Origin: Paludibacteraceae bacterium
GTDB taxonomy: Bacteria; Bacteroidota; Bacteroidia; Bacteroidales; Paludibacteraceae
Length of the DNA: 63,018 bases
NCBI GenBank assembly: GCA_905233925.1
Contig: CAJOFV010000002.1
Span: 1 to 63,018, forward strand
Direction of reading: 5' to 3'
Both the position numbers and the translations under genes were made by a program. Within the stretch, counting starts at the first letter, position 1; every line of letters begins with the position of its first letter. Positions 1-63,018 of the stretch are shown piece by piece. Under the pieces are notes generated by a model. That model did no database searches. It was not told the DNA's origin and was given only the letters and a program-made list of their open reading frames with translations.

Positions 1-58
1 GCCTATAATTTTTAAGCCCAGCCCGAACAATCGAAAACAGCCCTGAACCATTCTGAAC

Positions 59-89
59 CAAAAAAGTGTCCTTCGGGGCACTTTTTTTT
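59..89 (+). terminator. Hairpin with UUCG loop and T-run (AAAAAAGTGTCC-TTCG-GGGCACTTTTTTTT)
   Basis: Inverted repeat with one G-U pair followed by T8. Confidence 0.75.
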
Positions 90-90
90 C

Positions 91-118
91 GTTAAACGTT
101 AAACTTTCCACTTTCCAC
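91..118. repeat. 7-bp word array GTTAAAC GTTAAAC TTTCCAC TTTCCAC
   Basis: Read directly; near-identical array at 26229-26256. Confidence 0.85.
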
Positions 119-126
119 ACAAAAAA

Positions 127-158
127 TTTGCGCATTCAAATTTTTTGTAGTACCTTTG
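127..158 (+). promoter_or_regulatory. Bacteroidota-type promoter TTTG-N20-TACCTTTG upstream of nadC
   Basis: Matches -33 TTTG / -7 TAnnTTTG. Confidence 0.75.
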
Positions 159-178
159 CCGCGAAAAAAATATATAGC

Positions 179-1045
179 ATGAAAACAGAAGAATTGCGCA
201 AGCTGATTGCGCTGTGGTTTGAAGAAGATATCCGCGACGGTGACCATACCTCGCTCAGTTGTATCCCGCCCACACAAATGGGCTGCCAGCAGCTAATCGT
301 CAAAGATACCGGCATCATCGCCGGTATAGAAGTGGCCAAGGAAATAATCCGTTACTTCGACCCCGAATGCCGTGTCGAGCAGTTCTTGCACGACGGCGAC
401 GCGGTCAAGCCAGGAGATGTCGCGTTCCGTGTTTATGGCAAAGAACTGAGCCTGCTGCAGATTGAGCGCACGATGCTGAATATCATGCAGCGTATGTCCG
501 GCGTGGCAACAACGGCACATAAGTACCAAAGTCTCATAGACGACACCGGCTGCCATGTGCTCGACACCCGCAAAACAACGCCCGGACTGCGTTACCTGGA
601 GAAGGAAGCAGTGGTTATCGGCGGCGGTATGAATCACCGTATAGGTCTGTTCGACATGATTCTGCTCAAGGATAACCATGTGGACTTCGCAGGCGGCATC
701 ACGAACGCGCTCACCCGTGCACGCGATTATTGTAAAGAGAAAGGCAAAGACCTGCGCATAGAGATTGAAGTGCGCAATATGCAGGAGATAAAAGAGGCGC
801 TGGCAACAAATATCCCCGACCGTATTATGTTGGACAACTTCACGCCCAAACAAACGCGCGAGGCTGTGATTGTCATCCGCGCCTGGGAACAGTCTGCCGG
901 CAGACACATGGAAATAGAATCGTCGGGCGGTATTACCCTCGATACTATTCGCGATTATGCCCTGTGCGGCGTGGACTTTGTGTCCGTAGGCGCACTGACG
1001 CACTCTGTGAAGTCGCTGGATATGAGTTTCAAAGCCCTGCGGTAA
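179..1045 (+). CDS. nadC: Nicotinate-nucleotide pyrophosphorylase (quinolinate phosphoribosyltransferase)
   Basis: ORF translation (LDTRKTTPGLRYLEKEAVVIGGGMNHRIGLFDMILLKDNH); start moved to ATG 179. Confidence 0.95.
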   Translation: MKTEELRKLIALWFEEDIRDGDHTSLSCIPPTQMGCQQLIVKDTGIIAGIEVAKEIIRYFDPECRVEQFLHDGDAVKPGDVAFRVYGKELSLLQIERTMLNIMQRMSGVATTAHKYQSLIDDTGCHVLDTRKTTPGLRYLEKEAVVIGGGMNHRIGLFDMILLKDNHVDFAGGITNALTRARDYCKEKGKDLRIEIEVRNMQEIKEALATNIPDRIMLDNFTPKQTREAVIVIRAWEQSAGRHMEIESSGGITLDTIRDYALCGVDFVSVGALTHSVKSLDMSFKALR

Positions 1046-1051
1046 CGGATG

Positions 1052-2056
1052 ATGAAACGTTTGTTCATAGTATCAGCTTTTGCGCTTGCTCTTGTTCTGG
1101 GCGGCTGCAAAGACAAGAACACTGCCGAGGAGACACCTGCCGGCATGCTGACTTTGGAACAGCAGAAAACCTATCTCCGGCAAGCGGGCAAGCAGTTGCG
1201 CGAAGCGTTTCATACGCCCGAACAGGAATCCGCGGCAGAGTTCGCAGAAGCGTTTTGGAGCGAATATGACGGCACGCACACGAATGTCTATGCCCTGCCT
1301 AAACGGCTTGCCGCGCTGGCGCAAGGAGACGGCATGCCTGTATGTGAGGAAAAATCTCTGTTCCCGCTTGGGGAGGGCGAGGTGTTCGACTTGTCTTTCC
1401 TGGACAGCGGCGGCGAGACCTGCGTGCTTCACGCCACCCACACGTCCTTCGTGCTGATGCAGGGTCAAAAGGAGTTGTTTGGCTATGAGGTCGTTTATTC
1501 CGAAACGGAGATGATTATTGATACCGTTCGTTTCCGCGTTGCGAACAGGATAGGGCAGCTTTGCGTGCATGTGAATGACTCCGCAGCGGCGGCCACCTAC
1601 AAACTGACCGACGGCGGCACAGCGCTTATAGATGCCTCCGTGAATCTTATGGGGTACGGTTTGTGCAGTCTCTCGGATTGTATCAATGTCCGAACAGGCG
1701 TCACGAATGGCATCATCTTTGCCAACGAATATGCCGAATGGTGCAAGAACAACGGGGAGCAGGCTCTGACGCTGCAGCAGGCGCAGTACAAGGCACTCAT
1801 CCTCAACAAATACGTCTATGCCGGTATTTTCTTTCCGCAAACAGGCGGAACGGAGCAGCTGCAACTTAAGCAACTCGCGACAGAACAGTCCGGCGGTGCT
1901 TACGATGCCGAAACGGTGCTCTTCTTTACAAAAGACCAGACTTCAACGCGGGTGCTGAATTATTTTGAGTACAATTATTATGAGAAGGTTTTCTCCCTGA
2001 CGGAATACCTTGCACAGGCTTATATCCGTTTCAGGACTTCTGCTGCCAAATCGTGA
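1052..2056 (+). CDS. Hypothetical lipoprotein
   Basis: Signal peptide with lipobox (ALVLGGC-K). Confidence 0.75.
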   Translation: MKRLFIVSAFALALVLGGCKDKNTAEETPAGMLTLEQQKTYLRQAGKQLREAFHTPEQESAAEFAEAFWSEYDGTHTNVYALPKRLAALAQGDGMPVCEEKSLFPLGEGEVFDLSFLDSGGETCVLHATHTSFVLMQGQKELFGYEVVYSETEMIIDTVRFRVANRIGQLCVHVNDSAAAATYKLTDGGTALIDASVNLMGYGLCSLSDCINVRTGVTNGIIFANEYAEWCKNNGEQALTLQQAQYKALILNKYVYAGIFFPQTGGTEQLQLKQLATEQSGGAYDAETVLFFTKDQTSTRVLNYFEYNYYEKVFSLTEYLAQAYIRFRTSAAKS

Positions 2057-2577
2057 ACCGGTACAGAACCGTCGTTGACAAGAACGATGTCTGCAAGCGC
2101 GCGGGCGTCGTTTTTTTGCGCTTGAATGCGGGCTTTGACTTGCTCGGGATTACTGTGGTCACGGGCAACTGTACGGGCAATGCGGATTTCCTCCGGCGCG
2201 TCAATATAGACCACTTTGTCACAAAGGGTATTCATTCCGCTTTCGTATAAGATGGCACATTCAACAAAGCAAACGTTTTTGCCTTTAGCCCAATGCTCCA
2301 CATCAAACCGCACCGCCGGATGAACGATGGCGTTCAGCCGGTGCAGCAGGTCTGGATCGGCAAAGACTTGTGCGGCAACTTTGTCGGTCAAGTAGGTGTC
2401 GCCGTCAAAGACCTCGCTGCCGAATAGCGTCTCAATCTGCGAACGCACTGCGGGATTGTGCACGATGATGCGTTTGGCTTCGCGGTCGGTGTCATACACC
2501 GGATAACCCTGCTTTGCCAACTCCGCCGCTATCGTGGACTTGCCGCTTCCTATTCCGCCTGTGATGCCAATGGTCAT
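2020..2577 (-). CDS. coaE: Dephospho-CoA kinase
   Basis: MTIGITGGIGSGKSTIAAEL P-loop; start at 2577. Confidence 0.93.
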   Translation of the reverse strand: MTIGITGGIGSGKSTIAAELAKQGYPVYDTDREAKRIIVHNPAVRSQIETLFGSEVFDGDTYLTDKVAAQVFADPDLLHRLNAIVHPAVRFDVEHWAKGKNVCFVECAILYESGMNTLCDKVVYIDAPEEIRIARTVARDHSNPEQVKARIQAQKNDARALADIVLVNDGSVPVHDLAAEVLKRI

Positions 2578-2580
2578 ACA

Positions 2581-2628
2581 AAGATTTGAAGATTTGAAGA
2601 TTTGAAAATTTGAAGATTTAGAATTGGA
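2581..2628. repeat. 8-bp word array (AAGATTTG)n, about 6 units
   Basis: AAGATTTG x3, AAAATTTG, AAGATTTA, GAATTGGA. Confidence 0.85.
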
Positions 2629-4486
2629 AATAGATGAAGGGCTGCATATCCGCCGTAATGAACTGGTAGATAACAAACACCGCGACTACAACGCATAGTA
2701 CCATCAGCCAGAGCGGCATGAGCGCAAAGTTAATGCGATACCACTGTTTGAATTTCGTCGGCAGCCAGTGAATAACCATACCGAGCAGGAAGAGAATAAC
2801 CACGTAGCGGTACTCCCACATGAACGGCAGAATAATCCGGCTGTCCCACGCGCCGCCGATTTGGTTGACCATGTTCGTGGCGGTCTCCCACGCAACCTGA
2901 TTCGCCGTAGCAGGGTCAAGATTACTGGACGAGCGGAAGAACAAACGCGTGAAGGTAATGAACGTGAAGGTCTGTAATACCGCCCACGCCGTGCTGAGCC
3001 AAGTGTTGCTCTCCTTGCGGCGGATAAGCCAGACAATATAGTGTATAAACGTGCCGGCGCAAAGAATGAGTGTCCATACCTTGAACAAGTGCAGCACCGG
3101 CAACGCCCACACATAATCCGCCGCATATATGCCGCCTGCTAACAGTAGCATGATGAGCATACGCAGATGCCAGTTCATTACGCGCCAGAACTTGTTCAGA
3201 ATCATGCCGATGCCGTTCAGTCCGCCCCAAATCATGAAGTTCCAGCTTGCACCGTGCCACAAGCCGCCGAGCAGCATTACGATGAACGAGTTGAGATTGG
3301 CATAGAGCAGTTTGCGGTGCGAGGGCACGGTCAGTCCCACAATAGCCACAGTCAGACCAATGGCGGCGATAATGCCGGTTGCTATCCATGAGCCGGTGAG
3401 TACGAGTGCAATAAGCGCAATAAGAATAATCCAGAAGTAGGTGCCGAATGTGGCGTTACGGTTACCGCCGAGCGGTATATATAAATAGGTCTTGAGCCAC
3501 CGGCTGAGTGACATGTGCCACCTGCGCCAGAACTCCTGCGGATTCTGGGACTTGTAGGGCGAGTCGAAGTTCTTCGGCAGATAGAAACCCATGAGTAACG
3601 CCACACCGATAGCTATGTCCGTGTAGCCGGAGAAGTCCGCATATACCTGCATGGAGTATGCAAACAGCGCGAACAGGTTCTCAAAGCCCGAGAAAAGTAG
3701 TGGATTATCAAATACACGGTCGATGAGGTTTACTGCCAGATAATCGCTGAGGATAATCTTCTTCGCCAAACCGTTGAGCATCCAGAATACCGCAATGCCG
3801 AACTGTCTGCGCCCGAGGTGGAAGGGCTTGTATAGCTGCGGAATGAACTCCGAAGCACGCACAATAGGTCCTGCTACCAGTTGCGGGAAGAACGATACGT
3901 AAAAGCCGAAGTCCAGGATGTTCTTGACCGGCTTCACGCGCCCGTGGAACACATCCGAGGTGTAGGAAATGACTTGGAATAGATAGAACGATATGCCCAC
4001 CGGCAGAATAATCGTGTCCACCAGGAAGCGTCCGCTGTTGCTGAAACCGTTGCCGATGTAGGCGAACAAATCAAACACTTCCAGACTCAACCCGAACATG
4101 TCATTGAGCATGTTCGTGAAGAAGTAGGCGTATTTGAAGTATGCTAACAGGCCGAGGTCGATGACGACAGAGAGTACAAGCCACGCTCTGCTTTTGGCCT
4201 GTGACGCCCGGGTTCGGTCTATCTGCTGCGCTATCAACCAGTCGGACAGCGTAACAAAAGCAAGGATGAGCAGGAAAATGCCGCTTGTCTTGTAGTAGAA
4301 GAACCAACTGACTGCCATCAGGTACACGTTGCGCATGTGCATGCGTCCGCGGCTTTGCTTCTGACGGTCAATAATCAGTGCGAAGAGCGCATAGACAATT
4401 GCGAAGAACGCCCAGAAGTAAAAGTGCGTGAACAGCAGCGGGTGCGCTGTGTCAAAGAGGAATATGTTCTTCAGTATCTCGCTCAT
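2618..4486 (-). CDS. MBOAT-family O-acyltransferase (AlgI/DltB-like)
   Basis: Multi-TM protein with FWRRWHMSLSRWLKTYLYIPLGGN and LLGGLWHGASWNFMIWG motifs. Confidence 0.92.
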   Translation of the reverse strand: MSEILKNIFLFDTAHPLLFTHFYFWAFFAIVYALFALIIDRQKQSRGRMHMRNVYLMAVSWFFYYKTSGIFLLILAFVTLSDWLIAQQIDRTRASQAKSRAWLVLSVVIDLGLLAYFKYAYFFTNMLNDMFGLSLEVFDLFAYIGNGFSNSGRFLVDTIILPVGISFYLFQVISYTSDVFHGRVKPVKNILDFGFYVSFFPQLVAGPIVRASEFIPQLYKPFHLGRRQFGIAVFWMLNGLAKKIILSDYLAVNLIDRVFDNPLLFSGFENLFALFAYSMQVYADFSGYTDIAIGVALLMGFYLPKNFDSPYKSQNPQEFWRRWHMSLSRWLKTYLYIPLGGNRNATFGTYFWIILIALIALVLTGSWIATGIIAAIGLTVAIVGLTVPSHRKLLYANLNSFIVMLLGGLWHGASWNFMIWGGLNGIGMILNKFWRVMNWHLRMLIMLLLAGGIYAADYVWALPVLHLFKVWTLILCAGTFIHYIVWLIRRKESNTWLSTAWAVLQTFTFITFTRLFFRSSSNLDPATANQVAWETATNMVNQIGGAWDSRIILPFMWEYRYVVILFLLGMVIHWLPTKFKQWYRINFALMPLWLMVLCVVVAVFVIYQFITADMQPFIYFQF

Positions 4487-4506
4487 TCCTTTCTACTTTG
4501 GTCTTT

Positions 4507-5907
4507 CTACTTTTGTCCAATCTTCTTCTCAAGCCACTGCCACAACAATCCGCCTGCTTTGTCTGCGCCGCGTTGCGAGAAATGTACACCGTCTGTGGCG
4601 GCGAGTCCTTTCTCGTTCCAGGCTTGCATGGAGTTCCATCCACCCATAGCTTCATACAGACTCCAGTACGCGATGCCTTCTGACGCAGCCATCTTTGCCA
4701 ACTGACGATCCATTTGCGGCAGCATGGGGTAGGTGGTTTTCTCGCCTTCGATAACCGTAGTCATGTCTGACGGGCCAACGAATAATATACTCGCATTCGG
4801 TGCACAAGCCTGCAAATAACGAATTTGCCGGCGCATGGAGTTGGCATAGCCACGCACACGTTCCGGCGTGTCTGCCCACGGCATAACGTTGCCGCCAAAC
4901 TGCAAAATGATAAGCCGTGTATTCGTTTCGCGGAAGAATTGACGCAACTGTGCCTCGCTGATTTTCGTGAATACATTGCCCGAACCTCCGCGCATAGGGA
5001 TGTTATCCACAATGACACCGGTCTCGGTCTCCAGCGACACACCATAGACTTCTCCTTGTCCGGTAAACTCCAGCGTGCATTCTGACGAACCTTCCGGCAG
5101 GGATAGTATGTTTCCCGAACGGGCATTTACCTCTACGCCTGCGGTCTTCAGCAGCCGTACTTGGTTGAAATGGTTTGCGCTTGTCAGTTTGCCGTTCGGC
5201 TCTACGCGCATAACGAGATTGTCAGTTCCGGCTTTTAGCAGCGTGTCCATGAGTGCCACTTGCCCCATGGGGCCGTAGTTGTTGCTGTCGCGCTGCTGGC
5301 TTTTTGGACCATATACCAAATAGCGCTGCGGTGCGGTCTTCATGCTTGCGGTTTTGCCGTTTACGGTCAGGCTCTGCCGTACTGTTCGCGTCGGAATAGT
5401 CTGGTAAAGCGGCAATATTCCGGGACCTCCTCCGCCGTATAACGCTTGCAGTTGGCGGCGTATAGTTGCCGTAATACGGTCTTCTTCAATTTGTGAGTCG
5501 CCGTAATGCACTACGCGCACTTGGCGTGTGCCTGCTTCCTGCAAGCCTGCAATGAACGCGTCCAACGCACCTGCAGAAGGCTTGACGGCAGGCAAGGTGT
5601 CGGGAACGACTTTCGTTTCCGGTGTGGCTTTTTCCGCTTCCACTTTCTCTTCCGCCTCCACTTCCGCTAACAGTTCGCTGCTGTCATTCAGCCAAACAAC
5701 CGGTTCCGGTCGCGGACGACGAATAGGCTGCTGCGGAACAGAGTCCGCGGAATGTATTGTATCCAGAGGAATGAAAGTGCTGATCGGTTTCCAACGCAAG
5801 TCCCCAAAGACGGGGCGTGCAAACTCATACGCCGTACAAATTGCGCCTAACAGCACCAGGCATGAAGCAATGAAAAGCACGATATGTCGCGGACGCATTT
5901 CTCGCAT
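4507..5907 (-). CDS. SGNH/GDSL-like hydrolase, probable partner of the MBOAT protein
   Basis: N-terminal TM; VHYGDSQIEEDR and DGVHFSQRGADKAGG motifs; adjacent to MBOAT. Confidence 0.75.
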   Translation of the reverse strand: MREMRPRHIVLFIASCLVLLGAICTAYEFARPVFGDLRWKPISTFIPLDTIHSADSVPQQPIRRPRPEPVVWLNDSSELLAEVEAEEKVEAEKATPETKVVPDTLPAVKPSAGALDAFIAGLQEAGTRQVRVVHYGDSQIEEDRITATIRRQLQALYGGGGPGILPLYQTIPTRTVRQSLTVNGKTASMKTAPQRYLVYGPKSQQRDSNNYGPMGQVALMDTLLKAGTDNLVMRVEPNGKLTSANHFNQVRLLKTAGVEVNARSGNILSLPEGSSECTLEFTGQGEVYGVSLETETGVIVDNIPMRGGSGNVFTKISEAQLRQFFRETNTRLIILQFGGNVMPWADTPERVRGYANSMRRQIRYLQACAPNASILFVGPSDMTTVIEGEKTTYPMLPQMDRQLAKMAASEGIAYWSLYEAMGGWNSMQAWNEKGLAATDGVHFSQRGADKAGGLLWQWLEKKIGQK

Positions 5908-7403
5908 TACTTCTTCCACAATGCCCGTGTAAAGAGCAGAATAACCGTGAATATCTCAAGACGACCGATAAGCATGACGAACGTCATCATCCATTTTGCT
6001 ACCGGCGGGAATAGCGCATACGTGCCTGCAGGACCGTACTGACCGATGCTCGGACCGATATTACCTATGGCGGAAACGGCTGCGCCCAACGACTCGTCAA
6101 AGTCCACACCGGTTGCGCAGAACACCAACGTCGTTCCAATCAAAATCATCAGATAGAACACCATGAATGCCATCACGTTGTTCGTTGTTTGTTGCGTAAT
6201 AGGCCGGCCGTTCAGCTTCACCGGAACGATGGCGTTCGGGTGAATACGGCGTTTGAACTCCGCAAAGCCGCTCTTGGCGAAAATCATCAGTCTTACCCAC
6301 TTGATGCCGCCGGACGTACTGCCCGACGAAGCACCGGTGAACATCAGGAAGAATACTACTACCCAGAGGAACGGTGCCCACGTCATATAATCCGCGATAG
6401 CGAAACCGCAGCTCGTCATCGTTGCAACGGTTGTGAAGAATCCTTCGCGGAACGCTGTCTCAAGATGCCGGAAGAACTCTCCCGCTCCGCAGCTCCAGTT
6501 GCCTTCCAGAAGCCACTGCATTGTCAGTCCGATGGTCAGCACGGCGGTTACAACGCCTACTGCGCCCAAGTACCAGTGCGTTTCTTCGTCCTCCCACAAG
6601 CGTCTTGGCTTGGCGCGGAAGACAAGGATTATAAGTCCGAAGTTAATACCGGCCAATAGTGTAAAGAGGCCGATGGTATAGTGTATCGCCGGATTTGTAT
6701 AGTATGCAATACTGAGGTTCTTGGTCGAGAAACCGCCGGTTGCAACCGTTGAGAACGAGTGGCACACGCTGTCAAATATCGGCATGCCTTCGATCCACAG
6801 CAGTCCGACTTCCAGTACTGTGAGCAGGATATACGTTATCCACAAATGCTTGGCGGTGTCGGCGATTCGCGGACTGAGTTTCTCATAACTCAGTCCCGTC
6901 ACTTCTGCTGCATATAACTGCATGCCGCCCAGTCCGAACATGGGCAGTAGCGCAATGGAGAGCACGATGATTCCCATACCTCCGAGCCACTGCGTCATGG
7001 CACGCCAGAACAGCGCTCCATGCGTCAGGCACTCAATGTCATCCAGAATCGTTGCGCCTGTTGTTGTGAAGCCCGACATGGTTTCAAACCACGCGTCCGT
7101 TACGTCGGGGATTTGTCCGCTCAGGAAGTAGGGGAGGAATCCGAATGCGGAGAACACTACCCACACAAGCGCCACAATGACGTATCCCTCGCGCTCGCCT
7201 ACATGCGGGTCAGCGTTTCGGCCGAAGTACAAGCCCCACAAACCCGCAGACAGCGTCAGTACTGTCGAAACAAGGAATGCGCCGTCATCAGGGTCTTTGT
7301 AGAAGAAAGACACAATGGTCGCAATCGCCATGAACACCGACTCGATGAGCAGCAGTGCGCCAAGCGTTTTGACAACTAACCGTGTGTTAAATGCTCTTGT
7401 CAT
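5907..7403 (-). CDS. trkH: TrkH-type potassium uptake protein
   Basis: SGFTTTGATILDDIE, FSTVATGGFSTKN, TMTSCGF, SAIGNIGPSIG selectivity-loop motifs. Confidence 0.92.
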   Translation of the reverse strand: MTRAFNTRLVVKTLGALLLIESVFMAIATIVSFFYKDPDDGAFLVSTVLTLSAGLWGLYFGRNADPHVGEREGYVIVALVWVVFSAFGFLPYFLSGQIPDVTDAWFETMSGFTTTGATILDDIECLTHGALFWRAMTQWLGGMGIIVLSIALLPMFGLGGMQLYAAEVTGLSYEKLSPRIADTAKHLWITYILLTVLEVGLLWIEGMPIFDSVCHSFSTVATGGFSTKNLSIAYYTNPAIHYTIGLFTLLAGINFGLIILVFRAKPRRLWEDEETHWYLGAVGVVTAVLTIGLTMQWLLEGNWSCGAGEFFRHLETAFREGFFTTVATMTSCGFAIADYMTWAPFLWVVVFFLMFTGASSGSTSGGIKWVRLMIFAKSGFAEFKRRIHPNAIVPVKLNGRPITQQTTNNVMAFMVFYLMILIGTTLVFCATGVDFDESLGAAVSAIGNIGPSIGQYGPAGTYALFPPVAKWMMTFVMLIGRLEIFTVILLFTRALWKK

Positions 7404-8737
7404 TCTTTGAAGAATCGCTCTAACTTTCTGATTACGTGGCTTTTGCAGAATACAACGACCTTGTCGCCTTGCAGTATTTGCGTGTCACCGTTCACTAATA
7501 TTCCTTCGCCTGCACGGACTATTCCGGCGATTGTGCTATCTTTAGGCAAGCCCATTCGTTTGATTTCACAGCGTGTGATGCGTGAACCTTCCTCCGCGCT
7601 GAATTCCACGATTTGTGCGTCCGCACTGGTCAGGTTCCGTACGTTCAGCACGCTTGCATTCAACAGCAGCTGGTAGATGTACGATGCCGCGATGGTTTTC
7701 TTGTTCAGCACGGCGCCTACATCCAGACCTTCCGCCATTTGGATATAATCAATATTCTCCACTTCTGCGATGGTTTTCCGCACACCGAAGCGTTTCGCCG
7801 CAAGACATGCAAAGATGTTCGCCTCGCTGTTTTCCGTTACGGCTACAAATGCGTCTGCGTCCTGTATGCCTTCTTCTTTCAGTGTCTCCATGTCAGAGCC
7901 GTCTGCATTGATTATCAGTGCGTTATCCACTTTCTGACTCAAGTTGTAGCACAGCTCTTTGTTCACTTCCAGAATCTTGATGTTCATTTCCCGTGGCAGC
8001 GACTGCACCGCTTTCTGTGCGATTTTGCTGCCGCCGAAGAAGATGACATTCTTTATCTCCTGTTCCTTTTTGCCCAACTGGTCGCGCATGAAATCAAGGT
8101 TATCGTGTGTGCACACCACATATACCATGTCATTGAGTTCAATAGCGTCATTGCCGGTCGGAATAATGGTGTCATTGCCTCGCTTGATAGCAACCACACG
8201 GTATTTGCCATGCGCGAAATAGCCCGAACTGAATGTCTGTCCGACGGCTTCACATTCTTCGCGGATTTTCACCACGCACAACTCCAAAGCGCCGTCGCAC
8301 AACTCGATATGATAACGCATCCAGTTGATTTTCAGCGACTCCACGATTTCGTGTGCCGCCAACACTTCCGGATAAATAAGATGGTTCAGACCCATCGTTT
8401 CGAAGAACTTCTTGTTGGCGGGCAGCAGATATTCATAGTTGTCGATTCGCGCCAGCGTCTTCTTCGCGCCGAGTTGGTTCGCCATGAGACAAGCGGTCAT
8501 GTTCTCCGTCTCATGCGGCGTTACAGAGATGAACAGGTCGCAGTCTTTGACACCGATATCTTTCAGGTCATGGATGGATGTCGGGCTGCCCACTTTCGTC
8601 AGCAGGTCATATTCGGCATCGAGGTCGCCGAGTTTCTCGGCTTTCTCGTCCATTAGACTGATTTCCATGTTTTCGCGCGACAGCAACTTTGCCAAGTGTC
8701 TGCCTACTTCTCCAGCTCCTGCAATAATGATTCGCAT
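7400..8737 (-). CDS. trkA: Trk system NAD-binding protein
   Basis: Two RCK/TrkA-N domains ([19 protein letters not shown]). Confidence 0.93.
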   Translation of the reverse strand: MRIIIAGAGEVGRHLAKLLSRENMEISLMDEKAEKLGDLDAEYDLLTKVGSPTSIHDLKDIGVKDCDLFISVTPHETENMTACLMANQLGAKKTLARIDNYEYLLPANKKFFETMGLNHLIYPEVLAAHEIVESLKINWMRYHIELCDGALELCVVKIREECEAVGQTFSSGYFAHGKYRVVAIKRGNDTIIPTGNDAIELNDMVYVVCTHDNLDFMRDQLGKKEQEIKNVIFFGGSKIAQKAVQSLPREMNIKILEVNKELCYNLSQKVDNALIINADGSDMETLKEEGIQDADAFVAVTENSEANIFACLAAKRFGVRKTIAEVENIDYIQMAEGLDVGAVLNKKTIAASYIYQLLLNASVLNVRNLTSADAQIVEFSAEEGSRITRCEIKRMGLPKDSTIAGIVRAGEGILVNGDTQILQGDKVVVFCKSHVIRKLERFFKE

Positions 8738-10568
8738 ATACTTTGTTTATCTAATCTCAGCATCGAATAGAGTTCTTTCGTGCTGCCGTGTTCTACAAAT
8801 TGGTCCTTGACGCCAAGGCGCGTCACGTGTGCCGTATAGCCTTTGTCGGCAAAGTATTCCAGTACGGCACTGCCTAATCCGCCGCTGATAACGCCGTCTT
8901 CCACGGTTACCACTTTTTTGAAGTGTGTGCCTACGTAGTCCAAAATCTCTGTGTCTAACGGCTTCAGCCACCGCATGTCATAATGCGCGACCTGTAATCC
9001 GTCTATCGCCTCGGCGACGGTATTTCCTATAGCGCCTATACTCAACACTGCGAGGTCTTTTCCTTCTTTCAGACACACGCCTTTTCCTATATGCACGTCC
9101 TGATTCTTGCCGTCAGACTCCTGGCTTCTTCCCCTCGGATAGCGAATTGCAATAGGCCCTTTGAGTTCCACCGCCAGCCGCATCATTGCCCGCAGGTCGT
9201 CTGCTGTCCGTGGTGCGCCGACCGTCATGTTCGGAATAGGCCGCAAGTACGCCAAATCAAACAGTCCGTGGTGTGTTGCGCCGTCGTTTCCGACGATGCC
9301 GGCACGGTCGATGCAGAGAATGACATGCTGTTTGGGCAGCGCTACGTCGTGAATGATATTATCGTAGGCGCGCTGCAGGAAGAATAGATGTTGCAGAACG
9401 GAATAGTTCCCGTGCTGGCGAGTCCGGCGGAGAACGTCACCGCGTGTCCTTCCGCGATGCCAACGTCGAACACGCGTTCCGGCAGTTCTTTCTGCATGAT
9501 GGTCATGCTGCAGCCGCTTGGCATAGCGGGCGTGATACCTACAATCTTTTCGTTCTCTTTCGCCAACTCCAACAGTGTTTCTCCGAATACTTCCTGCCAC
9601 AACGGCGGAATGTCTCCTCCACCGTCCGTGCTCCTTTGACCGGATTCCACGTCAAACTCTCCGGGTGCATGCCAGGTGGTCTGGTCATTTTCCGCAGGTG
9701 CATAACCTTTGCCTTTTTTCGTAATGAGATGCAGCACTTTCGGACCTTTGTGGTTCTTTATCTCTTGGAGAATCCGCACCAAGTCCATTACGCTGTGACC
9801 GTCTGCCGGACCGAAATAGCGCAGGTTCATACCCTGGAAAATATTGTTCGGCTGCCGTGTGAGAATGGTCTTGAGATTAGTATTGAAGCGCCGCATGCGG
9901 TTGGTTTTGTGTTCGTCCATGAGGTGCCATTTCACCATCATCTGGTACAAATCCCACCGCCATTTGTTGTAGCGTTTGCTGGTCGTTATATCCACCAGGT
10001 ACTGCGTTATTCCGCCCTTCAGCGGATCAATCGCCATGTTGTTGTCATTGAGAATAATCAGCAGGTCGTTCTTGGTCATGGACGCATTATTCAGTCCCTC
10101 GAAGGCGAGACCACCGGTCATGGCTCCGTCTCCGATGACCGCCACGACATGCGGTTTTTTTGCTGCTGCGTTGTTGCCCAAGTCAATGCCAAGTGCCGCC
10201 GAAATAGAATTGCTGGCGTGTCCGGCAATGAACGCGTCGTATTCGCTTTCCAGCGGAGTGGGGAAGGGAGCGAGGCCTTTGAACTGGCGGTTCGTATGGA
10301 AGCGCTCGCGTCTGCCGGTCAGAATCTTGTGCGCGTAGGCTTGGTGCCCCACGTCCCACACGACTTTGTCGAACGGTGTATCGAACACATAGTGCACCGC
10401 CACGGCAATTTCTATCGCTCCGAGTGACGAACCGAGGTGCCCCGGATTATGGCTGAGCTCGCGGATAATGAAATCCCGCAGTTCCGCGCACACAGCAGGC
10501 AGCGCTGTTACCGGAAGTTTCTTCAAATCCGCCGGACTGTCGATATGATTCAGATACGTGTATTCCAT
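8704..10568 (-). CDS. dxs: 1-deoxy-D-xylulose-5-phosphate synthase, split by a frameshift near 9385
   Basis: ORF 9342-10568 carries the N-terminal part, ORF 8704-9600 continues at [16 protein letters not shown]. Confidence 0.93.
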
Positions 10569-10613
10569 GTATTGTTTTGTGCGCCCACGCGCACATTACT
10601 CCAATTTAGCGCG

Positions 10614-10645
10614 CAAAAGTACTGCTTTTTTTTTGTATCTGCAAA
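10614..10645 (-). promoter_or_regulatory. Promoter TTTG-N20-TACTTTTG upstream of dxs
   Basis: Motif match on minus strand. Confidence 0.7.
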
Positions 10646-10759
10646 TATTTCTGCTAATTTCCGTTATTTTCTCCCAAATTCAGATGTTTTTTGGAATAAC
10701 GGGCATAGCGGTCGAAGAAATTTTTTGAAAAATCCTTTTCCTCGGCCTATCGTCTCGGA

Positions 10760-10803
10760 AATCACATACGAATCACATATGAATCACATACCAATCACAT
10801 ACG
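10760..10803. repeat. 11-bp word array (AATCACATACG)x4
   Basis: AATCACATACG/AATCACATATG/AATCACATACC/AATCACATACG. Confidence 0.92.
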
Positions 10804-10862
10804 TTTGGCAGGTGCATGTTATAGTCGGGGTAAATATAAAAGCGACCGGAATGGTCGCCTAG

Positions 10863-10935
10863 TGGTACCTCTTGGAGTTGAACCAAGGACACATGGATTT
10901 TCAGTCCATTGCTCTACCACCTGAGCTAAGGTACC
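10863..10935 (-). tRNA. tRNA-Phe (anticodon GAA)
   Basis: Cloverleaf: GGTACCT/AGGTACC acceptor, anticodon loop CTGAAAA, GGTTCAACTCC T-arm. Confidence 0.93.
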
Positions 10936-10994
10936 TGGCGCTTTTTCTTTCCAAAAATCCGCACCTCGCAAGGTAATTCGGCCGAAAAAGCGTG

Positions 10995-11025
10995 CAAAAG
11001 TACTGCTTTTTTTTGAATTACCAAA
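10995..11025 (-). promoter_or_regulatory. Promoter TTTG-N19-TACTTTTG upstream of tRNA-Phe
   Basis: Motif match; back-to-back with trmO promoter. Confidence 0.65.
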
Positions 11026-11030
11026 ATATT

Positions 11031-11062
11031 TTTGCATTTTTTGTGATTTTTTTGTACTTTTG
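11031..11062 (+). promoter_or_regulatory. Promoter TTTG-N20-TACTTTTG upstream of trmO
   Basis: Motif match. Confidence 0.7.
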
Positions 11063-11080
11063 CGGCAAAATTTGTGAAAA

Positions 11081-11881
11081 ATGATAACTGAACTGCACAA
11101 AATTGCCCATGCGGAGAACCATTTTACCGATAAGTTCGGCATCCCGCGCCAGTCGCGCGAGGAGTCGTTGATTGAGACCCGCATCGTCTTTGAACCCGCT
11201 TACCGTAATCCGGATGCTATACGGGGAATAGAAGGGTATTCCCACCTTTGGCTGATTTGGGGATTTTCAAAAAACGAAGAGAAGCAAAATACTAAAGAAG
11301 TTTCATCTTCTTCCTGTTCTTCATTCTCATCTTCATCTTCATTTTCATCTTCATCACCATCATCTTCTTCATCTCCATCGTCATCTGCCGCTTCCTGGTC
11401 TGCGACTGTCCGTCCGCCGCGGTTAGGCGGGAATACGCGAGTAGGCGTGTTTGCGAGCCGCAGTCCATTCCGTCCGAATCCTTTGGGACTGAGTTCTGTC
11501 AAGTTGCTCCGCGTCGAGAACGGCGCTGAAGGTCATGTGCTTGTTGTTTCAGGCGCGGATCTTCTTAACGGGACACCTATATATGATATAAAGCCGTATT
11601 TGCCGTATTCTGACAGCCATCCGGAGGCCACGAACGGCTTTGCCGAAGAGACGAAGGACTATCGTCTGGAAGTGGTGGGACTTGATGTGGCGGAATGCCC
11701 GGAAATAGGCGCTTCTGTGCGTGCCGAGCTGCGTGAAATCCTGTCGCAAGATCCGCGTCCCGCCTATCAGGATGACCCCGAAAGGATTTACAAACTGGAT
11801 TATGCGGGTTTGAATGTCGCTTTCAGCGTTAAAAATGGTAAACTTTATGTCAAAAATATCACTAAAAGTGATAGAAAATGA
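11081..11881 (+). CDS. trmO: tRNA (N6-threonylcarbamoyladenosine37-N6)-methyltransferase TrmO (TsaA/YaeB-like) with polyserine insertion
   Basis: GIPRQS, GYSHLWLIWGF, VRPPRLGGNTRVGVFASRSPFRPNPLGLS, DIKPYLPYSD motifs. Confidence 0.9.
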   Translation: MITELHKIAHAENHFTDKFGIPRQSREESLIETRIVFEPAYRNPDAIRGIEGYSHLWLIWGFSKNEEKQNTKEVSSSSCSSFSSSSSFSSSSPSSSSSPSSSAASWSATVRPPRLGGNTRVGVFASRSPFRPNPLGLSSVKLLRVENGAEGHVLVVSGADLLNGTPIYDIKPYLPYSDSHPEATNGFAEETKDYRLEVVGLDVAECPEIGASVRAELREILSQDPRPAYQDDPERIYKLDYAGLNVAFSVKNGKLYVKNITKSDRK

Positions 11882-11899
11882 AAAAAAGTGATTGAAATT

Positions 11900-11931
11900 C
11901 TTGCGTGTTCGAAAAAAAAGTAGTAATTTTG
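11900..11931 (+). promoter_or_regulatory. Promoter CTTG-N20-TAATTTTG upstream of amylase block
   Basis: Motif match (one deviation in -33). Confidence 0.6.
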
Positions 11932-11998
11932 CCGGTCGTTTGTTCATAACGGCCTTTAATTTGAAAAAAATATTATTAACCTTATAAGTGTTTAATAG

Positions 11999-14900
11999 AT
12001 GAAAAAGTTTTCGATTTTCTTTCTGTTAGTATGTTTTGCGCTGGTATCATACGCGCAATCGTACGGTATCATGATTAGTGGTACGGATTACCACGCGGGT
12101 ACGTTGAATCCGACTCCGCTGGATCCCTCGTTTACCGAGTATCAGGTGTTGGGTGTTGAGGTGGCGGCCAACGCGACCTTGCAGTTATGGGACAAGGATA
12201 ATGCTGCCGGTTGGGCGGTTGACCTTGACGCTGCAAGCGTTAAAGCTATTACCAAGAGTGGTGACCACTATGTATGCGCTACAGCTGGTTGCTATGATTT
12301 TTACATTAAATTGAAATATGGCGCTGACCAGCTCTATATTGGTGCTTGTGCCGGCGGCGGTGGCGGCGAAGGTGACTGCAAGGACGGCCCTTACGGTATC
12401 ACCGTGAATGGTAAGACCGTAGATGCTCCGTTGTATGGAGAGCCTGACGCACAAGGTCGTATCCAGTACAAGGCTGCTTGCGTGGAATTGGCAAAAGGCG
12501 ACGAGATTAAGCTTATTAACCAAAGTTGCGATGCTACATGGATGGTCGATATCGACCCCTATGGCGAATATCAGAAGTTCACAGGCGGTAAAGAGGCTGG
12601 AAAAATCACCTGCACCACAGCGGGGAAATATGATTTCTATATCAAACTGAGTGCAACGGAAGGTGATGTGCTCTATATCGGCGAATGCGGCGGTGGCGGC
12701 GGCGGAGATGACCCCGCATCGGACCGTCCGAGTTATGCCACATCCGTTCCTTCCCAGGCGCCGGATGTGATTCTCCAGGCTTTCTACTATGACTCGTACG
12801 AGAAGGGCAAAGGTGCAGGTACCAACCTTTATGGCGATACCAAATGGACCACCTTGCTGCCGCAGGCAAGCGAGATAAGCGCCTACTTCGACATCGTATG
12901 GCTCCCGCCTTCGGCAATGTCGGAGGGCGGAACCGGTTACCACCCGAGACAATACAGCAACCAGTCCAGCGCTTGGGGAAGCCGTAGCGACCTTGACAAA
13001 CTCGTGGCTGCTTTCCATAACGGTGGCGCGAAAGTGGTCGGCGACATCGTGGCCAACCATGCCGGCTGCAAAAGCTCATGGTGTGATTATTTCGAAATGG
13101 ACTTTGGCGCATACGGCAAGTTCCAGCCCGATGCATCATGGATTACCAACGATGATGAGGTCTGGTCTTCTTCCGATCCAGGTGCTTCTGAATGCAAGAA
13201 AGGTTCCGGCGCCAAGGCGGACGACGGCTATGGCAGTGAGGCCAAATACGGCGCAGCACGTGACTGGGACCATCAGCAGGAGCAGGTGCGGGCGATGTTC
13301 CGTGCTTATCTCAAATGGATGAAGAACGTGATGATGTTCGACGGCTGGCGCTATGACTACTGCAAAGGATTCCACATGTCGCATGTAAATGATTACAACG
13401 CTGCGGCGAAGAACTATATCTCCATCCTTGAATTCTGGTCCAGCAAAGAGGATATTATGGACCGTATCAAAGACGCCGGATACAATACCATGGCGTTCGA
13501 CTTCCCCACCAAATACCAGGCCTTCAACGACGGTATTGCCAAAGGCAACTACGCAAACTGCAAGATGACGGGTCTGCTCGGTATGGGAAATGCCAAGTAC
13601 GCGGTAACCTTCGTGGACAACCACGACACATTCCTGCGTGACGACAACGAGGTGTACGGCAACGGTAATTCGATGAACCACAAGAACGAAATGCTTCAGT
13701 GTAACGCCTTCATTCTCGCTATGCCTGGTATCCCGTGCGTGCTTTATCCGCACTGGAAGTCCTGGAAGGCAGAAATCAAGCCGATGATTGAGGCACGGCA
13801 CAAGGCAGGTGTTCACTCTGAGAGCGCTGTTTCCGAAGAATCGGCAGAATCTGGCGGCTATACCTGCAAAGTGACCGGTAAGAACGGCTGGTTAGTGCTC
13901 CAGTTGGGTAACAAGGTGACGAGTTCCTACTCAGGCGCAACGAAAGCGGCTTCCGGAAACGGCTACGCCATCTGGGTGCACACGAACGGCGATGTGGCTC
14001 CGCAGGTAATCGTTACCCCGGGCGACACGAAGTTCAAAGATGCAGCTGCCGGTATCACCGTAAGTCTTGAGGCGGTAGGCGGTACGGGCGACGGCGTTAT
14101 CTACTACACCACCGATGGCACAGACCCGACCACTACTTCCAAATCCATCAGCAAGAAAGGAACGCTGAACTTCAAGGAGACCACAACCCTCAAGGTAATG
14201 GGCGTTTGCGGTACGGCGAAGTCGGAAATCCAAACCTTCAAATACACCTATGTTGACCAGAAAGGCGGTATTACGGTGCGTTTTCTGAAACCCGCTGATT
14301 GGACGAGCGTGTACTTCTTCGCATGGAAAGGTGAAACCCAAATCCTCGGCGGCTGGCCCGGTAAGGCAATGGCTCAAGGGGCTGACGGATGGTATTCGCA
14401 GACATTTGACGAGCAATATACGGAGTTTAACTTCATCATTAACCAGGGCAAAACCGGCATGCAGTCCGGTGACCTGCTCATTGAGAGTGACATGTGTTAC
14501 ACCTGGGAAGGCCAGAACGAGAAGGAAATCGACTGTGATGCACCGATTGTGGTGGACTTCGGATTGTCGGTATCCCCTGCATCCCAGATATTCCGCGATA
14601 ACACGAATGGTATCAAGGTGACGCTGACCGTTGTTGCCGGTTCAGATGCAGCCAAGATTTACTATACCACCGATGGCTCGGAACCGACCACTTCATCGCA
14701 ATCTTTCACCAAAGCCGGTGAGTTGACCTTCAAGCAGACTACTACACTCAAGGCGTTTGCCATGGACGGTTCGAAGAAGACCGAGGTCGTTACCAGAACT
14801 TACACATACAAGGAGCCGCAGAGCGGACCGATTACTGTATCGTTCAAGTCTCCGGGATGGAGTAAGGTGAACCTCTACGCATGGACAACGGATGCCAGCC

Positions 14901-15250
14901 AGACTCCAGTATTGGGTAAGTGGCCCGGCACGCAGATGACCCAGCAAGACCAGTACGGTGCATATTATTACACCTTCGATGCGCAATACAAGGCTATCAA
15001 TATCATCTGGAACAACGGTTCAGACCAAACCAGCGATATTCTTGTAGAGGAGAATTCCTGCTTCGTTTGGAATACGGAGGCTAAAGATGCCGATTTGGTG
15101 GATTGCGATGCCATGGGCGTAGAGAACATCGCGAAAGATACTCCGAGACTCGACTTCAAAGCGCCGATGTACAATATTCTCGGTCAGCAAGTGGATGCTA
15201 CGTACCGCGGAATTATTATCCAAAACGGACATAAGTTCCTGATTCAATAA
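11999..15250 (+). CDS. Secreted multidomain GH13 alpha-amylase: two N-terminal repeat modules, GH13, two (chitobiase-C-like + CBM26-like) units, C-terminal sorting-like tail
   Basis: GWRYDYCKGF, SILEFW, FVDNHDTF catalytic motifs; YYTTDGTDPTT repeats; tail YNILGQQV..GIIIQNGHKF. Confidence 0.88.
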   Translation: MKKFSIFFLLVCFALVSYAQSYGIMISGTDYHAGTLNPTPLDPSFTEYQVLGVEVAANATLQLWDKDNAAGWAVDLDAASVKAITKSGDHYVCATAGCYDFYIKLKYGADQLYIGACAGGGGGEGDCKDGPYGITVNGKTVDAPLYGEPDAQGRIQYKAACVELAKGDEIKLINQSCDATWMVDIDPYGEYQKFTGGKEAGKITCTTAGKYDFYIKLSATEGDVLYIGECGGGGGGDDPASDRPSYATSVPSQAPDVILQAFYYDSYEKGKGAGTNLYGDTKWTTLLPQASEISAYFDIVWLPPSAMSEGGTGYHPRQYSNQSSAWGSRSDLDKLVAAFHNGGAKVVGDIVANHAGCKSSWCDYFEMDFGAYGKFQPDASWITNDDEVWSSSDPGASECKKGSGAKADDGYGSEAKYGAARDWDHQQEQVRAMFRAYLKWMKNVMMFDGWRYDYCKGFHMSHVNDYNAAAKNYISILEFWSSKEDIMDRIKDAGYNTMAFDFPTKYQAFNDGIAKGNYANCKMTGLLGMGNAKYAVTFVDNHDTFLRDDNEVYGNGNSMNHKNEMLQCNAFILAMPGIPCVLYPHWKSWKAEIKPMIEARHKAGVHSESAVSEESAESGGYTCKVTGKNGWLVLQLGNKVTSSYSGATKAASGNGYAIWVHTNGDVAPQVIVTPGDTKFKDAAAGITVSLEAVGGTGDGVIYYTTDGTDPTTTSKSISKKGTLNFKETTTLKVMGVCGTAKSEIQTFKYTYVDQKGGITVRFLKPADWTSVYFFAWKGETQILGGWPGKAMAQGADGWYSQTFDEQYTEFNFIINQGKTGMQSGDLLIESDMCYTWEGQNEKEIDCDAPIVVDFGLSVSPASQIFRDNTNGIKVTLTVVAGSDAAKIYYTTDGSEPTTSSQSFTKAGELTFKQTTTLKAFAMDGSKKTEVVTRTYTYKEPQSGPITVSFKSPGWSKVNLYAWTTDASQTPVLGKWPGTQMTQQDQYGAYYYTFDAQYKAINIIWNNGSDQTSDILVEENSCFVWNTEAKDADLVDCDAMGVENIAKDTPRLDFKAPMYNILGQQVDATYRGIIIQNGHKFLIQ

Positions 15251-15290
15251 TAGGGTTTGCCCCCATCCCAACGGGTGGGGGAGCCCTTTA
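15249..15290 (+). terminator. G/C-rich hairpin after first amylase
   Basis: AGGG..CCCCCATCCC-AAC-GGGTGGGGG..CCCTTT. Confidence 0.6.
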
Positions 15291-15292
15291 TC

Positions 15293-15324
15293 CCGATATC
15301 TCTTGATACCGAGATACCGAAAAA
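15293..15324. repeat. 8-bp register words CCGATATC TCTTGATA CCGAGATA CCGAAAAA
   Basis: Read directly; degenerate. Confidence 0.5.
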
Positions 15325-15326
15325 AC

Positions 15327-17123
15327 ATGACCATGAAAAAAATCACTCTAATAGTAGGTGCGTTATTTGTCGCAATAACCATGTCTGCTACCAGTTATGG
15401 TATCATGATTAATGGCAGCGATTACCATGCCGGCACAGAGAACCCAACGCCCGGAGATCCTTCCTTTAAGGAGTATATGGTCTTGGGTGTGTCTGTTCCT
15501 GCCAACGCGAGCTTGCAGTTGTGGGACCAGGATAACAATGCCGGTTGGGCGGTGGATTTGGATAATGCCTCTGTTGCAGGAATATCGCGGAGCGGAGATC
15601 ATTATATCTGCTCCACGGCGGGCTGCTATGATTTCTATATCAAATTGAAATATAACGCTGACCAACTCTATATCGGTGCTTGTTCCGGTAGCGGAGGTGG
15701 TGAAGGCGGCGGTGACGATCCCGGACCTGTCAATCCCGGTCAGGATTTCACTAATGCTGTTCCCTCGCAATGTACGGATGTGATGCTTCAAGCTTTCTAT
15801 TGGGGCTCTAATTCGGATAATACCTATGGTACTTCAAAATGGACTGCGCTTCAGTCACAGGCCTCCGAGATTTCTCAATATTTCCAACTTGTCTGGTTGC
15901 CGCCTTCATGTGTGGCTGAAGATGCAATGGGATACCTCCCGAAGCAGTACCATAATCAATCAAGCAAGATGGGGAACCAGTCCGAGTTGCAATCGCTTAT
16001 CAGTGCGTTACATAACGGCGGAACCCGCGTTATTGCCGATGTGGTGATTAATCACGCTTCCAATAAAAGCAGCTGGGTGGATTTCTGGGAGCAGGATTTT
16101 GGCTCCTATGGCAAATTCCAACCGCAAAGCACATGGATTACCAGCGATGATGAGGCGAAAGGAAAAGGCTCTTTGAGCAATAACGCCGATGACGGACAAG
16201 AGTCCAATCGCAATTACGGTGCAGCCCGGGACTGGGACCATAAATTGTCCGATGTCCAGAATATGTGCAAAGCCTACCTCAAGTTCTTGAAAGGTACCGT
16301 GAAATATGATGGTTATCGTTTTGATTACTGCGTGGGTTTCCATGTATCGCATATCAATGACTATGTGTCTGCAGCTAAACCGTATATCTCCGTGATGGAA
16401 TATTGGAATGGCAATGCCAGCACGTTGAAGACGCGTATTGACCAAGCCGGTAAGAATACTATGACTTTTGACTTTGCATTATTCCATAACTCGATTCAGC
16501 AAGGTATTGCCAGCAGTTCATATTCCAAGTTGGCTAATGGTGGCCTTCGTGGGCAGGGCTATCAGAAATATGCCGTTACTTTTGTGGATAATCACGACAC
16601 GTTCAATCGTTCTGATAACGCTGACTGCGGCAATAAGAAGGACGGAAGCTCCATTAACGACAAAGAGTTGATTATGCAAAGCAATGCCTATATACTTTCT
16701 ATGCCGGGAATACCTTGTGTGTTCTATCCGCATTGGTATAAGTATAAATCGGATATCAAGGCAATGATTGCTGCTCGTCGGAATGCGGGTATTCACTCCG
16801 AGAGTGCCGTTTCCGAAACATCAGGTAACGGTTATTACGAGGCTACAGTAACCGGCAAATACGGCGCTGTGATTCTGTATCTCGGTTCTTCGGCTTCTAA
16901 GTCCGCTCCTTCCGGCTACAAGCAGGCTGTTAAGGGAACAAAGTACGCGATGTACTATACCGGCGAGAAACCGCAGGAACCCGAGGCAATTGAAAATGCG
17001 GAGGTGTTGCAGACTCCTGCTCTTGATACACAACACCCTATATATAATATAATAGGTCAGCAAGTTGATGCCTCCTATCGTGGTATCGTCATCCAAAACG
17101 GACATAAATATTTTATACCATAA
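15327..17123 (+). CDS. Secreted GH13 alpha-amylase with one N-terminal repeat module and sorting-like tail
   Basis: YDGYRFDYCVGF, SVMEYW, FVDNHDTF; tail YNIIGQQV..GIVIQNGHKY. Confidence 0.9.
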   Translation: MTMKKITLIVGALFVAITMSATSYGIMINGSDYHAGTENPTPGDPSFKEYMVLGVSVPANASLQLWDQDNNAGWAVDLDNASVAGISRSGDHYICSTAGCYDFYIKLKYNADQLYIGACSGSGGGEGGGDDPGPVNPGQDFTNAVPSQCTDVMLQAFYWGSNSDNTYGTSKWTALQSQASEISQYFQLVWLPPSCVAEDAMGYLPKQYHNQSSKMGNQSELQSLISALHNGGTRVIADVVINHASNKSSWVDFWEQDFGSYGKFQPQSTWITSDDEAKGKGSLSNNADDGQESNRNYGAARDWDHKLSDVQNMCKAYLKFLKGTVKYDGYRFDYCVGFHVSHINDYVSAAKPYISVMEYWNGNASTLKTRIDQAGKNTMTFDFALFHNSIQQGIASSSYSKLANGGLRGQGYQKYAVTFVDNHDTFNRSDNADCGNKKDGSSINDKELIMQSNAYILSMPGIPCVFYPHWYKYKSDIKAMIAARRNAGIHSESAVSETSGNGYYEATVTGKYGAVILYLGSSASKSAPSGYKQAVKGTKYAMYYTGEKPQEPEAIENAEVLQTPALDTQHPIYNIIGQQVDASYRGIVIQNGHKYFIP

Positions 17124-17164
17124 ATAAAAACAACAATAATTAACCAAATTAAAATTTAATGCTT

Positions 17165-18508
17165 ATGAGAAAATTTCTCTTCTTTGCGGCAGCCGCACTG
17201 TGTTCCCTGTCGCTGAGTGCCGCCTCTTACGGCATTATGATTAACGGAACGGATTATCACGCAGGAACGGAAAACCCGAATCCGCTGGATAAATCTTTTA
17301 AAGAGTATTATGTTTTGGGTGTTGAAGTTGCCAAGGATGCAACGGTTCAACTTTATGATCAGGACAATTCTGCCGGTTGGGCAGTTGATCTCGATGCAGC
17401 AAGCACAAAGGCTTTTGCTAAAGATGGTGACCACTATGTATGCTCTGAGGCTGGCTGCTATGATTTCTACATCAAATTGAAATATCAAGCTGACCAACTC
17501 TATATCGAAGCCTGCAAGGGCGGCGGTGAAGGTGGCGAAGGCGGCCAAGGTGGTGGCGAAGGTGGCGGCGAAACCGCTTCCTATGGTATCATGATTAATG
17601 GTACTGAATATCACGCTGGAACACTTAATCCGAATCCACTGGACGCTTCTTTCAAAGAATATGCTGTTACAGGAGTCTCTGTGGCAGAAGGTGCTACGCT
17701 CCAACTCTATGATCAGGCTAACAATGCTGGTTGGGCAGTACCTCTGGATAATGCCAGCGTAGCAGGTATCGCACAGGATGGAGACCATTATGTTTGCTCT
17801 GTTGCAGGTTGCTATGATTTCTATATCAAGCTTAAGATGAATGCAGACCAACTCTACATCGGCGCTTGCGGTGGTGGCGAAGGCGGCGAAGGTGGTGGTG
17901 GCGGAACCAGCGATCACACTGTTGATGGCCTTTACCTCATCGGCGAATGGAACGGAAAAGTATATGGTGATGGCGATGACTATGCAAATTTCATCGACGA
18001 AAATATGTTCGTGGATTGCAAAATCTCCAAAACCTTCGAGGATTCCGATCCGGAACGCTCGGCATGCTGGATTCGTGCGAAAGCGAAACTCGATGGCGGT
18101 ACAGGATGGATGTTCTTCTCAACCGATGGCTGGCAAGGTGACGGCAAACAAACTGTTACGCTCTACAGCGCTAAGTATCTGTACGAAATCGGTCATGATG
18201 GCAATTCCGAACGCTGGTCTGTTCCTACCAACAAGAAACTGAACATTACCGTCAAAGTCGTTAGCGACCATGAACTCCAACTCTCACTTGTGGATGATGC
18301 TGCATACGCTACTTGGACCTGCGGAAAACTCCCGTGGGAAGGCGGTGAAGGCGGCGAAGGCGGCGAAGGTGGCGAAGGTGGCGAAGAAGCCATCGAGAAT
18401 GTCGCTGTTCTCAACCTCGACGCTCCGATGTTTGATGTACTTGGCCGTCAGGTTACGGACGAGTATCATGGCATCGTAATCCAAAACGGACACAAATTTA
18501 TCCGCTAA
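17165..18508 (+). CDS. Secreted non-catalytic protein: two tandem repeat modules, one unassigned domain, (GGE)n linkers, sorting-like tail
   Basis: Modules nearly identical to those in the flanking amylases; tail FDVLGRQV..GIVIQNGHKF. Confidence 0.75.
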   Translation: MRKFLFFAAAALCSLSLSAASYGIMINGTDYHAGTENPNPLDKSFKEYYVLGVEVAKDATVQLYDQDNSAGWAVDLDAASTKAFAKDGDHYVCSEAGCYDFYIKLKYQADQLYIEACKGGGEGGEGGQGGGEGGGETASYGIMINGTEYHAGTLNPNPLDASFKEYAVTGVSVAEGATLQLYDQANNAGWAVPLDNASVAGIAQDGDHYVCSVAGCYDFYIKLKMNADQLYIGACGGGEGGEGGGGGTSDHTVDGLYLIGEWNGKVYGDGDDYANFIDENMFVDCKISKTFEDSDPERSACWIRAKAKLDGGTGWMFFSTDGWQGDGKQTVTLYSAKYLYEIGHDGNSERWSVPTNKKLNITVKVVSDHELQLSLVDDAAYATWTCGKLPWEGGEGGEGGEGGEGGEEAIENVAVLNLDAPMFDVLGRQVTDEYHGIVIQNGHKFIR

Positions 18509-18510
18509 TA

Positions 18511-18565
18511 ACCTTCCAACGCCGACGGTCAGCCGACACGCAACCGGCAGATGACCATTGGTGAA
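18511..18565. repeat. 11-bp register array (CCGACGGTCAG / CCGACACGCAA / CCGGCAGATGA / CCATTGGTGAA)
   Basis: Read directly; same word family as 26276-26363. Confidence 0.65.
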
Positions 18566-18625
18566 AGAAGAGGGTTAGTAGATAATATATAATTAACCTT
18601 ATTAATAACTAAAACACAAAACATT

Positions 18626-21600
18626 ATGAGAAAGATTCTTTCTTTAGTAATGGCTGTCCTGTTTACAGGCAGTTTGTTGGCAACTGATTACCAGTTGGTG
18701 AAATCCACATCGGATTTGAAAGTGGGCTCCAAGTACGTGATCGGTAATGCCAAGAGCGGTAAGGGCATATTTATGTCCACCGAAAACCGAGCCAACAACC
18801 GTGGCATTGAAGCGGACATTACCATTACCGATGGTAAGATGACCGCGACTGACAAAGTCCTGGTTCTTGAGCTGGGTGGAAAAGAGGGCGCTTGGACGTT
18901 CAAAACAACCAACTATCTGGGAACAGACGGTTATTTGACGAGCGCGGCTACAGGAAAAAACAACTATTGTAAAGTTTCTGCTACAGAGGAAGATTGCAGC
19001 AAGTTTACAATTGTGTTCAACTCTGCTGACAGTGCGGTTATTACAAGTACCGGTCGTAGCGAGCGCAACATCTTGCGTTACAACAAAACAAATTCCGTTT
19101 TTGCATGCTACACTTCCGGACAAGATTCTATCTTCCTGTACAAGGAAGTAGCAAGCGGCGGTGGCAGTGGTTCGACCACAACAACCATCTACTGCAAGAT
19201 GACACAATCTTGGTGGACGGCTGACGGAGCTGCTGTTGGTGTTCACTATTGGGGAGGCACAAGCGAAGGCACAACATGGCCGGGTGTGCGCATGAGTCCT
19301 GTATCAGGTGAAGAGGGAACGTGGTCGTATGATGTTCCGTCTGATATCACAGGTATTATTTTCACGCGTGTTAATCCCAGCGGTGCTGTTACTGACTGGG
19401 GCGCAAAAACCGGTGACCTGACTCTCCCGACAGATGGTAATGACCTCTACACCATTACTTCTTCTACTGCTGTTTGGGGCAGCCCCTGCGCAGGCGAATG
19501 GTCTAAATATGCTACCGGCGGCGGTGGCGGCGGTGGTTCAACTACTGCATACTACATGAAGAACTGCTGGAACGGTGCGACCGACTGGACATGGAAAGCC
19601 ATGGAGCAGGACGGTGCGAACTATAAACTGTCGAATGTTGTATTCGGTGGCACTGGTGTAAACTACAATACCGCAGAAAGCGACGCCGGTTCCACATGGG
19701 TAGCTATTGACGCTATTGCTGGTGACAAGATTGCTGCTTTGGATACCGTTGACTTGGTTCTTGATCCGGTTGCAAAGACTGTTACTGCTACTTTGCTTGG
19801 CAAGTACGATGCCGGTGGCGGCAGCGGCGGTGGTGGTTCTTCCGAAGCTAAATACTACATCACTGGTAACAGCGCATTGGTAGTTGACGCGGGTCTGACA
19901 GCTGACAAAGCATGGGCTGCTAACGCAATTGCAGTTACTGAGGCTGATGCTTACAAACTGAACTTGAAGGCTGACGTTGCTTACCAGCTGAAAGTGACCA
20001 AAGACGGTACATGGAATGACGGTCAGGTAGTTGGCTACAGCGCATTGACAGGCGACAAGCCCGCCGGTGTAACCGCTGATGGCGATGACAACCTCTGCTT
20101 CTCGTTGTCTGAGGCAGGTGAGGTAATCGTTACCTACAATGCTTCGACCTTCACAATCGCCGGTAAGTTCAATACCAGCGGTGGTGGCGGCGGTTCAACC
20201 GACGCATATTACATGAAGAACTGTTGGAACGGCGCGACCGACTGGACATGGAAAGCCATGGAGCAGGACGGTGCGAACTACAAGCTGTCGAATGTTGTAT
20301 TTGGTGGCACAGGTGTGAACTACAATACAGCAGAGAGCGATGAAGGTTCTACCTGGGTTCCTGCTGAAGAGATTCTCGGAGCCAAGATTGGTGCATTGGA
20401 TACCGTTGATTTGGTTCTTGATCCGGTTGCAAAGACTGTTACAGCAACCTTGATTGGCAAGTATGAGATTCCTTCTGACGCGAAGTACTATATGAAGAAC
20501 AACTGGAACGGTGCAACTGACTGGACTTGGAAAGAAATGACCAAAGACGGTGCAACCTACAAGTTGGAGAACGTAGTATTCGGTGGTACAGGTGTGAACT
20601 TCAATACTAAAGAGGAAGACTCCGGTTCGACATGGGTAGCTGTTGATGCTATTCTTGGCGACAAGATTGCTGCTCTGGATACCGTTACCTTGGTTCTTAA
20701 ACCTGGCGACGCTGAAGTTACGGCTACCTTGCTCGGCAAGTATGAAGGCGGTAGCGGCGGTGGCGGTTCTACCGAAGCGAAGTACTTCATCACCGGTGAC
20801 AGCGCATTGGTAGTTGACGCAGGTCTGGCAGCTGACAAGGCTTGGAACGCTGCTGCTATTGCAGTTACCGAAGCTGATGCTTACAAACTGAACCTGAAAG
20901 CTGACGTTGCTTACAAACTGAAAGTGACCAAAGACGGTACATGGAATGATGGTCAGGTAGTTGGCTATAGCGCATTGACAGGCGACAAGCCCGCCGGTGT
21001 AACAGCTGACGCAGATGACAACATTTGCTTCACGCTCGCAGAGGCAGGTGAGGTAACCGTTACCTACAATGCGACCACCTTCACAATCGCCGGTAACTTC
21101 GACACCAGCAGTGGTGGCGGTTCAACCGACGCAGACTACTACCTGAAGAACTGCTGGAACGGCGGTGACTGGGCTTGGAAAGGAATGACCAAAGACGGTG
21201 ATACCTACAAGCTGGAGAATGTAGTCTTCGGCGGCACGGGTGTGAACTACAACACCGCTCAAGACGACGCAGGTGCAACCTGGGTAGCTATTGAAGAAAT
21301 TCTTGGTGACAAGATTGGCGCGTTGGATACTGTAACCTTCGTATTTAATCCTGTTGCAAAGACTGTTACCGCAACCTTGATTGGCAAGTATCAGGTTCCT
21401 GCTGATGCGAAGTACTATATGAAGAACAACTGGAACGGCGCAACCGACTGGACATGGAAAGAAATGACCAAAGACGGTGCTAACCAAAAGCTGGAGAACG
21501 TTGTCTTCGGTGGCACAGGTGTGAACTACAATACAGCAGAAAGTGATGCAGGTTCCACATGGGTAGCTATTGACGCTATTCTTGGCGACAAGATTGGTGC

Positions 21601-22744
21601 TCTGGATACTGTAACCTTCGTTCTTGATCCTGCTGCAGGTACCGTTACGGCTACCTTGCTTGGCAAGTATGAAGGCGGTGGTAGTTCCACTGAAGCGAAG
21701 TACTTCATCACCGGTGACAGCGCATTGGTTGTCGACGCCGGTCTGGCAGCCGACCAGGCTTGGAACGCTGCTGCTATCGCAGTTACCGAAGCTGATGCTT
21801 ACAAGCTGAACCTCAAGGCAGGCGTTGCTTATAAACTGAAAGTGACCAAAGACGGTACATGGAATGACGGTCAGGTAGTTGGCTACAGCAACTTGACAGA
21901 CAAGCCCGCCGGTGTAACAGCTGACGCAGATGACAACATTTGCTTCACGCTTGCAGAGGCTGGTGAGGTAACTGTTGCCTACAATGCTGCTGCGTTCACT
22001 ATCGCAGGTAAATTCGCTGCACCTGTTGCTGCTAAGTTCTACGTAGTAGGTGGCGGTGATGCGTTCGGTAACTGGAATCCGTCTGCTATCCCTGTAATGG
22101 ATGACATCTTTACCATCAAGAACCTTGAGCCGGGTCTCTACAAGTTCCGCATCTCGCTGGATGGTACTTGGAACAATACCAAGGGCTTCTCTGACCTGAC
22201 AACCGTTGCTGAGGGCTTGAGCGAGGGCGATGATAACAACATCATCTTCGGCTTGACCGTTGCAAGTGACGTAACGATTACCTACACCGGAACAATCTTC
22301 ACTGTTGAAGGTAACTTCGCTACCTCGCAGATTGCTCAGTACGGTCTGTTCATCGACGGTACAACCTTCGTTGGCGCAGAGCTTAATCCGGACGACAACA
22401 ACGAGCTGATGATTGTTGATCTCGCGCTGACCGCTGGTCAGACCTTCGTCCTCTACGACAATGCAAGCAAAGCCGGTTGGGCTGCTGCTATCTGGAAAGA
22501 CGATACGAGCTACAAGTTCAATATCGAGAACGATGCATATGTTGTTTCCGAGACAGCTGTTTATGACTTCTACCTGCACATTGAGGCTAACAACGATTAC
22601 CTCTATGTCGTTAAGCACGAAGAAATGGCTAACGAGAACATCTACGGCGTTGGTTCTGAGCTCCGCAAGGTTATTGAGAACGGCGTAATGTACATCTACC
22701 GTGACGGTAAGAAGTACAGCGTTCAGGGTCTCCTTGTTGAATAA
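18626..22744 (+). CDS. Large secreted modular protein: CBM-like domain, five 'YYMKNCWNGATDWTWK' modules, three or four X25/SusE-like modules, one divergent repeat module, second-type tail
   Basis: Internal repeats at protein and DNA level; signal peptide without lipobox. Confidence 0.8.
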   Translation: MRKILSLVMAVLFTGSLLATDYQLVKSTSDLKVGSKYVIGNAKSGKGIFMSTENRANNRGIEADITITDGKMTATDKVLVLELGGKEGAWTFKTTNYLGTDGYLTSAATGKNNYCKVSATEEDCSKFTIVFNSADSAVITSTGRSERNILRYNKTNSVFACYTSGQDSIFLYKEVASGGGSGSTTTTIYCKMTQSWWTADGAAVGVHYWGGTSEGTTWPGVRMSPVSGEEGTWSYDVPSDITGIIFTRVNPSGAVTDWGAKTGDLTLPTDGNDLYTITSSTAVWGSPCAGEWSKYATGGGGGGGSTTAYYMKNCWNGATDWTWKAMEQDGANYKLSNVVFGGTGVNYNTAESDAGSTWVAIDAIAGDKIAALDTVDLVLDPVAKTVTATLLGKYDAGGGSGGGGSSEAKYYITGNSALVVDAGLTADKAWAANAIAVTEADAYKLNLKADVAYQLKVTKDGTWNDGQVVGYSALTGDKPAGVTADGDDNLCFSLSEAGEVIVTYNASTFTIAGKFNTSGGGGGSTDAYYMKNCWNGATDWTWKAMEQDGANYKLSNVVFGGTGVNYNTAESDEGSTWVPAEEILGAKIGALDTVDLVLDPVAKTVTATLIGKYEIPSDAKYYMKNNWNGATDWTWKEMTKDGATYKLENVVFGGTGVNFNTKEEDSGSTWVAVDAILGDKIAALDTVTLVLKPGDAEVTATLLGKYEGGSGGGGSTEAKYFITGDSALVVDAGLAADKAWNAAAIAVTEADAYKLNLKADVAYKLKVTKDGTWNDGQVVGYSALTGDKPAGVTADADDNICFTLAEAGEVTVTYNATTFTIAGNFDTSSGGGSTDADYYLKNCWNGGDWAWKGMTKDGDTYKLENVVFGGTGVNYNTAQDDAGATWVAIEEILGDKIGALDTVTFVFNPVAKTVTATLIGKYQVPADAKYYMKNNWNGATDWTWKEMTKDGANQKLENVVFGGTGVNYNTAESDAGSTWVAIDAILGDKIGALDTVTFVLDPAAGTVTATLLGKYEGGGSSTEAKYFITGDSALVVDAGLAADQAWNAAAIAVTEADAYKLNLKAGVAYKLKVTKDGTWNDGQVVGYSNLTDKPAGVTADADDNICFTLAEAGEVTVAYNAAAFTIAGKFAAPVAAKFYVVGGGDAFGNWNPSAIPVMDDIFTIKNLEPGLYKFRISLDGTWNNTKGFSDLTTVAEGLSEGDDNNIIFGLTVASDVTITYTGTIFTVEGNFATSQIAQYGLFIDGTTFVGAELNPDDNNELMIVDLALTAGQTFVLYDNASKAGWAAAIWKDDTSYKFNIENDAYVVSETAVYDFYLHIEANNDYLYVVKHEEMANENIYGVGSELRKVIENGVMYIYRDGKKYSVQGLLVE
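19547..22015. repeat. Intragenic super-repeat of about 0.92 kb (module order C-C-X), at least 2.5 copies
   Basis: C modules start near 19547, 20207, 20482, 21130, 21406; X modules near 19849, 20776, 21697. Confidence 0.85.
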
Positions 22745-22751
22745 CAAAAAG

Positions 22752-22790
22752 AGGAATGTCCGCACGCCGCGCGCGTGCGGGCACTCCTTA
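22752..22790 (+). terminator. Strong GC hairpin after the modular protein
   Basis: AGGAATGTCCGCACG-CCGCG-CGTGCGGGCACTCCTT. Confidence 0.65.
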
Positions 22791-22824
22791 CTTTAATTAA
22801 TAACCATTTAAAATAAAAAAGATT

Positions 22825-23355
22825 ATGAAGAAAATTTTATTCTTTGTAGCAGCTCTTTGCTGCACGGTAATGATGTCTGCAGAGACGACTCGTCTTTATT
22901 GCAAAATGACTCAAGGGTGGTGGACAAAGGACGGTGCTGCTCTTGGCTTCTATGCCTACAACGACGGCGATGTTAAAAATGCGCAATGGCCGGGCGTACG
23001 TATGGCTCCTGTTGATGGACAAGAGGGTATGTGGTACATTGATGTAGATTTGACCCCTTACAAGGCAATTCTCTTTGTTCGCGTGAACGGATCTGGTGAT
23101 ATCGTTGACTGGGGTGCAAAAACCGGTGACCTGATGATTTCGTCCATCGGTGACAATAACCTCTATACCATCACTTCTACTTCAGAAGTATGGGGCGACC
23201 CGGGTTGCGCAGGTGAATGGTCAAAGTACGATGTTGGTTCAGGCATTGATCATGTCGTTGGCAACGCTGCCATGATTAAGGTGATTGAGAACGGTGTTCT
23301 CTACATCTATCGCAATGGCGTGAAGTATGACGCACAAGGCAAAGTTGTACGTTAA
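22825..23355 (+). CDS. Small secreted protein: single CBM-like domain plus tail
   Basis: CKMTQGWWTKDGAALG..WPGVRM..VDWGAKTGDL matches the domain at 19186-19510. Confidence 0.8.
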   Translation: MKKILFFVAALCCTVMMSAETTRLYCKMTQGWWTKDGAALGFYAYNDGDVKNAQWPGVRMAPVDGQEGMWYIDVDLTPYKAILFVRVNGSGDIVDWGAKTGDLMISSIGDNNLYTITSTSEVWGDPGCAGEWSKYDVGSGIDHVVGNAAMIKVIENGVLYIYRNGVKYDAQGKVVR

Positions 23356-23404
23356 TCCATCGGGTAGGGGCGGCTGATTACCGCCTCTGCTCCCAAACGG
23401 TTTT

Positions 23405-23444
23405 CGAAATATCGACTTGTCGAGATATCGAGACTTCGTATAAA
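23405..23444. repeat. 8-bp register array CGAAATAT CGACTTGT CGAGATAT CGAGACTT CGTATAAA
   Basis: Read directly. Confidence 0.7.
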
Positions 23445-23475
23445 TAATTATAAACTTCAAAACAACACTACAGCG

Positions 23476-25862
23476 ATGAAAAAACTGAGCGTTCTTGCAC
23501 TTTTGTGCGTCTGGTGCTGCATCCTCGTGGCACAAGTGACAACCAATCCCTCTGTAATCGAGAAAGACTACACCGGGAAGATTATCATTACCTTCGACCC
23601 GAAGGCCGGTAACGGCGGAATGGCCGCTGCTACCAAGTGCTATGCCCACACTGGCTATTGCACACCCACACAAGACTGGCTCGGCGTAAAAGCCGACTGG
23701 CGTGCTTCCAATGCCCCACAATTGACCAAAGTCGGTGACAAATGGCAGTTGGAAATTGACAACATGTTCACCTATTACAACATCCCCTCCGGAACAGAGG
23801 TCAGAGCCCTGGCTTTCGTGTTCAATGATGGCCCTGACGGTTCTCTTGAAGGAAAAACAGCCGGTGGACAGGATATCTTTGTGGTTATGGGCGAAGAGTC
23901 CGTTGGTGACATCTGGGATGCCGTGGATGGCTTGACTCCGTTGACCAGGGTATTTATTACGGTTCGGATGGCACGTCTGTTACCCTCTGCACTTACGCGG
24001 CAAGCAAGACCGAGTCTGCAAAGCGTGTCTTCCTGCTCGGCGATATGACCAACTGGAAACTGGATGCTGCACACCAACTCTATAAGGATGGCAACTACTT
24101 CTGGATTACGCTTACCGGCCTGGAGAAAGGCAAAGAGTACCGCTTCCAGTATGCTGTTGAGCGCGCGGATGGCGTAAGAAAACAAATCTCCGACCTCTTC
24201 TCTGAGAAAGTGATTCACCCCGATGACAAATGGGAACCGAAGTCGGCTGACCCGTCCCTGATTGATTATCCGAAGACCGGTGCTGACGGCGGCTACGTAA
24301 CCGTTATTCAACCCGGCAAAGAGGCTTACAAATGGTCGGATGCTACGCTGAACTTCCAACGTCCGGACAAGAACAACCTCATTATCTACGAAATGTGGGT
24401 ATATGACTATACGCCTGACCGCACCATCAAGGGCGTTCATCAGCGTCTTGACTACCTCCAGCAGTTGGGCGTGAACGCTATCGAGCTGATGCCGATTTGC
24501 GAGTTCGACGGCAACTACAACTGGGGCTATTCTCCCAACCACTATTTCGCACCCGACCGCGCCTACGGTTCCGAGAAAGCCATCAAAGACTTCATCGACG
24601 AGTGCCACAAGCGCGGTATAGCCGTTATTCTGGACATAGTGTTCAACCACGCTACCGGTCTCAACCCGATGAACAAACTTTATCCCTACGGCACAGACCT
24701 TTCCAAGAACCCCTGGTTCAATGTAACCGCACCGCATAAGGATAATGTCTATGAGGACTGGAACCACGGCTTTGCGCCTGCACACCAGATGTTCATCCGT
24801 GCGCTGCAATACTGGCTCAAAGAGTATAAGGTGGACGGTTATCGTCTTGACCTCAGCCACGGTTTCTGCTCCGACCAGCCGAACACCTCTGTAGCCAACC
24901 TGAAGGACTATTATGCCAAGGGTGTGAAGGCTGTTTCGCCGACCGCTTATATGATTTGCGAGCACTGGGGCGACAATATGGGCACGGAGCGTCCGCAACT
25001 CATCAACGAAGGCATGATGTGCTGGCAGAACACGAACGAAGCCTATATGCAGGTTGCCATGGGCTGGTTCGATAAGAACGACAACCTCAACAACGCCAAC
25101 ATGGACGGTTATGTTTCTTATTGCGAATCCCACGACGAGGAGCGCATGCAGTACAAGTGTAAGATGTACGGCAACGGTGCTATCAAAACCGATGTCACAA
25201 CCCGTATAAGCCGTGTGCCCGCGAGCGTGATATTGAACGTGCTGCTCAACGGTTCGCACATGATTTGGCAATTCGAGGAGATTGGTTACGACTACTCCAT
25301 CAACTGCGACATAGACCACCCGAATGCCGGTACAGCCAACGGAGATGATAAGTACCGCTGCAACAAGAAACCGCGTCCCGAAGACCTGGGTTACTTCAAG
25401 GAGCAGAGACGTATAGATGCTTACACCAAGTGCGCACAGGCTATCCAGTTGCGTACCAAACTCATGCCGAGTGTATTTGCCGGTAATCCGACGGCTTCGG
25501 CTTTGGGCTCCGGCGCTAAGATTCGCTCGGTGCAATGGGGCAGCGATGTCTATGTAGTGGCTAACCTCGATGCAGGTGCCACCCAGACTGTTAATCTGCC
25601 TTCCGGCACGTGGTATGATTACTATGCAGGCAGCACAAAGGCAGGCAGTAGTGTAAGTCTGGCAGCAGGTGAGGTGAAGATTTTCACCGGCTCGACTGTT
25701 GCTCTTCCGGCCATCAATCAGGATTTGGAGAGTTTGCTCCCGGTAGAGAACTTCTATGAGTCCAACAGCACGCTGGACGCTGTCAAGTTCTACCGTGACG
25801 GTCAAATCTACATCTTCCGCGCCGGCAAAACCTACGACCTCATGGGCAGAGTAGTAGAATAA
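23476..25862 (+). CDS. Secreted GH13 alpha-amylase, split by an apparent 1-nt deletion near 23932
   Basis: ORF 23476-24048 continues in ORF 24045-25862 (frame extendable back to DQGIYYGSDGTSVTLCTYAASKTESAKRVFLLGDMTNW); GYRLDLSHGF, ICEHWG, ESHDEER motifs. Confidence 0.9.
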
Positions 25863-25877
25863 TGCTCAAGGCTCGAA

Positions 25878-25938
25878 AGAATGAATGAGTGAATGAGTGA
25901 AAGAATGAATGAGTGAAATGAGTGAATGATTGAATGAA
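25878..25938. repeat. 4/8-bp array (GAATGAGT)n
   Basis: Read directly. Confidence 0.85.
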
Positions 25939-25940
25939 AG

Positions 25941-25963
25941 AAGCGGCGTAATGCCGCTTTTTT
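25941..25963 (+). terminator. AAGCGGC-GTAAT-GCCGCTTTTTT
   Basis: Hairpin plus T-run. Confidence 0.75.
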
Positions 25964-25993
25964 CATTTGAAACCTATCGCTTCGCTCCTGTCT

Positions 25994-26072
25994 TATGTAG
26001 GGCTTTAGCCCGCTGTGTAGGCGCTTGCGCCGCTGTGTAGCGCGCAGCGCGATGTGTAGGCGTAGCCCGCCC
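25994..26072. repeat. Four about-20-bp units: constant T(A/G)TGTAG followed by a different palindromic core in each
   Basis: Units start at 25994, 26014, 26034, 26053. Confidence 0.85.
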
Positions 26073-26228
26073 GTTCATCCGTTCATCCGTCCATCCGTTC
26101 ATCCGTTCATCCGTTCATCCGTTCACCCGTTCATCCGCTCATCCGTTCACCGTTCATCCGTTCATCCGTTCATCCGTTCACCGTTCATCCGTTCATCCGT
26201 TCACCGTTCATCCGTTCACCGTTCATCC
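26071..26228. repeat. 8-bp array (GTTCATCC)n with 7-bp GTTCACC variants
   Basis: Read directly, about 20 units. Confidence 0.95.
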
Positions 26229-26256
26229 GTTAAACATTAAACCTTCCACTTTCCAC
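26229..26256. repeat. 7-bp array GTTAAAC ATTAAAC CTTCCAC TTTCCAC
   Basis: 26/28 match to 91-118. Confidence 0.9.
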
Positions 26257-26275
26257 TTTTCGCAACCTGTCTTCC

Positions 26276-26363
26276 CCGACGGTCGCCCGACGGTGCCCCG
26301 ACAGTCGCCCGACAGTCGACCGAAAATCATTCGGCGGTAAACCGTCGGTAATCCGAAAGTTAA
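26276..26363. repeat. 11-bp register array, 8 units (CCGACGGTCGC family)
   Basis: CCGACGGTCGC/CCGACGGTGCC/CCGACAGTCGC/CCGACAGTCGA/CCGAAAATCAT/TCGGCGGTAAA/CCGTCGGTAAT/CCGAAAGTTAA. Confidence 0.85.
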
Positions 26364-26400
26364 AGCCGTTAAAACCGGGCTTTACCAATACTATACTAAA

Positions 26401-26460
26401 CCGACACAACCAAAGAGAACCGTCCAAAACAATTTTGAACGCCTTTGAACCCTTCTGAAC
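26401..26460. repeat. 10-bp register array, six units each ending AAC
   Basis: CCGACACAAC/CAAAGAGAAC/CGTCCAAAAC/AATTTTGAAC/GCCTTTGAAC/CCTTCTGAAC. Confidence 0.8.
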
Positions 26461-26463
26461 AAC

Positions 26464-26494
26464 AAAAAAGTGCAGGAAAACGCACTTTTTTTTG
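26464..26494. terminator. AAAAAAGTGC-aggaaaac-GCACTTTTTTTT hairpin whose T-run overlaps the secA -33 box
   Basis: Inverted repeat plus T-run. Confidence 0.75.
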
Positions 26495-26522
26495 TGTATA
26501 TGGAAAAAATGTTGTACCTTTG
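26491..26522 (+). promoter_or_regulatory. Promoter TTTG-N20-TACCTTTG upstream of secA
   Basis: Motif match. Confidence 0.75.
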
Positions 26523-26612
26523 CACGTTTTTGGCAGTTTGTGTGCTGTTTGGTGCAAATCAGCACGCTCGCCGAAATGAAAAAATGTGTAATTGAAAAAA
26601 TGAGAAAATAAT

Positions 26613-29600
26613 ATGAGTTTTTTGGAATTTATTACGAAACTGTTTGGTAACAAGTCGCAGAAGGATATGCGTGCGATTCAGCCGTATGTGGACAAGATAG
26701 CTGCGGTTTATCCGGAAATAGATGCCTTGAGTAATGATGCGTTGCGTGAGCGTTCGGCTGCCATTATGGCTAAGATCGCCGCGTACGTGGCAGAAAAGAA
26801 ACAGCGTATTGTGGAGCTTAAAGCAAGCATCGAGGGGCTTGATATAGACAAACGCGAGAAAGTTTATAATGAGGTTGACAAACTCGAAAAAGAAATCAAA
26901 GAAGACTATAAGACCGTTCTGGACGAGGTGCTGCCGGAAGTGTTTGCGATTGTGAAGTCAACCGCCCGCCGCTTTGCACAGAACGAGAAAGTGGTGGTAA
27001 CGGCGAATGATCAGGACAAGAGCCTGGCAGCAGACCCGCGCTTTGACTTTGTGGAGATTCAGGGCAGCAGCGCCGTTTATTACAACCACTGGACTGCCGG
27101 TGGCAACGAGATAACGTGGGACATGGTGCATTATGACGTGCAGTTGATAGGCGGTGTGGTATTGCACCAGGGCAAAATAGCAGAGATGGCGACCGGTGAA
27201 GGTAAGACGCTTGTGGCGACATTGCCGGTGTTCCTCAACGCAATGACGCACGAAGGCGTGCACGTTGTGACGGTGAACGACTATCTGGCGAAACGTGACT
27301 CGGAGTGGATGGGTCCGCTGTATATGTTCCACGGTCTGACGGTTGATTGTATTGACAAGCACAAACCGAACTCCGACGAGCGCCGCAAAGCGTACGCCTG
27401 CGACATTACTTTCGGTACAAACAACGAGTTCGGTTTTGACTACCTGCGTGACAACATGGCGACTTCGCCGTTGGATCTTGTGCAGCGCGGTCATAACTTC
27501 GCCATCGTCGATGAGGTGGACTCCGTATTGATTGACGATGCACGTACGCCGTTGATTATCAGTGGTCCGATACCCAAGGGCGAAGACCAGATGTTTGACG
27601 AATACAAGCACCGTGTGGAACTGCTGGTACGTACGCAAACGACGCTGACAACGAAGCTGCTTGCAGAGGCAAAAGCGAAAATGGGCTCTTCGGACGAGAA
27701 GGAGAAAGAAGCCGGCGAATTGGCATTATTCCGCGCGTTCAAGGGCATGCCGAAGTCGAAGGCGCTGATTAAGTACCTCTCCGAGCCGGGCGTGAAAGTG
27801 CGCTTGCAGAAGACGGAGGAGTTCTACTTGCAGGAGAACGAGAAGAACATGCACATCGCCACGGACGAGTTATACTTCGTCATTGACGAAAAGAACAAGT
27901 CCATTGAGTTGACGGACAAGGGTATAGATACGCTGACGGGCAGCACTGAAGACCCGAACTTCTTCGTATTGCCGGACGTGGGAAGCGAAATCGCCGAACT
28001 GGAGAAAGAGAACCTGACCGCCGAGGAGAAGCAGCAGCGTAAGGATGATATCCTGTCCAATTACTCCATCAAGTCGGAGCGTGTACACACGGTGCACCAG
28101 TTACTTAAGGCCTACACGCTGTTCGAGAAGGATGTGGACTATATCATTGATAACAACGAGGTGAAGATTGTCGATGAGCAGACAGGCCGTATCATGGAAG
28201 GCCGCCGCTGGTCGGATGGTTTGCATCAGGCAGTTGAAGCGAAAGAGAACGTGAAGGTGGAAGGCGCGACCCAGACGTTTGCGACCATTACCTTGCAGAA
28301 CTACTTCCGTATGTACAACAAACTGTCCGGTATGACCGGTACAGCCGAGACGGAAGCAGGCGAGTTCTGGAACATCTACAAGTTGGACGTGGTGGTTATC
28401 CCGACCAACAAACCCGTCGCGCGAATCGACATGAACGACCGTATTTACCGCACCAAGCGCGAGAAGTACAACGCGGTCATAGACGAAATACAGAAACTCA
28501 TCGGCGAAGGCCGTCCGGTGCTGGTTGGTACAACGAGTGTCGAGATATCCGAGTTATTGAGCAAGATGCTGACCATGCGTAAGATTCAGCACCAGGTGTT
28601 GAACGCGAAGTTGCACCAGCGCGAGGCGGAGGTTGTTGCCGAAGCTGGTCGCAGAGGCGTAGTAACCATCGCAACGAACATGGCAGGTCGTGGAACGGAT
28701 ATTAAACTGACGCCGGAAGTAAAAGAGGCGGGTGGTCTGGCCATTATCGGTACGGAGCGGCATGAGAGCCGCCGTGTGGACAGACAGTTGCGCGGACGTT
28801 CGGGACGTCAGGGCGACCCGGGTAGTTCGGTGTTCTATGTGTCTCTGGAGGATGACCTGATGCGTATGTTCGGTTCGGAGCGTATTGCTTCCGTGATGGA
28901 CAGAATGGGCTTCGAGGAAGGCGAAATGATTGAGCACAACATGATTTCGAACTCCATTGAGCGCGCACAGAAGAAGGTCGAGGAGAACAACTTCGGAATC
29001 CGTAAGCGCTTGATTGAATACGACGACGTGATGAACCAGCAGCGTAACGTCATTTACGCGAAACGCCGCCACGCGTTGATGGGTGAGCGTATCGGTGTGG
29101 ATATCACGAACATGATTTATGACACGGCGGAGTCTATCGTAGCCGATGCGCGCGACGCAATGGATTACGAGGGCTTGCAGTTCGAGGTAATGCAGGTGTT
29201 CGCGATAGAAGTGCCGTTCGATGAAGACACCTTCCGCGGTAGCCGTGAGAACGTGTTGAGCGACAAACTTGCCGAAGCGGCGATAGAGTCGTTCAAACGC
29301 CGTATGGACAAACTGACCACCACTGCTAATCCGGTCGTTCAGAAAGTCTATGAGGAGAAAGGCGCGATGTATGAGAATATTCTGATTCCGATTACGGACG
29401 GCAAGAAAGTATATAATATCGCGGTTAACCTCAAGCGTGCTGCGGAAACGGACAGCAAAGAGGTTATCAAAGAGTTCGAGAAACGGATGCTGCTGTATGT
29501 CATTGATGACGAGTGGAAGGAGCATCTTCGTCAGTTGGATGACCTCAAACAGAGCGTACAGAACGCATCCTACGAGCAGAAAGATCCGCTGTTGATTTAC

Positions 29601-29936
29601 AAACTCGAGTCATTTAATATCTTCAAACAGATGCTGGATTCGTTCAACCGCCGTGCGATTGCGATTTTGTTGCGCGGACAGATTCCGATGCAGCAACCGC
29701 AGAACGTGCAGCAGGCAGCGGCACAACAGCGGTCGGACTACAGCCGTTATCGTACACAGAAGGATGCAGTGCAGAGCGCGGCGCAGGCAAGCGGTATGGC
29801 ACAGGCAGCTGGTCGCGACACCCGCGAAATGCAGCGTCCCGAGCCGATTCGCGTGGAGAAAAAACCGCGTCCGAATGACCCGTGTCCCTGTGGCTCCGGC
29901 AAAAAGTACAAACAATGCCACGGCAAAGGATTGTAA
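26613..29936 (+). CDS. secA: Preprotein translocase SecA
   Basis: [28 protein letters not shown]-terminal [18 protein letters not shown] zinc motif. Confidence 0.98.
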
Positions 29937-29953
29937 TTGACAATGGATAGTAT

Positions 29954-30877
29954 ATGGTAAATGTATTGTCGGTTGTTTGGGATGTAGACCCGATTCTCAT
30001 TCACTTCGGTAATGGCGGAATACGTTGGTACGGATTGCTCTGGGCAATCGGTATCTACCTTTGCTATCTGGTGCAAGTATGGGTGTACAGGCATGAACAT
30101 TGCCCCGAAGAATGGGCGGACAAGATTTTTGTCTGGATGACGCTGGGTGTGATTATCGGCGCACGAATCGGACATTGCTGGTTTTACGAATGGCATCTTA
30201 CCAATAACCCTATTCAAATTTTCAGTTGGACAATCACCTACCGCAATCCCTATATTGAAAACCCTTTCCTCCTCATCAAAGTCTGGGAAGGGGGGCTATC
30301 TTCCCACGGCGGCGGTATAGGTTTGGCTATTGCGGCGTGGTTGCTTAACAAACGCCATTTCTCAAAGAAACCCGAATACCAAACATCAATGATTTGGATT
30401 CTTGACCGTCTTTGTATCGGCGTCTGCATTACTGCAACCCTCATCCGACTCGGCAACCTTATGAACTCCGAGATTTACGGCGGTCCGACAGACCTCCCGT
30501 GGGGATTCATCTTCGTTCGTGATGGACAAACCGTGCCTTGCCATCCCACCCAAATATACGAGATGCTCTACGTCCTTCTCACTATGGCGGTTACATGGCC
30601 GATGTATTGGTTCACCAATGCCCGTCGCCGCGAAGGACTGCTCATTGGTACGTTCTTCCTCATTGTTTTCGTAATCCGATTCTTCTTGGAATTCATCAAA
30701 AACGACCAGGAAGCCTTCGAAGCAGGACATGTCCTCAATATGGGGCAGTGGCTCTCTATTCCTTTTATTATGGTGGGTGTTTGGCTCGTTATTCGTGCGT
30801 TCAGACGGCCGATGTTGCCTGATACTACACAATTTGAAGTACCTGCTCCGGAAACACCAAAAAACAAGAAAAAATAA
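29954..30877 (+). CDS. lgt: Prolipoprotein diacylglyceryl transferase
   Basis: IIGARIGHCWFYEW, GGLSSHGGGIG, RLGNLMNSEIYG. Confidence 0.95.
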   Translation: MVNVLSVVWDVDPILIHFGNGGIRWYGLLWAIGIYLCYLVQVWVYRHEHCPEEWADKIFVWMTLGVIIGARIGHCWFYEWHLTNNPIQIFSWTITYRNPYIENPFLLIKVWEGGLSSHGGGIGLAIAAWLLNKRHFSKKPEYQTSMIWILDRLCIGVCITATLIRLGNLMNSEIYGGPTDLPWGFIFVRDGQTVPCHPTQIYEMLYVLLTMAVTWPMYWFTNARRREGLLIGTFFLIVFVIRFFLEFIKNDQEAFEAGHVLNMGQWLSIPFIMVGVWLVIRAFRRPMLPDTTQFEVPAPETPKNKKK

Positions 30878-30879
30878 CT

Positions 30880-32235
30880 ATGCCCAGCCGCTCGGCACAT
30901 CGATTTTTATCACTTGGCATCATTTGCCTGATATATGTATCGCCTGTTTTTGCGGGCGATACTATTTATGTGATGAGCGATACCTATGCCGGCGTTGCCA
31001 AGGATACTTTCAAACTCCAAAACCAACAATCTGCCGTTGATAATGACGACCTGCTCCTGCAATTAGTCGCGCAGCAAAGCCACGAAATATTCATTCGGGA
31101 CTCTATCCGCCAAGACTCTCTTTTGCAGCAACTTATCCTGCGGGATTCCGCGCTACAAGCTGAATTAACCGCCTTGCAGGATCGCCTCATTAAGACTCAA
31201 GACTCCATCCGAAAACTCCAGGAATTACTCCATCCGACACCTCCCGCTGAAGAACTGTCAACTGCCAACTCCCAACTGTCAACTGACATTGACCCCTTGC
31301 AGCAGGAGATTGACTCGCTCTCACGCGAATTGGCGGATAAGATTTACATCAATCGTGCCGGTATTGAAAAGTCCATCTTCCGCGATCTCGATGCAGATTT
31401 AGAAGACGTCTCACGCAACCTCCGCGAGCGATATTCCCACTGGTACAAGGAGGCAAATCTCATGGCGCAATTCACCCAAAACTATATCTCACCCAACTGG
31501 TATAAAGGCGGTAACAGCCAATTCGCCATCTTGAACATTGCCAAGGGACAAATCAATTACCGCAAAGACCGTATCACGTGGGAGAACCTCGGCGAATGGC
31601 GTGCCGGCGTCACCACCACACCGGGCGACACGCTTCGCAAATACAATGTCACCGACGACATGTTCCGACTCTATAGTAAATTTGGCTATCAAATCGTCCC
31701 GAAACTATACGCCGTTGCTTCCGTCGAGTTGAATACCACACTCTGGAACGTCTGGAATGAAAACCAATCTACCGTTAAAACGGCGTTCATGACGCCTGCT
31801 AAATTCTATATCCATGGCGGTTTGGATTATCGACCCATCGAGGACCTCAGTATCTACTTTGCACCAGCTACATACAAGCTCGTCTATGCACACTTTGGCG
31901 ATGGCGATAGTATCCACAACGTCAACGTCACTAACTACGGCATAAAAGCCGGAGAACAGCTCCTCAGCGAATTTGGTAGCACCTTGCGCGTACAGTGGAG
32001 ATGGCACCCTGTGCGTGAGTTCGGACTCGATACGGAGTTTTACCTCTATACCAATTATAAAACTGTTGAAATTGATTGGGAAATCAATGGCGAATTCTAC
32101 ATCAACCGTTTCTTAAGTATTCGCTTGATGCTCCATCCTCGTTTTGATTCCGCATATATTGCAGAAGGCGATACCAAACCAAAAATCCAGTTCAAAGAAC
32201 TGCTATCCATTGGATTCTCCCATAAGTTCCGCTAA
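30880..32235 (+). CDS. DUF3078-like outer-membrane protein with N-terminal coiled coil
   Basis: YISPNWYKGGNSQFAILNIAKGQINYRKD; similar to 38030-39190. Confidence 0.7.
   Translation: MPSRSAHRFLSLGIICLIYVSPVFAGDTIYVMSDTYAGVAKDTFKLQNQQSAVDNDDLLLQLVAQQSHEIFIRDSIRQDSLLQQLILRDSALQAELTALQDRLIKTQDSIRKLQELLHPTPPAEELSTANSQLSTDIDPLQQEIDSLSRELADKIYINRAGIEKSIFRDLDADLEDVSRNLRERYSHWYKEANLMAQFTQNYISPNWYKGGNSQFAILNIAKGQINYRKDRITWENLGEWRAGVTTTPGDTLRKYNVTDDMFRLYSKFGYQIVPKLYAVASVELNTTLWNVWNENQSTVKTAFMTPAKFYIHGGLDYRPIEDLSIYFAPATYKLVYAHFGDGDSIHNVNVTNYGIKAGEQLLSEFGSTLRVQWRWHPVREFGLDTEFYLYTNYKTVEIDWEINGEFYINRFLSIRLMLHPRFDSAYIAEGDTKPKIQFKELLSIGFSHKFR
31253..31294 (+). repeat. 7-bp array inside a CDS: AACTGTC AACTGCC AACTCCC AACTGTC AACTGAC ATTGACC
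   Basis: Read directly. Confidence 0.85.
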
Positions 32236-32778
32236 ACGCTCCCAACGCAAGATAGCGTCGTGACCGTATTTCCAGATATTCTCCCGAATCTTGGCAATCG
32301 ACACTTCTTCGCCCAAGTGAGATTTGGAATAGAATTTATCGGCATAGCAGATAATGCGCTCCGCAAGCGATTCCGGCAGATAATCTTTCACCGGAATAGG
32401 CAAATCTTCACGAATAACCTGCTCCATCGTTATACCGCTCCCCGTGTGACGCTCAGCCACAAATGCGTGCTGAGGCAGACCCTCATTCCGCAATAACTCT
32501 GCACCCAAATACCCGTGTTCAATGTACTTGTGAGACCCGACACAATGAATCTTCGGCGCATCGCAGTAGATAATCCCTATATCATGCAGCATTGCCGCCT
32601 CCGAGAGAAATTCTCGATTCACAATCTCGCCTTTCTCATTCCCAATCGTCTCCCAGTCTGGGTGCGCATCCAATATCCGCATTGCTCGGTCACGAACTTG
32701 CTCCGAGTGTACTAACAACACCTCTTTCAACGCTGGCGAATCACCGTAATATTTATCAATCAATAAATACGGATCCAC
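32203..32778 (-). CDS. HD-domain phosphohydrolase
   Basis: HSEQVRDRAMRIL, MLHDIGIIYCDAPKIH, ERHTGSG. Confidence 0.85.
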   Translation of the reverse strand: MDPYLLIDKYYGDSPALKEVLLVHSEQVRDRAMRILDAHPDWETIGNEKGEIVNREFLSEAAMLHDIGIIYCDAPKIHCVGSHKYIEHGYLGAELLRNEGLPQHAFVAERHTGSGITMEQVIREDLPIPVKDYLPESLAERIICYADKFYSKSHLGEEVSIAKIRENIWKYGHDAILRWERLAELMGESNG

Positions 32779-32786
32779 AATAATCC

Positions 32787-32814
32787 TAAATCTTAAATCT
32801 TAAATCCTAAATAT
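32787..32814. repeat. 7-bp array TAAATCT x2, TAAATCC, TAAATAT
   Basis: Read directly. Confidence 0.85.
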
Positions 32815-32820
32815 CTTTTC

Positions 32821-33720
32821 TCAACGCAGCCCGTTGAGAAAAGATCTCGTATCCATCCGTTTCTTGCCGGCTGCCTGCAGCTCTAATATATCCACGTATC
32901 CGTCTTTACACGGCACAATAATATGCCCTTTCGCCGATGCCACCGGACTGACAGCTGCCTTAAATACCTTCACAACATTCCCGTTCCACATCATCCACGC
33001 ACCGGGGTAGGGACTCAATCCGCGAACAAAATTCTTTATCTCGGTTGCAGTCTTGCTAAAGTCTATCTCGCACGTCTCTTTGAAGATTTTTGGAGCAGGT
33101 TTTAAGTCTGGTAATTCCGGCTGCGGTACCACTGGAAGAGGCTTGCCCTCACGGTCACATTCCTCGATAAGACGCACTGTCCGAAGCACTATATCCCGAC
33201 TTAACGCCATCAGCCGATCATGCACGCTACCGACATCTTCATCTTCGCCAATCGCTATCCGTTCTTGCAAAATCATGTTGCCAGTATCTATCTCATGTTT
33301 AAGCATGAACGTTGTCAGTCCCGTCTCTTTCTCGCCATTGATAACAGCCCAGTTTATCGGGGCGGCACCGCGGTATTGAGGTAGCAACGAACCGTGTACG
33401 TTGAATGTGCCGAGCCGGGGCATTGCCCATACAACTTCCGGCAACATGCGAAACGCTGTAACAATCTGCAAATCAGCCTTATAGCTGCGCAACTCTTCCA
33501 CAAACGCTTCGTCTTTCAGTTTTTCCGGCTGCAATACCGGCAACCCCTGTGACAAAGCATATTGTTTGACGGCGGAGAACTGCACCTGATGCCCGCGTCC
33601 GGCGGGTTTGTCGGGCATAGTGACAACGGCGACTACGTTGTAGTCATTCTCAATCAACGCCTGCAAGCCTGCCACGGCAAACTCCGGCGTTCCCATGTAG
33701 ATTATCCGTAAATGATGCAT
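32821..33720 (-). CDS. fmt: Methionyl-tRNA formyltransferase
   Basis: IYMGTPEFAVAGL, FNVHGSLLPQYRGAAPINWAVINGE. Confidence 0.96.
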   Translation of the reverse strand: MHHLRIIYMGTPEFAVAGLQALIENDYNVVAVVTMPDKPAGRGHQVQFSAVKQYALSQGLPVLQPEKLKDEAFVEELRSYKADLQIVTAFRMLPEVVWAMPRLGTFNVHGSLLPQYRGAAPINWAVINGEKETGLTTFMLKHEIDTGNMILQERIAIGEDEDVGSVHDRLMALSRDIVLRTVRLIEECDREGKPLPVVPQPELPDLKPAPKIFKETCEIDFSKTATEIKNFVRGLSPYPGAWMMWNGNVVKVFKAAVSPVASAKGHIIVPCKDGYVDILELQAAGKKRMDTRSFLNGLR

Positions 33721-33726
33721 CGTGAA

Positions 33727-34581
33727 TTAAAGCTTTCCGCCTTGTCCCCAAGATAACTTGTCTTTCAGCGATTGAATGAAACTGTTTTGACCGATTTGCA
33801 CGAGTTTGACGGTGTAAGAGGCTTTGCGGATTTGCAGGCTGATATCCTGTGACATGACCTGGCTGCGGCCGTCTACACTGATAAGGTAACTTCCTGTACG
33901 TGATTTCACCGTCAAATCAATGACCCAGTCATCCGGAATAACCAGCGGACGGACATTGAGACTGTGTGTCGCAATCGGTGAAATGATGACCCCGCGAGCC
34001 TGTGGCACCATCAACGGACCGCCAATACTGAGATTGTAGGCCGTAGAGCCGGTAGGCGTTGCAAGCAGCAGGCCATCCGCTTCGTATTGATGCAGCAGTT
34101 CACCGTTAATGCGGGCTTCAATGGAAATCATACTGCTCAAGCCGTACTTCATCACTGCTATCTCGTTCAGCGCATTGGGTGCCATAATCAGCCCGTCGCG
34201 CGAAGTCTCTACATGCAGCAGCGTGCGTTGCTCGATGGTATAGTGCCCTTTGATGAGCTGATCCATAATGACATCAACATTTTTCGTTTGTACGTCCGCC
34301 AAAAAGCCGAGACGTCCGCAGTTGATGCCCAAAATGGGGATATTACTGTCGCCGAGAGCAGCTGCAGTAGTCAAAAATGTGCCGTCACCGCCAACAGACA
34401 ACGCAAAGTCAATCGGCTCAAGGGCGTTTGTGTACAACGGATACTCACGAAGGTTCAATTCCTGTCGCAGTTCTTGTGACAGCACGACACCAACGCCTCG
34501 CAGTTGCATGAACTCTAAAATATGTTGCACCTCGTTCAAGGTGTTGGATTTCATCGCGTTTCCAAAGATGGCAATTGTCAT
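33727..34581 (-). CDS. nadK: NAD kinase
   Basis: SVGGDGTFLTTAA, INCGRLGFLAD, TPTGSTAYNLSIGG; start at 34581. Confidence 0.95.
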   Translation of the reverse strand: MTIAIFGNAMKSNTLNEVQHILEFMQLRGVGVVLSQELRQELNLREYPLYTNALEPIDFALSVGGDGTFLTTAAALGDSNIPILGINCGRLGFLADVQTKNVDVIMDQLIKGHYTIEQRTLLHVETSRDGLIMAPNALNEIAVMKYGLSSMISIEARINGELLHQYEADGLLLATPTGSTAYNLSIGGPLMVPQARGVIISPIATHSLNVRPLVIPDDWVIDLTVKSRTGSYLISVDGRSQVMSQDISLQIRKASYTVKLVQIGQNSFIQSLKDKLSWGQGGKL

Positions 34582-34598
34582 AATTCTTAAATTTGCCG

Positions 34599-34630
34599 CA
34601 AAATTACTACAAAAAGATGACATAGACAAA
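34599..34630 (-). promoter_or_regulatory. Promoter TTTG-N20-TAATTTTG upstream of nadK
   Basis: Motif match. Confidence 0.75.
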
Positions 34631-34657
34631 TATTTTATTGTAAAAACGCAGTTTTTA

Positions 34658-34689
34658 TTTGTGTATATCAAAAAAAAGTTGTAATTTTG
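34658..34689 (+). promoter_or_regulatory. Promoter TTTG-N20-TAATTTTG upstream of pdxJ
   Basis: Motif match. Confidence 0.75.
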
Positions 34690-34708
34690 CGGCGTAATAT
34701 GTGAAATT

Positions 34709-35434
34709 ATGGCAAAACTCAGTGTAAATATCAACAAAGTGGCTACCCTGCGCAACGCGCGCGGAGCCAATACGCCCGATGTCGAGAAGTTCGCTTTGGA
34801 CTGCGAACTGTTTGGCGCACAGGGAATTACAGTCCATCCGCGTCCCGATGAACGCCATATCCGCAAGGAGGACGTTTATCAGCTCAAGTCGTTAATCAAG
34901 ACCGAACTCAATGTGGAGGGAAACCCCACGGAGGAGTTTATGGAGCTTGTAATGGACGTTTGTCCCGACCAGGTAACGCTTGTGCCGGATTCGCCGACAC
35001 AGCTTACCAGTAACCATGGCTGGAATGTCCGTCATTACCTCAATTATTTGCAGGCCATTGTGGACGAACTTCACTCCAAACGTATCCGCGTCAGCATTTT
35101 TGTCGATGCCAACGTTGAAATGGTGGAGTATGCCAAGAAAACCGGTGCAGACCGCGTAGAGATTTATACCGGTCCGTATGTGAAACTCTTCGAACTCAGT
35201 CCCGAACGGGCGCTCGATTACCTGCGTCCTGCGGCTGAAAAAGCACGCGAGTTGGGGCTTGGTGTGAATATGGGGCATGACCTCAATATGGAAAATCTTC
35301 GCCCGCTGATTAAGGCATTCCCCTGGGTGGCTGAGGTTAGTATCGGTCATGCAATTATTTCCGATTCCCTCTATTTGGGCATTCAGGAAACAATCAAACG
35401 CTACCGCGAAGCGTTGGAAATCGACGCCCAATAA
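34709..35434 (+). CDS. pdxJ: Pyridoxine 5'-phosphate synthase
   Basis: LSVNINKVATLRNARG, GITVHPRPDERHI, VSIFVDAN, GHDLNMEN. Confidence 0.96.
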   Translation: MAKLSVNINKVATLRNARGANTPDVEKFALDCELFGAQGITVHPRPDERHIRKEDVYQLKSLIKTELNVEGNPTEEFMELVMDVCPDQVTLVPDSPTQLTSNHGWNVRHYLNYLQAIVDELHSKRIRVSIFVDANVEMVEYAKKTGADRVEIYTGPYVKLFELSPERALDYLRPAAEKARELGLGVNMGHDLNMENLRPLIKAFPWVAEVSIGHAIISDSLYLGIQETIKRYREALEIDAQ

Positions 35435-35437
35435 TTT

Positions 35438-35469
35438 TCAAATTCTCAAATTCTCAAATCTTCAAATAA
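35438..35469. repeat. 8-bp array TCAAATTC x2, TCAAATCT, TCAAATAA
   Basis: Read directly. Confidence 0.85.
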
Positions 35470-35475
35470 AAACGT

Positions 35476-36168
35476 ATGTTTTTGCAAATTGATACATTGG
35501 ATGCGATGGTGGAGAACCTCGCAGTTGTAGAAGAACCCGTGCAAGAGTCTATCAATCTGTGGACGATGGCAGCCTATGGCGGTTGGATTATGATTATCCT
35601 CGCTTTGCTGCTGGCGTGGGGAGTTTATATTTTTATTGAGCGTATGGTGGTGCTCAAATCCGCTACCAAAGAGGATACATCGTTTATGGACCGTATCCAT
35701 GATTATATCCACGAGGGTAAGATGGATTCTGCTGTTAACCTCTGTAAGCAAACTGATACACCGGCTTCGCGCATGATTGAAAAGGGTATTTCTCGTATTG
35801 GTCGTCCGATGCAGGATGTGCAGGTGGCGATTGAGAATGTTGGTAATCTCGAGGTTGGCAAACTGGAAAAAGGCCTTGTAATCATGGCAACTATTGCTGC
35901 CGGAGCACCGATGCTTGGTTTCTTGGGAACGGTGCTTGGTATGGTTCAAACCTTCTTTAATATGGCGCAGAATGCCAGTGGCGTGATTGAGATGTCTGCG
36001 CTGAGTGAAGGTATGTATCAGGCGATGGTGACCACTATTGGCGGTCTCATTGTCGGTATTCTGGCAATGTTTGCCTACAACTTCCTCGTTGCGCGTATTG
36101 ACCGTGTCGTTCGCGGTCTCGAATCCCGCACGCTTGAGTTTATGGATCTCCTCAACGAACCGGCCTAA
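35476..36168 (+). CDS. exbB: MotA/TolQ/ExbB proton channel family protein
   Basis: GAPMLGFLGTVLGMVQTF, MVTTIGGLIVGILAMFAYN. Confidence 0.93.
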   Translation: MFLQIDTLDAMVENLAVVEEPVQESINLWTMAAYGGWIMIILALLLAWGVYIFIERMVVLKSATKEDTSFMDRIHDYIHEGKMDSAVNLCKQTDTPASRMIEKGISRIGRPMQDVQVAIENVGNLEVGKLEKGLVIMATIAAGAPMLGFLGTVLGMVQTFFNMAQNASGVIEMSALSEGMYQAMVTTIGGLIVGILAMFAYNFLVARIDRVVRGLESRTLEFMDLLNEPA

Positions 36169-36191
36169 TCTTCAAATTTTCAAATCATTAA

Positions 36192-36608
36192 ATGTCACTG
36201 AAAAGAAGAAATAGGGTAGAGGCGACCTTCGCGATGTCCAGCATGACGGACTTGATTTTCCTCTTGCTGCTCTTTTTTGTGATGGCATCAACCATGTCCT
36301 CGCCCAATGATATTAAGATAAATCTTCCGCAGGCGAAAGCGAGAACCAACACCAAACAAGTGGTTGCCAAAGTGTCGATTGACAATCTGGGCAATTACTT
36401 TGTGGCACTTGGGCGCGAGAAACCCGTTGCTATCAATGTGGAGGACTTGGAGAGCTATTTGTGCGGCATTCAGCAAATGGATTCCGCAATGTATATTGCC
36501 CTACATGCAGACCAAGACATCGCTTATAAGGAAGTGGTAAACGTGCTGGACATCGCCAATCAGCACAAGATGAAACTCGTCATTGCTACGAGACACAATG
36601 GTCAGTAA
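36192..36608 (+). CDS. exbD: ExbD/TolR family protein
   Basis: MSSMTDLIFLLLLFFVMAS. Confidence 0.92.
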   Translation: MSLKRRNRVEATFAMSSMTDLIFLLLLFFVMASTMSSPNDIKINLPQAKARTNTKQVVAKVSIDNLGNYFVALGREKPVAINVEDLESYLCGIQQMDSAMYIALHADQDIAYKEVVNVLDIANQHKMKLVIATRHNGQ

Positions 36609-37416
36609 ACGCCGTTCAAATACAATTGCTGCTATCGGCACCGCACTCGTGATGCTGCTCTTGTTCTTGTTGCTGTGGTTTATCCGTATCTATTCAGTGC
36701 ATGAACAGGAAGACAATGGCATTGAGGTGGCGTTTGGTGTCGCTGAAGATGGAGGCGGTTTTCAGCCGCAGGAGTCCCAGGCGGCGCCGTCTGAATCTGT
36801 TTCACCTCCTCCGGCTCCCTCTCAACCATCTTCGAACGACTTGATGGTGCAGGATGACGAGGAATCGTTGGCGCTCCAACGCCAGCGCGATGCGGAAGAA
36901 AAAGCCCGTCAGCAGGCGGAAGCCGAACGTTTGCAAAAGCAGCGTGAAGAGCAGCAGCGTCTTGAAGCGGAGCGCCAGGTGCGCGAAAAAGCACTTGCCG
37001 AACAGCGTGCAAAGGAACAGGCGGCAATTGATAAAGCCAACCAATTCGGTTCGCTCTTTGGTAATAACGGTGCCGGAGCGGCTGGAAGTGGAGACACAGA
37101 GGGTGATACGCGTCGTGGCAATCCCGACGTAGGTTCCGGTTCTTCAGGCGGCACTTCTTGGTCATTGGCGGGACGTTCCTGCAAGAGCCTGCCTGCGCCG
37201 AGCAATAACTTCAGCCAGGAGGGCAAAGTTGTCGTAGCAATCATAGTGGACGGCAGCGGAAAAGTCGTAAGCGCCAAAGCAACCGAGGGAACAACTGTTT
37301 CCGACGACGCGACGATTCAGTTGGCGGTAAAAGCGGCATATAAAGCGGAGTTTTCCTTTACAGATCGGCCCGACAAACAGTTCGGTACGATCACCTATAT
37401 ATTCAAATATAAATAA
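36598..37416 (+). CDS. TonB-like energy transducer (TM, Glu/Gln-rich linker, TonB-C-like domain)
   Basis: Follows exbB/exbD; N-terminal TM and C-terminal periplasmic domain. Confidence 0.75.
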   Translation: MVSKRRSNTIAAIGTALVMLLLFLLLWFIRIYSVHEQEDNGIEVAFGVAEDGGGFQPQESQAAPSESVSPPPAPSQPSSNDLMVQDDEESLALQRQRDAEEKARQQAEAERLQKQREEQQRLEAERQVREKALAEQRAKEQAAIDKANQFGSLFGNNGAGAAGSGDTEGDTRRGNPDVGSGSSGGTSWSLAGRSCKSLPAPSNNFSQEGKVVVAIIVDGSGKVVSAKATEGTTVSDDATIQLAVKAAYKAEFSFTDRPDKQFGTITYIFKYK

Positions 37417-37425
37417 AGAGGAACT

Positions 37426-37953
37426 ATGAACTATCTATTTTTGGACAACGGCTTCGAGGAAATAGAGGCCATCACGACAATCGACCTTTTGAGACGTGCA
37501 AACATCGCGCTTACGACGGTTTCCATTACCGGAAAACCGATGGTCTTAGGGGCACATAACATCGCCGTGGAGGCTGACGGCTTGTTTGAAAATGTGGATT
37601 TTGACGATGCCGAAATGCTTATTTTGCCTGGTGGTCAAACCCATTTGGACCAGCACAACGGCTTGCGTGAACTGCTTGTGCAGCATAACGATGCCGGCAA
37701 GGAGATTGCTGCTATTTGTGCCGCGCCTTCTGTCTTGGGAAAACTCGGTATTCTCAAGGGTAAACAGGCGACTTGTTACCCCGGCTTTGAATCCTTCCTC
37801 GGCGAGAGTTACGTGGGTGGCTTGGTCGTGGAGTCAAAGAACATCATCACAGCCAAAGGTCCCGGCCTGGCAGCGGATTTCGCTTTCTGCATCATCGAGC
37901 ACATCAAAGGCTCTGACGTGGCAGACCAGGTCTATGATACCGCGCAATATTAA
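37426..37953 (+). CDS. DJ-1/PfpI family protein
   Basis: LFLDNGFEEIEAITTIDLLRRA, IAAICAAPSVLG. Confidence 0.92.
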   Translation: MNYLFLDNGFEEIEAITTIDLLRRANIALTTVSITGKPMVLGAHNIAVEADGLFENVDFDDAEMLILPGGQTHLDQHNGLRELLVQHNDAGKEIAAICAAPSVLGKLGILKGKQATCYPGFESFLGESYVGGLVVESKNIITAKGPGLAADFAFCIIEHIKGSDVADQVYDTAQY

Positions 37954-37964
37954 GAACAGACATC

Positions 37965-37996
37965 GACATATCGACATCTCGTCATATCGACATCTC
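37965..37996. repeat. 8-bp array GACATATC GACATCTC GTCATATC GACATCTC
   Basis: Read directly. Confidence 0.88.
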
Positions 37997-38029
37997 GAAA
38001 AAAATAATAACAACTAAAAAAACAAAACA

Positions 38030-39190
38030 ATGAAAAAATCTATTCTTCTTCTTGCTTGCACCATGTGTGCTGCAATGACTTTTGCCCAGGAGGCGGAAGC
38101 TCCGGCAGAGGCACCCGCTGAGGCTCCGAAACCGTGGAAAGTATCTGGTGTTGTCGGCTTGAACGCCAATGCAACAGGTCTGTGGAACTGGGCTGCCGGT
38201 GGTAACAACAACGTAGCCGGTGTAGCATTCGGTAAGGTTCGTTTGCTTTACGAAGAGAACAATCTTGCTTGGGAATCCAATCTGGACATTGAGTATGGTC
38301 TGAGTTGGGTGGACCAGAAGTTTGACAAACTTCAGAAAACGTCTGACCACTTGAAGTTTGACACCAAGTTTGGTTGGGAGTTCCATCCCACATGGTTCCT
38401 TACCGCATCGGCCGCTTTCCAGACACAGATGGATCTTGGTAAAACCTATCCCGGTGATGGTACCCCGAATGTAATCAACAGTATGATTCTTGCTCCGTCT
38501 TACACCGATATCTCTGTCGGTATTGACTGGAAAAAGAGCGTCAACGGCGCAGACTTCTCCCTTTACCTCTCGCCTATCGCAGGGCGTATCACAACCGCTT
38601 ACATTTCCGACAAGAACAACGACAAATACACCAAACAGATGGTAGAGGCGGGCGTTTACACCGATCCGGAGCAAACCTTCCGTCAAACTGTTCAGGAAAC
38701 ACAGGGTACTTGGTACTATGACGACAAGAACGTCAAACAGTACAAAAACGCCATTGGTGAGCTTGGCTTGAACTTCAAGGGTACTGTCAACTATGCTTAC
38801 AAAGACCTCAAAGTGGCTTCAACACTGACCCTCTTCACCCCGTATAAATGGGACAAGGTAAAAATGTACGAGTTTGATAATGGCGAAGGTGCTGCCAACT
38901 ATACCGTTTCGCAGATGAACGAAATGGCAGACAATGGTACTGACATCTCTACCGCTACTTATCTCGGCTACCGCGACAACAACCGTCGTTTCGGTAACTT
39001 CGATGTGGATTGGACAGTGATGGTTTCCTACCAGTTCCTCAAATGCCTCAACGTTACTCTCAGCACAGACCTTAAATATATCAACGGTCTCAAGATTGAC
39101 GGCAAACCGGATGAAAAAGGTGTCATTTATGCCAAGGAGCGCGTGCAGTTCATGGGCGTTCTCGGTATTGGCGTAGGTTACAGCTTCTAA
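38030..39190 (+). CDS. DUF3078-like outer-membrane protein
   Basis: WNWAAGGNNNVAGVAFGKVRLLYEENNLAWES. Confidence 0.75.
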   Translation: MKKSILLLACTMCAAMTFAQEAEAPAEAPAEAPKPWKVSGVVGLNANATGLWNWAAGGNNNVAGVAFGKVRLLYEENNLAWESNLDIEYGLSWVDQKFDKLQKTSDHLKFDTKFGWEFHPTWFLTASAAFQTQMDLGKTYPGDGTPNVINSMILAPSYTDISVGIDWKKSVNGADFSLYLSPIAGRITTAYISDKNNDKYTKQMVEAGVYTDPEQTFRQTVQETQGTWYYDDKNVKQYKNAIGELGLNFKGTVNYAYKDLKVASTLTLFTPYKWDKVKMYEFDNGEGAANYTVSQMNEMADNGTDISTATYLGYRDNNRRFGNFDVDWTVMVSYQFLKCLNVTLSTDLKYINGLKIDGKPDEKGVIYAKERVQFMGVLGIGVGYSF

Positions 39191-39468
39191 TGACTGAACT
39201 GGAAACACTGGAATCCTCTCTTAATGCGTTGCTATCTCGTTACTCCTCCTTGCAGGCTGATTATCAGGCACTGCAGGAGGAAAACGAGCGGCAGCGGAAT
39301 GAGATTTTGCGTACCCATTCGGAACTTGTTGCCTTGCAAGAGCAATACAAATCCCTTCGGATTGCCAAGTCGCTTTCCGGCAATCCTGAGCAGCAGGAGG
39401 TGGCGAAACGCCAACTGACAAACATCATCGCGCAAGTTGATAGAGCGCTGGAAATACTCAAACAATGA
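39190..39468 (+). CDS. Small coiled-coil protein (ZapA-associated, ZapB-like role possible)
   Basis: Heptad-rich; overlaps zapA start. Confidence 0.6.
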   Translation: MTELETLESSLNALLSRYSSLQADYQALQEENERQRNEILRTHSELVALQEQYKSLRIAKSLSGNPEQQEVAKRQLTNIIAQVDRALEILKQ

Positions 39469-39779
39469 GTGATATACAACATATTAACCTTAAATTGGAT
39501 ATCCACACTGTCGCGTTGGATGTGGAGCGCGAAAAGGAGCAAACCTATCGCGAAGCGGCGGAATGGTTGAACAAAAGGTATCAATTTTATGCGGCACGTT
39601 TTAGAAACGCTTCACCCGAGAAGCTCTGGATGTATGTCGCTTTGGAATCGGCGGTCGGACTGCATGCCGATGTACGGGCGAAATCCCTTGAACCCGTCAA
39701 ACAGAAACTGTCCGAATTAAACAATCGAATAAACGAGGCGCTTGCGCCTACAACAATATTGAACAATCATAAACAATAA
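39465..39779 (+). CDS. zapA: Cell division protein ZapA family
   Basis: Size, [22 protein letters not shown] and order zapA-rny. Confidence 0.7.
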
Positions 39780-39793
39780 TAAACAATTCATTT

Positions 39794-41326
39794 ATGTCAA
39801 CAACAGTTTTATGCATTATTATAGGTGTTGCCGCATTTGCTTTGGGCATCGGCATTTTCTACCTGATTTCCCGCTTTACAGCGGTCAGCCTGATTAAAAA
39901 GGCTGAGGAAGAAGCGGAAATAATCAAAAAGAACAAGATTGTCGAGGCAAAGGAGAAATTCATCGCTCTCAAGCTTGAGCACGACAATCAGGTGCGTGCA
40001 GACGACCAGAAGAAACAGCAGCGTGAGCAGCAACTTCGTGATCGTGAGCAGCAGCTTAATTCCCGTCAGGGTGACTTGCAGCGTCAACAGAATGACCTTA
40101 ACAACCGTGCGCAACAAGTTGATAATCAGCAGAAAGCGCTCGAATTCAAGGCGCAGGAAATTGACAAAATGCACAAGCAGGCGCAGCATCAGTTGGAACA
40201 AATCTCCGGCATTTCCGCCGAGGAGGCAAAGAAACAACTCGTTGAGGCGATGCGGGACGAGGCCAAGACAGACGCAATGGCATTCATCAACGAAACGATG
40301 GACGAAGCCCGCCTGACTGCCAACAAGGAAGCCAAGAAGCTCATCATCCAGACCATTCAGCGCATCGCATCCGAAACAACAGTTGAGAATGCCGTTTCGA
40401 TTTTCCACATTGACAACGATGAAGTCAAAGGCCGTGTCATTGGTCGCGAAGGCCGTAATATTCGCGCTTTGGAGGCAGCAACAGGCGTTGAAATCGTCGT
40501 GGACGACACCCCTGAAGCCATCACCATTTCCGGTTACGACCCCATTCGCCGTGAGATTGCGCGGCTCTCGCTCCACCAGCTCGTGCAGGACGGACGTATT
40601 CACCCCGCTCGCATTGAGGAAGTCGTTGCAAAAGTCACCAAGCAGGTAGAGGAAGAGATTATCGAGACCGGTAAACGCACCACGATTGACCTTGGCGTGC
40701 ATGGTTTGCATCCGGAACTCATCCGCCTCGTCGGCAAGATGAAATACCGCTCCTCATACGGACAGAACCTGCTCCAACACTCGCGCGAAACGGCTAACCT
40801 GTGTGGGGCTATGGCTGCCGAATTGGGTTTGAACACCAAGAAAGCCCGCCGTGCAGGACTTCTTCACGACATTGGCAAAGTGGCGGAAGAATATGCTGAC
40901 CTCCCGCACGCGGAAGCCGGTATGAAACTTTGCGAGCAGTATGGCGAAAAGCCTGATATCTGCAATGCCGTTGGTGCCCACCACGACGAATGTGAGATGG
41001 AAACGCTCATCGCTCCGATTGTACAGGCATGTGACGCCATTTCAGGTGCCCGTCCGGGTGCCCGTCGTGAGATTGTGGAGACTTATGTAAAGCGTCTCAA
41101 CGACCTTGAGAATATGGCGATGTCCTTCCCCGGCGTAGTGAAGACTTATGCCCTGCAGGCAGGCCGCGAACTCCGCGTTATTGTCGGTGCGGACAAGATT
41201 TCCGACAAGGACACCGAGCTCCTTTCCTTCGATCTCGCCAAGCGTATTCAGGACGAAATGACTTATCCCGGACAAGTCAAAGTGACCGTCATTCGCGAAA
41301 CCCGCGCAGTCAACTACGCAAAATAA
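39794..41326 (+). CDS. rny: Ribonuclease Y
   Basis: N-terminal TM/coiled coil, KH ([17 protein letters not shown]), HD ([12 protein letters not shown]). Confidence 0.97.
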
Positions 41327-41332
41327 TAGTAC

Positions 41333-41363
41333 AAAAAAAGCCGCCATCGTGGCGGCTTTTTTT
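41333..41363 (+). terminator. AAAAAAAGCCGCC-atcg-GGCGGCTTTTTTT (bidirectional)
   Basis: Perfect hairpin plus A/T runs. Confidence 0.9.
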
Positions 41364-41402
41364 ATTCATTCACTCATTCAATCTTTCACTCCTTAATATA
41401 TA

Positions 41403-41567
41403 TTATAAGGAGATTGCCCCGCTCGGGCATACGTCTGCGCAGGTTCCGCACTCTGTGCATACGTCAGGATCGATGGAATAGTGTTCGCCTTCAGAGATTG
41501 CGCCCATCGGGCATTCGTCTTTACATGTACCGCACGCGATACAATCTTCACTGATTTTGTAAGCCAT
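41403..41567 (-). CDS. 2[4Fe-4S] ferredoxin, 54 aa (absent from ORF track)
   Basis: Own translation: MAYKISEDCIACGTCKDECPMGAISEGEHYSIDPDVCTECGTCADVCPSGAISL. Confidence 0.95.
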   Translation of the reverse strand: MAYKISEDCIACGTCKDECPMGAISEGEHYSIDPDVCTECGTCADVCPSGAISL

Positions 41568-41617
41568 AGTAGTATTTTTTTATGATTGGATATTTGTCCC
41601 TTTAACGAATTCGCCTG

Positions 41618-41649
41618 CAAAAGTACAACAAAATTTGCACATATACAAA
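41618..41649 (-). promoter_or_regulatory. Promoter TTTG-N20-TACTTTTG upstream of ferredoxin
   Basis: Motif match. Confidence 0.75.
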
Positions 41650-41684
41650 TTTATTTGTATTATTTTTTACAAATGACGAAAATA

Positions 41685-41716
41685 TTTGCATATGTCCGCA
41701 AAAAGCAGTACTTTTG
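41685..41716 (+). promoter_or_regulatory. Promoter TTTG-N20-TACTTTTG upstream of udk
   Basis: Motif match. Confidence 0.75.
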
Positions 41717-41735
41717 TGCCGTAATTTACAATTAT

Positions 41736-42389
41736 ATGTTTATCATTGGTATAGCGGGCGGGACCGGCTCGGGAAAAACCACCGTGGTCAGAAAGTTATC
41801 AGAGCGCCTTCCAAAAGGCGAAGTCGTTGTCTTGCATCAGGATTCTTACTACAAGGATTCCAGTGGTATTCCTATGGAGGAACGCCAGAAAATCAACTTT
41901 GACCATCCCGACGCTTTCGATTGGCCGCTTTTGGAGAAGCACATTCATAAACTCCGCGAAGGGAAAGCCATTGAGGAGCCTATTTATGACTACATCACCT
42001 GCACGCGTCAGGCGGAAACAGTGCACATTGAGCCGAAGGAAGTCATTGTCGTTGAGGGGATTATGGCGTTGCGCGATGAAAAACTCCGTTCCGAAATGGA
42101 CCTCAAGATTTTCGTTGACGCCGATGCGGACGACCGTCTTATTCGCGTCATCAAGCGCGATATAATAGAGCGCGGACGTACGGCGGAAGGCGTTATGGAG
42201 CGTTACCAGCACGTCCTCAAACCTATGCACGAGCAGTTTATTGAGCCTTGTAAACGCTATGCGGACGTCATTATCCCGCAGGGTGGACACAACAACGCTG
42301 CTATCAACGTTATGGCGAAGTTCATCAAACAGCAACTCCGTGAGCAACTGCAAGTTAAGAATGGCGATTGGCGCGTAGCGAATGGATGA
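41736..42389 (+). CDS. udk: Uridine kinase
   Basis: IGIAGGTGSGKTTVVRKL, HQDSYYKD, NFDHPDAFDW; start at 41736. Confidence 0.95.
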   Translation: MFIIGIAGGTGSGKTTVVRKLSERLPKGEVVVLHQDSYYKDSSGIPMEERQKINFDHPDAFDWPLLEKHIHKLREGKAIEEPIYDYITCTRQAETVHIEPKEVIVVEGIMALRDEKLRSEMDLKIFVDADADDRLIRVIKRDIIERGRTAEGVMERYQHVLKPMHEQFIEPCKRYADVIIPQGGHNNAAINVMAKFIKQQLREQLQVKNGDWRVANG

Positions 42390-42807
42390 TCTCCGCAAAA
42401 TAGCGAACCTGTTTCTCGTCTATCTCAAGATTGGCACTTTCACCATCGGTGGCGGTTACGTCATGTTGGCGTACGTACAGCGCGAGATAGTGGACAAACA
42501 CAAGTGGATTGAGGAAAAAGAGTTCCTCAATATGCTTGCTTTGGCGCAGGCTGCACCCGGCTTGATTGCCGTAAATACGGCTATTTTCGTCGGGTGGTGT
42601 GTCTCTGGTGGAAAGCATCGTTGGGCATATATTGCAGCTGCTGTTTTGGGCGCTGTTCTGCCTTCCATCGTTTGCATTTTGCTCATCGCAATCTTCTTCA
42701 CCGGCTACAAACAACTCCCGCAAATAGAGGCAGTATTCAAAGGTGTTCGCCCCGCGGTCGTTGCTCTCATCGCCGCTACGGTAATAAGAATGGCAAGAAA
42801 AATATGA
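42382..42807 (+). CDS. Chromate transporter family, first half (short)
   Basis: KIGTFTIGGGYVMLAYVQREIV, LAQAAPGLIAVNTAIFVG. Confidence 0.85.
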   Translation: MDDLRKIANLFLVYLKIGTFTIGGGYVMLAYVQREIVDKHKWIEEKEFLNMLALAQAAPGLIAVNTAIFVGWCVSGGKHRWAYIAAAVLGAVLPSIVCILLIAIFFTGYKQLPQIEAVFKGVRPAVVALIAATVIRMARKI

Positions 42808-43376
42808 TATATCTGCAACTCTTCATATCATTCCTCAAGATTGGCCTCCTCGGCTTTGGCGGCGGTATGTCCATTATTGCGCTCATTGAGATGGAAGTTA
42901 CCCGCTACGGCTGGATGACGCCCACGGAGTTTGTAGATATAGTAGGTATCAGCCAGGTCACGCCCGGTCCGATTGGTATGAACTGCGCCACATACGTCGG
43001 CTACACGGCCACCGGCAGCATTTGGGGAAGCCTCGTTGCATCGACGGCGATCATTCTTCCGAGCCTTGTTATAATGCTGATAATTTGCGCTTTATACATG
43101 CGCATCAAGGATAAATGGGCGGACAATCGCATCTATCAGATTACCATGCGCATCATCCGCATACTCATTGTCCTCCTCATCGCTTTGGCGGCTTATAAAC
43201 TGTGCACACCCGAAAGTTTTATCGACAATTACAGTTACATCATCTGCGCCGTGGTGGCGGTCTGCACTCTGTTGCCGATGTTTACCAAGAATAAGAACAA
43301 ACTAATTGACATCATCAGCCATCCTATTGTTTTGGTCGTGTTGGCTGGACTCGCAGGAGGAATGATATATGGATAA
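42804..43376 (+). CDS. Chromate transporter family, second half
   Basis: KIGLLGFGGGMSIIALIEMEV, SQVTPGPIGMNCATYVGY; ATGA overlap with previous gene. Confidence 0.87.
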   Translation: MIYLQLFISFLKIGLLGFGGGMSIIALIEMEVTRYGWMTPTEFVDIVGISQVTPGPIGMNCATYVGYTATGSIWGSLVASTAIILPSLVIMLIICALYMRIKDKWADNRIYQITMRIIRILIVLLIALAAYKLCTPESFIDNYSYIICAVVAVCTLLPMFTKNKNKLIDIISHPIVLVVLAGLAGGMIYG

Positions 43377-43686
43377 CGAGTTTTTGGAAAAAGAAGAGCA
43401 GGTCCTCAAGATGCTCAAGACGGTTTTCGATCCCGAAATACCTGTCAACATCTACGACCTTGGTCTCATCTATAAGATTGAAATACAGCAAGATGGCACC
43501 TGTGACATTGATATGACGCTCACGGCTCCTTCCTGTCCTGCTGCCGATTTCTTGGTGGAGGATATCCGCCAGAAAGTTGCTACGGTGGAGGGAGTTACGG
43601 CGGTGAACGTCAACCTCGTTTTCGAACCGGAATGGACGAAAGATATGATGTCCGAAGAAGCTAAATTAGAATTGGGATTCCTATGA
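43369..43686 (+). CDS. DUF59/MIP18-type metal-sulfur cluster assembly protein
   Basis: VFDPEIPVNIYDLGLIYKIEI, MTLTAPSCPAADFL. Confidence 0.9.
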   Translation: MDNEFLEKEEQVLKMLKTVFDPEIPVNIYDLGLIYKIEIQQDGTCDIDMTLTAPSCPAADFLVEDIRQKVATVEGVTAVNVNLVFEPEWTKDMMSEEAKLELGFL

Positions 43687-44468
43687 TTTATTTTTTATCC
43701 GACGCACACTTGGGCTCCAGAGCCATTGAACGCGGCTATGCGCACCAGAAGAAAGTAACAACTTTGCTCCGACAGATGGGCAAAGACGCTACGGCTATCT
43801 ATCTCCTCGGAGATATGTTTGACTTCTGGTTTGAATACTATATTACCGACAAATCCAAGAAGCAGTATGCCGAATTTATGCACACCATCCGTCATCTGGT
43901 GCGTAAAGGCGTGCACGTACACTTCTTTATCGGCAACCACGACCTCTGGACCTTTGGCGGACTCAAGAAAATGACCGGCATGATTATCCACCACCATCCG
44001 TATGCCATGACCGCTTATGGCAAAACAATCTACATGGCGCATGGTGACGGACTCTTGCCTTCGAACTACGAAACCCTTTACCCCAAGCCGGTTTTGCGCA
44101 AGATACGCTCCTTTATGCGGCTTCGCAAATTCTTCCATAACCCCGTCTCGCAGTTCCTTTTCCGCTGCTTGCACCCGAAAATCGGCAATGCGTTTGGCTA
44201 CAACTGGGCGAAAAAGAGCCGCCAGAAGGAACTTGCCAATCCATGTCCATATAAGGGCGAGGACAAAGAGGAACTTGTTTTGTACGCAAAGGAACTGGAG
44301 GGTAGGGAGCATCATGATTACTATGTCTTTGGTCATCGCCACATTGACTTGGATCTCCAAATTACTAAGGATTCCCGCGTAATCATTCTGGGAGATTGCT
44401 TCAAACTATTCACGTATGCCCAATTAAACGAAAAAGGTGAAATGCAACTCTGCCAACTACCATCTTGA
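43683..44468 (+). CDS. lpxH: UDP-2,3-diacylglucosamine diphosphatase
   Basis: FLSDAHLGSRAIE, LLGDMFDFWFEY, GNHDLWTFGG, FGHRHIDLD. Confidence 0.88.
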   Translation: MIYFLSDAHLGSRAIERGYAHQKKVTTLLRQMGKDATAIYLLGDMFDFWFEYYITDKSKKQYAEFMHTIRHLVRKGVHVHFFIGNHDLWTFGGLKKMTGMIIHHHPYAMTAYGKTIYMAHGDGLLPSNYETLYPKPVLRKIRSFMRLRKFFHNPVSQFLFRCLHPKIGNAFGYNWAKKSRQKELANPCPYKGEDKEELVLYAKELEGREHHDYYVFGHRHIDLDLQITKDSRVIILGDCFKLFTYAQLNEKGEMQLCQLPS

Positions 44469-44538
44469 GACCTGCAAGCAACAAAATATTCACGAAATAC
44501 ATGGTAAATCCCAGTGACTTTGCGGAGAACGAGCCAGT

Positions 44539-44593
44539 AGTTAGTTATTAGTTAGATATTAGTTAGATATTAAGCCAAGAGAAAGCAGAGAGA
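44539..44593. repeat. 11-bp array AGTTAGTTATT AGTTAGATATT x2, AAGCCAAGAGA, AAGCAGAGAGA
   Basis: Read directly. Confidence 0.88.
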
Positions 44594-44626
44594 AGTATAA
44601 CTGCACAAAAATTGAAAAACAAAGGT

Positions 44627-45412
44627 ATGTTACATTCACGAGAAGAACAATTAAAGGCATTTGACCGCCTGCTTACCGTTATGGATGACCTCCGCGAGAA
44701 GTGTCCGTGGGATCGCAAGCAGACGTTTGAATCGCTCCGCCAGAATACCATCGAAGAAACCTATGAACTGGCATCGGCGCTCATCAAGCATGATATGACG
44801 GACATATCCAAAGAACTTGGCGATGTCTTGCTCCACGTTATTTTTTACGCTAAAATTGCCAGCGAGACCGGCGATTTCGACATTGCTGATGTCTGCAACC
44901 GCCTTTGCGACAAACTGATTTTCCGCCATCCTCATGTATATGGCGAGGAAGCCGCAAAGAACGCCGAAGATGTCTCCAAACTCTGGGAGCAAGTTAAACT
45001 CAAAGAAAAAGGTGGCAATAAAACCGTCCTCGCCGGTATTCCCGAAGCCCTGCCGGCTCTTGTCAAAGCCTACCGCATTCAGGACAAAGTGACCAATGTC
45101 GGCTTTGATTGGGAAAAGCGCGAAGATGTCTGGGACAAGGTCAAGGAAGAAATGGCGGAGTTTGAAGCCGAACTGCGGGCTGGCAATCAGGAAAAAGCCG
45201 AGCGCGAATTTGGCGACCTCCTCTTTGCGATGGTGAATGTGGCTCGTCTCTATAAACTCAAACCGGATAACGCACTCGAAAAGACTAACCAGAAGTTCAC
45301 ACGCCGCTTCAATTATATCGAACAGCGTGCAACGGAACAAGACCGGAACCTGAAAGATATGACCCTTGACGAAATGGAAGCCCTTTGGCAGGAGGCAAAG
45401 AAAGACGAATAA
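44627..45412 (+). CDS. mazG: Nucleoside triphosphate pyrophosphohydrolase MazG
   Basis: CPWDRKQTFESLRQNTIEETYEL, ELGDVLLHVIFYAKI. Confidence 0.95.
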   Translation: MLHSREEQLKAFDRLLTVMDDLREKCPWDRKQTFESLRQNTIEETYELASALIKHDMTDISKELGDVLLHVIFYAKIASETGDFDIADVCNRLCDKLIFRHPHVYGEEAAKNAEDVSKLWEQVKLKEKGGNKTVLAGIPEALPALVKAYRIQDKVTNVGFDWEKREDVWDKVKEEMAEFEAELRAGNQEKAEREFGDLLFAMVNVARLYKLKPDNALEKTNQKFTRRFNYIEQRATEQDRNLKDMTLDEMEALWQEAKKDE

Positions 45413-45414
45413 GC

Positions 45415-45915
45415 CTATCGGATGGGTTGCGAGAACTTCAGCGTTGTCGGCGAGTACTCCGAGGTGCTTGAAAGTGTGAATGTAACATTCGCCGTCGCAG
45501 ACTTGCGCGCAATGTACTCCATCGGGAAAGACGCTGCTCCGTAGCCTGGCAGGAATACCAGTTTGCAATCTTCTACTACGGAAGACTTGTCCAACGCTTT
45601 TGTATGCTGCTCGCCGAGATAGACTTTCATATACAGAATAGTGGTATCTGTCGTCGCTACAAACGATGTCAATTGATTGGTTACAGCATTGCACAGCACG
45701 GCAAAACGCACGGTGTCGCCCACTGAAATACTGTCAACCACAATAACCTCATCCACAACTTTGGCTCCTAACGTATCGGGTTTCTGTGTAGCGTCAAGAT
45801 GGGACACAACGAACTCTGACATTGCAAACTGCGGCGAGTATTGCGGCTCGTCATTCGTCTTGCAGGATGCGAGACTTAATGCGAAAACGAACAAAACAAA
45901 AATGTACTTTCTCAT
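45415..45915 (-). CDS. Hypothetical lipoprotein
   Basis: Lipobox ALSLASC-K. Confidence 0.7.
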   Translation of the reverse strand: MRKYIFVLFVFALSLASCKTNDEPQYSPQFAMSEFVVSHLDATQKPDTLGAKVVDEVIVVDSISVGDTVRFAVLCNAVTNQLTSFVATTDTTILYMKVYLGEQHTKALDKSSVVEDCKLVFLPGYGAASFPMEYIARKSATANVTFTLSSTSEYSPTTLKFSQPIR

Positions 45916-45921
45916 AATTTG

Positions 45922-46003
45922 TGCGGCATATAGGACTCGAACCTACACTCTGTGAAGAACCAGATCCTAAGTCTGGCGCGTCTACCAATTCCGCCAATGC
46001 CGC
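45922..46003 (-). tRNA. tRNA-Leu (anticodon TAG)
   Basis: Acceptor GCGGCAT/ATGCCGC, loop CTTAGGA, long variable arm, GGTTCGAGTCC T-arm. Confidence 0.93.
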
Positions 46004-46051
46004 GGACACGATTCCCCATCCATGTCGGGGATAAGGAGCGAAAATCGGCTG

Positions 46052-46083
46052 CAAAAGTACTACAAAAAAACGAACTATGCAAG
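46052..46083 (-). promoter_or_regulatory. Promoter CTTG-N20-TACTTTTG upstream of tRNA-Leu, overlapping the divergent M16 start codon
   Basis: Motif match. Confidence 0.6.
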
Positions 46084-47342
46084 AAAATAATACTACTTTT
46101 TATAAAATTTTGCCGAATGGGCTGAAAATTGTCCACCGGATGACAACTTCCGAGGTCGCTTACGTCGGTATTTCTGTTGCCGTAGGAACCCGTGACGAAC
46201 AGCCCCAGCTCAACGGTTTGGCGCATTACGTCGAGCATTGTGTGTTCAAAGGTTGCCGCACGCCGTTCGGACACAATCTTTCTGCACGGCAGATTATCAA
46301 CAAAATCGAAGGTATAGGCGGTGAAATAAACGCCTTTACAACAAAAGAAGAAACTACATTCTACGCCGCAACGCCGGTGGAGCACTTCCGTCAGACACTC
46401 CAACTGATTGCCGATTTGGTCTTGCGCCCGACCTTCCCTAAACGCGAAACGGACAAGGAACTTGGCGTCATCCTCGATGAAATCGAGAGTTACGAAGATA
46501 GTCCCTCGGAGCTCATATACGATGATTTCGAAAGCCTTGTCTTCTCCGGACACCCGCTTGCACAGCCGATTCTCGGCAAACGCAAAACCCTCAAAACCAT
46601 TGCTTCCTCGCAGATGCACCCGCTTGCCTGGGTTACGGACAACTTTACACCGGATAAGATGGTCATTTTCTCGCAGGGAAACATCAAACCGGAACAGATA
46701 TTTCGCTTTGCGGAACAGGAGTTGGGTTTCAACGCTCGCAGCGCAGCGGTCTCACAGCGTCGTGCTCGTGCAGGCGTAGCAACTCTTGTAGATTCTCAGT
46801 CTGCGTCCTTCCGCCGCCACACGCATCAAACCCATGTTATGTTGGGTGGCAGAGCTTATCCCTTGGGGCATCCCGACCAGCTCGCCATGTATTTCCTCAA
46901 CAATATACTGGGTGGCGGCAGCCTCAACTCGCGCCTGAACCTCTCTCTCCGCGAGCAGAAAGGACTTGTTTATACCATCGAATCGCAATATACCCCGCTT
47001 TCCGACACGGGTTATTGGAGCGTTTACTTTGCCACAGAACCTGCAAACCGCAATCAATGCTTGGATCTTGTCCTTGCGGAACTGAAACGTCTTCGCGATG
47101 AAAAACTCTCCTCCCTCCAACTCCGCCGTGCGCTGACCCAGTTGCACGGGCAGATGGCGATAGCTGCTGAGAATCAGGAAAATAGTGTGCTCGCGATGGC
47201 AAAACAGATGATGTATTACGGAGAGGCACCCGCTTGGCAGGAAATGTTTAAAAAAGTTGAACAAACCACCGCTGACAAATTGCAAGAAATTGCCAACGAT
47301 TTGCTTTCAGAAAATACACTTTGCACCCTCTTTTACGAGTAA
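46077..47342 (+). CDS. M16-family zinc peptidase
   Basis: HYVEHCVFKG (HxxEH), GGEINAFTTKEETTFYA, NNILGGGSLNSRLN. Confidence 0.92.
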   Translation: MQENNTTFYKILPNGLKIVHRMTTSEVAYVGISVAVGTRDEQPQLNGLAHYVEHCVFKGCRTPFGHNLSARQIINKIEGIGGEINAFTTKEETTFYAATPVEHFRQTLQLIADLVLRPTFPKRETDKELGVILDEIESYEDSPSELIYDDFESLVFSGHPLAQPILGKRKTLKTIASSQMHPLAWVTDNFTPDKMVIFSQGNIKPEQIFRFAEQELGFNARSAAVSQRRARAGVATLVDSQSASFRRHTHQTHVMLGGRAYPLGHPDQLAMYFLNNILGGGSLNSRLNLSLREQKGLVYTIESQYTPLSDTGYWSVYFATEPANRNQCLDLVLAELKRLRDEKLSSLQLRRALTQLHGQMAIAAENQENSVLAMAKQMMYYGEAPAWQEMFKKVEQTTADKLQEIANDLLSENTLCTLFYE

Positions 47343-47407
47343 TTTTGTCACAAAAACCTTACAATTTGTGAAAAAATGACACTTTTCAGCACTTTTCTCA
47401 ACTTTTA

Positions 47408-47439
47408 TTTGCATATATCAAAAAATAGCAGTACCTTTG
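47408..47439 (+). promoter_or_regulatory. Promoter TTTG-N20-TACCTTTG upstream of susC
   Basis: Motif match. Confidence 0.75.
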
Positions 47440-47527
47440 CGCGCTTTTTATGCAATTGTGCGGAAAAGCTTTTGCGTTTGACACATTATATATATTATAT
47501 TAGTATTAACTAAAAGGACAAAAAATG

Positions 47528-50500
47528 ATGAAGAAATTTACTATCTTGTTTGCCGCGGCATTGTTCAGCCTCTCCTTGTGGGCGGATGTGCATGTAAGCG
47601 GTATCGTAGTAGATGAGAAAGGGGAACCCCTGACCGGTGCGAGCGTTCAAGTAAAAGGCTCCACATCAGGTACGATCACCGACATCGATGGAAATTTTGA
47701 ATTGGATGTACCTGACAATGCCAAGCTCATTATTAGCTTTATGGGTATGCAGAGCCAGGAAGTGGCCGCAAAGTCGAACATCCGCGTTACCTTGAAGGAG
47801 AACTCCGAGGTGCTGCAGGACGTGGTCGTTACCGGTTATGGTAATGTATCCAAAGGATCGTTCGCTGGTTCCGCACAATCCGTTAGTGCCGAGGACATTG
47901 AGAAAAAGGCACCGACCGAAATCTCAAAGGCTTTGGCGGGTGAGGTTGCCGGTGTGACGGTTATTAACACCTCCGGTCAGCCCGGTACTAACGCTACCAT
48001 TCACATCCGTGGTATCGGTTCGTTGAGGGCAAACACCACGCCTCTTTACATCGTGGACGGTGTAACCTACGAAGGTGATATCTCGGCGATTGACCCCAGC
48101 GATATCGCTTCTACAACGGTCTTGAAGGATGCTACTGCGACTTCTTTGTATGGTAGCCGTGGTGCAAACGGCGTTATCGTTATTACCACAAAGAAAGGTA
48201 ACTCCAACGAAGAGGCAAAGATTGACGTGGACGTTTATTATGGCGCAAACATGCATTTGCTTCCGATGTATGAGGTAATCAAAGACCCGCAGGAGTATGT
48301 GGAAATGGCATGGCGTAGTTTGTATAACTCCATTGATATCTCTGACCCGCAGAAGCACTTCCAGGAGACGAACAAAACGCTCTTCAGCTCGACGGGTAAA
48401 GGTCTCCCTGCTATGTACAACCTCTGGGATGCGGACGGAAGCGCGCTGATTGACCGTACAGGTCACTTCTATCCGGATGTACAGATGAAGGAGGCTTATA
48501 AGAATATGACCAGTTGGGAGGATGCTATCTTCCGCACCGGTCAGAAGGCAAGCGCTAATGTGAAAATCTCGGGTGGTAGTGACAAAACCACGTACTATAC
48601 CTCGTTTGGTTACCTCAAGGACGAAGGTTATTATATCGGTTCTGACTACGACCGTTTCTCGGTGCGTGGCAACATTGAGCATCAGGCAAAGAAGTGGCTC
48701 AAAGGTGGCTTGAACCTGGCTTATACCTATTCCACGCTGAATAATCCGGGACAGGGTAGTAACATGAACAACGGTTTTGCCTACGTCAACGGTATTCCGC
48801 CCATTTATCCGGTGCACCTGTATAATGCGGACGGTTCTATCATGGCTGACCCCAAGACCGGTGATTATGCATATGACTACGGTATGCACAAAGGTGGTGG
48901 CCGTGGCTTCGGTAGCGGTATCAACCCTGCCGGTTCGTTGAAGTATGACAAGCAGAAAACGACGCAGCACCAGGTGGCTGGATCGGCAAACCTCGAGATT
49001 AAGTTCTACAAGGACTTGAAACTGGAAGTTGATTTGGGTCTTCAGTACGTAGGTGCAAATACTTCGGATTTGACCAACAAGTACTATGGCGATGCTGCCG
49101 GTATCGGTCGTATCTACAAAGGACAATATAATGTGCTGTACTTCGAGGCAAAGCAGTTGCTCAAATATAACAAGATTATCGGCGACCACACGATTGACGT
49201 AATGGCGGGTCACGAGACCGGTCTCGCAATTGTTGAGGAAATGGAAGGTCAGAAGAACCGTATTGCAGACCCCGAAGGACTGGAATGGGGTAATGCCGTA
49301 CAAATGGGTTACATGACTTCTGCCAATAGTCAGACAGCGTTGGAGAGTTACCTCGCGCAAGCCAACTATACGTACAATGAGCGTTATATGGTTACCGCCA
49401 ACTACCGTGCCGATGGTTCCAGTAAGTTCGCTAAGGGACACCGTTGGGGACACTTCGGTTCTGTAGGTGTGGCGTGGATGTTCACCAACGAAAGCTTCAT
49501 GGAGAATGTGAACCTCCTCAAGGACGGTAAACTCCGTGTCAGCTGGGGTATGTTGGGTAACCAAGGTATTTCCTCTAACCTCTGGCAAGACCAATACACA
49601 ATTGAGTATGTGGACGGACAGGTTGGTTATGTATGGGCATACAAAGGAAACAAAGACCTCACTTGGGAGCGTACACAGACGGTGGACGTAGGTCTCGAAC
49701 TCTCGCTTAGTAAATGGTGGGATATTGAGTTGGATTACTTCTATAAACTTACGGACAATATGTTGTATCCGCGTTATAATGCAACCTCGCTCGGTTACTC
49801 TTATACCTACATCAACGGTGGTAAGATGTCGAACCAGGGTGTTGAATTCCAGTTTGACGTGCACGCAGTGGATACTCGTAACGTGAAGTTGGACATCCGC
49901 CTCAATGGTGCATACTACCACAACAAGATTCTTGAGTTGCCGAAAGAAAGTGACGATTCCGATGAGGAAATGTCAGTAAACGGTGCCTTGGTTGTTGGAC
50001 ATAGTATTCTTGAGTATCGCCTGCCGGAATTCGTAGGTGTTGATCCTACTACCGGTGAAGCCATTTATGTCGGATACTATGACAAATCAAAAGGTTCCTT
50101 CGGTACACGTAACGCGAAACTTGTTACAGACGAAGATGTTAAGAACAATAACGGTAACAACTATATCTCTGATGTAAACGATTACCGTCTGAAGAATCCG
50201 AATGCAATTATTGACACCGTGCACACGACAGACGCTTACTATTGCGGTTATGACTTCAAGGGCTATTCCGCAGAGCCTGCACTCGACGGTGGTTTCGGTA
50301 TTGACTTGGAGGCTTACGGTTTCACCTTCAGCGCTTCCTGCAGTTATCGTATCGGCGGTTATGGTATTGACTATACCTACATTCAGTTAATGGGTAACGA
50401 AAAAGTCGGTAGTTATAACTGGCACGTGGATATGCGTAACATGTGGACGGAGGACAATCCTAACACGAACATCCCGCGTCTGAACAACGGTATTGACCTT

Positions 50501-50764
50501 TATACGAATGAGGTTTCAGACCGCTTCCTCACCAGTAACTCCTACCTCAGCTTGAACAGCGTACGTGTAGGTTACAAGTTCCCGAAGAAGTGGATTGAGA
50601 AGATTAAACTCAAACGGCTTGAGCTCTATGTACAGGGTGATAACCTCGCTATCGCATCAGCGCGTAAGGGTTACAACCCGATGGTAAGTCTGGACGGTTC
50701 GTCCGACTCTTACCAATACACGCCGCTTTCGACGATTATTGGTGGTATCAAAGTTCAATTCTAA
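47528..50764 (+). CDS. SusC/RagA family TonB-dependent receptor
   Basis: CarboxypepD-like N-terminus, LKDATATSLYGSRGANGVIVITTKKG plug motif. Confidence 0.96.
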   Translation: MKKFTILFAAALFSLSLWADVHVSGIVVDEKGEPLTGASVQVKGSTSGTITDIDGNFELDVPDNAKLIISFMGMQSQEVAAKSNIRVTLKENSEVLQDVVVTGYGNVSKGSFAGSAQSVSAEDIEKKAPTEISKALAGEVAGVTVINTSGQPGTNATIHIRGIGSLRANTTPLYIVDGVTYEGDISAIDPSDIASTTVLKDATATSLYGSRGANGVIVITTKKGNSNEEAKIDVDVYYGANMHLLPMYEVIKDPQEYVEMAWRSLYNSIDISDPQKHFQETNKTLFSSTGKGLPAMYNLWDADGSALIDRTGHFYPDVQMKEAYKNMTSWEDAIFRTGQKASANVKISGGSDKTTYYTSFGYLKDEGYYIGSDYDRFSVRGNIEHQAKKWLKGGLNLAYTYSTLNNPGQGSNMNNGFAYVNGIPPIYPVHLYNADGSIMADPKTGDYAYDYGMHKGGGRGFGSGINPAGSLKYDKQKTTQHQVAGSANLEIKFYKDLKLEVDLGLQYVGANTSDLTNKYYGDAAGIGRIYKGQYNVLYFEAKQLLKYNKIIGDHTIDVMAGHETGLAIVEEMEGQKNRIADPEGLEWGNAVQMGYMTSANSQTALESYLAQANYTYNERYMVTANYRADGSSKFAKGHRWGHFGSVGVAWMFTNESFMENVNLLKDGKLRVSWGMLGNQGISSNLWQDQYTIEYVDGQVGYVWAYKGNKDLTWERTQTVDVGLELSLSKWWDIELDYFYKLTDNMLYPRYNATSLGYSYTYINGGKMSNQGVEFQFDVHAVDTRNVKLDIRLNGAYYHNKILELPKESDDSDEEMSVNGALVVGHSILEYRLPEFVGVDPTTGEAIYVGYYDKSKGSFGTRNAKLVTDEDVKNNNGNNYISDVNDYRLKNPNAIIDTVHTTDAYYCGYDFKGYSAEPALDGGFGIDLEAYGFTFSASCSYRIGGYGIDYTYIQLMGNEKVGSYNWHVDMRNMWTEDNPNTNIPRLNNGIDLYTNEVSDRFLTSNSYLSLNSVRVGYKFPKKWIEKIKLKRLELYVQGDNLAIASARKGYNPMVSLDGSSDSYQYTPLSTIIGGIKVQF

Positions 50765-50785
50765 TGTATGAAAGGAGAACAAAGT

Positions 50786-52429
50786 ATGAAAAAAGGTTTT
50801 ATAGCAATTGCATTTATCGCTTTCCTGTTTACCTCTTGCGCGGACAGTTTCTTGTCGCGTGAACCGGCAGGAAGTACTGTCACGCAAACACTGTACGACA
50901 AGTTAAGCAGCGATAAACTGGAGAACAGCCTCAATGGCCTCTACTCCATGATTTATACGATGAACACCTCCCGTCATGATGAGTTCGGACAACGCAGTAT
51001 TGACCTCTGGGGTGACATCCTCTGCGCTGATATCGCCGTTACCGACAAGACCTACGGTTGGCTTTATACGGACGAGCAGATGCAGACCACCAGCCGTACG
51101 GGTACCATTTGGGCGTTCTACTATGATATTCTGCGTAATGCCAACATTGTGATTCGTAACATCAACAAGGACAGCGATGACCTGATGGCAAAGGTGGCAA
51201 AGAGCGGCTATCCTTCTACGGCTGCAAAAGGTACGTACGATATCGCTGCTGCGAATTATGCCCTCTGGCTGGCACAGGCTTTCGCAATGCGCGCGTACTG
51301 CTATTCCAACTTGGTACGTTGGTACACGCCTGTGGAGGAAAGTACGTATATGACGGGTTACACCATCAAGACGTATCCCTGCTGCCCGCTTTATACGGAG
51401 ACTAACTTCGAATCGCCGCAACCGCTCTCCACTTCCGAGCAGATTTATAACCAGGTATTCAAAGATCTGGCTAACGCCATCAAACTCTTCGAAGAGTTCG
51501 GCGCACTCTATCAGGAATTGGAAAAAAGCGAATATGCTCGTGATTCGAAACTGAAAATCAATATTGACGTGGCACGTGGCTTGCTGGCATACGCATACCT
51601 CAATGCTGCACCCTATTATGCAGTATATGGTGAGGAGAAGGCGTACTACCAGAAAGCACTGGACTACGCAACGGACGTGATGAAGAACGGCAAGTTCCAG
51701 ATTATCAAGAACGAGAACCTCTACACCACCGGTTTCAACAATGTGGAAGACCCGAGTTGGATGTGGGGACAGCACGTCGTTACAGAAACCGCCGGCGGTT
51801 TGAAATCCTGGTTTGGACAGGTTGATATTCACTCCTACAGTTATGCATGGGCTGGTGATACCAAAGTTATTGATGACAACCTCAAACAGGAAATCATGAA
51901 GCTGGAGTGGGATGGACGTATCAAATGGTTCAATGACGGATCCGTATATTCCAAGTTCAAAGATTGTCCGGATGGCAAGTTCTTCTCAGCGGCTTCTCCG
52001 GTTTCCACGGAGGATGATGATATTGACCGTGAGTGGTTGAGCGACAACGTCTTCATGCGTTATGAGTCAATGTACCTCATCGCTGCCGAAGCAAGTTATT
52101 TCTTGGGCGATGCTGCCGGTGCTGTGACCAACTACCTCAAGCCGATTCTGGAGCAGCGTCTCAATCCTGAGTATCCGGATTCGCAAGCTGATTTCAACAC
52201 CTATATCAACGGTCTTGCAGGCGAAGATGTTCTCAAGGCTATCACGTATAACTGGCGTGTTGAGATGTGGGGCGAAGGCTATGGCTTACAGACCTTCCGC
52301 CGTCTGACGAAGGAAACCAAGCGCGGTTCCAACCATGACTACCGTGCAGGTGCTTCCATTAAAGCGGGAGACCCCAACTATAACCTGAATATTCCGACTT
52401 CGGAAGCAACATATAATCCAAACATTTAG
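50786..52429 (+). CDS. SusD/RagB family lipoprotein
   Basis: Lipobox LFTSC, position after SusC, SusD-like helical repeats. Confidence 0.88.
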   Translation: MKKGFIAIAFIAFLFTSCADSFLSREPAGSTVTQTLYDKLSSDKLENSLNGLYSMIYTMNTSRHDEFGQRSIDLWGDILCADIAVTDKTYGWLYTDEQMQTTSRTGTIWAFYYDILRNANIVIRNINKDSDDLMAKVAKSGYPSTAAKGTYDIAAANYALWLAQAFAMRAYCYSNLVRWYTPVEESTYMTGYTIKTYPCCPLYTETNFESPQPLSTSEQIYNQVFKDLANAIKLFEEFGALYQELEKSEYARDSKLKINIDVARGLLAYAYLNAAPYYAVYGEEKAYYQKALDYATDVMKNGKFQIIKNENLYTTGFNNVEDPSWMWGQHVVTETAGGLKSWFGQVDIHSYSYAWAGDTKVIDDNLKQEIMKLEWDGRIKWFNDGSVYSKFKDCPDGKFFSAASPVSTEDDDIDREWLSDNVFMRYESMYLIAAEASYFLGDAAGAVTNYLKPILEQRLNPEYPDSQADFNTYINGLAGEDVLKAITYNWRVEMWGEGYGLQTFRRLTKETKRGSNHDYRAGASIKAGDPNYNLNIPTSEATYNPNI

Positions 52430-52479
52430 TCTGGAAGTTAATTAACTTAATTATTAACCATTTTTAAAAACAAAAAAGT

Positions 52480-53724
52480 ATGAAAAAGTTGTATTTTGGA
52501 ATCGCATTGTTGGCACTTGCTGTGACCTTTAATGCATGTAAAGACAAAAACTCCGCTGAAAGCGGTGGTAGTGAAGGCGGTGGTGATTCTCTGACCTCGC
52601 TCTCTATTGAGCCTGCTACGTTGACGATGGTGGCCGGTGAGTCTGTTCGTCTGGACGCTGTTTATGCACCGAAGGGTGCGAAGGTGACCCTCAAATGGAC
52701 ATCTTCTGATGAAAACGTGGCTACTGTTGCTTCTAACGGTACTGTTACCGCACTCAACATTGGTGAGGCTACTATTACTTTGTCTGCCGGTGGTAAGACT
52801 GCAAAGTGCGAAGTAAAAGTTTCTGCTTGGCATGAGACCTTTGACTTCACTGACTGCTTCCTCTATGGTTACGAGATTGATAGTACCAATCTTGTTTATG
52901 CTACCTACAAGGACAAAGACTTCGGTGAACTGAAGGTTACGTTCGCTAACATGGAGTTCTTGTTCTTCAGCGAGGGCTTTGGTTATCAGAATGACGGTCA
53001 CCTCGGTGGTACGGAAGATGGTGCTATGGCTGAGTGGAACACCAGTATCATGGTGGCTGCTGTTGCAGATAACCAGGACAACAAAGCGTTCGTAGACTGG
53101 ATGGGTCAATATAAGATTCTTACCTGGACGCTTGGTGCTTACTATGTAAACAAAGACACTGTTCATCAGACTATGCCGGGTGCTATCGATGCTCCTAACT
53201 ACGTTGCTAACATGAAGGGTGTCGTTGAAGCTATCAACGAGCAGAGCTCAACCAAGTACGGTGAATATATCAAGAAAGCTGCTGCTAACGTTACCGGTGC
53301 TGTGGTTCGTATTTATGAGTACGAAACCGATGAAAGCGGTGAAGGTGGTTACTATAGCAGCTATGTTCCGGATGGTATCTTCCAGAAGGGCAGCTGGGTT
53401 TATACGACCGGCGAGGACAACAAGAGCTCGCAGTATATGACCAAGATTGATTACACCGAGTTGGCAGTTGACTACCTGTTGAACAACCAGAATACCTTCT
53501 ATGGTATTGAGCTTGAGATGCAAGCTGACTCTACCTACAAGGTTGTTTCTGATGAGGTTAAATTCATGAAGACCATCAACTACGTTTACGGTCAAGATCC
53601 GCGCAACCAGGGTGTAAGCATGGAGCCCCAGCGTGTAATCCTGCCCGAGAAGAACGATCCTGAGTGGAACAAAATGCGTGAGGCTGTTGACAACTTCCGT
53701 CTCTCTGTAAAATACAAAAAGTAA
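52480..53724 (+). CDS. Surface lipoprotein with BIG2-like domain
   Basis: Lipobox TFNAC; LSIEPATLTMVAGESVRLDAVYAPKGAKVTLKWTSSDENVATVASNGTVTALNIGEATIT. Confidence 0.8.
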   Translation: MKKLYFGIALLALAVTFNACKDKNSAESGGSEGGGDSLTSLSIEPATLTMVAGESVRLDAVYAPKGAKVTLKWTSSDENVATVASNGTVTALNIGEATITLSAGGKTAKCEVKVSAWHETFDFTDCFLYGYEIDSTNLVYATYKDKDFGELKVTFANMEFLFFSEGFGYQNDGHLGGTEDGAMAEWNTSIMVAAVADNQDNKAFVDWMGQYKILTWTLGAYYVNKDTVHQTMPGAIDAPNYVANMKGVVEAINEQSSTKYGEYIKKAAANVTGAVVRIYEYETDESGEGGYYSSYVPDGIFQKGSWVYTTGEDNKSSQYMTKIDYTELAVDYLLNNQNTFYGIELEMQADSTYKVVSDEVKFMKTINYVYGQDPRNQGVSMEPQRVILPEKNDPEWNKMREAVDNFRLSVKYKK

Positions 53725-53745
53725 TTAATTGACGGTAAGTGAATA

Positions 53746-53781
53746 AAAGAAGGTGTGTCAACCGACACACCTTCTTCTTTT
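53746..53781. terminator. GAAGGTGTGTC-aacc-GACACACCTTC
   Basis: Perfect 11-bp stem followed by T-rich tract. Confidence 0.88.
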
Positions 53782-53820
53782 CTGCTCTTTCGTCTCGATT
53801 ATTTGATGACCTGTCTTTCT

Positions 53821-53875
53821 TCGAGTCCCAGCCGAGACGCTACCGAGACGTTAACGGGACGTTAGCACGTCGCCG
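53821..53875. repeat. 11-bp register array TCGAGTCCCAG CCGAGACGCTA CCGAGACGTTA ACGGGACGTTA GCACGTCGCCG
   Basis: Read directly. Confidence 0.8.
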
Positions 53876-53898
53876 GAACACTGCTTTTTGGCACGTTA

Positions 53899-54852
53899 TT
53901 ATTCCATTACGAAGAACTTCTTGCCGTTCTGGATATATATTTGTCCAGGAATGGTTTCTGTTACGCGGCGGCCGAAAATATCATAAATCGGAGCGTTGCT
54001 GTCAAGTCCGGCCTCCACCTCTTCAACTGCCTGCCAGTTTGTCGGAAACAGATTGAGAATGCATTTCTGGTTATAACTGATATCCAGTACCTCACCGCTC
54101 ATAGTAATCTTGGCGGCTAATTTGTTCAGGCGTACCCAATCATTGGCTTCACCGCCCCAACCCCAGTTAAAGTGGTATTCAGGGTATTTCTCATAGCCTT
54201 CTTGAATACGGAAACCGTCGCATACAAACGCGTGACCTGCACCTACTTGCTGTGTGGAGCTGTAGTAGATGGGACGTCCTGAACGCAGTTCGTCCTGCAG
54301 CATCTTATGGTATGCTACGTCGGTACAATCGGACTTGAGAATAAAATCGGAGTTTATATCATATCCGAAGTACTGTGACATAGCTCCAAGCACATCTTCG
54401 GAATTGGCACCGCTGCCATCCCAGTTGTAATCCATGTGTACTGCTGCGCCGCATGCAGACATCAGGTCAGCGATAGCATCTGCCTGTTGGCCGGTATAAC
54501 TGCCGGGCTTATATGTTTTCAGAATGTTTGCCCAGTCGGGTTTGTAACCTTCAAGGTTCTTCTCCACGGTGATGTTCAGCGTTTCGGTTTTGTAGCTGAT
54601 ACTACCGTGGCACTCTTTCGGATACTGGTAGTACGCCATTATTTGCGCCATAGCGGTGGCGACGCAGCCTGTCGGGCAGTTGGTGCCTTTTACGACGGGT
54701 GTGACTTTGTTGTACGGAGCGCCTTGGTCGAAGGCTATTTCACCCAATAACGGGCCAACCGTTTCCACGTACACTTTTTCCTGTCCTTGTGCGGGCAGCA
54801 TACATACTGCCACGAGGCATAGTGTAAAAATTCCTTTCTTCATAAGCATCAA
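53899..54852 (-). CDS. C10 (streptopain/interpain-like) cysteine protease with sorting-like tail and no evident propeptide
   Basis: TGCVATAMAQIMAYYQYP, GAGHAFVCDGF, FNWGWGG; tail YDIFGRRV..QIYIQNGKKFFV. Confidence 0.88.
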   Translation of the reverse strand: MMLMKKGIFTLCLVAVCMLPAQGQEKVYVETVGPLLGEIAFDQGAPYNKVTPVVKGTNCPTGCVATAMAQIMAYYQYPKECHGSISYKTETLNITVEKNLEGYKPDWANILKTYKPGSYTGQQADAIADLMSACGAAVHMDYNWDGSGANSEDVLGAMSQYFGYDINSDFILKSDCTDVAYHKMLQDELRSGRPIYYSSTQQVGAGHAFVCDGFRIQEGYEKYPEYHFNWGWGGEANDWVRLNKLAAKITMSGEVLDISYNQKCILNLFPTNWQAVEEVEAGLDSNAPIYDIFGRRVTETIPGQIYIQNGKKFFVME

Positions 54853-54878
54853 TATTTAAGTGATTATCATTTTGCCTG

Positions 54879-54910
54879 CAAAAGTACTACAAAAATTCGA
54901 CATCTGCAAG
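54879..54910 (-). promoter_or_regulatory. Promoter CTTG-N20-TACTTTTG upstream of C10 protease
   Basis: Motif match. Confidence 0.6.
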
Positions 54911-54948
54911 AGCGGATGGAGAAATATTCTCCAAACGCGCATTTTTTT

Positions 54949-55298
54949 GTGTAATGTGTAATGTTTAATGGGCAAAAAAACGTAGCGGAATGTGAAGAAG
55001 AGTAATAATCGTTCGTAACGAATGTGAAGATAAGAACGGGACCATCACGGGACCATTCCCTGACAACATGACTTTTAGAACACTTTAGACGAATAAGAAA
55101 TAAGGAATAAAGAATTAAGAAAATCACAAAAAATCGCAACTAAATTTGCATAGTTGCGATTTTTGTTGTCCAATTATCTCTTACCCCACTTTTACCGAAT
55201 CCTATACGAAGGATAAACGAACGATAAACGAATCATAAACAACGCATATGCATAAGAGTACCGCAAGAGAACCGTAAGAGAAGCATAAGACAAACATA
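54949..55298. repeat. Mosaic of five short-period arrays (7, 11, 7, 11, 11 bp)
   Basis: GTGTAAT x3 (54949); ACGGGACCATC x2-3 (55036); GAATAAG x4-5 (55091); 11-bp units in one register 55189-55298. Confidence 0.8.
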
Positions 55299-55415
55299 AC
55301 TGCTTTTTTGTTGTACCTCTTTGCCGCAAAGCAACAAGATATCATTCTCCACTACTACAGCGTAGCACAACAAAGAGCAGAAAAGTGCAGTATTTTCGGA
55401 AAAAGTACATTTTTT

Positions 55416-55447
55416 TTTGCACAATCCAAATAAAAGCAGTAATTTTG
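55416..55447 (+). promoter_or_regulatory. Promoter TTTG-N20-TAATTTTG
   Basis: Motif match; no convincing CDS begins downstream for about 400 bp. Confidence 0.7.
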
Positions 55448-55452
55448 CAGCC

Positions 55453-55810
55453 GATTCCGACGCCGGACTGTTTGCCAGGGTATGCAAATGACATTGCAAC
55501 GCCTTTGCATACAGCCAATCGGGCGGGGGGTCAAGAACCTGTGAGGCGGCATAGTGATGCACAAACGCCAAATAGGTTGTACATAGATGGCGTTTATTAC
55601 GCTTTGTATTGACACACGAAAACTTAGCAACTTTTTATTGGTCAGAACATGCAAAGTAATAATGAATGCCTATGGGTATGATTAGTACCCATGTTGTTGT
55701 TTCTTGACAGCATGGTAGTCATATCGGCGTAGGTTTCATTGTTGTTTATTATTCTGACGGTTTGCTAAGGCCTCGTGTGTGATGAGCAATAACGAGGCTT
55801 ATGCTTTTTT
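55453..55810 (+). ncRNA. Candidate structured RNA or long structured leader
   Basis: Promoter, perfect stems 55480-55488/55504-55512, 55563-55570/55588-55595, 55672-55678/55686-55692, and terminator hairpin 55770-55798 plus T6. Confidence 0.55.
55770..55810 (+). terminator. GCCTCGT-N15-ACGAGGC followed by TTATGCTTTTTT
   Basis: Perfect 7-bp stem plus T-run. Confidence 0.65.
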
Positions 55811-55861
55811 ATGCGCCTATGCGTGTGCGCGCGAACATTTAAAAAATAACAATATAGAACA

Positions 55862-56359
55862 ATGAAAAAGATTACACTTTTTGTAGTATTCGGTTTAATA
55901 ATCGGTACATCAAATGCTATTGCCCAGAGGAACAATTCTTCTGAAATGCAAAAGGAAATACAACTCCTCCGTCAGAAAATAGAACAATTAGAGCAACGTG
56001 TTCAGGAGTTGGAGCAGAATATGCCACAACAAGAACCGAAAATTCCTGTCATCCCTTGTATGGAAGCTGCATTTGATACAGAAACAGAATACAATGAGTT
56101 AGGCATGGGAGAGGGACCTAGCCAGCAAATTGCTTACCATATGGCGGTGCAAGAAGCAAAGAAAAATTTTTTTGCTCGAATAGATGCCCTTGCCCGTATA
56201 TTATTAAATACAACCAATACCATCACGGAGTCTCAAAAAGCTGATATTGTTGATAGTATGTGCAATATACGCTGCCGCAAGATATCAATAGAACCAACGG
56301 GAATGAATAAAGCATATGTTGCTGTTAGCATTAATAAGCCGAGTTACATAAGAAAATAG
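55862..56359 (+). CDS. Secreted coiled-coil protein with LPP20/FlgT-like C-terminal domain (tentative)
   Basis: Signal peptide; resembles next gene (IPCMEAAFDTETEYNELGMGEG..). Confidence 0.6.
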   Translation: MKKITLFVVFGLIIGTSNAIAQRNNSSEMQKEIQLLRQKIEQLEQRVQELEQNMPQQEPKIPVIPCMEAAFDTETEYNELGMGEGPSQQIAYHMAVQEAKKNFFARIDALARILLNTTNTITESQKADIVDSMCNIRCRKISIEPTGMNKAYVAVSINKPSYIRK

Positions 56360-56434
56360 AATCACTTAAATAATAAACAACGGAAGAAGCCGAAAATCCG
56401 ATAAAGAGTAGGCAAAACGAAACAACAAACAACA

Positions 56435-57238
56435 ATGAAAAAATCAGTATTAGTGGTACTTTCATTAGTACTTTGCATGTCATGTGCAGCCAAGAAGCCG
56501 GTTAAACAAGCAGAACCGAAAGTGGATCCCCAACAAGCGTATTTGGATAGCTTGAAGCGGGTGAAAGAAATTCGTCAAGTGGAAATGGAATTGCAAGCTC
56601 AAGAAGAAGATTTCAAGATGGAACGCGAAGCTAAAAAAGCCGAAAAACAATCTGAAATGGAGATTGCAAAACTGAAAGCTCAGAACGCACGTAATGCGAC
56701 AGCTATGCGTCTGGAGCAAAAATTGCACATCCCTTGCATTGAAGAGTCTTATGACAAACACGGCGAATACATGGCCGGACTTGGTATTGCAGAAAATCAG
56801 ATTGACCGTAAAGACGGTATTATGGCAGCAAACCGCATAGCTATTGAAGATGTCGCCACCCGCTATATTGGTACTATTTCAAACGCTGTAAGCAACTATG
56901 CAAAAGATGTAAATACTCGTCAGCGCCAACAAGTTAAAGAATCTGAACTGGAAGGAGAAGCTACAGCCATTGGTAAAAAAGCAATTGATAAATATGCCGA
57001 GGCAGTATGCCGTGAGTTCGGTCAGGCTCTGGATGGAACTTATACAGCGTATGTCGCAGTACATGTTCCAATTGGCAAAGTACTGAACGACTTACAAAAT
57101 CAAATGCAAGTTATCCAAGTAGATGCAGACCGTGCACGCTTCCGTCAATTCGTTGAAGAGGAGTTGAATAAACAGGCATTTGAAAAAGAGCAAGAGCAAA
57201 AGCAACTGGATGAACTTCGCCAACAAAATGGGCTTTAA
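56435..57238 (+). CDS. Lipoprotein with coiled coil and LPP20-like domain (tentative)
   Basis: Lipobox LVLCMSC; IPCIEESYDKHGEYMAGLGIAEN.. Confidence 0.65.
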   Translation: MKKSVLVVLSLVLCMSCAAKKPVKQAEPKVDPQQAYLDSLKRVKEIRQVEMELQAQEEDFKMEREAKKAEKQSEMEIAKLKAQNARNATAMRLEQKLHIPCIEESYDKHGEYMAGLGIAENQIDRKDGIMAANRIAIEDVATRYIGTISNAVSNYAKDVNTRQRQQVKESELEGEATAIGKKAIDKYAEAVCREFGQALDGTYTAYVAVHVPIGKVLNDLQNQMQVIQVDADRARFRQFVEEELNKQAFEKEQEQKQLDELRQQNGL

Positions 57239-57239
57239 T

Positions 57240-57668
57240 ATGAACCTGAAAATAACGTTATTTACCATAGTGGCTTCCCTAATGCCCGCTTTCACGTGGG
57301 CATTGGGGATGCCAGAATGGATTAAGCACATGCCAAAAGCAGGAAATGACACCTACTACTATCGTGTTACAAAAGCCGAAGGCAAAGATTACGAACAGGC
57401 TTATACCAAAGCGTTTTCTATGGCTATTCTTGAAAGTCAATGGAAGCTTGGGGTAAAAGTTTCAAAAACGGAGGACGTACAAACGGTTGAACAAACATTG
57501 CAAAATGAACTTAATCTGAAAAGCAGTAATATGGTTCTCCCGATGAACAAAGTCTGCGAATATGAACAAGCGAGTCAATACGGCGGAATTATTTTGTATT
57601 GTCTATGGCAAGTGGCTATGTATGGTAACGTGAAAGCCGAATTTGAAGATTATTTAGACTGCGAATAA
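57240..57668 (+). CDS. Secreted LPP20-like protein (tentative)
   Basis: MPEWIKHMPKAGNDTYYYRVTKAEGKDYEQAYTKAFSMAI. Confidence 0.6.
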   Translation: MNLKITLFTIVASLMPAFTWALGMPEWIKHMPKAGNDTYYYRVTKAEGKDYEQAYTKAFSMAILESQWKLGVKVSKTEDVQTVEQTLQNELNLKSSNMVLPMNKVCEYEQASQYGGIILYCLWQVAMYGNVKAEFEDYLDCE

Positions 57669-57671
57669 ATT

Positions 57672-58604
57672 ATGAAAAAACTACTACTATTATTGCTGTG
57701 TATTGGTATGGCATTGGCTGCATCGGCGCAGATGACGCGCCGACCGCGGTTCCGTCCGGACTGGGTATTCCAGGCGCCACGCCCGACTAACGGCACATAT
57801 CTTTATGTGGTAGAGCATGGAGAGGGATTCACAAAGCGTGAAGCATTGAATCAGGCTCTTGGTCGTGTGTTTCAAAGTACCGCCAACCGTATAGGAACAG
57901 CGATTTCCACAGATGAAGTGAACCGTGCCGTACAAAGCGGAACAGATTATGAAGTGATCGCACGCAACATGAAAGTGCCTATCAACAAAGTCTGTGAATT
58001 CCCCGTGCAGGATTCTGTTACAAACATGTGGACAATGTATATACTTTGCCAAGTTGCCAAAGCTGGCAATATTGTCCCTGAATTTGAAGCTACAGATGAG
58101 TGTACCAAACATGATATGTATAATAAATTAGTGGAGACTTGGGAGCAACAACAAAAAAACAAAGAGGAAGAACAAAAGCGTCTTTTGCGAAAAGTTAATG
58201 GCAAAGCAATGGCAGCTTCAATGTTTGTTCCCGGTCTTGGGCAGATGCTAAAAGGGAAATGGGGAGCTGGTGCAGGAATCTTAACTAGTGAAGTCTTGTT
58301 GCTTGGAGGAGGAACAGCATGTTATTTTCTCGGACAGGCTCAAATAAGTACAATGAATGCCCGAGGTACAACCTATGATGCATATACCGCAGCAAAAAAT
58401 ATGAAAAGTGCAACGGATATAGCTATGTACTCTTGTTTTGGTGCTGCCGGTGCAATTTATATCTTTAATTTGTGCCATGCATATCTCTGTCAGCCGACAG
58501 ATAAAGGTTTTAAGCGTTTATCGTATTATCCGGCTATTATTCCTACAAATGAATATATAAATCCCACCTATGCCTATGGCGTGGGGGTACAATACAAATT
58601 TTAA
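57672..58604 (+). CDS. LPP20-like domain plus Gly-rich TM region (tentative)
   Basis: RPDWVFQAPRPTNGTYLYVVEHGEGFTKREALNQALGRVF; parallel to previous gene. Confidence 0.65.
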   Translation: MKKLLLLLLCIGMALAASAQMTRRPRFRPDWVFQAPRPTNGTYLYVVEHGEGFTKREALNQALGRVFQSTANRIGTAISTDEVNRAVQSGTDYEVIARNMKVPINKVCEFPVQDSVTNMWTMYILCQVAKAGNIVPEFEATDECTKHDMYNKLVETWEQQQKNKEEEQKRLLRKVNGKAMAASMFVPGLGQMLKGKWGAGAGILTSEVLLLGGGTACYFLGQAQISTMNARGTTYDAYTAAKNMKSATDIAMYSCFGAAGAIYIFNLCHAYLCQPTDKGFKRLSYYPAIIPTNEYINPTYAYGVGVQYKF

Positions 58605-58609
58605 TGGGC

Positions 58610-60565
58610 ATGAAATGTAAAGTATCTTTATGGGGCATCATTACAACCACCATACTTGGCTTTTCTATTCTTTTTAGTGGCTGTAATAAAGATGAAGTCA
58701 ACGCCGAAGTCAAGTATTATGGGAAAGTGGTACGTGTCAATTCTGGACTTCCTTTCCCTAACCTGGAAGTAAAAGTGACAGATGGCAATAATACACATTG
58801 TCAGACTTTCACGGATACGGAAGGAAAGTTCTCGCTTCTTGTCAAAGTTAACGAGATAAATGGTAATTACTATGTCCTTGTTGGAGATATCTCTTGTGTA
58901 CAGAAGCGGATTGAATTTCCTGGTTTCGGACAGGCAGAGATAGACCTCGGAACTATTGAAATTGAAGGACCTGCATTGCCTGTCGTTAAGACGAAACCGA
59001 TAAGTAATGTTTCTGATAATAAAGCCACGTCCGGAGGAGAAGTCGTATCGGACGGACGCTCTCCCGTAACCGCTCGGGGCGTTTGTTGGTCAAAATCGGA
59101 ATATCCGACAACGGAAAACGGGCATTCCACTAATGGTTCCGGTTTAGGAGAATTTACTAGCCAATTGGTAGAATTGGAGGCTGGAGCAACATATTATGTT
59201 CGTGCGTATGCTACTAATAGTGTAGGAACAGGTTATGGAGAGCAATTAACCCTTTCTACCTCAACGGGTTTGCCTCGAGTAATTACTGATTCTGTGTTTG
59301 AGATAACTTCGACTACTGCCAAGTGTGCAGGAAATGTTGAAGCGAATTTTGGTTATGCTATTACAGCCAGAGGAGTATGTTGGAGTGATGCCACTGCAAC
59401 CCCGACTCCTAATAATGGACATACAGAAGAAGTCGCAGCTACTGGAAAATTTACCAGTTTGATGATTGGTTTGGAACATAGCCATACCTACTATGTACGT
59501 GCATATGCTGTAAGTGAAAAGGGTATAGGATACGGTGAAACTATTAAATTCACAACCACAGATGGCAAACCTGTAGTGGAAACCGGTGCAGTTTCAAACA
59601 TTACAGCAACAACAGCGACAATAAGTGCGACCGTAATTTCACAAGGAGATTCGCCGCTAACAGCGTGTGGAGTATGTTGGAGCAATGCGACATCATCTCC
59701 ATCACTATCAGATGATCATACTGACGAGGTGGCAAGAGTAGGTGAATTTACTAGTAAAATGATAAATTTGACAGGAATGTCAACGTATTATGTCCGTGCG
59801 TATGCCTCCAATCAAAACGGAACAGTTTATGGAAATACCGTAAGTTTCTTTACAGCTGCTACTGCAGATGGACTACCTATTGTATCAACATTAGATCCGG
59901 GAGAAAACATAACAAGCACCTCCATTTCTACTGGTGGTAATGTAACTAATGATGGCGGTTTCCCTGTTACCGAATGTGGCGTTGTATATAGTACTTTGCC
60001 ATATCCAACTCTTAATAATGCGGAAAAAGTGGTTGGAGGAAGTGGCGTTGGTTACTATTCTGCCACCATTACGGGAGTTTCACCATCGGAAAAGACGTAT
60101 TATATTCGCGCTTATGCCACTAATGTTAATGGTACATCTTATGGTGATCAAGTTATAGTCACACCTGAAAAATCGGAATACTTGAGTTTGAAGACAATGT
60201 CTTATGGAGGCTATACTTATCGAATTAAGTTTATGGGCGAATTATCATGGTATGATGGCAATAATGCTTGCCAGAACATGGTGGTCGGTGGATACTCTGA
60301 TTGGTTTATGCCGGATAAGGCTGAAGTACAAGCTATAATTGCGGCATATGGTTTATGGAATAAAACAGTTACCACCACTGATAATTCGTCACTCCGAATG
60401 AATGGATGTACAAATATATGGACAGGGCAAGATTCCGGAAATTACGCATACTACTATTACATAAAGGATACCGGAGGATCTAGTTACAAATGGATGTGGG
60501 CATTAGGGAGTGATACCAGTAGCAAATCTAATGTTAAAGGAGTATTTGCAGTACGAAAGTATTAG
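58610..60565 (+). CDS. Lipoprotein: carboxypeptidase-regulatory-like domain, four Ig/FN3-like repeats, DUF1566-like C-terminus
   Basis: GVCWS..NGHT..FTS..YYVRAYATN..GTGYG repeats; YSDWFMPDKAEVQAI. Confidence 0.85.
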   Translation: MKCKVSLWGIITTTILGFSILFSGCNKDEVNAEVKYYGKVVRVNSGLPFPNLEVKVTDGNNTHCQTFTDTEGKFSLLVKVNEINGNYYVLVGDISCVQKRIEFPGFGQAEIDLGTIEIEGPALPVVKTKPISNVSDNKATSGGEVVSDGRSPVTARGVCWSKSEYPTTENGHSTNGSGLGEFTSQLVELEAGATYYVRAYATNSVGTGYGEQLTLSTSTGLPRVITDSVFEITSTTAKCAGNVEANFGYAITARGVCWSDATATPTPNNGHTEEVAATGKFTSLMIGLEHSHTYYVRAYAVSEKGIGYGETIKFTTTDGKPVVETGAVSNITATTATISATVISQGDSPLTACGVCWSNATSSPSLSDDHTDEVARVGEFTSKMINLTGMSTYYVRAYASNQNGTVYGNTVSFFTAATADGLPIVSTLDPGENITSTSISTGGNVTNDGGFPVTECGVVYSTLPYPTLNNAEKVVGGSGVGYYSATITGVSPSEKTYYIRAYATNVNGTSYGDQVIVTPEKSEYLSLKTMSYGGYTYRIKFMGELSWYDGNNACQNMVVGGYSDWFMPDKAEVQAIIAAYGLWNKTVTTTDNSSLRMNGCTNIWTGQDSGNYAYYYYIKDTGGSSYKWMWALGSDTSSKSNVKGVFAVRKY

Positions 60566-60608
60566 TAAAAAACAAATTATAATTAACAATTTTCAGATTA
60601 TTTAACTT

Positions 60609-62303
60609 ATGAACAAAAAAATTCTTTTTGCGCTGGCATTGCTGATGTTTGGCGCAACAGCATGGGCAGATGACGTGCTCAATCGTGTCCATCCGAATGA
60701 AGCCTCTTACAAAATTGAGGGTAATTTTAATTATCGCGTTGAAAACGGTCAAGTTTTGTATGAACTGACAGATGTTGTACCAACTGGGTTGCAAATCCAG
60801 CAACGCAGTGTATACAAAGGTACACAACCCGAGGGGAAAGAGGTTATGTTTACCTTTGACCAAATTGTTGTACCAGACGGATTCCCTGGATTCGACAATA
60901 TCTCTTATTGGTATTATGATCCGGATATCAAAGATTGGCAACCTGATGTGGAAATCCGCAAAGGTGAACGCACTAACGAATTACGCAAGGATATTACAAT
61001 GGTTCTTATCATTGACTGCTCAAATTCCTTGAAGAGTGATTTTACTATGGTTAAAAATGCGACTGCTCGTTTTTTGAAACAAATGTATGATGCGGCGCCC
61101 AACGGAAATGTACATATAGGAATTATCGGTTTCTCCAGTATGCCCGATACACAAATTTTACCTATACAGCCTCTTAATGGAGGAACTTACAATAGTATGC
61201 AAAACTTTGTGCGCAACTTGACCACTAGCAATGGTACTGCACTTTTCTATTCTTGGGATAAGGCCGTAGAAGCAACAGTACGTTATATCCAAAACGGGAA
61301 TATGCGCAACTATGAGAAATCTCACTTTATCACATTTACGGATGGTATTGACCAAACATCACAAGATGTAAACCGTCGCCCAACCCCCATAGTAACCGCA
61401 GATGACTATTATAATTATATCATTAATGCTGCCAAAAACAAGATTAGCAATTATGAAAGTGATGTCGTATTTGTAAAGGGTATAGATATTACGAATGACC
61501 AACAGCAAGCTAAATTTGAAAACAAATTGAGACAACTTGCAGTTCCGAATGACAATATGCACTATGAACGCTTGGAAAGTATTAGCCGTTTGGAATATAA
61601 ATTCAGCCAGATTGCGAACCGTTTGACGGATTCTTGGAAAGTGCTTAATTGTTATGTGGCTCCTGCTCGTCATGGCCGCGTTTGTTGGACTTTTGGTAAG
61701 AAAGAATACAAACCTGCTCCAGCTCCCAAACCGGCGCCCGTTGTTAAAAACGGTCGTAACATATTTGTCGGCCTAAGTTTCACATTTGGACTCCCTATCG
61801 GAATGCCTCATACTGAGTCCTATCGCTACACATATTCTACCTACGATCCATATTATGATGACTATAACTATGAAACTTCGTATAGTTATACAACATATAC
61901 GGCGCTAGGTCTATATTTGAAGTTTGGTGTTGATTTTGCGTATCCTGTATCGGACAAGTTCGGTATTGGTGCATATACTGTAATCGGTGGCGGTCCGGAT
62001 ATGAGAATTGGCGGTGGCGGTGCGAATTTTGCAGGCGGAATGGATTTCAAGGTTGGTTTATTAATGCTGGCTGGTGATGTAAATGATCGTCCGTTCATTA
62101 TCGGTATCGCTCCATGTACTGGTTTTGCGTTTGATTATTTTGGTGGTTATTTGCCGCTTGAGATTCGATTTGGTAGAGTCACCAAAAAACATTTGTATGT
62201 AACGGGTAATATTACATTTGGTATGCCTTTGGATGGCGAATTTGTGATTGAACCGGCATTGAGCATTGGTTATCACTTCGGTGACAAACTGAAGACAAGA
62301 TAA
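60609..62303 (+). CDS. VWA-domain protein with C-terminal barrel-like domain
   Basis: MVLIIDCSNSLKSDF (MIDAS-like DCSNS), ITFTDGIDQTS; C-terminal FVGLSFTFGLPIG.. Confidence 0.75.
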   Translation: MNKKILFALALLMFGATAWADDVLNRVHPNEASYKIEGNFNYRVENGQVLYELTDVVPTGLQIQQRSVYKGTQPEGKEVMFTFDQIVVPDGFPGFDNISYWYYDPDIKDWQPDVEIRKGERTNELRKDITMVLIIDCSNSLKSDFTMVKNATARFLKQMYDAAPNGNVHIGIIGFSSMPDTQILPIQPLNGGTYNSMQNFVRNLTTSNGTALFYSWDKAVEATVRYIQNGNMRNYEKSHFITFTDGIDQTSQDVNRRPTPIVTADDYYNYIINAAKNKISNYESDVVFVKGIDITNDQQQAKFENKLRQLAVPNDNMHYERLESISRLEYKFSQIANRLTDSWKVLNCYVAPARHGRVCWTFGKKEYKPAPAPKPAPVVKNGRNIFVGLSFTFGLPIGMPHTESYRYTYSTYDPYYDDYNYETSYSYTTYTALGLYLKFGVDFAYPVSDKFGIGAYTVIGGGPDMRIGGGGANFAGGMDFKVGLLMLAGDVNDRPFIIGIAPCTGFAFDYFGGYLPLEIRFGRVTKKHLYVTGNITFGMPLDGEFVIEPALSIGYHFGDKLKTR

Positions 62304-62329
62304 TTATATAATATCAAAATTTTCAGGCA

Positions 62330-62373
62330 AAAGGAGAGTGTGCCATAAGTTTTTGGTACACTCTTTCCTTTTT
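62330..62373 (+). terminator. AAAGGAGAGTGTGCC-loop-GGTACACTCTTTCCTTTTT
   Basis: Long hairpin plus T-run after 62303. Confidence 0.8.
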
Positions 62374-62393
62374 GCATTGGATGGCTGTATTTT

Positions 62394-62673
62394 GAGTTCC
62401 AATGGGGACACTTCATGGTCTTTGTCTGGGCGTTCATGCAAAAGTCTGCCTGCTCCAGATAATAATTTTAGTCAAGAAGGAACGGTTATTGTCGCTATCA
62501 TAGTTGATAACAAAGGCAAAGTTATTAGTGCCAAAGCAGCGGAAGGTACCACGATTTCGGATAATGCTACAGTACAGTTGGCTATAAAAGCGGCTTATAA
62601 AGCGGAGTTCTCCTATACTAATCAACCCGACAAACAAACAGGAACAATTACTTATATCTTTAAGTTTAAGTAA
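62394..62673 (+). pseudogene. TonB-like C-terminal domain fragment, paralogous to 37150-37413
   Basis: GDTSWSLSGRSCKSLPAPDNNFSQEG..TITYIFKFK vs GGTSWSLAGRSCKSLPAPSNNFSQEG..TITYIFKYK. Confidence 0.65.
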
Positions 62674-62680
62674 TCATCTT

Positions 62681-62786
62681 GTGGCTTCCAATCGGGATAC
62701 TGCCGAGATGCAGCAAGCATAAAAAAACAAAAAGCCAAGAGAAAACAAGGAGAAGTCTTGGAGAAGTCCCGGTGAAGTCCCATAAT
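62681..62786. repeat. 11-bp register array including AAGCCAAGAGA AAACAAGGAGA AGTCTTGGAGA AGTCCCGGTGA AGTCCCATAAT
   Basis: Read directly; shares AAGCCAAGAGAAA with 44572-44584. Confidence 0.8.
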
Positions 62787-62798
62787 GGTCCTTGCTTT

Positions 62799-62827
62799 AT
62801 CCGCATGCTATGCAGGCGGATTTTTTT
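62799..62827 (+). terminator. ATCCGC-atgctatgca-GCGGATTTTTTT
   Basis: Hairpin plus T7. Confidence 0.75.
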
Positions 62828-62929
62828 CGCCGCTGACCGTGCTGCTTACAAAGGGACTGAACAAAAATGGAGCACTATTATTCCATATGTTAAGCATCTC
62901 TTAAGGTAGTTCCTTGTGAATTCCGAAAA

Positions 62930-63010
62930 TTGAGCAAATAAGCTATTACTTTTGAGTAAAAATACCATATAAATTGAGTAAAAATACCAATAATTTTGAG
63001 TAATATTTGC
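62930..63010. repeat. 22-bp periodic TTGAG(TAAAAATACCA) repeat, 4 units to window edge
   Basis: TTGAG at 62930, 62952, 62974, 62996. Confidence 0.9.
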
Positions 63011-63018
63011 ATGTGTCA

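What the first reader, a model, noticed from the sequence alone, without database searches (positions are those of the whole stretch)
1..63018. Window-wide family of intergenic tandem arrays built from 7-, 8-, 10- or 11-bp words kept in register while the words differ
Many operon junctions contain short degenerate arrays with a fixed period but locus-specific words. 11 bp: 10760-10803, 18511-18565, 26276-26363, 44539-44593, 53821-53875, 55036-55068, 55189-55298, 62732-62786. 8 bp: 2581-2628, 23405-23444, 26071-26228, 35438-35469, 37965-37996. 7 bp: 91-118, 26229-26256, 31253-31294, 32787-32814, 54949-54969, 55091-55125. 10 bp: 19-58, 26401-26460, 47380-47409. Units are mostly non-identical, unlike ordinary microsatellites, yet phase is kept for up to about 10 units. 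This suggests a repeated short-duplication process or selection for helically phased sites. I know of no named element with these properties.
Basis: partly seen in the sequence, partly recalled or inferred. Interest (0 to 1): 0.88.

Follow-up and report, generated by a model that had tools for sequence, protein, structure and literature searches.

The report
Intergenic 7-, 8- and 11-bp arrays
The gaps between genes in this gut bacterium (a member of the Bacteroidales) hold many short repeat arrays with units of 7, 8 or 11 bases that come, go and swap between sister species, and the 7/8-base kind also forms the paired ends of a small, widespread, apparently mobile gene (IVP/S23), a link I did not find described before.

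Summary
The arrays are real. In 798 kb of this genome (Paludibacteraceae-like MAG, Bacteroidales) intergenic arrays have period 7 (22), 8 (63) or 11 (59), almost never 9, 10, 12 or 13 (4, 4, 2, 0); shuffles give about 9 for periods 5-16 together, and CDSs are poor in them. The 10-bp arrays are weak. Words are not locus-specific: they form families dispersed over many junctions, with species-specific word repertoires. At 16 orthologous junctions with an array in G000 or a sister species (~80% nt identity), arrays are mostly absent from one or replaced by unrelated words or periods, while the flanks stay. Two classes emerge. (1) 11-bp arrays: dispersed leader-array-tail elements, laid out like P. 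gingivalis BrickBuilt. (2) 7/8-bp arrays: the same kind of array brackets, mostly inverted, genes of the 23S-rRNA intervening-sequence protein (IVP/S23, PF05635) in Bacteroidales, cyanobacteria and Azospirillum: inverted flanks in 20/35 IVP genes versus 23/1446 controls. Class 2 thus joins cyanobacterial STRRs and the heptamers of the Coxiella rRNA IVS. Best reading: class 2 arrays are solo arms or relics of IVP-type mobile units. Causality is unshown: two near-complete species keep arrays without a detected IVP. Reverse transcription and all-frame-stop models are disfavoured.

The parts
2581..2617 (-). 8-bp array (AATCTTCA family) filling the junction between two co-directional genes; the orthologous junction is 8 bp in G153 and 6 bp in G058
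10760..10802 (-). 11-bp array, word CGTATGTGATT x4, 3' of tRNA-Phe; five dispersed copies in the genome share the 4-unit pattern and flanks
10803..10813 (-). leader box (CACCTGCCAAA) of the 11-bp element
18511..18565 (.). weak 11-bp periodic stretch (CCGAC words), marginal
   Evidence: any-period p 0.05
23404..23433 (.). short degenerate 8-bp array (CGAGATAT)
25875..25942 (.). 8-bp array (GAATGAGT) upstream of secA
26071..26231 (.). 8-bp array CCGTTCAT x about 20, nearly uniform VNTR; same word family as the inverted arms of an IVP gene on contig C54 (L236)
26229..26256 (.). 7-bp array GTTAAAC/TTTCCAC following the 8-bp array; composite shared with window 91-118, L023, L024, L035
26275..26363 (+). 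11-bp array CCGACGGTCGC with drifting words
91..118 (.). 7-bp array GTTAAAC/TTTCCAC at the contig start
31253..31285 (+). 7-bp array AACTGCC inside a predicted CDS (30973-32235), not intergenic
32782..32812 (.). 7-bp array filling an intra-operon junction (42 bp here); 9-19 bp in G155, G158 and G153, overlapping genes in G058, unrelated 7-bp array in G131 and 8-bp array in L114
35435..35467 (.). 8-bp array (TTCAAATC) from the pdxJ stop codon; G153 has an unrelated 15-bp array (AAATCGCTAAATCGT), G131 an 8-bp TTTGTAAT array, G158 none
36169..36193 (.). short 8-bp array TCTTCAAA; G153 has CAATTTAA at the same place
37962..37998 (.). 8-bp array ATCGACAT; G153 carries an 11-bp ACGATAGATTT array at the orthologous junction
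41361..41394 (.). 8-bp array TTCACTCA
44528..44537 (+). leader box AACGAGCCAG of the 11-bp element
44538..44594 (+). 11-bp array AGTTAGTTATT/AGTTAGATATT followed in register by tail words AAGCCAAGAGA; 7 dispersed copies; junction compact in five genus-mates, unrelated 11-bp array TATTATTATGT/TATTATTATGA in G010
53822..53864 (-). 11-bp array CGAGACGTTAA
54948..54970 (.). 7-bp array TGTGTAA
55036..55068 (.). 11-bp, two good units ACGGGACCATC plus one degenerate
55092..55121 (.). 7-bp array AATAAGA
55196..55299 (+). two consecutive 11-bp arrays with different words (CGAACGATAAA, then AAGAGAACCGT)
62726..62781 (+). 11-bp array of tail-type words (AAGCCAAGAGA to GGAGAAGTCCC)

Best explanation
The window samples two classes of fast-turnover, dispersed intergenic arrays. 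Class 1 (11 bp, sometimes 22): short elements with a leader box, 3-6 copies of an 11-bp word and often an in-register tail. They are copied as units to many gene junctions, with word and leader characteristic of a species. Class 2 (7 or 8 bp, also 15/16): arrays of the type that forms the inverted arms of IVP/S23 (PF05635, TIGR02436) four-helix-bundle genes. The commitment: IVP genes travel as small units whose ends are 7/8-bp tandem arrays in inverted orientation, like the terminal inverted repeats of the rRNA IVS, and the many lone 7/8-bp arrays are solo arms, relics or IVP-less copies. They persist where an insertion does no harm, which is why they fill compact operon junctions from stop codon to start codon. 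Shown: existence, period restriction, dispersal of word families, gain/loss/replacement at orthologous junctions, and association of inverted 7/8-bp arrays with IVP genes in three phyla. Inferred: that IVP units move, that IVP acts in the movement, and that lone arrays derive from such units.
For: Period restriction: 7:22, 8:63, 11:59 versus 9:4, 10:4, 12:2, 13:0 in G000; the same shape in G153 (7:16, 8:20, 9:2, 10:5, 11:38, 12:2, 13:0) and in other Bacteroidales (7:33, 8:12, 9:5, 10:5, 11:14, 12:0, 13:2). Dispersal: the same multi-unit pattern at 3-7 loci; 11-bp leader box at 20/52 arrays versus 2.9 expected, and 3/72 versus 3.0 for 7/8-bp arrays (the box was derived from this genome); species-specific word abundance. 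Turnover: of 93 orthologous G000/G153 junctions, 77 have no array (median spacer 4 bp), 4 have one only in G000, 4 only in G153, 8 in both; in most of the last the words, and often the periods, are unrelated between conserved flanks. IVP arms: in Bacteroidales 12/21 IVP genes have inverted flank similarity >=17 versus 20/1264 control genes; on plasmids of cyanobacteria, Azospirillum and Gemmatirosa 8/14 versus 3/182, and 22/28 IVP flanks carry 7/8-type arrays versus 4/364 control flanks. Other-family genomes with no such array at 416 control flanks have them beside IVP genes. Polymorphic IVP unit: G153 has IVP between inverted TTGATAA arrays at the secA junction, where G158, G155, G131 and G182 have 6 bp or less and G000 17 bp (TTGACAATGGATAGTAT). 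Word sharing: the CCGTTCAT/AACGGATG family forms the arms of the G000 IVP and lone arrays including window 26071. Outside support: Coxiella IVS has GACAGAT heptamers before its S23p ORF, varying in number between strains, plus terminal inverted repeats (PMC4990558).
Against: G058 (97% complete) and G012 (92%) have 7-bp arrays but no detected IVP, so IVP is not needed to keep arrays; G000 has 2 IVP genes against 80-odd 7/8-bp arrays. About 40% of IVP genes show no clear inverted arms, and L256 and L261 have direct ones. 11-bp arrays have no tie to IVP. The G000 leader box is absent from G153 (0/34). No transposase, target-site duplication or excision product was shown. Period restriction itself remains unexplained. 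Word matching between IVP arms and lone arrays rests on two genomes.
Confidence: 0.5

Rival explanations
1. Pure slippage or short-duplication bias: a polymerase or repair activity makes tandem duplications of 7, 8 or 11 bp anywhere; they survive only between genes. IVP genes simply tend to sit in such regions.
For: Period restriction holds across Bacteroidales; arrays at the same junction in sister species have unrelated words; 7- and 8-bp arrays also occur, rarely, inside CDSs; heptamer excess in many bacteria has been ascribed to polymerase contact length (cited in PMC4692102).
Against: The same words, and the same order of unit variants, recur at unrelated loci, and leader boxes are shared, which local duplication does not give. 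Slippage does not explain inverted arms around IVP genes or the gap at 9, 12 and 13.
Confidence: 0.27
2. Protein-binding arrays under selection, e.g. 11-bp direct repeats for OmpR/PhoB-type response regulators, helically phased.
For: 11 bp is a known spacing of such sites (own knowledge); one array (L045 5395) reads TGTCAACCTCT TGTCAGCTTTA TGTCAGCTTCA; leader-box arrays are mostly co-oriented with both neighbours (12 of 20).
Against: Arrays lie mostly inside operon junctions and after stop codons, not in promoters; words and periods are replaced at orthologous junctions; a dozen words would need a dozen regulators; period 10 is rare; 7 and 8 bp do not fit.
Confidence: 0.08
3. Template-copied additions by a reverse transcriptase (telomerase- or retron-like), adding (word)n to DNA ends; this would give inverted arrays on both sides of an insert.
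For: Explains fixed period, both orientations and species-specific words (inference).
Against: RVT_1 is absent from 15 of 18 genomes tested, including G153, G058, G011, G007, G023 and G082.
Confidence: 0.05
4. Translation insulation: periods not divisible by 3 put a stop codon in all three frames.
For: 7, 8, 10 and 11 are not multiples of 3; 9 and 12 are rare.
Against: Arrays with stops in all frames: 77 observed, 75.5 expected after column permutation; 13 is absent too.
Confidence: 0.02

Closest known systems
STRR / heptameric simple sequence repeats of cyanobacteria and Xanthomonas (PMC4692102)
   Same: Short intergenic tandem arrays, dispersed, word families, mostly between co-directional genes; in Xanthomonas 70-75 cases lie as inverted pairs.
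   Different: There one heptamer family dominates and about 90% of sites are kept between two species; here 7, 8 and 11 bp coexist, many words per genome, and sites turn over between sister species. That paper does not mention IVP/S23.
TAACTGA direct repeats of Beggiatoaceae, cyanobacteria and Bacteroidetes (PMC4679880)
   Same: 7-bp arrays next to start codons, sporadic taxonomic spread, found in Paludibacter propionicigenes.
   Different: One word; no IVP link reported; interpreted as translational regulation.
BrickBuilt MITE of Porphyromonas gingivalis (PMC4596501)
   Same: Bacteroidales; intergenic dispersed array with leader and tail segments, variable unit number, 19 copies.
   Different: 23-nt unit, one family, small terminal inverted repeats; the 11-bp elements here have many words, an in-register tail, and no terminal inverted repeat was found.
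23S rRNA intervening sequence (IVS) with S23p/IVP ORF, Coxiella and Leptospira (PMC4990558)
   Same: IVP ORF, terminal inverted repeats, heptameric tandem repeats before the start codon; suspected mobile element.
   Different: Sits in rRNA genes; here IVP units sit between ordinary genes with longer inverted 7/8-bp arrays, and lone arrays far outnumber IVP genes.
Avd accessory protein of diversity-generating retroelements (NF033474)
   Same: Homologous four-helix-bundle family.
   Different: IVP proteins here score far below the Avd cut-off (36.6 or less versus 80 bits) and most genomes tested lack RVT_1.

Membership tests
STRR (short tandemly repeated repetitive) heptamers | 7-bp units in tandem, intergenic, dispersed in many copies of one word | tested here: met
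   7-bp word families, e.g. TTGAYAA at 21 places in 520 kb of G153 and GTTGAGA at 11 in 153 kb of G007; but 8- and 11-bp arrays in the same genomes fall outside the definition
BrickBuilt-type minisatellite MITE | dispersed array with conserved leader and tail | tested here: met
   leader box at 20/52 11-bp arrays versus 2.9 expected; tail AAGCCAAGAGA seen after three word families. Holds for G000 only: 0/34 in G153
BrickBuilt-type minisatellite MITE | terminal inverted repeats and 23-nt unit | tested here: not met
   11-bp unit; no inverted partner of the word at 11-bp arrays apart from one poly-A case
IVS/IVP (PF05635, TIGR02436) unit | ORF of the four-helix-bundle family | tested here: met
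   for the IVP loci: TIGR02436 hits E 1e-25 to 1e-37, PDB 2rld/2gsc. No IVP gene was seen in the window
IVS/IVP (PF05635, TIGR02436) unit | inverted repeats around the ORF | tested here: met
   20/35 IVP genes versus 23/1446 controls
IVS/IVP (PF05635, TIGR02436) unit | insertion in 23S rRNA and excision by RNase III | not tested
   loci here lie between protein genes; RNA processing cannot be seen from sequence
OmpR/PhoB direct-repeat operators | 11-bp spaced sites in promoters, conserved between relatives | tested here: not met
   words replaced at orthologous junctions; arrays in operon junctions
phase-variable microsatellite (contingency locus) | unit-number variation among strains switching a gene | not testable with these tools
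   one genome per species held; no strain series

The most novel reading that the evidence does not exclude
IVP/S23 four-helix-bundle genes define a widespread class of minimal mobile unit whose ends are 7/8-bp tandem arrays in inverted orientation. Lone intergenic heptamer and octamer arrays in Bacteroidales, cyanobacterial STRRs and perhaps the Xanthomonas heptamers are their solo ends, and the rRNA IVS is one special landing site. This would join four separately described repeat phenomena and give the orphan IVP family a role.
Probability: 0.35. Interest if true: 0.88.

Novelty: new variant of a known kind. Interest (0 to 1): 0.72.

Why it matters
Short intergenic arrays have been noted for decades in cyanobacteria, Xanthomonas, Beggiatoaceae and Bacteroidetes without a source. 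Here they are shown to be restricted to periods 7, 8 and 11, to be swapped between sister species at the same junctions, and, for 7/8 bp, to be the same kind of sequence that brackets IVP/S23 genes in several phyla. That gives a testable origin and a candidate protein, and suggests that IVP units, so far known mainly from rRNA genes, move widely between ordinary genes. If wrong, a mutational process with a sharply quantised unit length still needs explaining.

Tried and rejected
All-frame stop codons: no enrichment. Reverse-transcriptase copying: RVT_1 missing from 15/18 genomes. Strand-specific RNA role of the main 8-bp word: AATCTTCA occurs in both orientations about equally at operon junctions. 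Restriction to this genus: first suggested by eight outgroup genomes but withdrawn, since SecA-locus flanks from other Bacteroidales show the same periods sporadically. Leader box as a general feature: present in G000, absent from G153, which has its own flank motif. A 1403-bp insertion at the secA junction of L168/G058 looked like an element but is two ordinary genes. A paper search for 11-bp/8-bp repeats in Bacteroidetes found nothing, and one joining S23 proteins with heptameric repeats found no paper on the link.
Full report
Setting. The window is contig C2 of a 1.76-Mb, 126-contig MAG; the best named SecA relatives are Paludibacteraceae and Candidatus Colicola MAGs, mostly of animal gut origin. 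I took 378 kb, then 798 kb in all including the window, from the same genome, 520 kb of a sister species G153 (SecA 97%, about 80% DNA identity), and samples of other genus-mates and other families. Genes were called with a home-made hexamer model, so gene boundaries are approximate.

Is it real? A local array detector finds, in G000, 22 arrays of period 7, 63 of 8, 59 of 11, and 4, 4, 2 and 0 of 9, 10, 12 and 13; shuffles give about 9 for all periods 5-16 together. G153 gives 16, 20 and 38 against 2, 5, 2 and 0. In 85 kb of intergenic DNA from other Bacteroidales the numbers are 33, 12 and 14 against 5, 5, 0 and 2. The restriction to 7, 8 and 11 is therefore sharp and order-wide, though patchy by genome. 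Single coordinates were checked one by one: 10-bp entries and 18511 are weak, one entry is in a CDS.

Anatomy. Many of the 8-bp arrays fill a compact operon junction from the stop codon of one gene to the start codon of the next. The main 8-bp word occurs on either strand. 11-bp arrays recur as whole patterns: AGTTAGTTATT AGTTAGATATT AGTTAGATATT (with small changes) at seven loci, CGTATGTGATT at five, and so on. In G000 arrays of different words share a leader box A[AC]C[GC][AT]GCCAA (20/52 versus 2.9 expected; 7/8-bp arrays 3/72 versus 3.0) and several share the tail AAGCCAAGAGA in register. The box was found in the same genome in which it was counted, and G153 lacks it (0/34), having a different flank motif in its ACGATAGATTT family.

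Turnover. Ninety-three junctions could be matched between G000 and G153. Seventy-seven have no array and a median spacer of 4 bp. Four have an array only in G000, four only in G153. Eight have arrays in both, and most of these are unrelated in word and often in period: C8 10247-10422 has ATCACCCAATA in G000 and TCGTAAATCTA in G153 with the flanking ATATATAAGGTGTTG kept; C28 5629 has an 8-bp array in one and an 11-bp array in the other; 37954 likewise. Window junctions compared with six close relatives tell the same story. So some junctions tolerate arrays, and the arrays there are replaced in short evolutionary time, while the period set stays.

The IVP link. At the secA junction G153 has a short gene of the 23S rRNA intervening-sequence protein family (PF05635) between TTGATAA arrays in inverted orientation; four relatives have 6 bp or less there and G000 17 bp. 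Looking at other IVP genes showed the same in several families of the order, with different words: AACGGATG (8 bp), ATTGATG (7), TTGTCAG (7), AATAATTG (8). A query of plasmid records then gave IVP homologues almost only in cyanobacteria, the classic home of heptamer STRRs; their flanks, not used to form the idea, carry inverted arrays such as GGGAGTA, AAAGGGG and AGGAGATA. Counts against ordinary genes: inverted flank score >=17 in 8/14 plasmid IVP genes versus 3/182 controls, and 12/21 Bacteroidales IVP genes versus 20/1264; array-bearing flanks 22/28 versus 4/364 on plasmids, and 0/416 in other-family controls. The Coxiella rRNA IVS has heptamers before its S23p ORF and terminal inverted repeats (PMC4990558). 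I found no paper in the held library that makes this link, but subscription papers are not held.

Mechanism. Inverted arms on both sides are not what one gets if IVP genes drop into an existing direct array; they suggest that arrays belong to the unit, as the stem of the rRNA IVS does. Lone 7/8-bp arrays share words with arms in the two genomes where both could be seen. Hence the reading that they are solo ends or relics. Against this, G058 and G012 keep 7-bp arrays with no IVP found, and lone arrays far outnumber IVP genes. The 11-bp class seems separate and resembles BrickBuilt in layout. RT-based copying and all-frame stops were tested and not supported. Slippage with a quantised unit length remains the main rival and may well act on arrays once formed.

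Limits. IVP loci were taken from the best-scoring matches, not at random; the plasmid set is mostly cyanobacterial; the flank test uses 120 bp on either side whether or not a neighbouring gene begins there; shuffles keep dinucleotides but not larger-scale composition.

Verdict.

Noticed in passing
window 1-178; starts of contigs C9, C10, C12, C15 (L023, L024, L026, L035): Contigs of this MAG tend to begin in or near the composite 8-bp/7-bp array (CCGTTCAT, GTTAAAC/TTTCCAC), which suggests it breaks the assembly and is under-represented here.
   Followed up: partly
L253 689-1057 and L256 692-1051: In two cyanobacterial plasmids (Anabaena sp. 90, Pseudanabaena galeata) an IVP gene with heptamer arrays sits between cas6 and cas4; in Picosynechococcus (L254) one sits between cas10 and the Cmr3-family gene.
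   Followed up: no
window 10760-10935: An 11-bp array follows tRNA-Phe on the minus strand, within the possible 3' trailer of the tRNA transcript.
   Followed up: no
L191 (G153 secA, C5:74511-77825): The G153 secA reading frame is reported with one in-frame TAG; assembly error or real was not checked.
   Followed up: no
window 56380-56414 (+): Rfam match to the cis-regulatory DUF805b RNA, 46.9 bits (gathering 35.6).
   Followed up: no
window 18650-22744 (+): Large ORF (1364 aa) with an internal 279-bp tandem repeat at 20213-20745 and no Pfam family above its cut-off.
   Followed up: no
G153 C5 (concatenated sample 90830-93205) and G000 contig C3 3960-4481 (L012): A few 8- and 11-bp arrays of the intergenic word families lie inside predicted CDSs; either gene calls are too long or arrays also enter genes.
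   Followed up: partly
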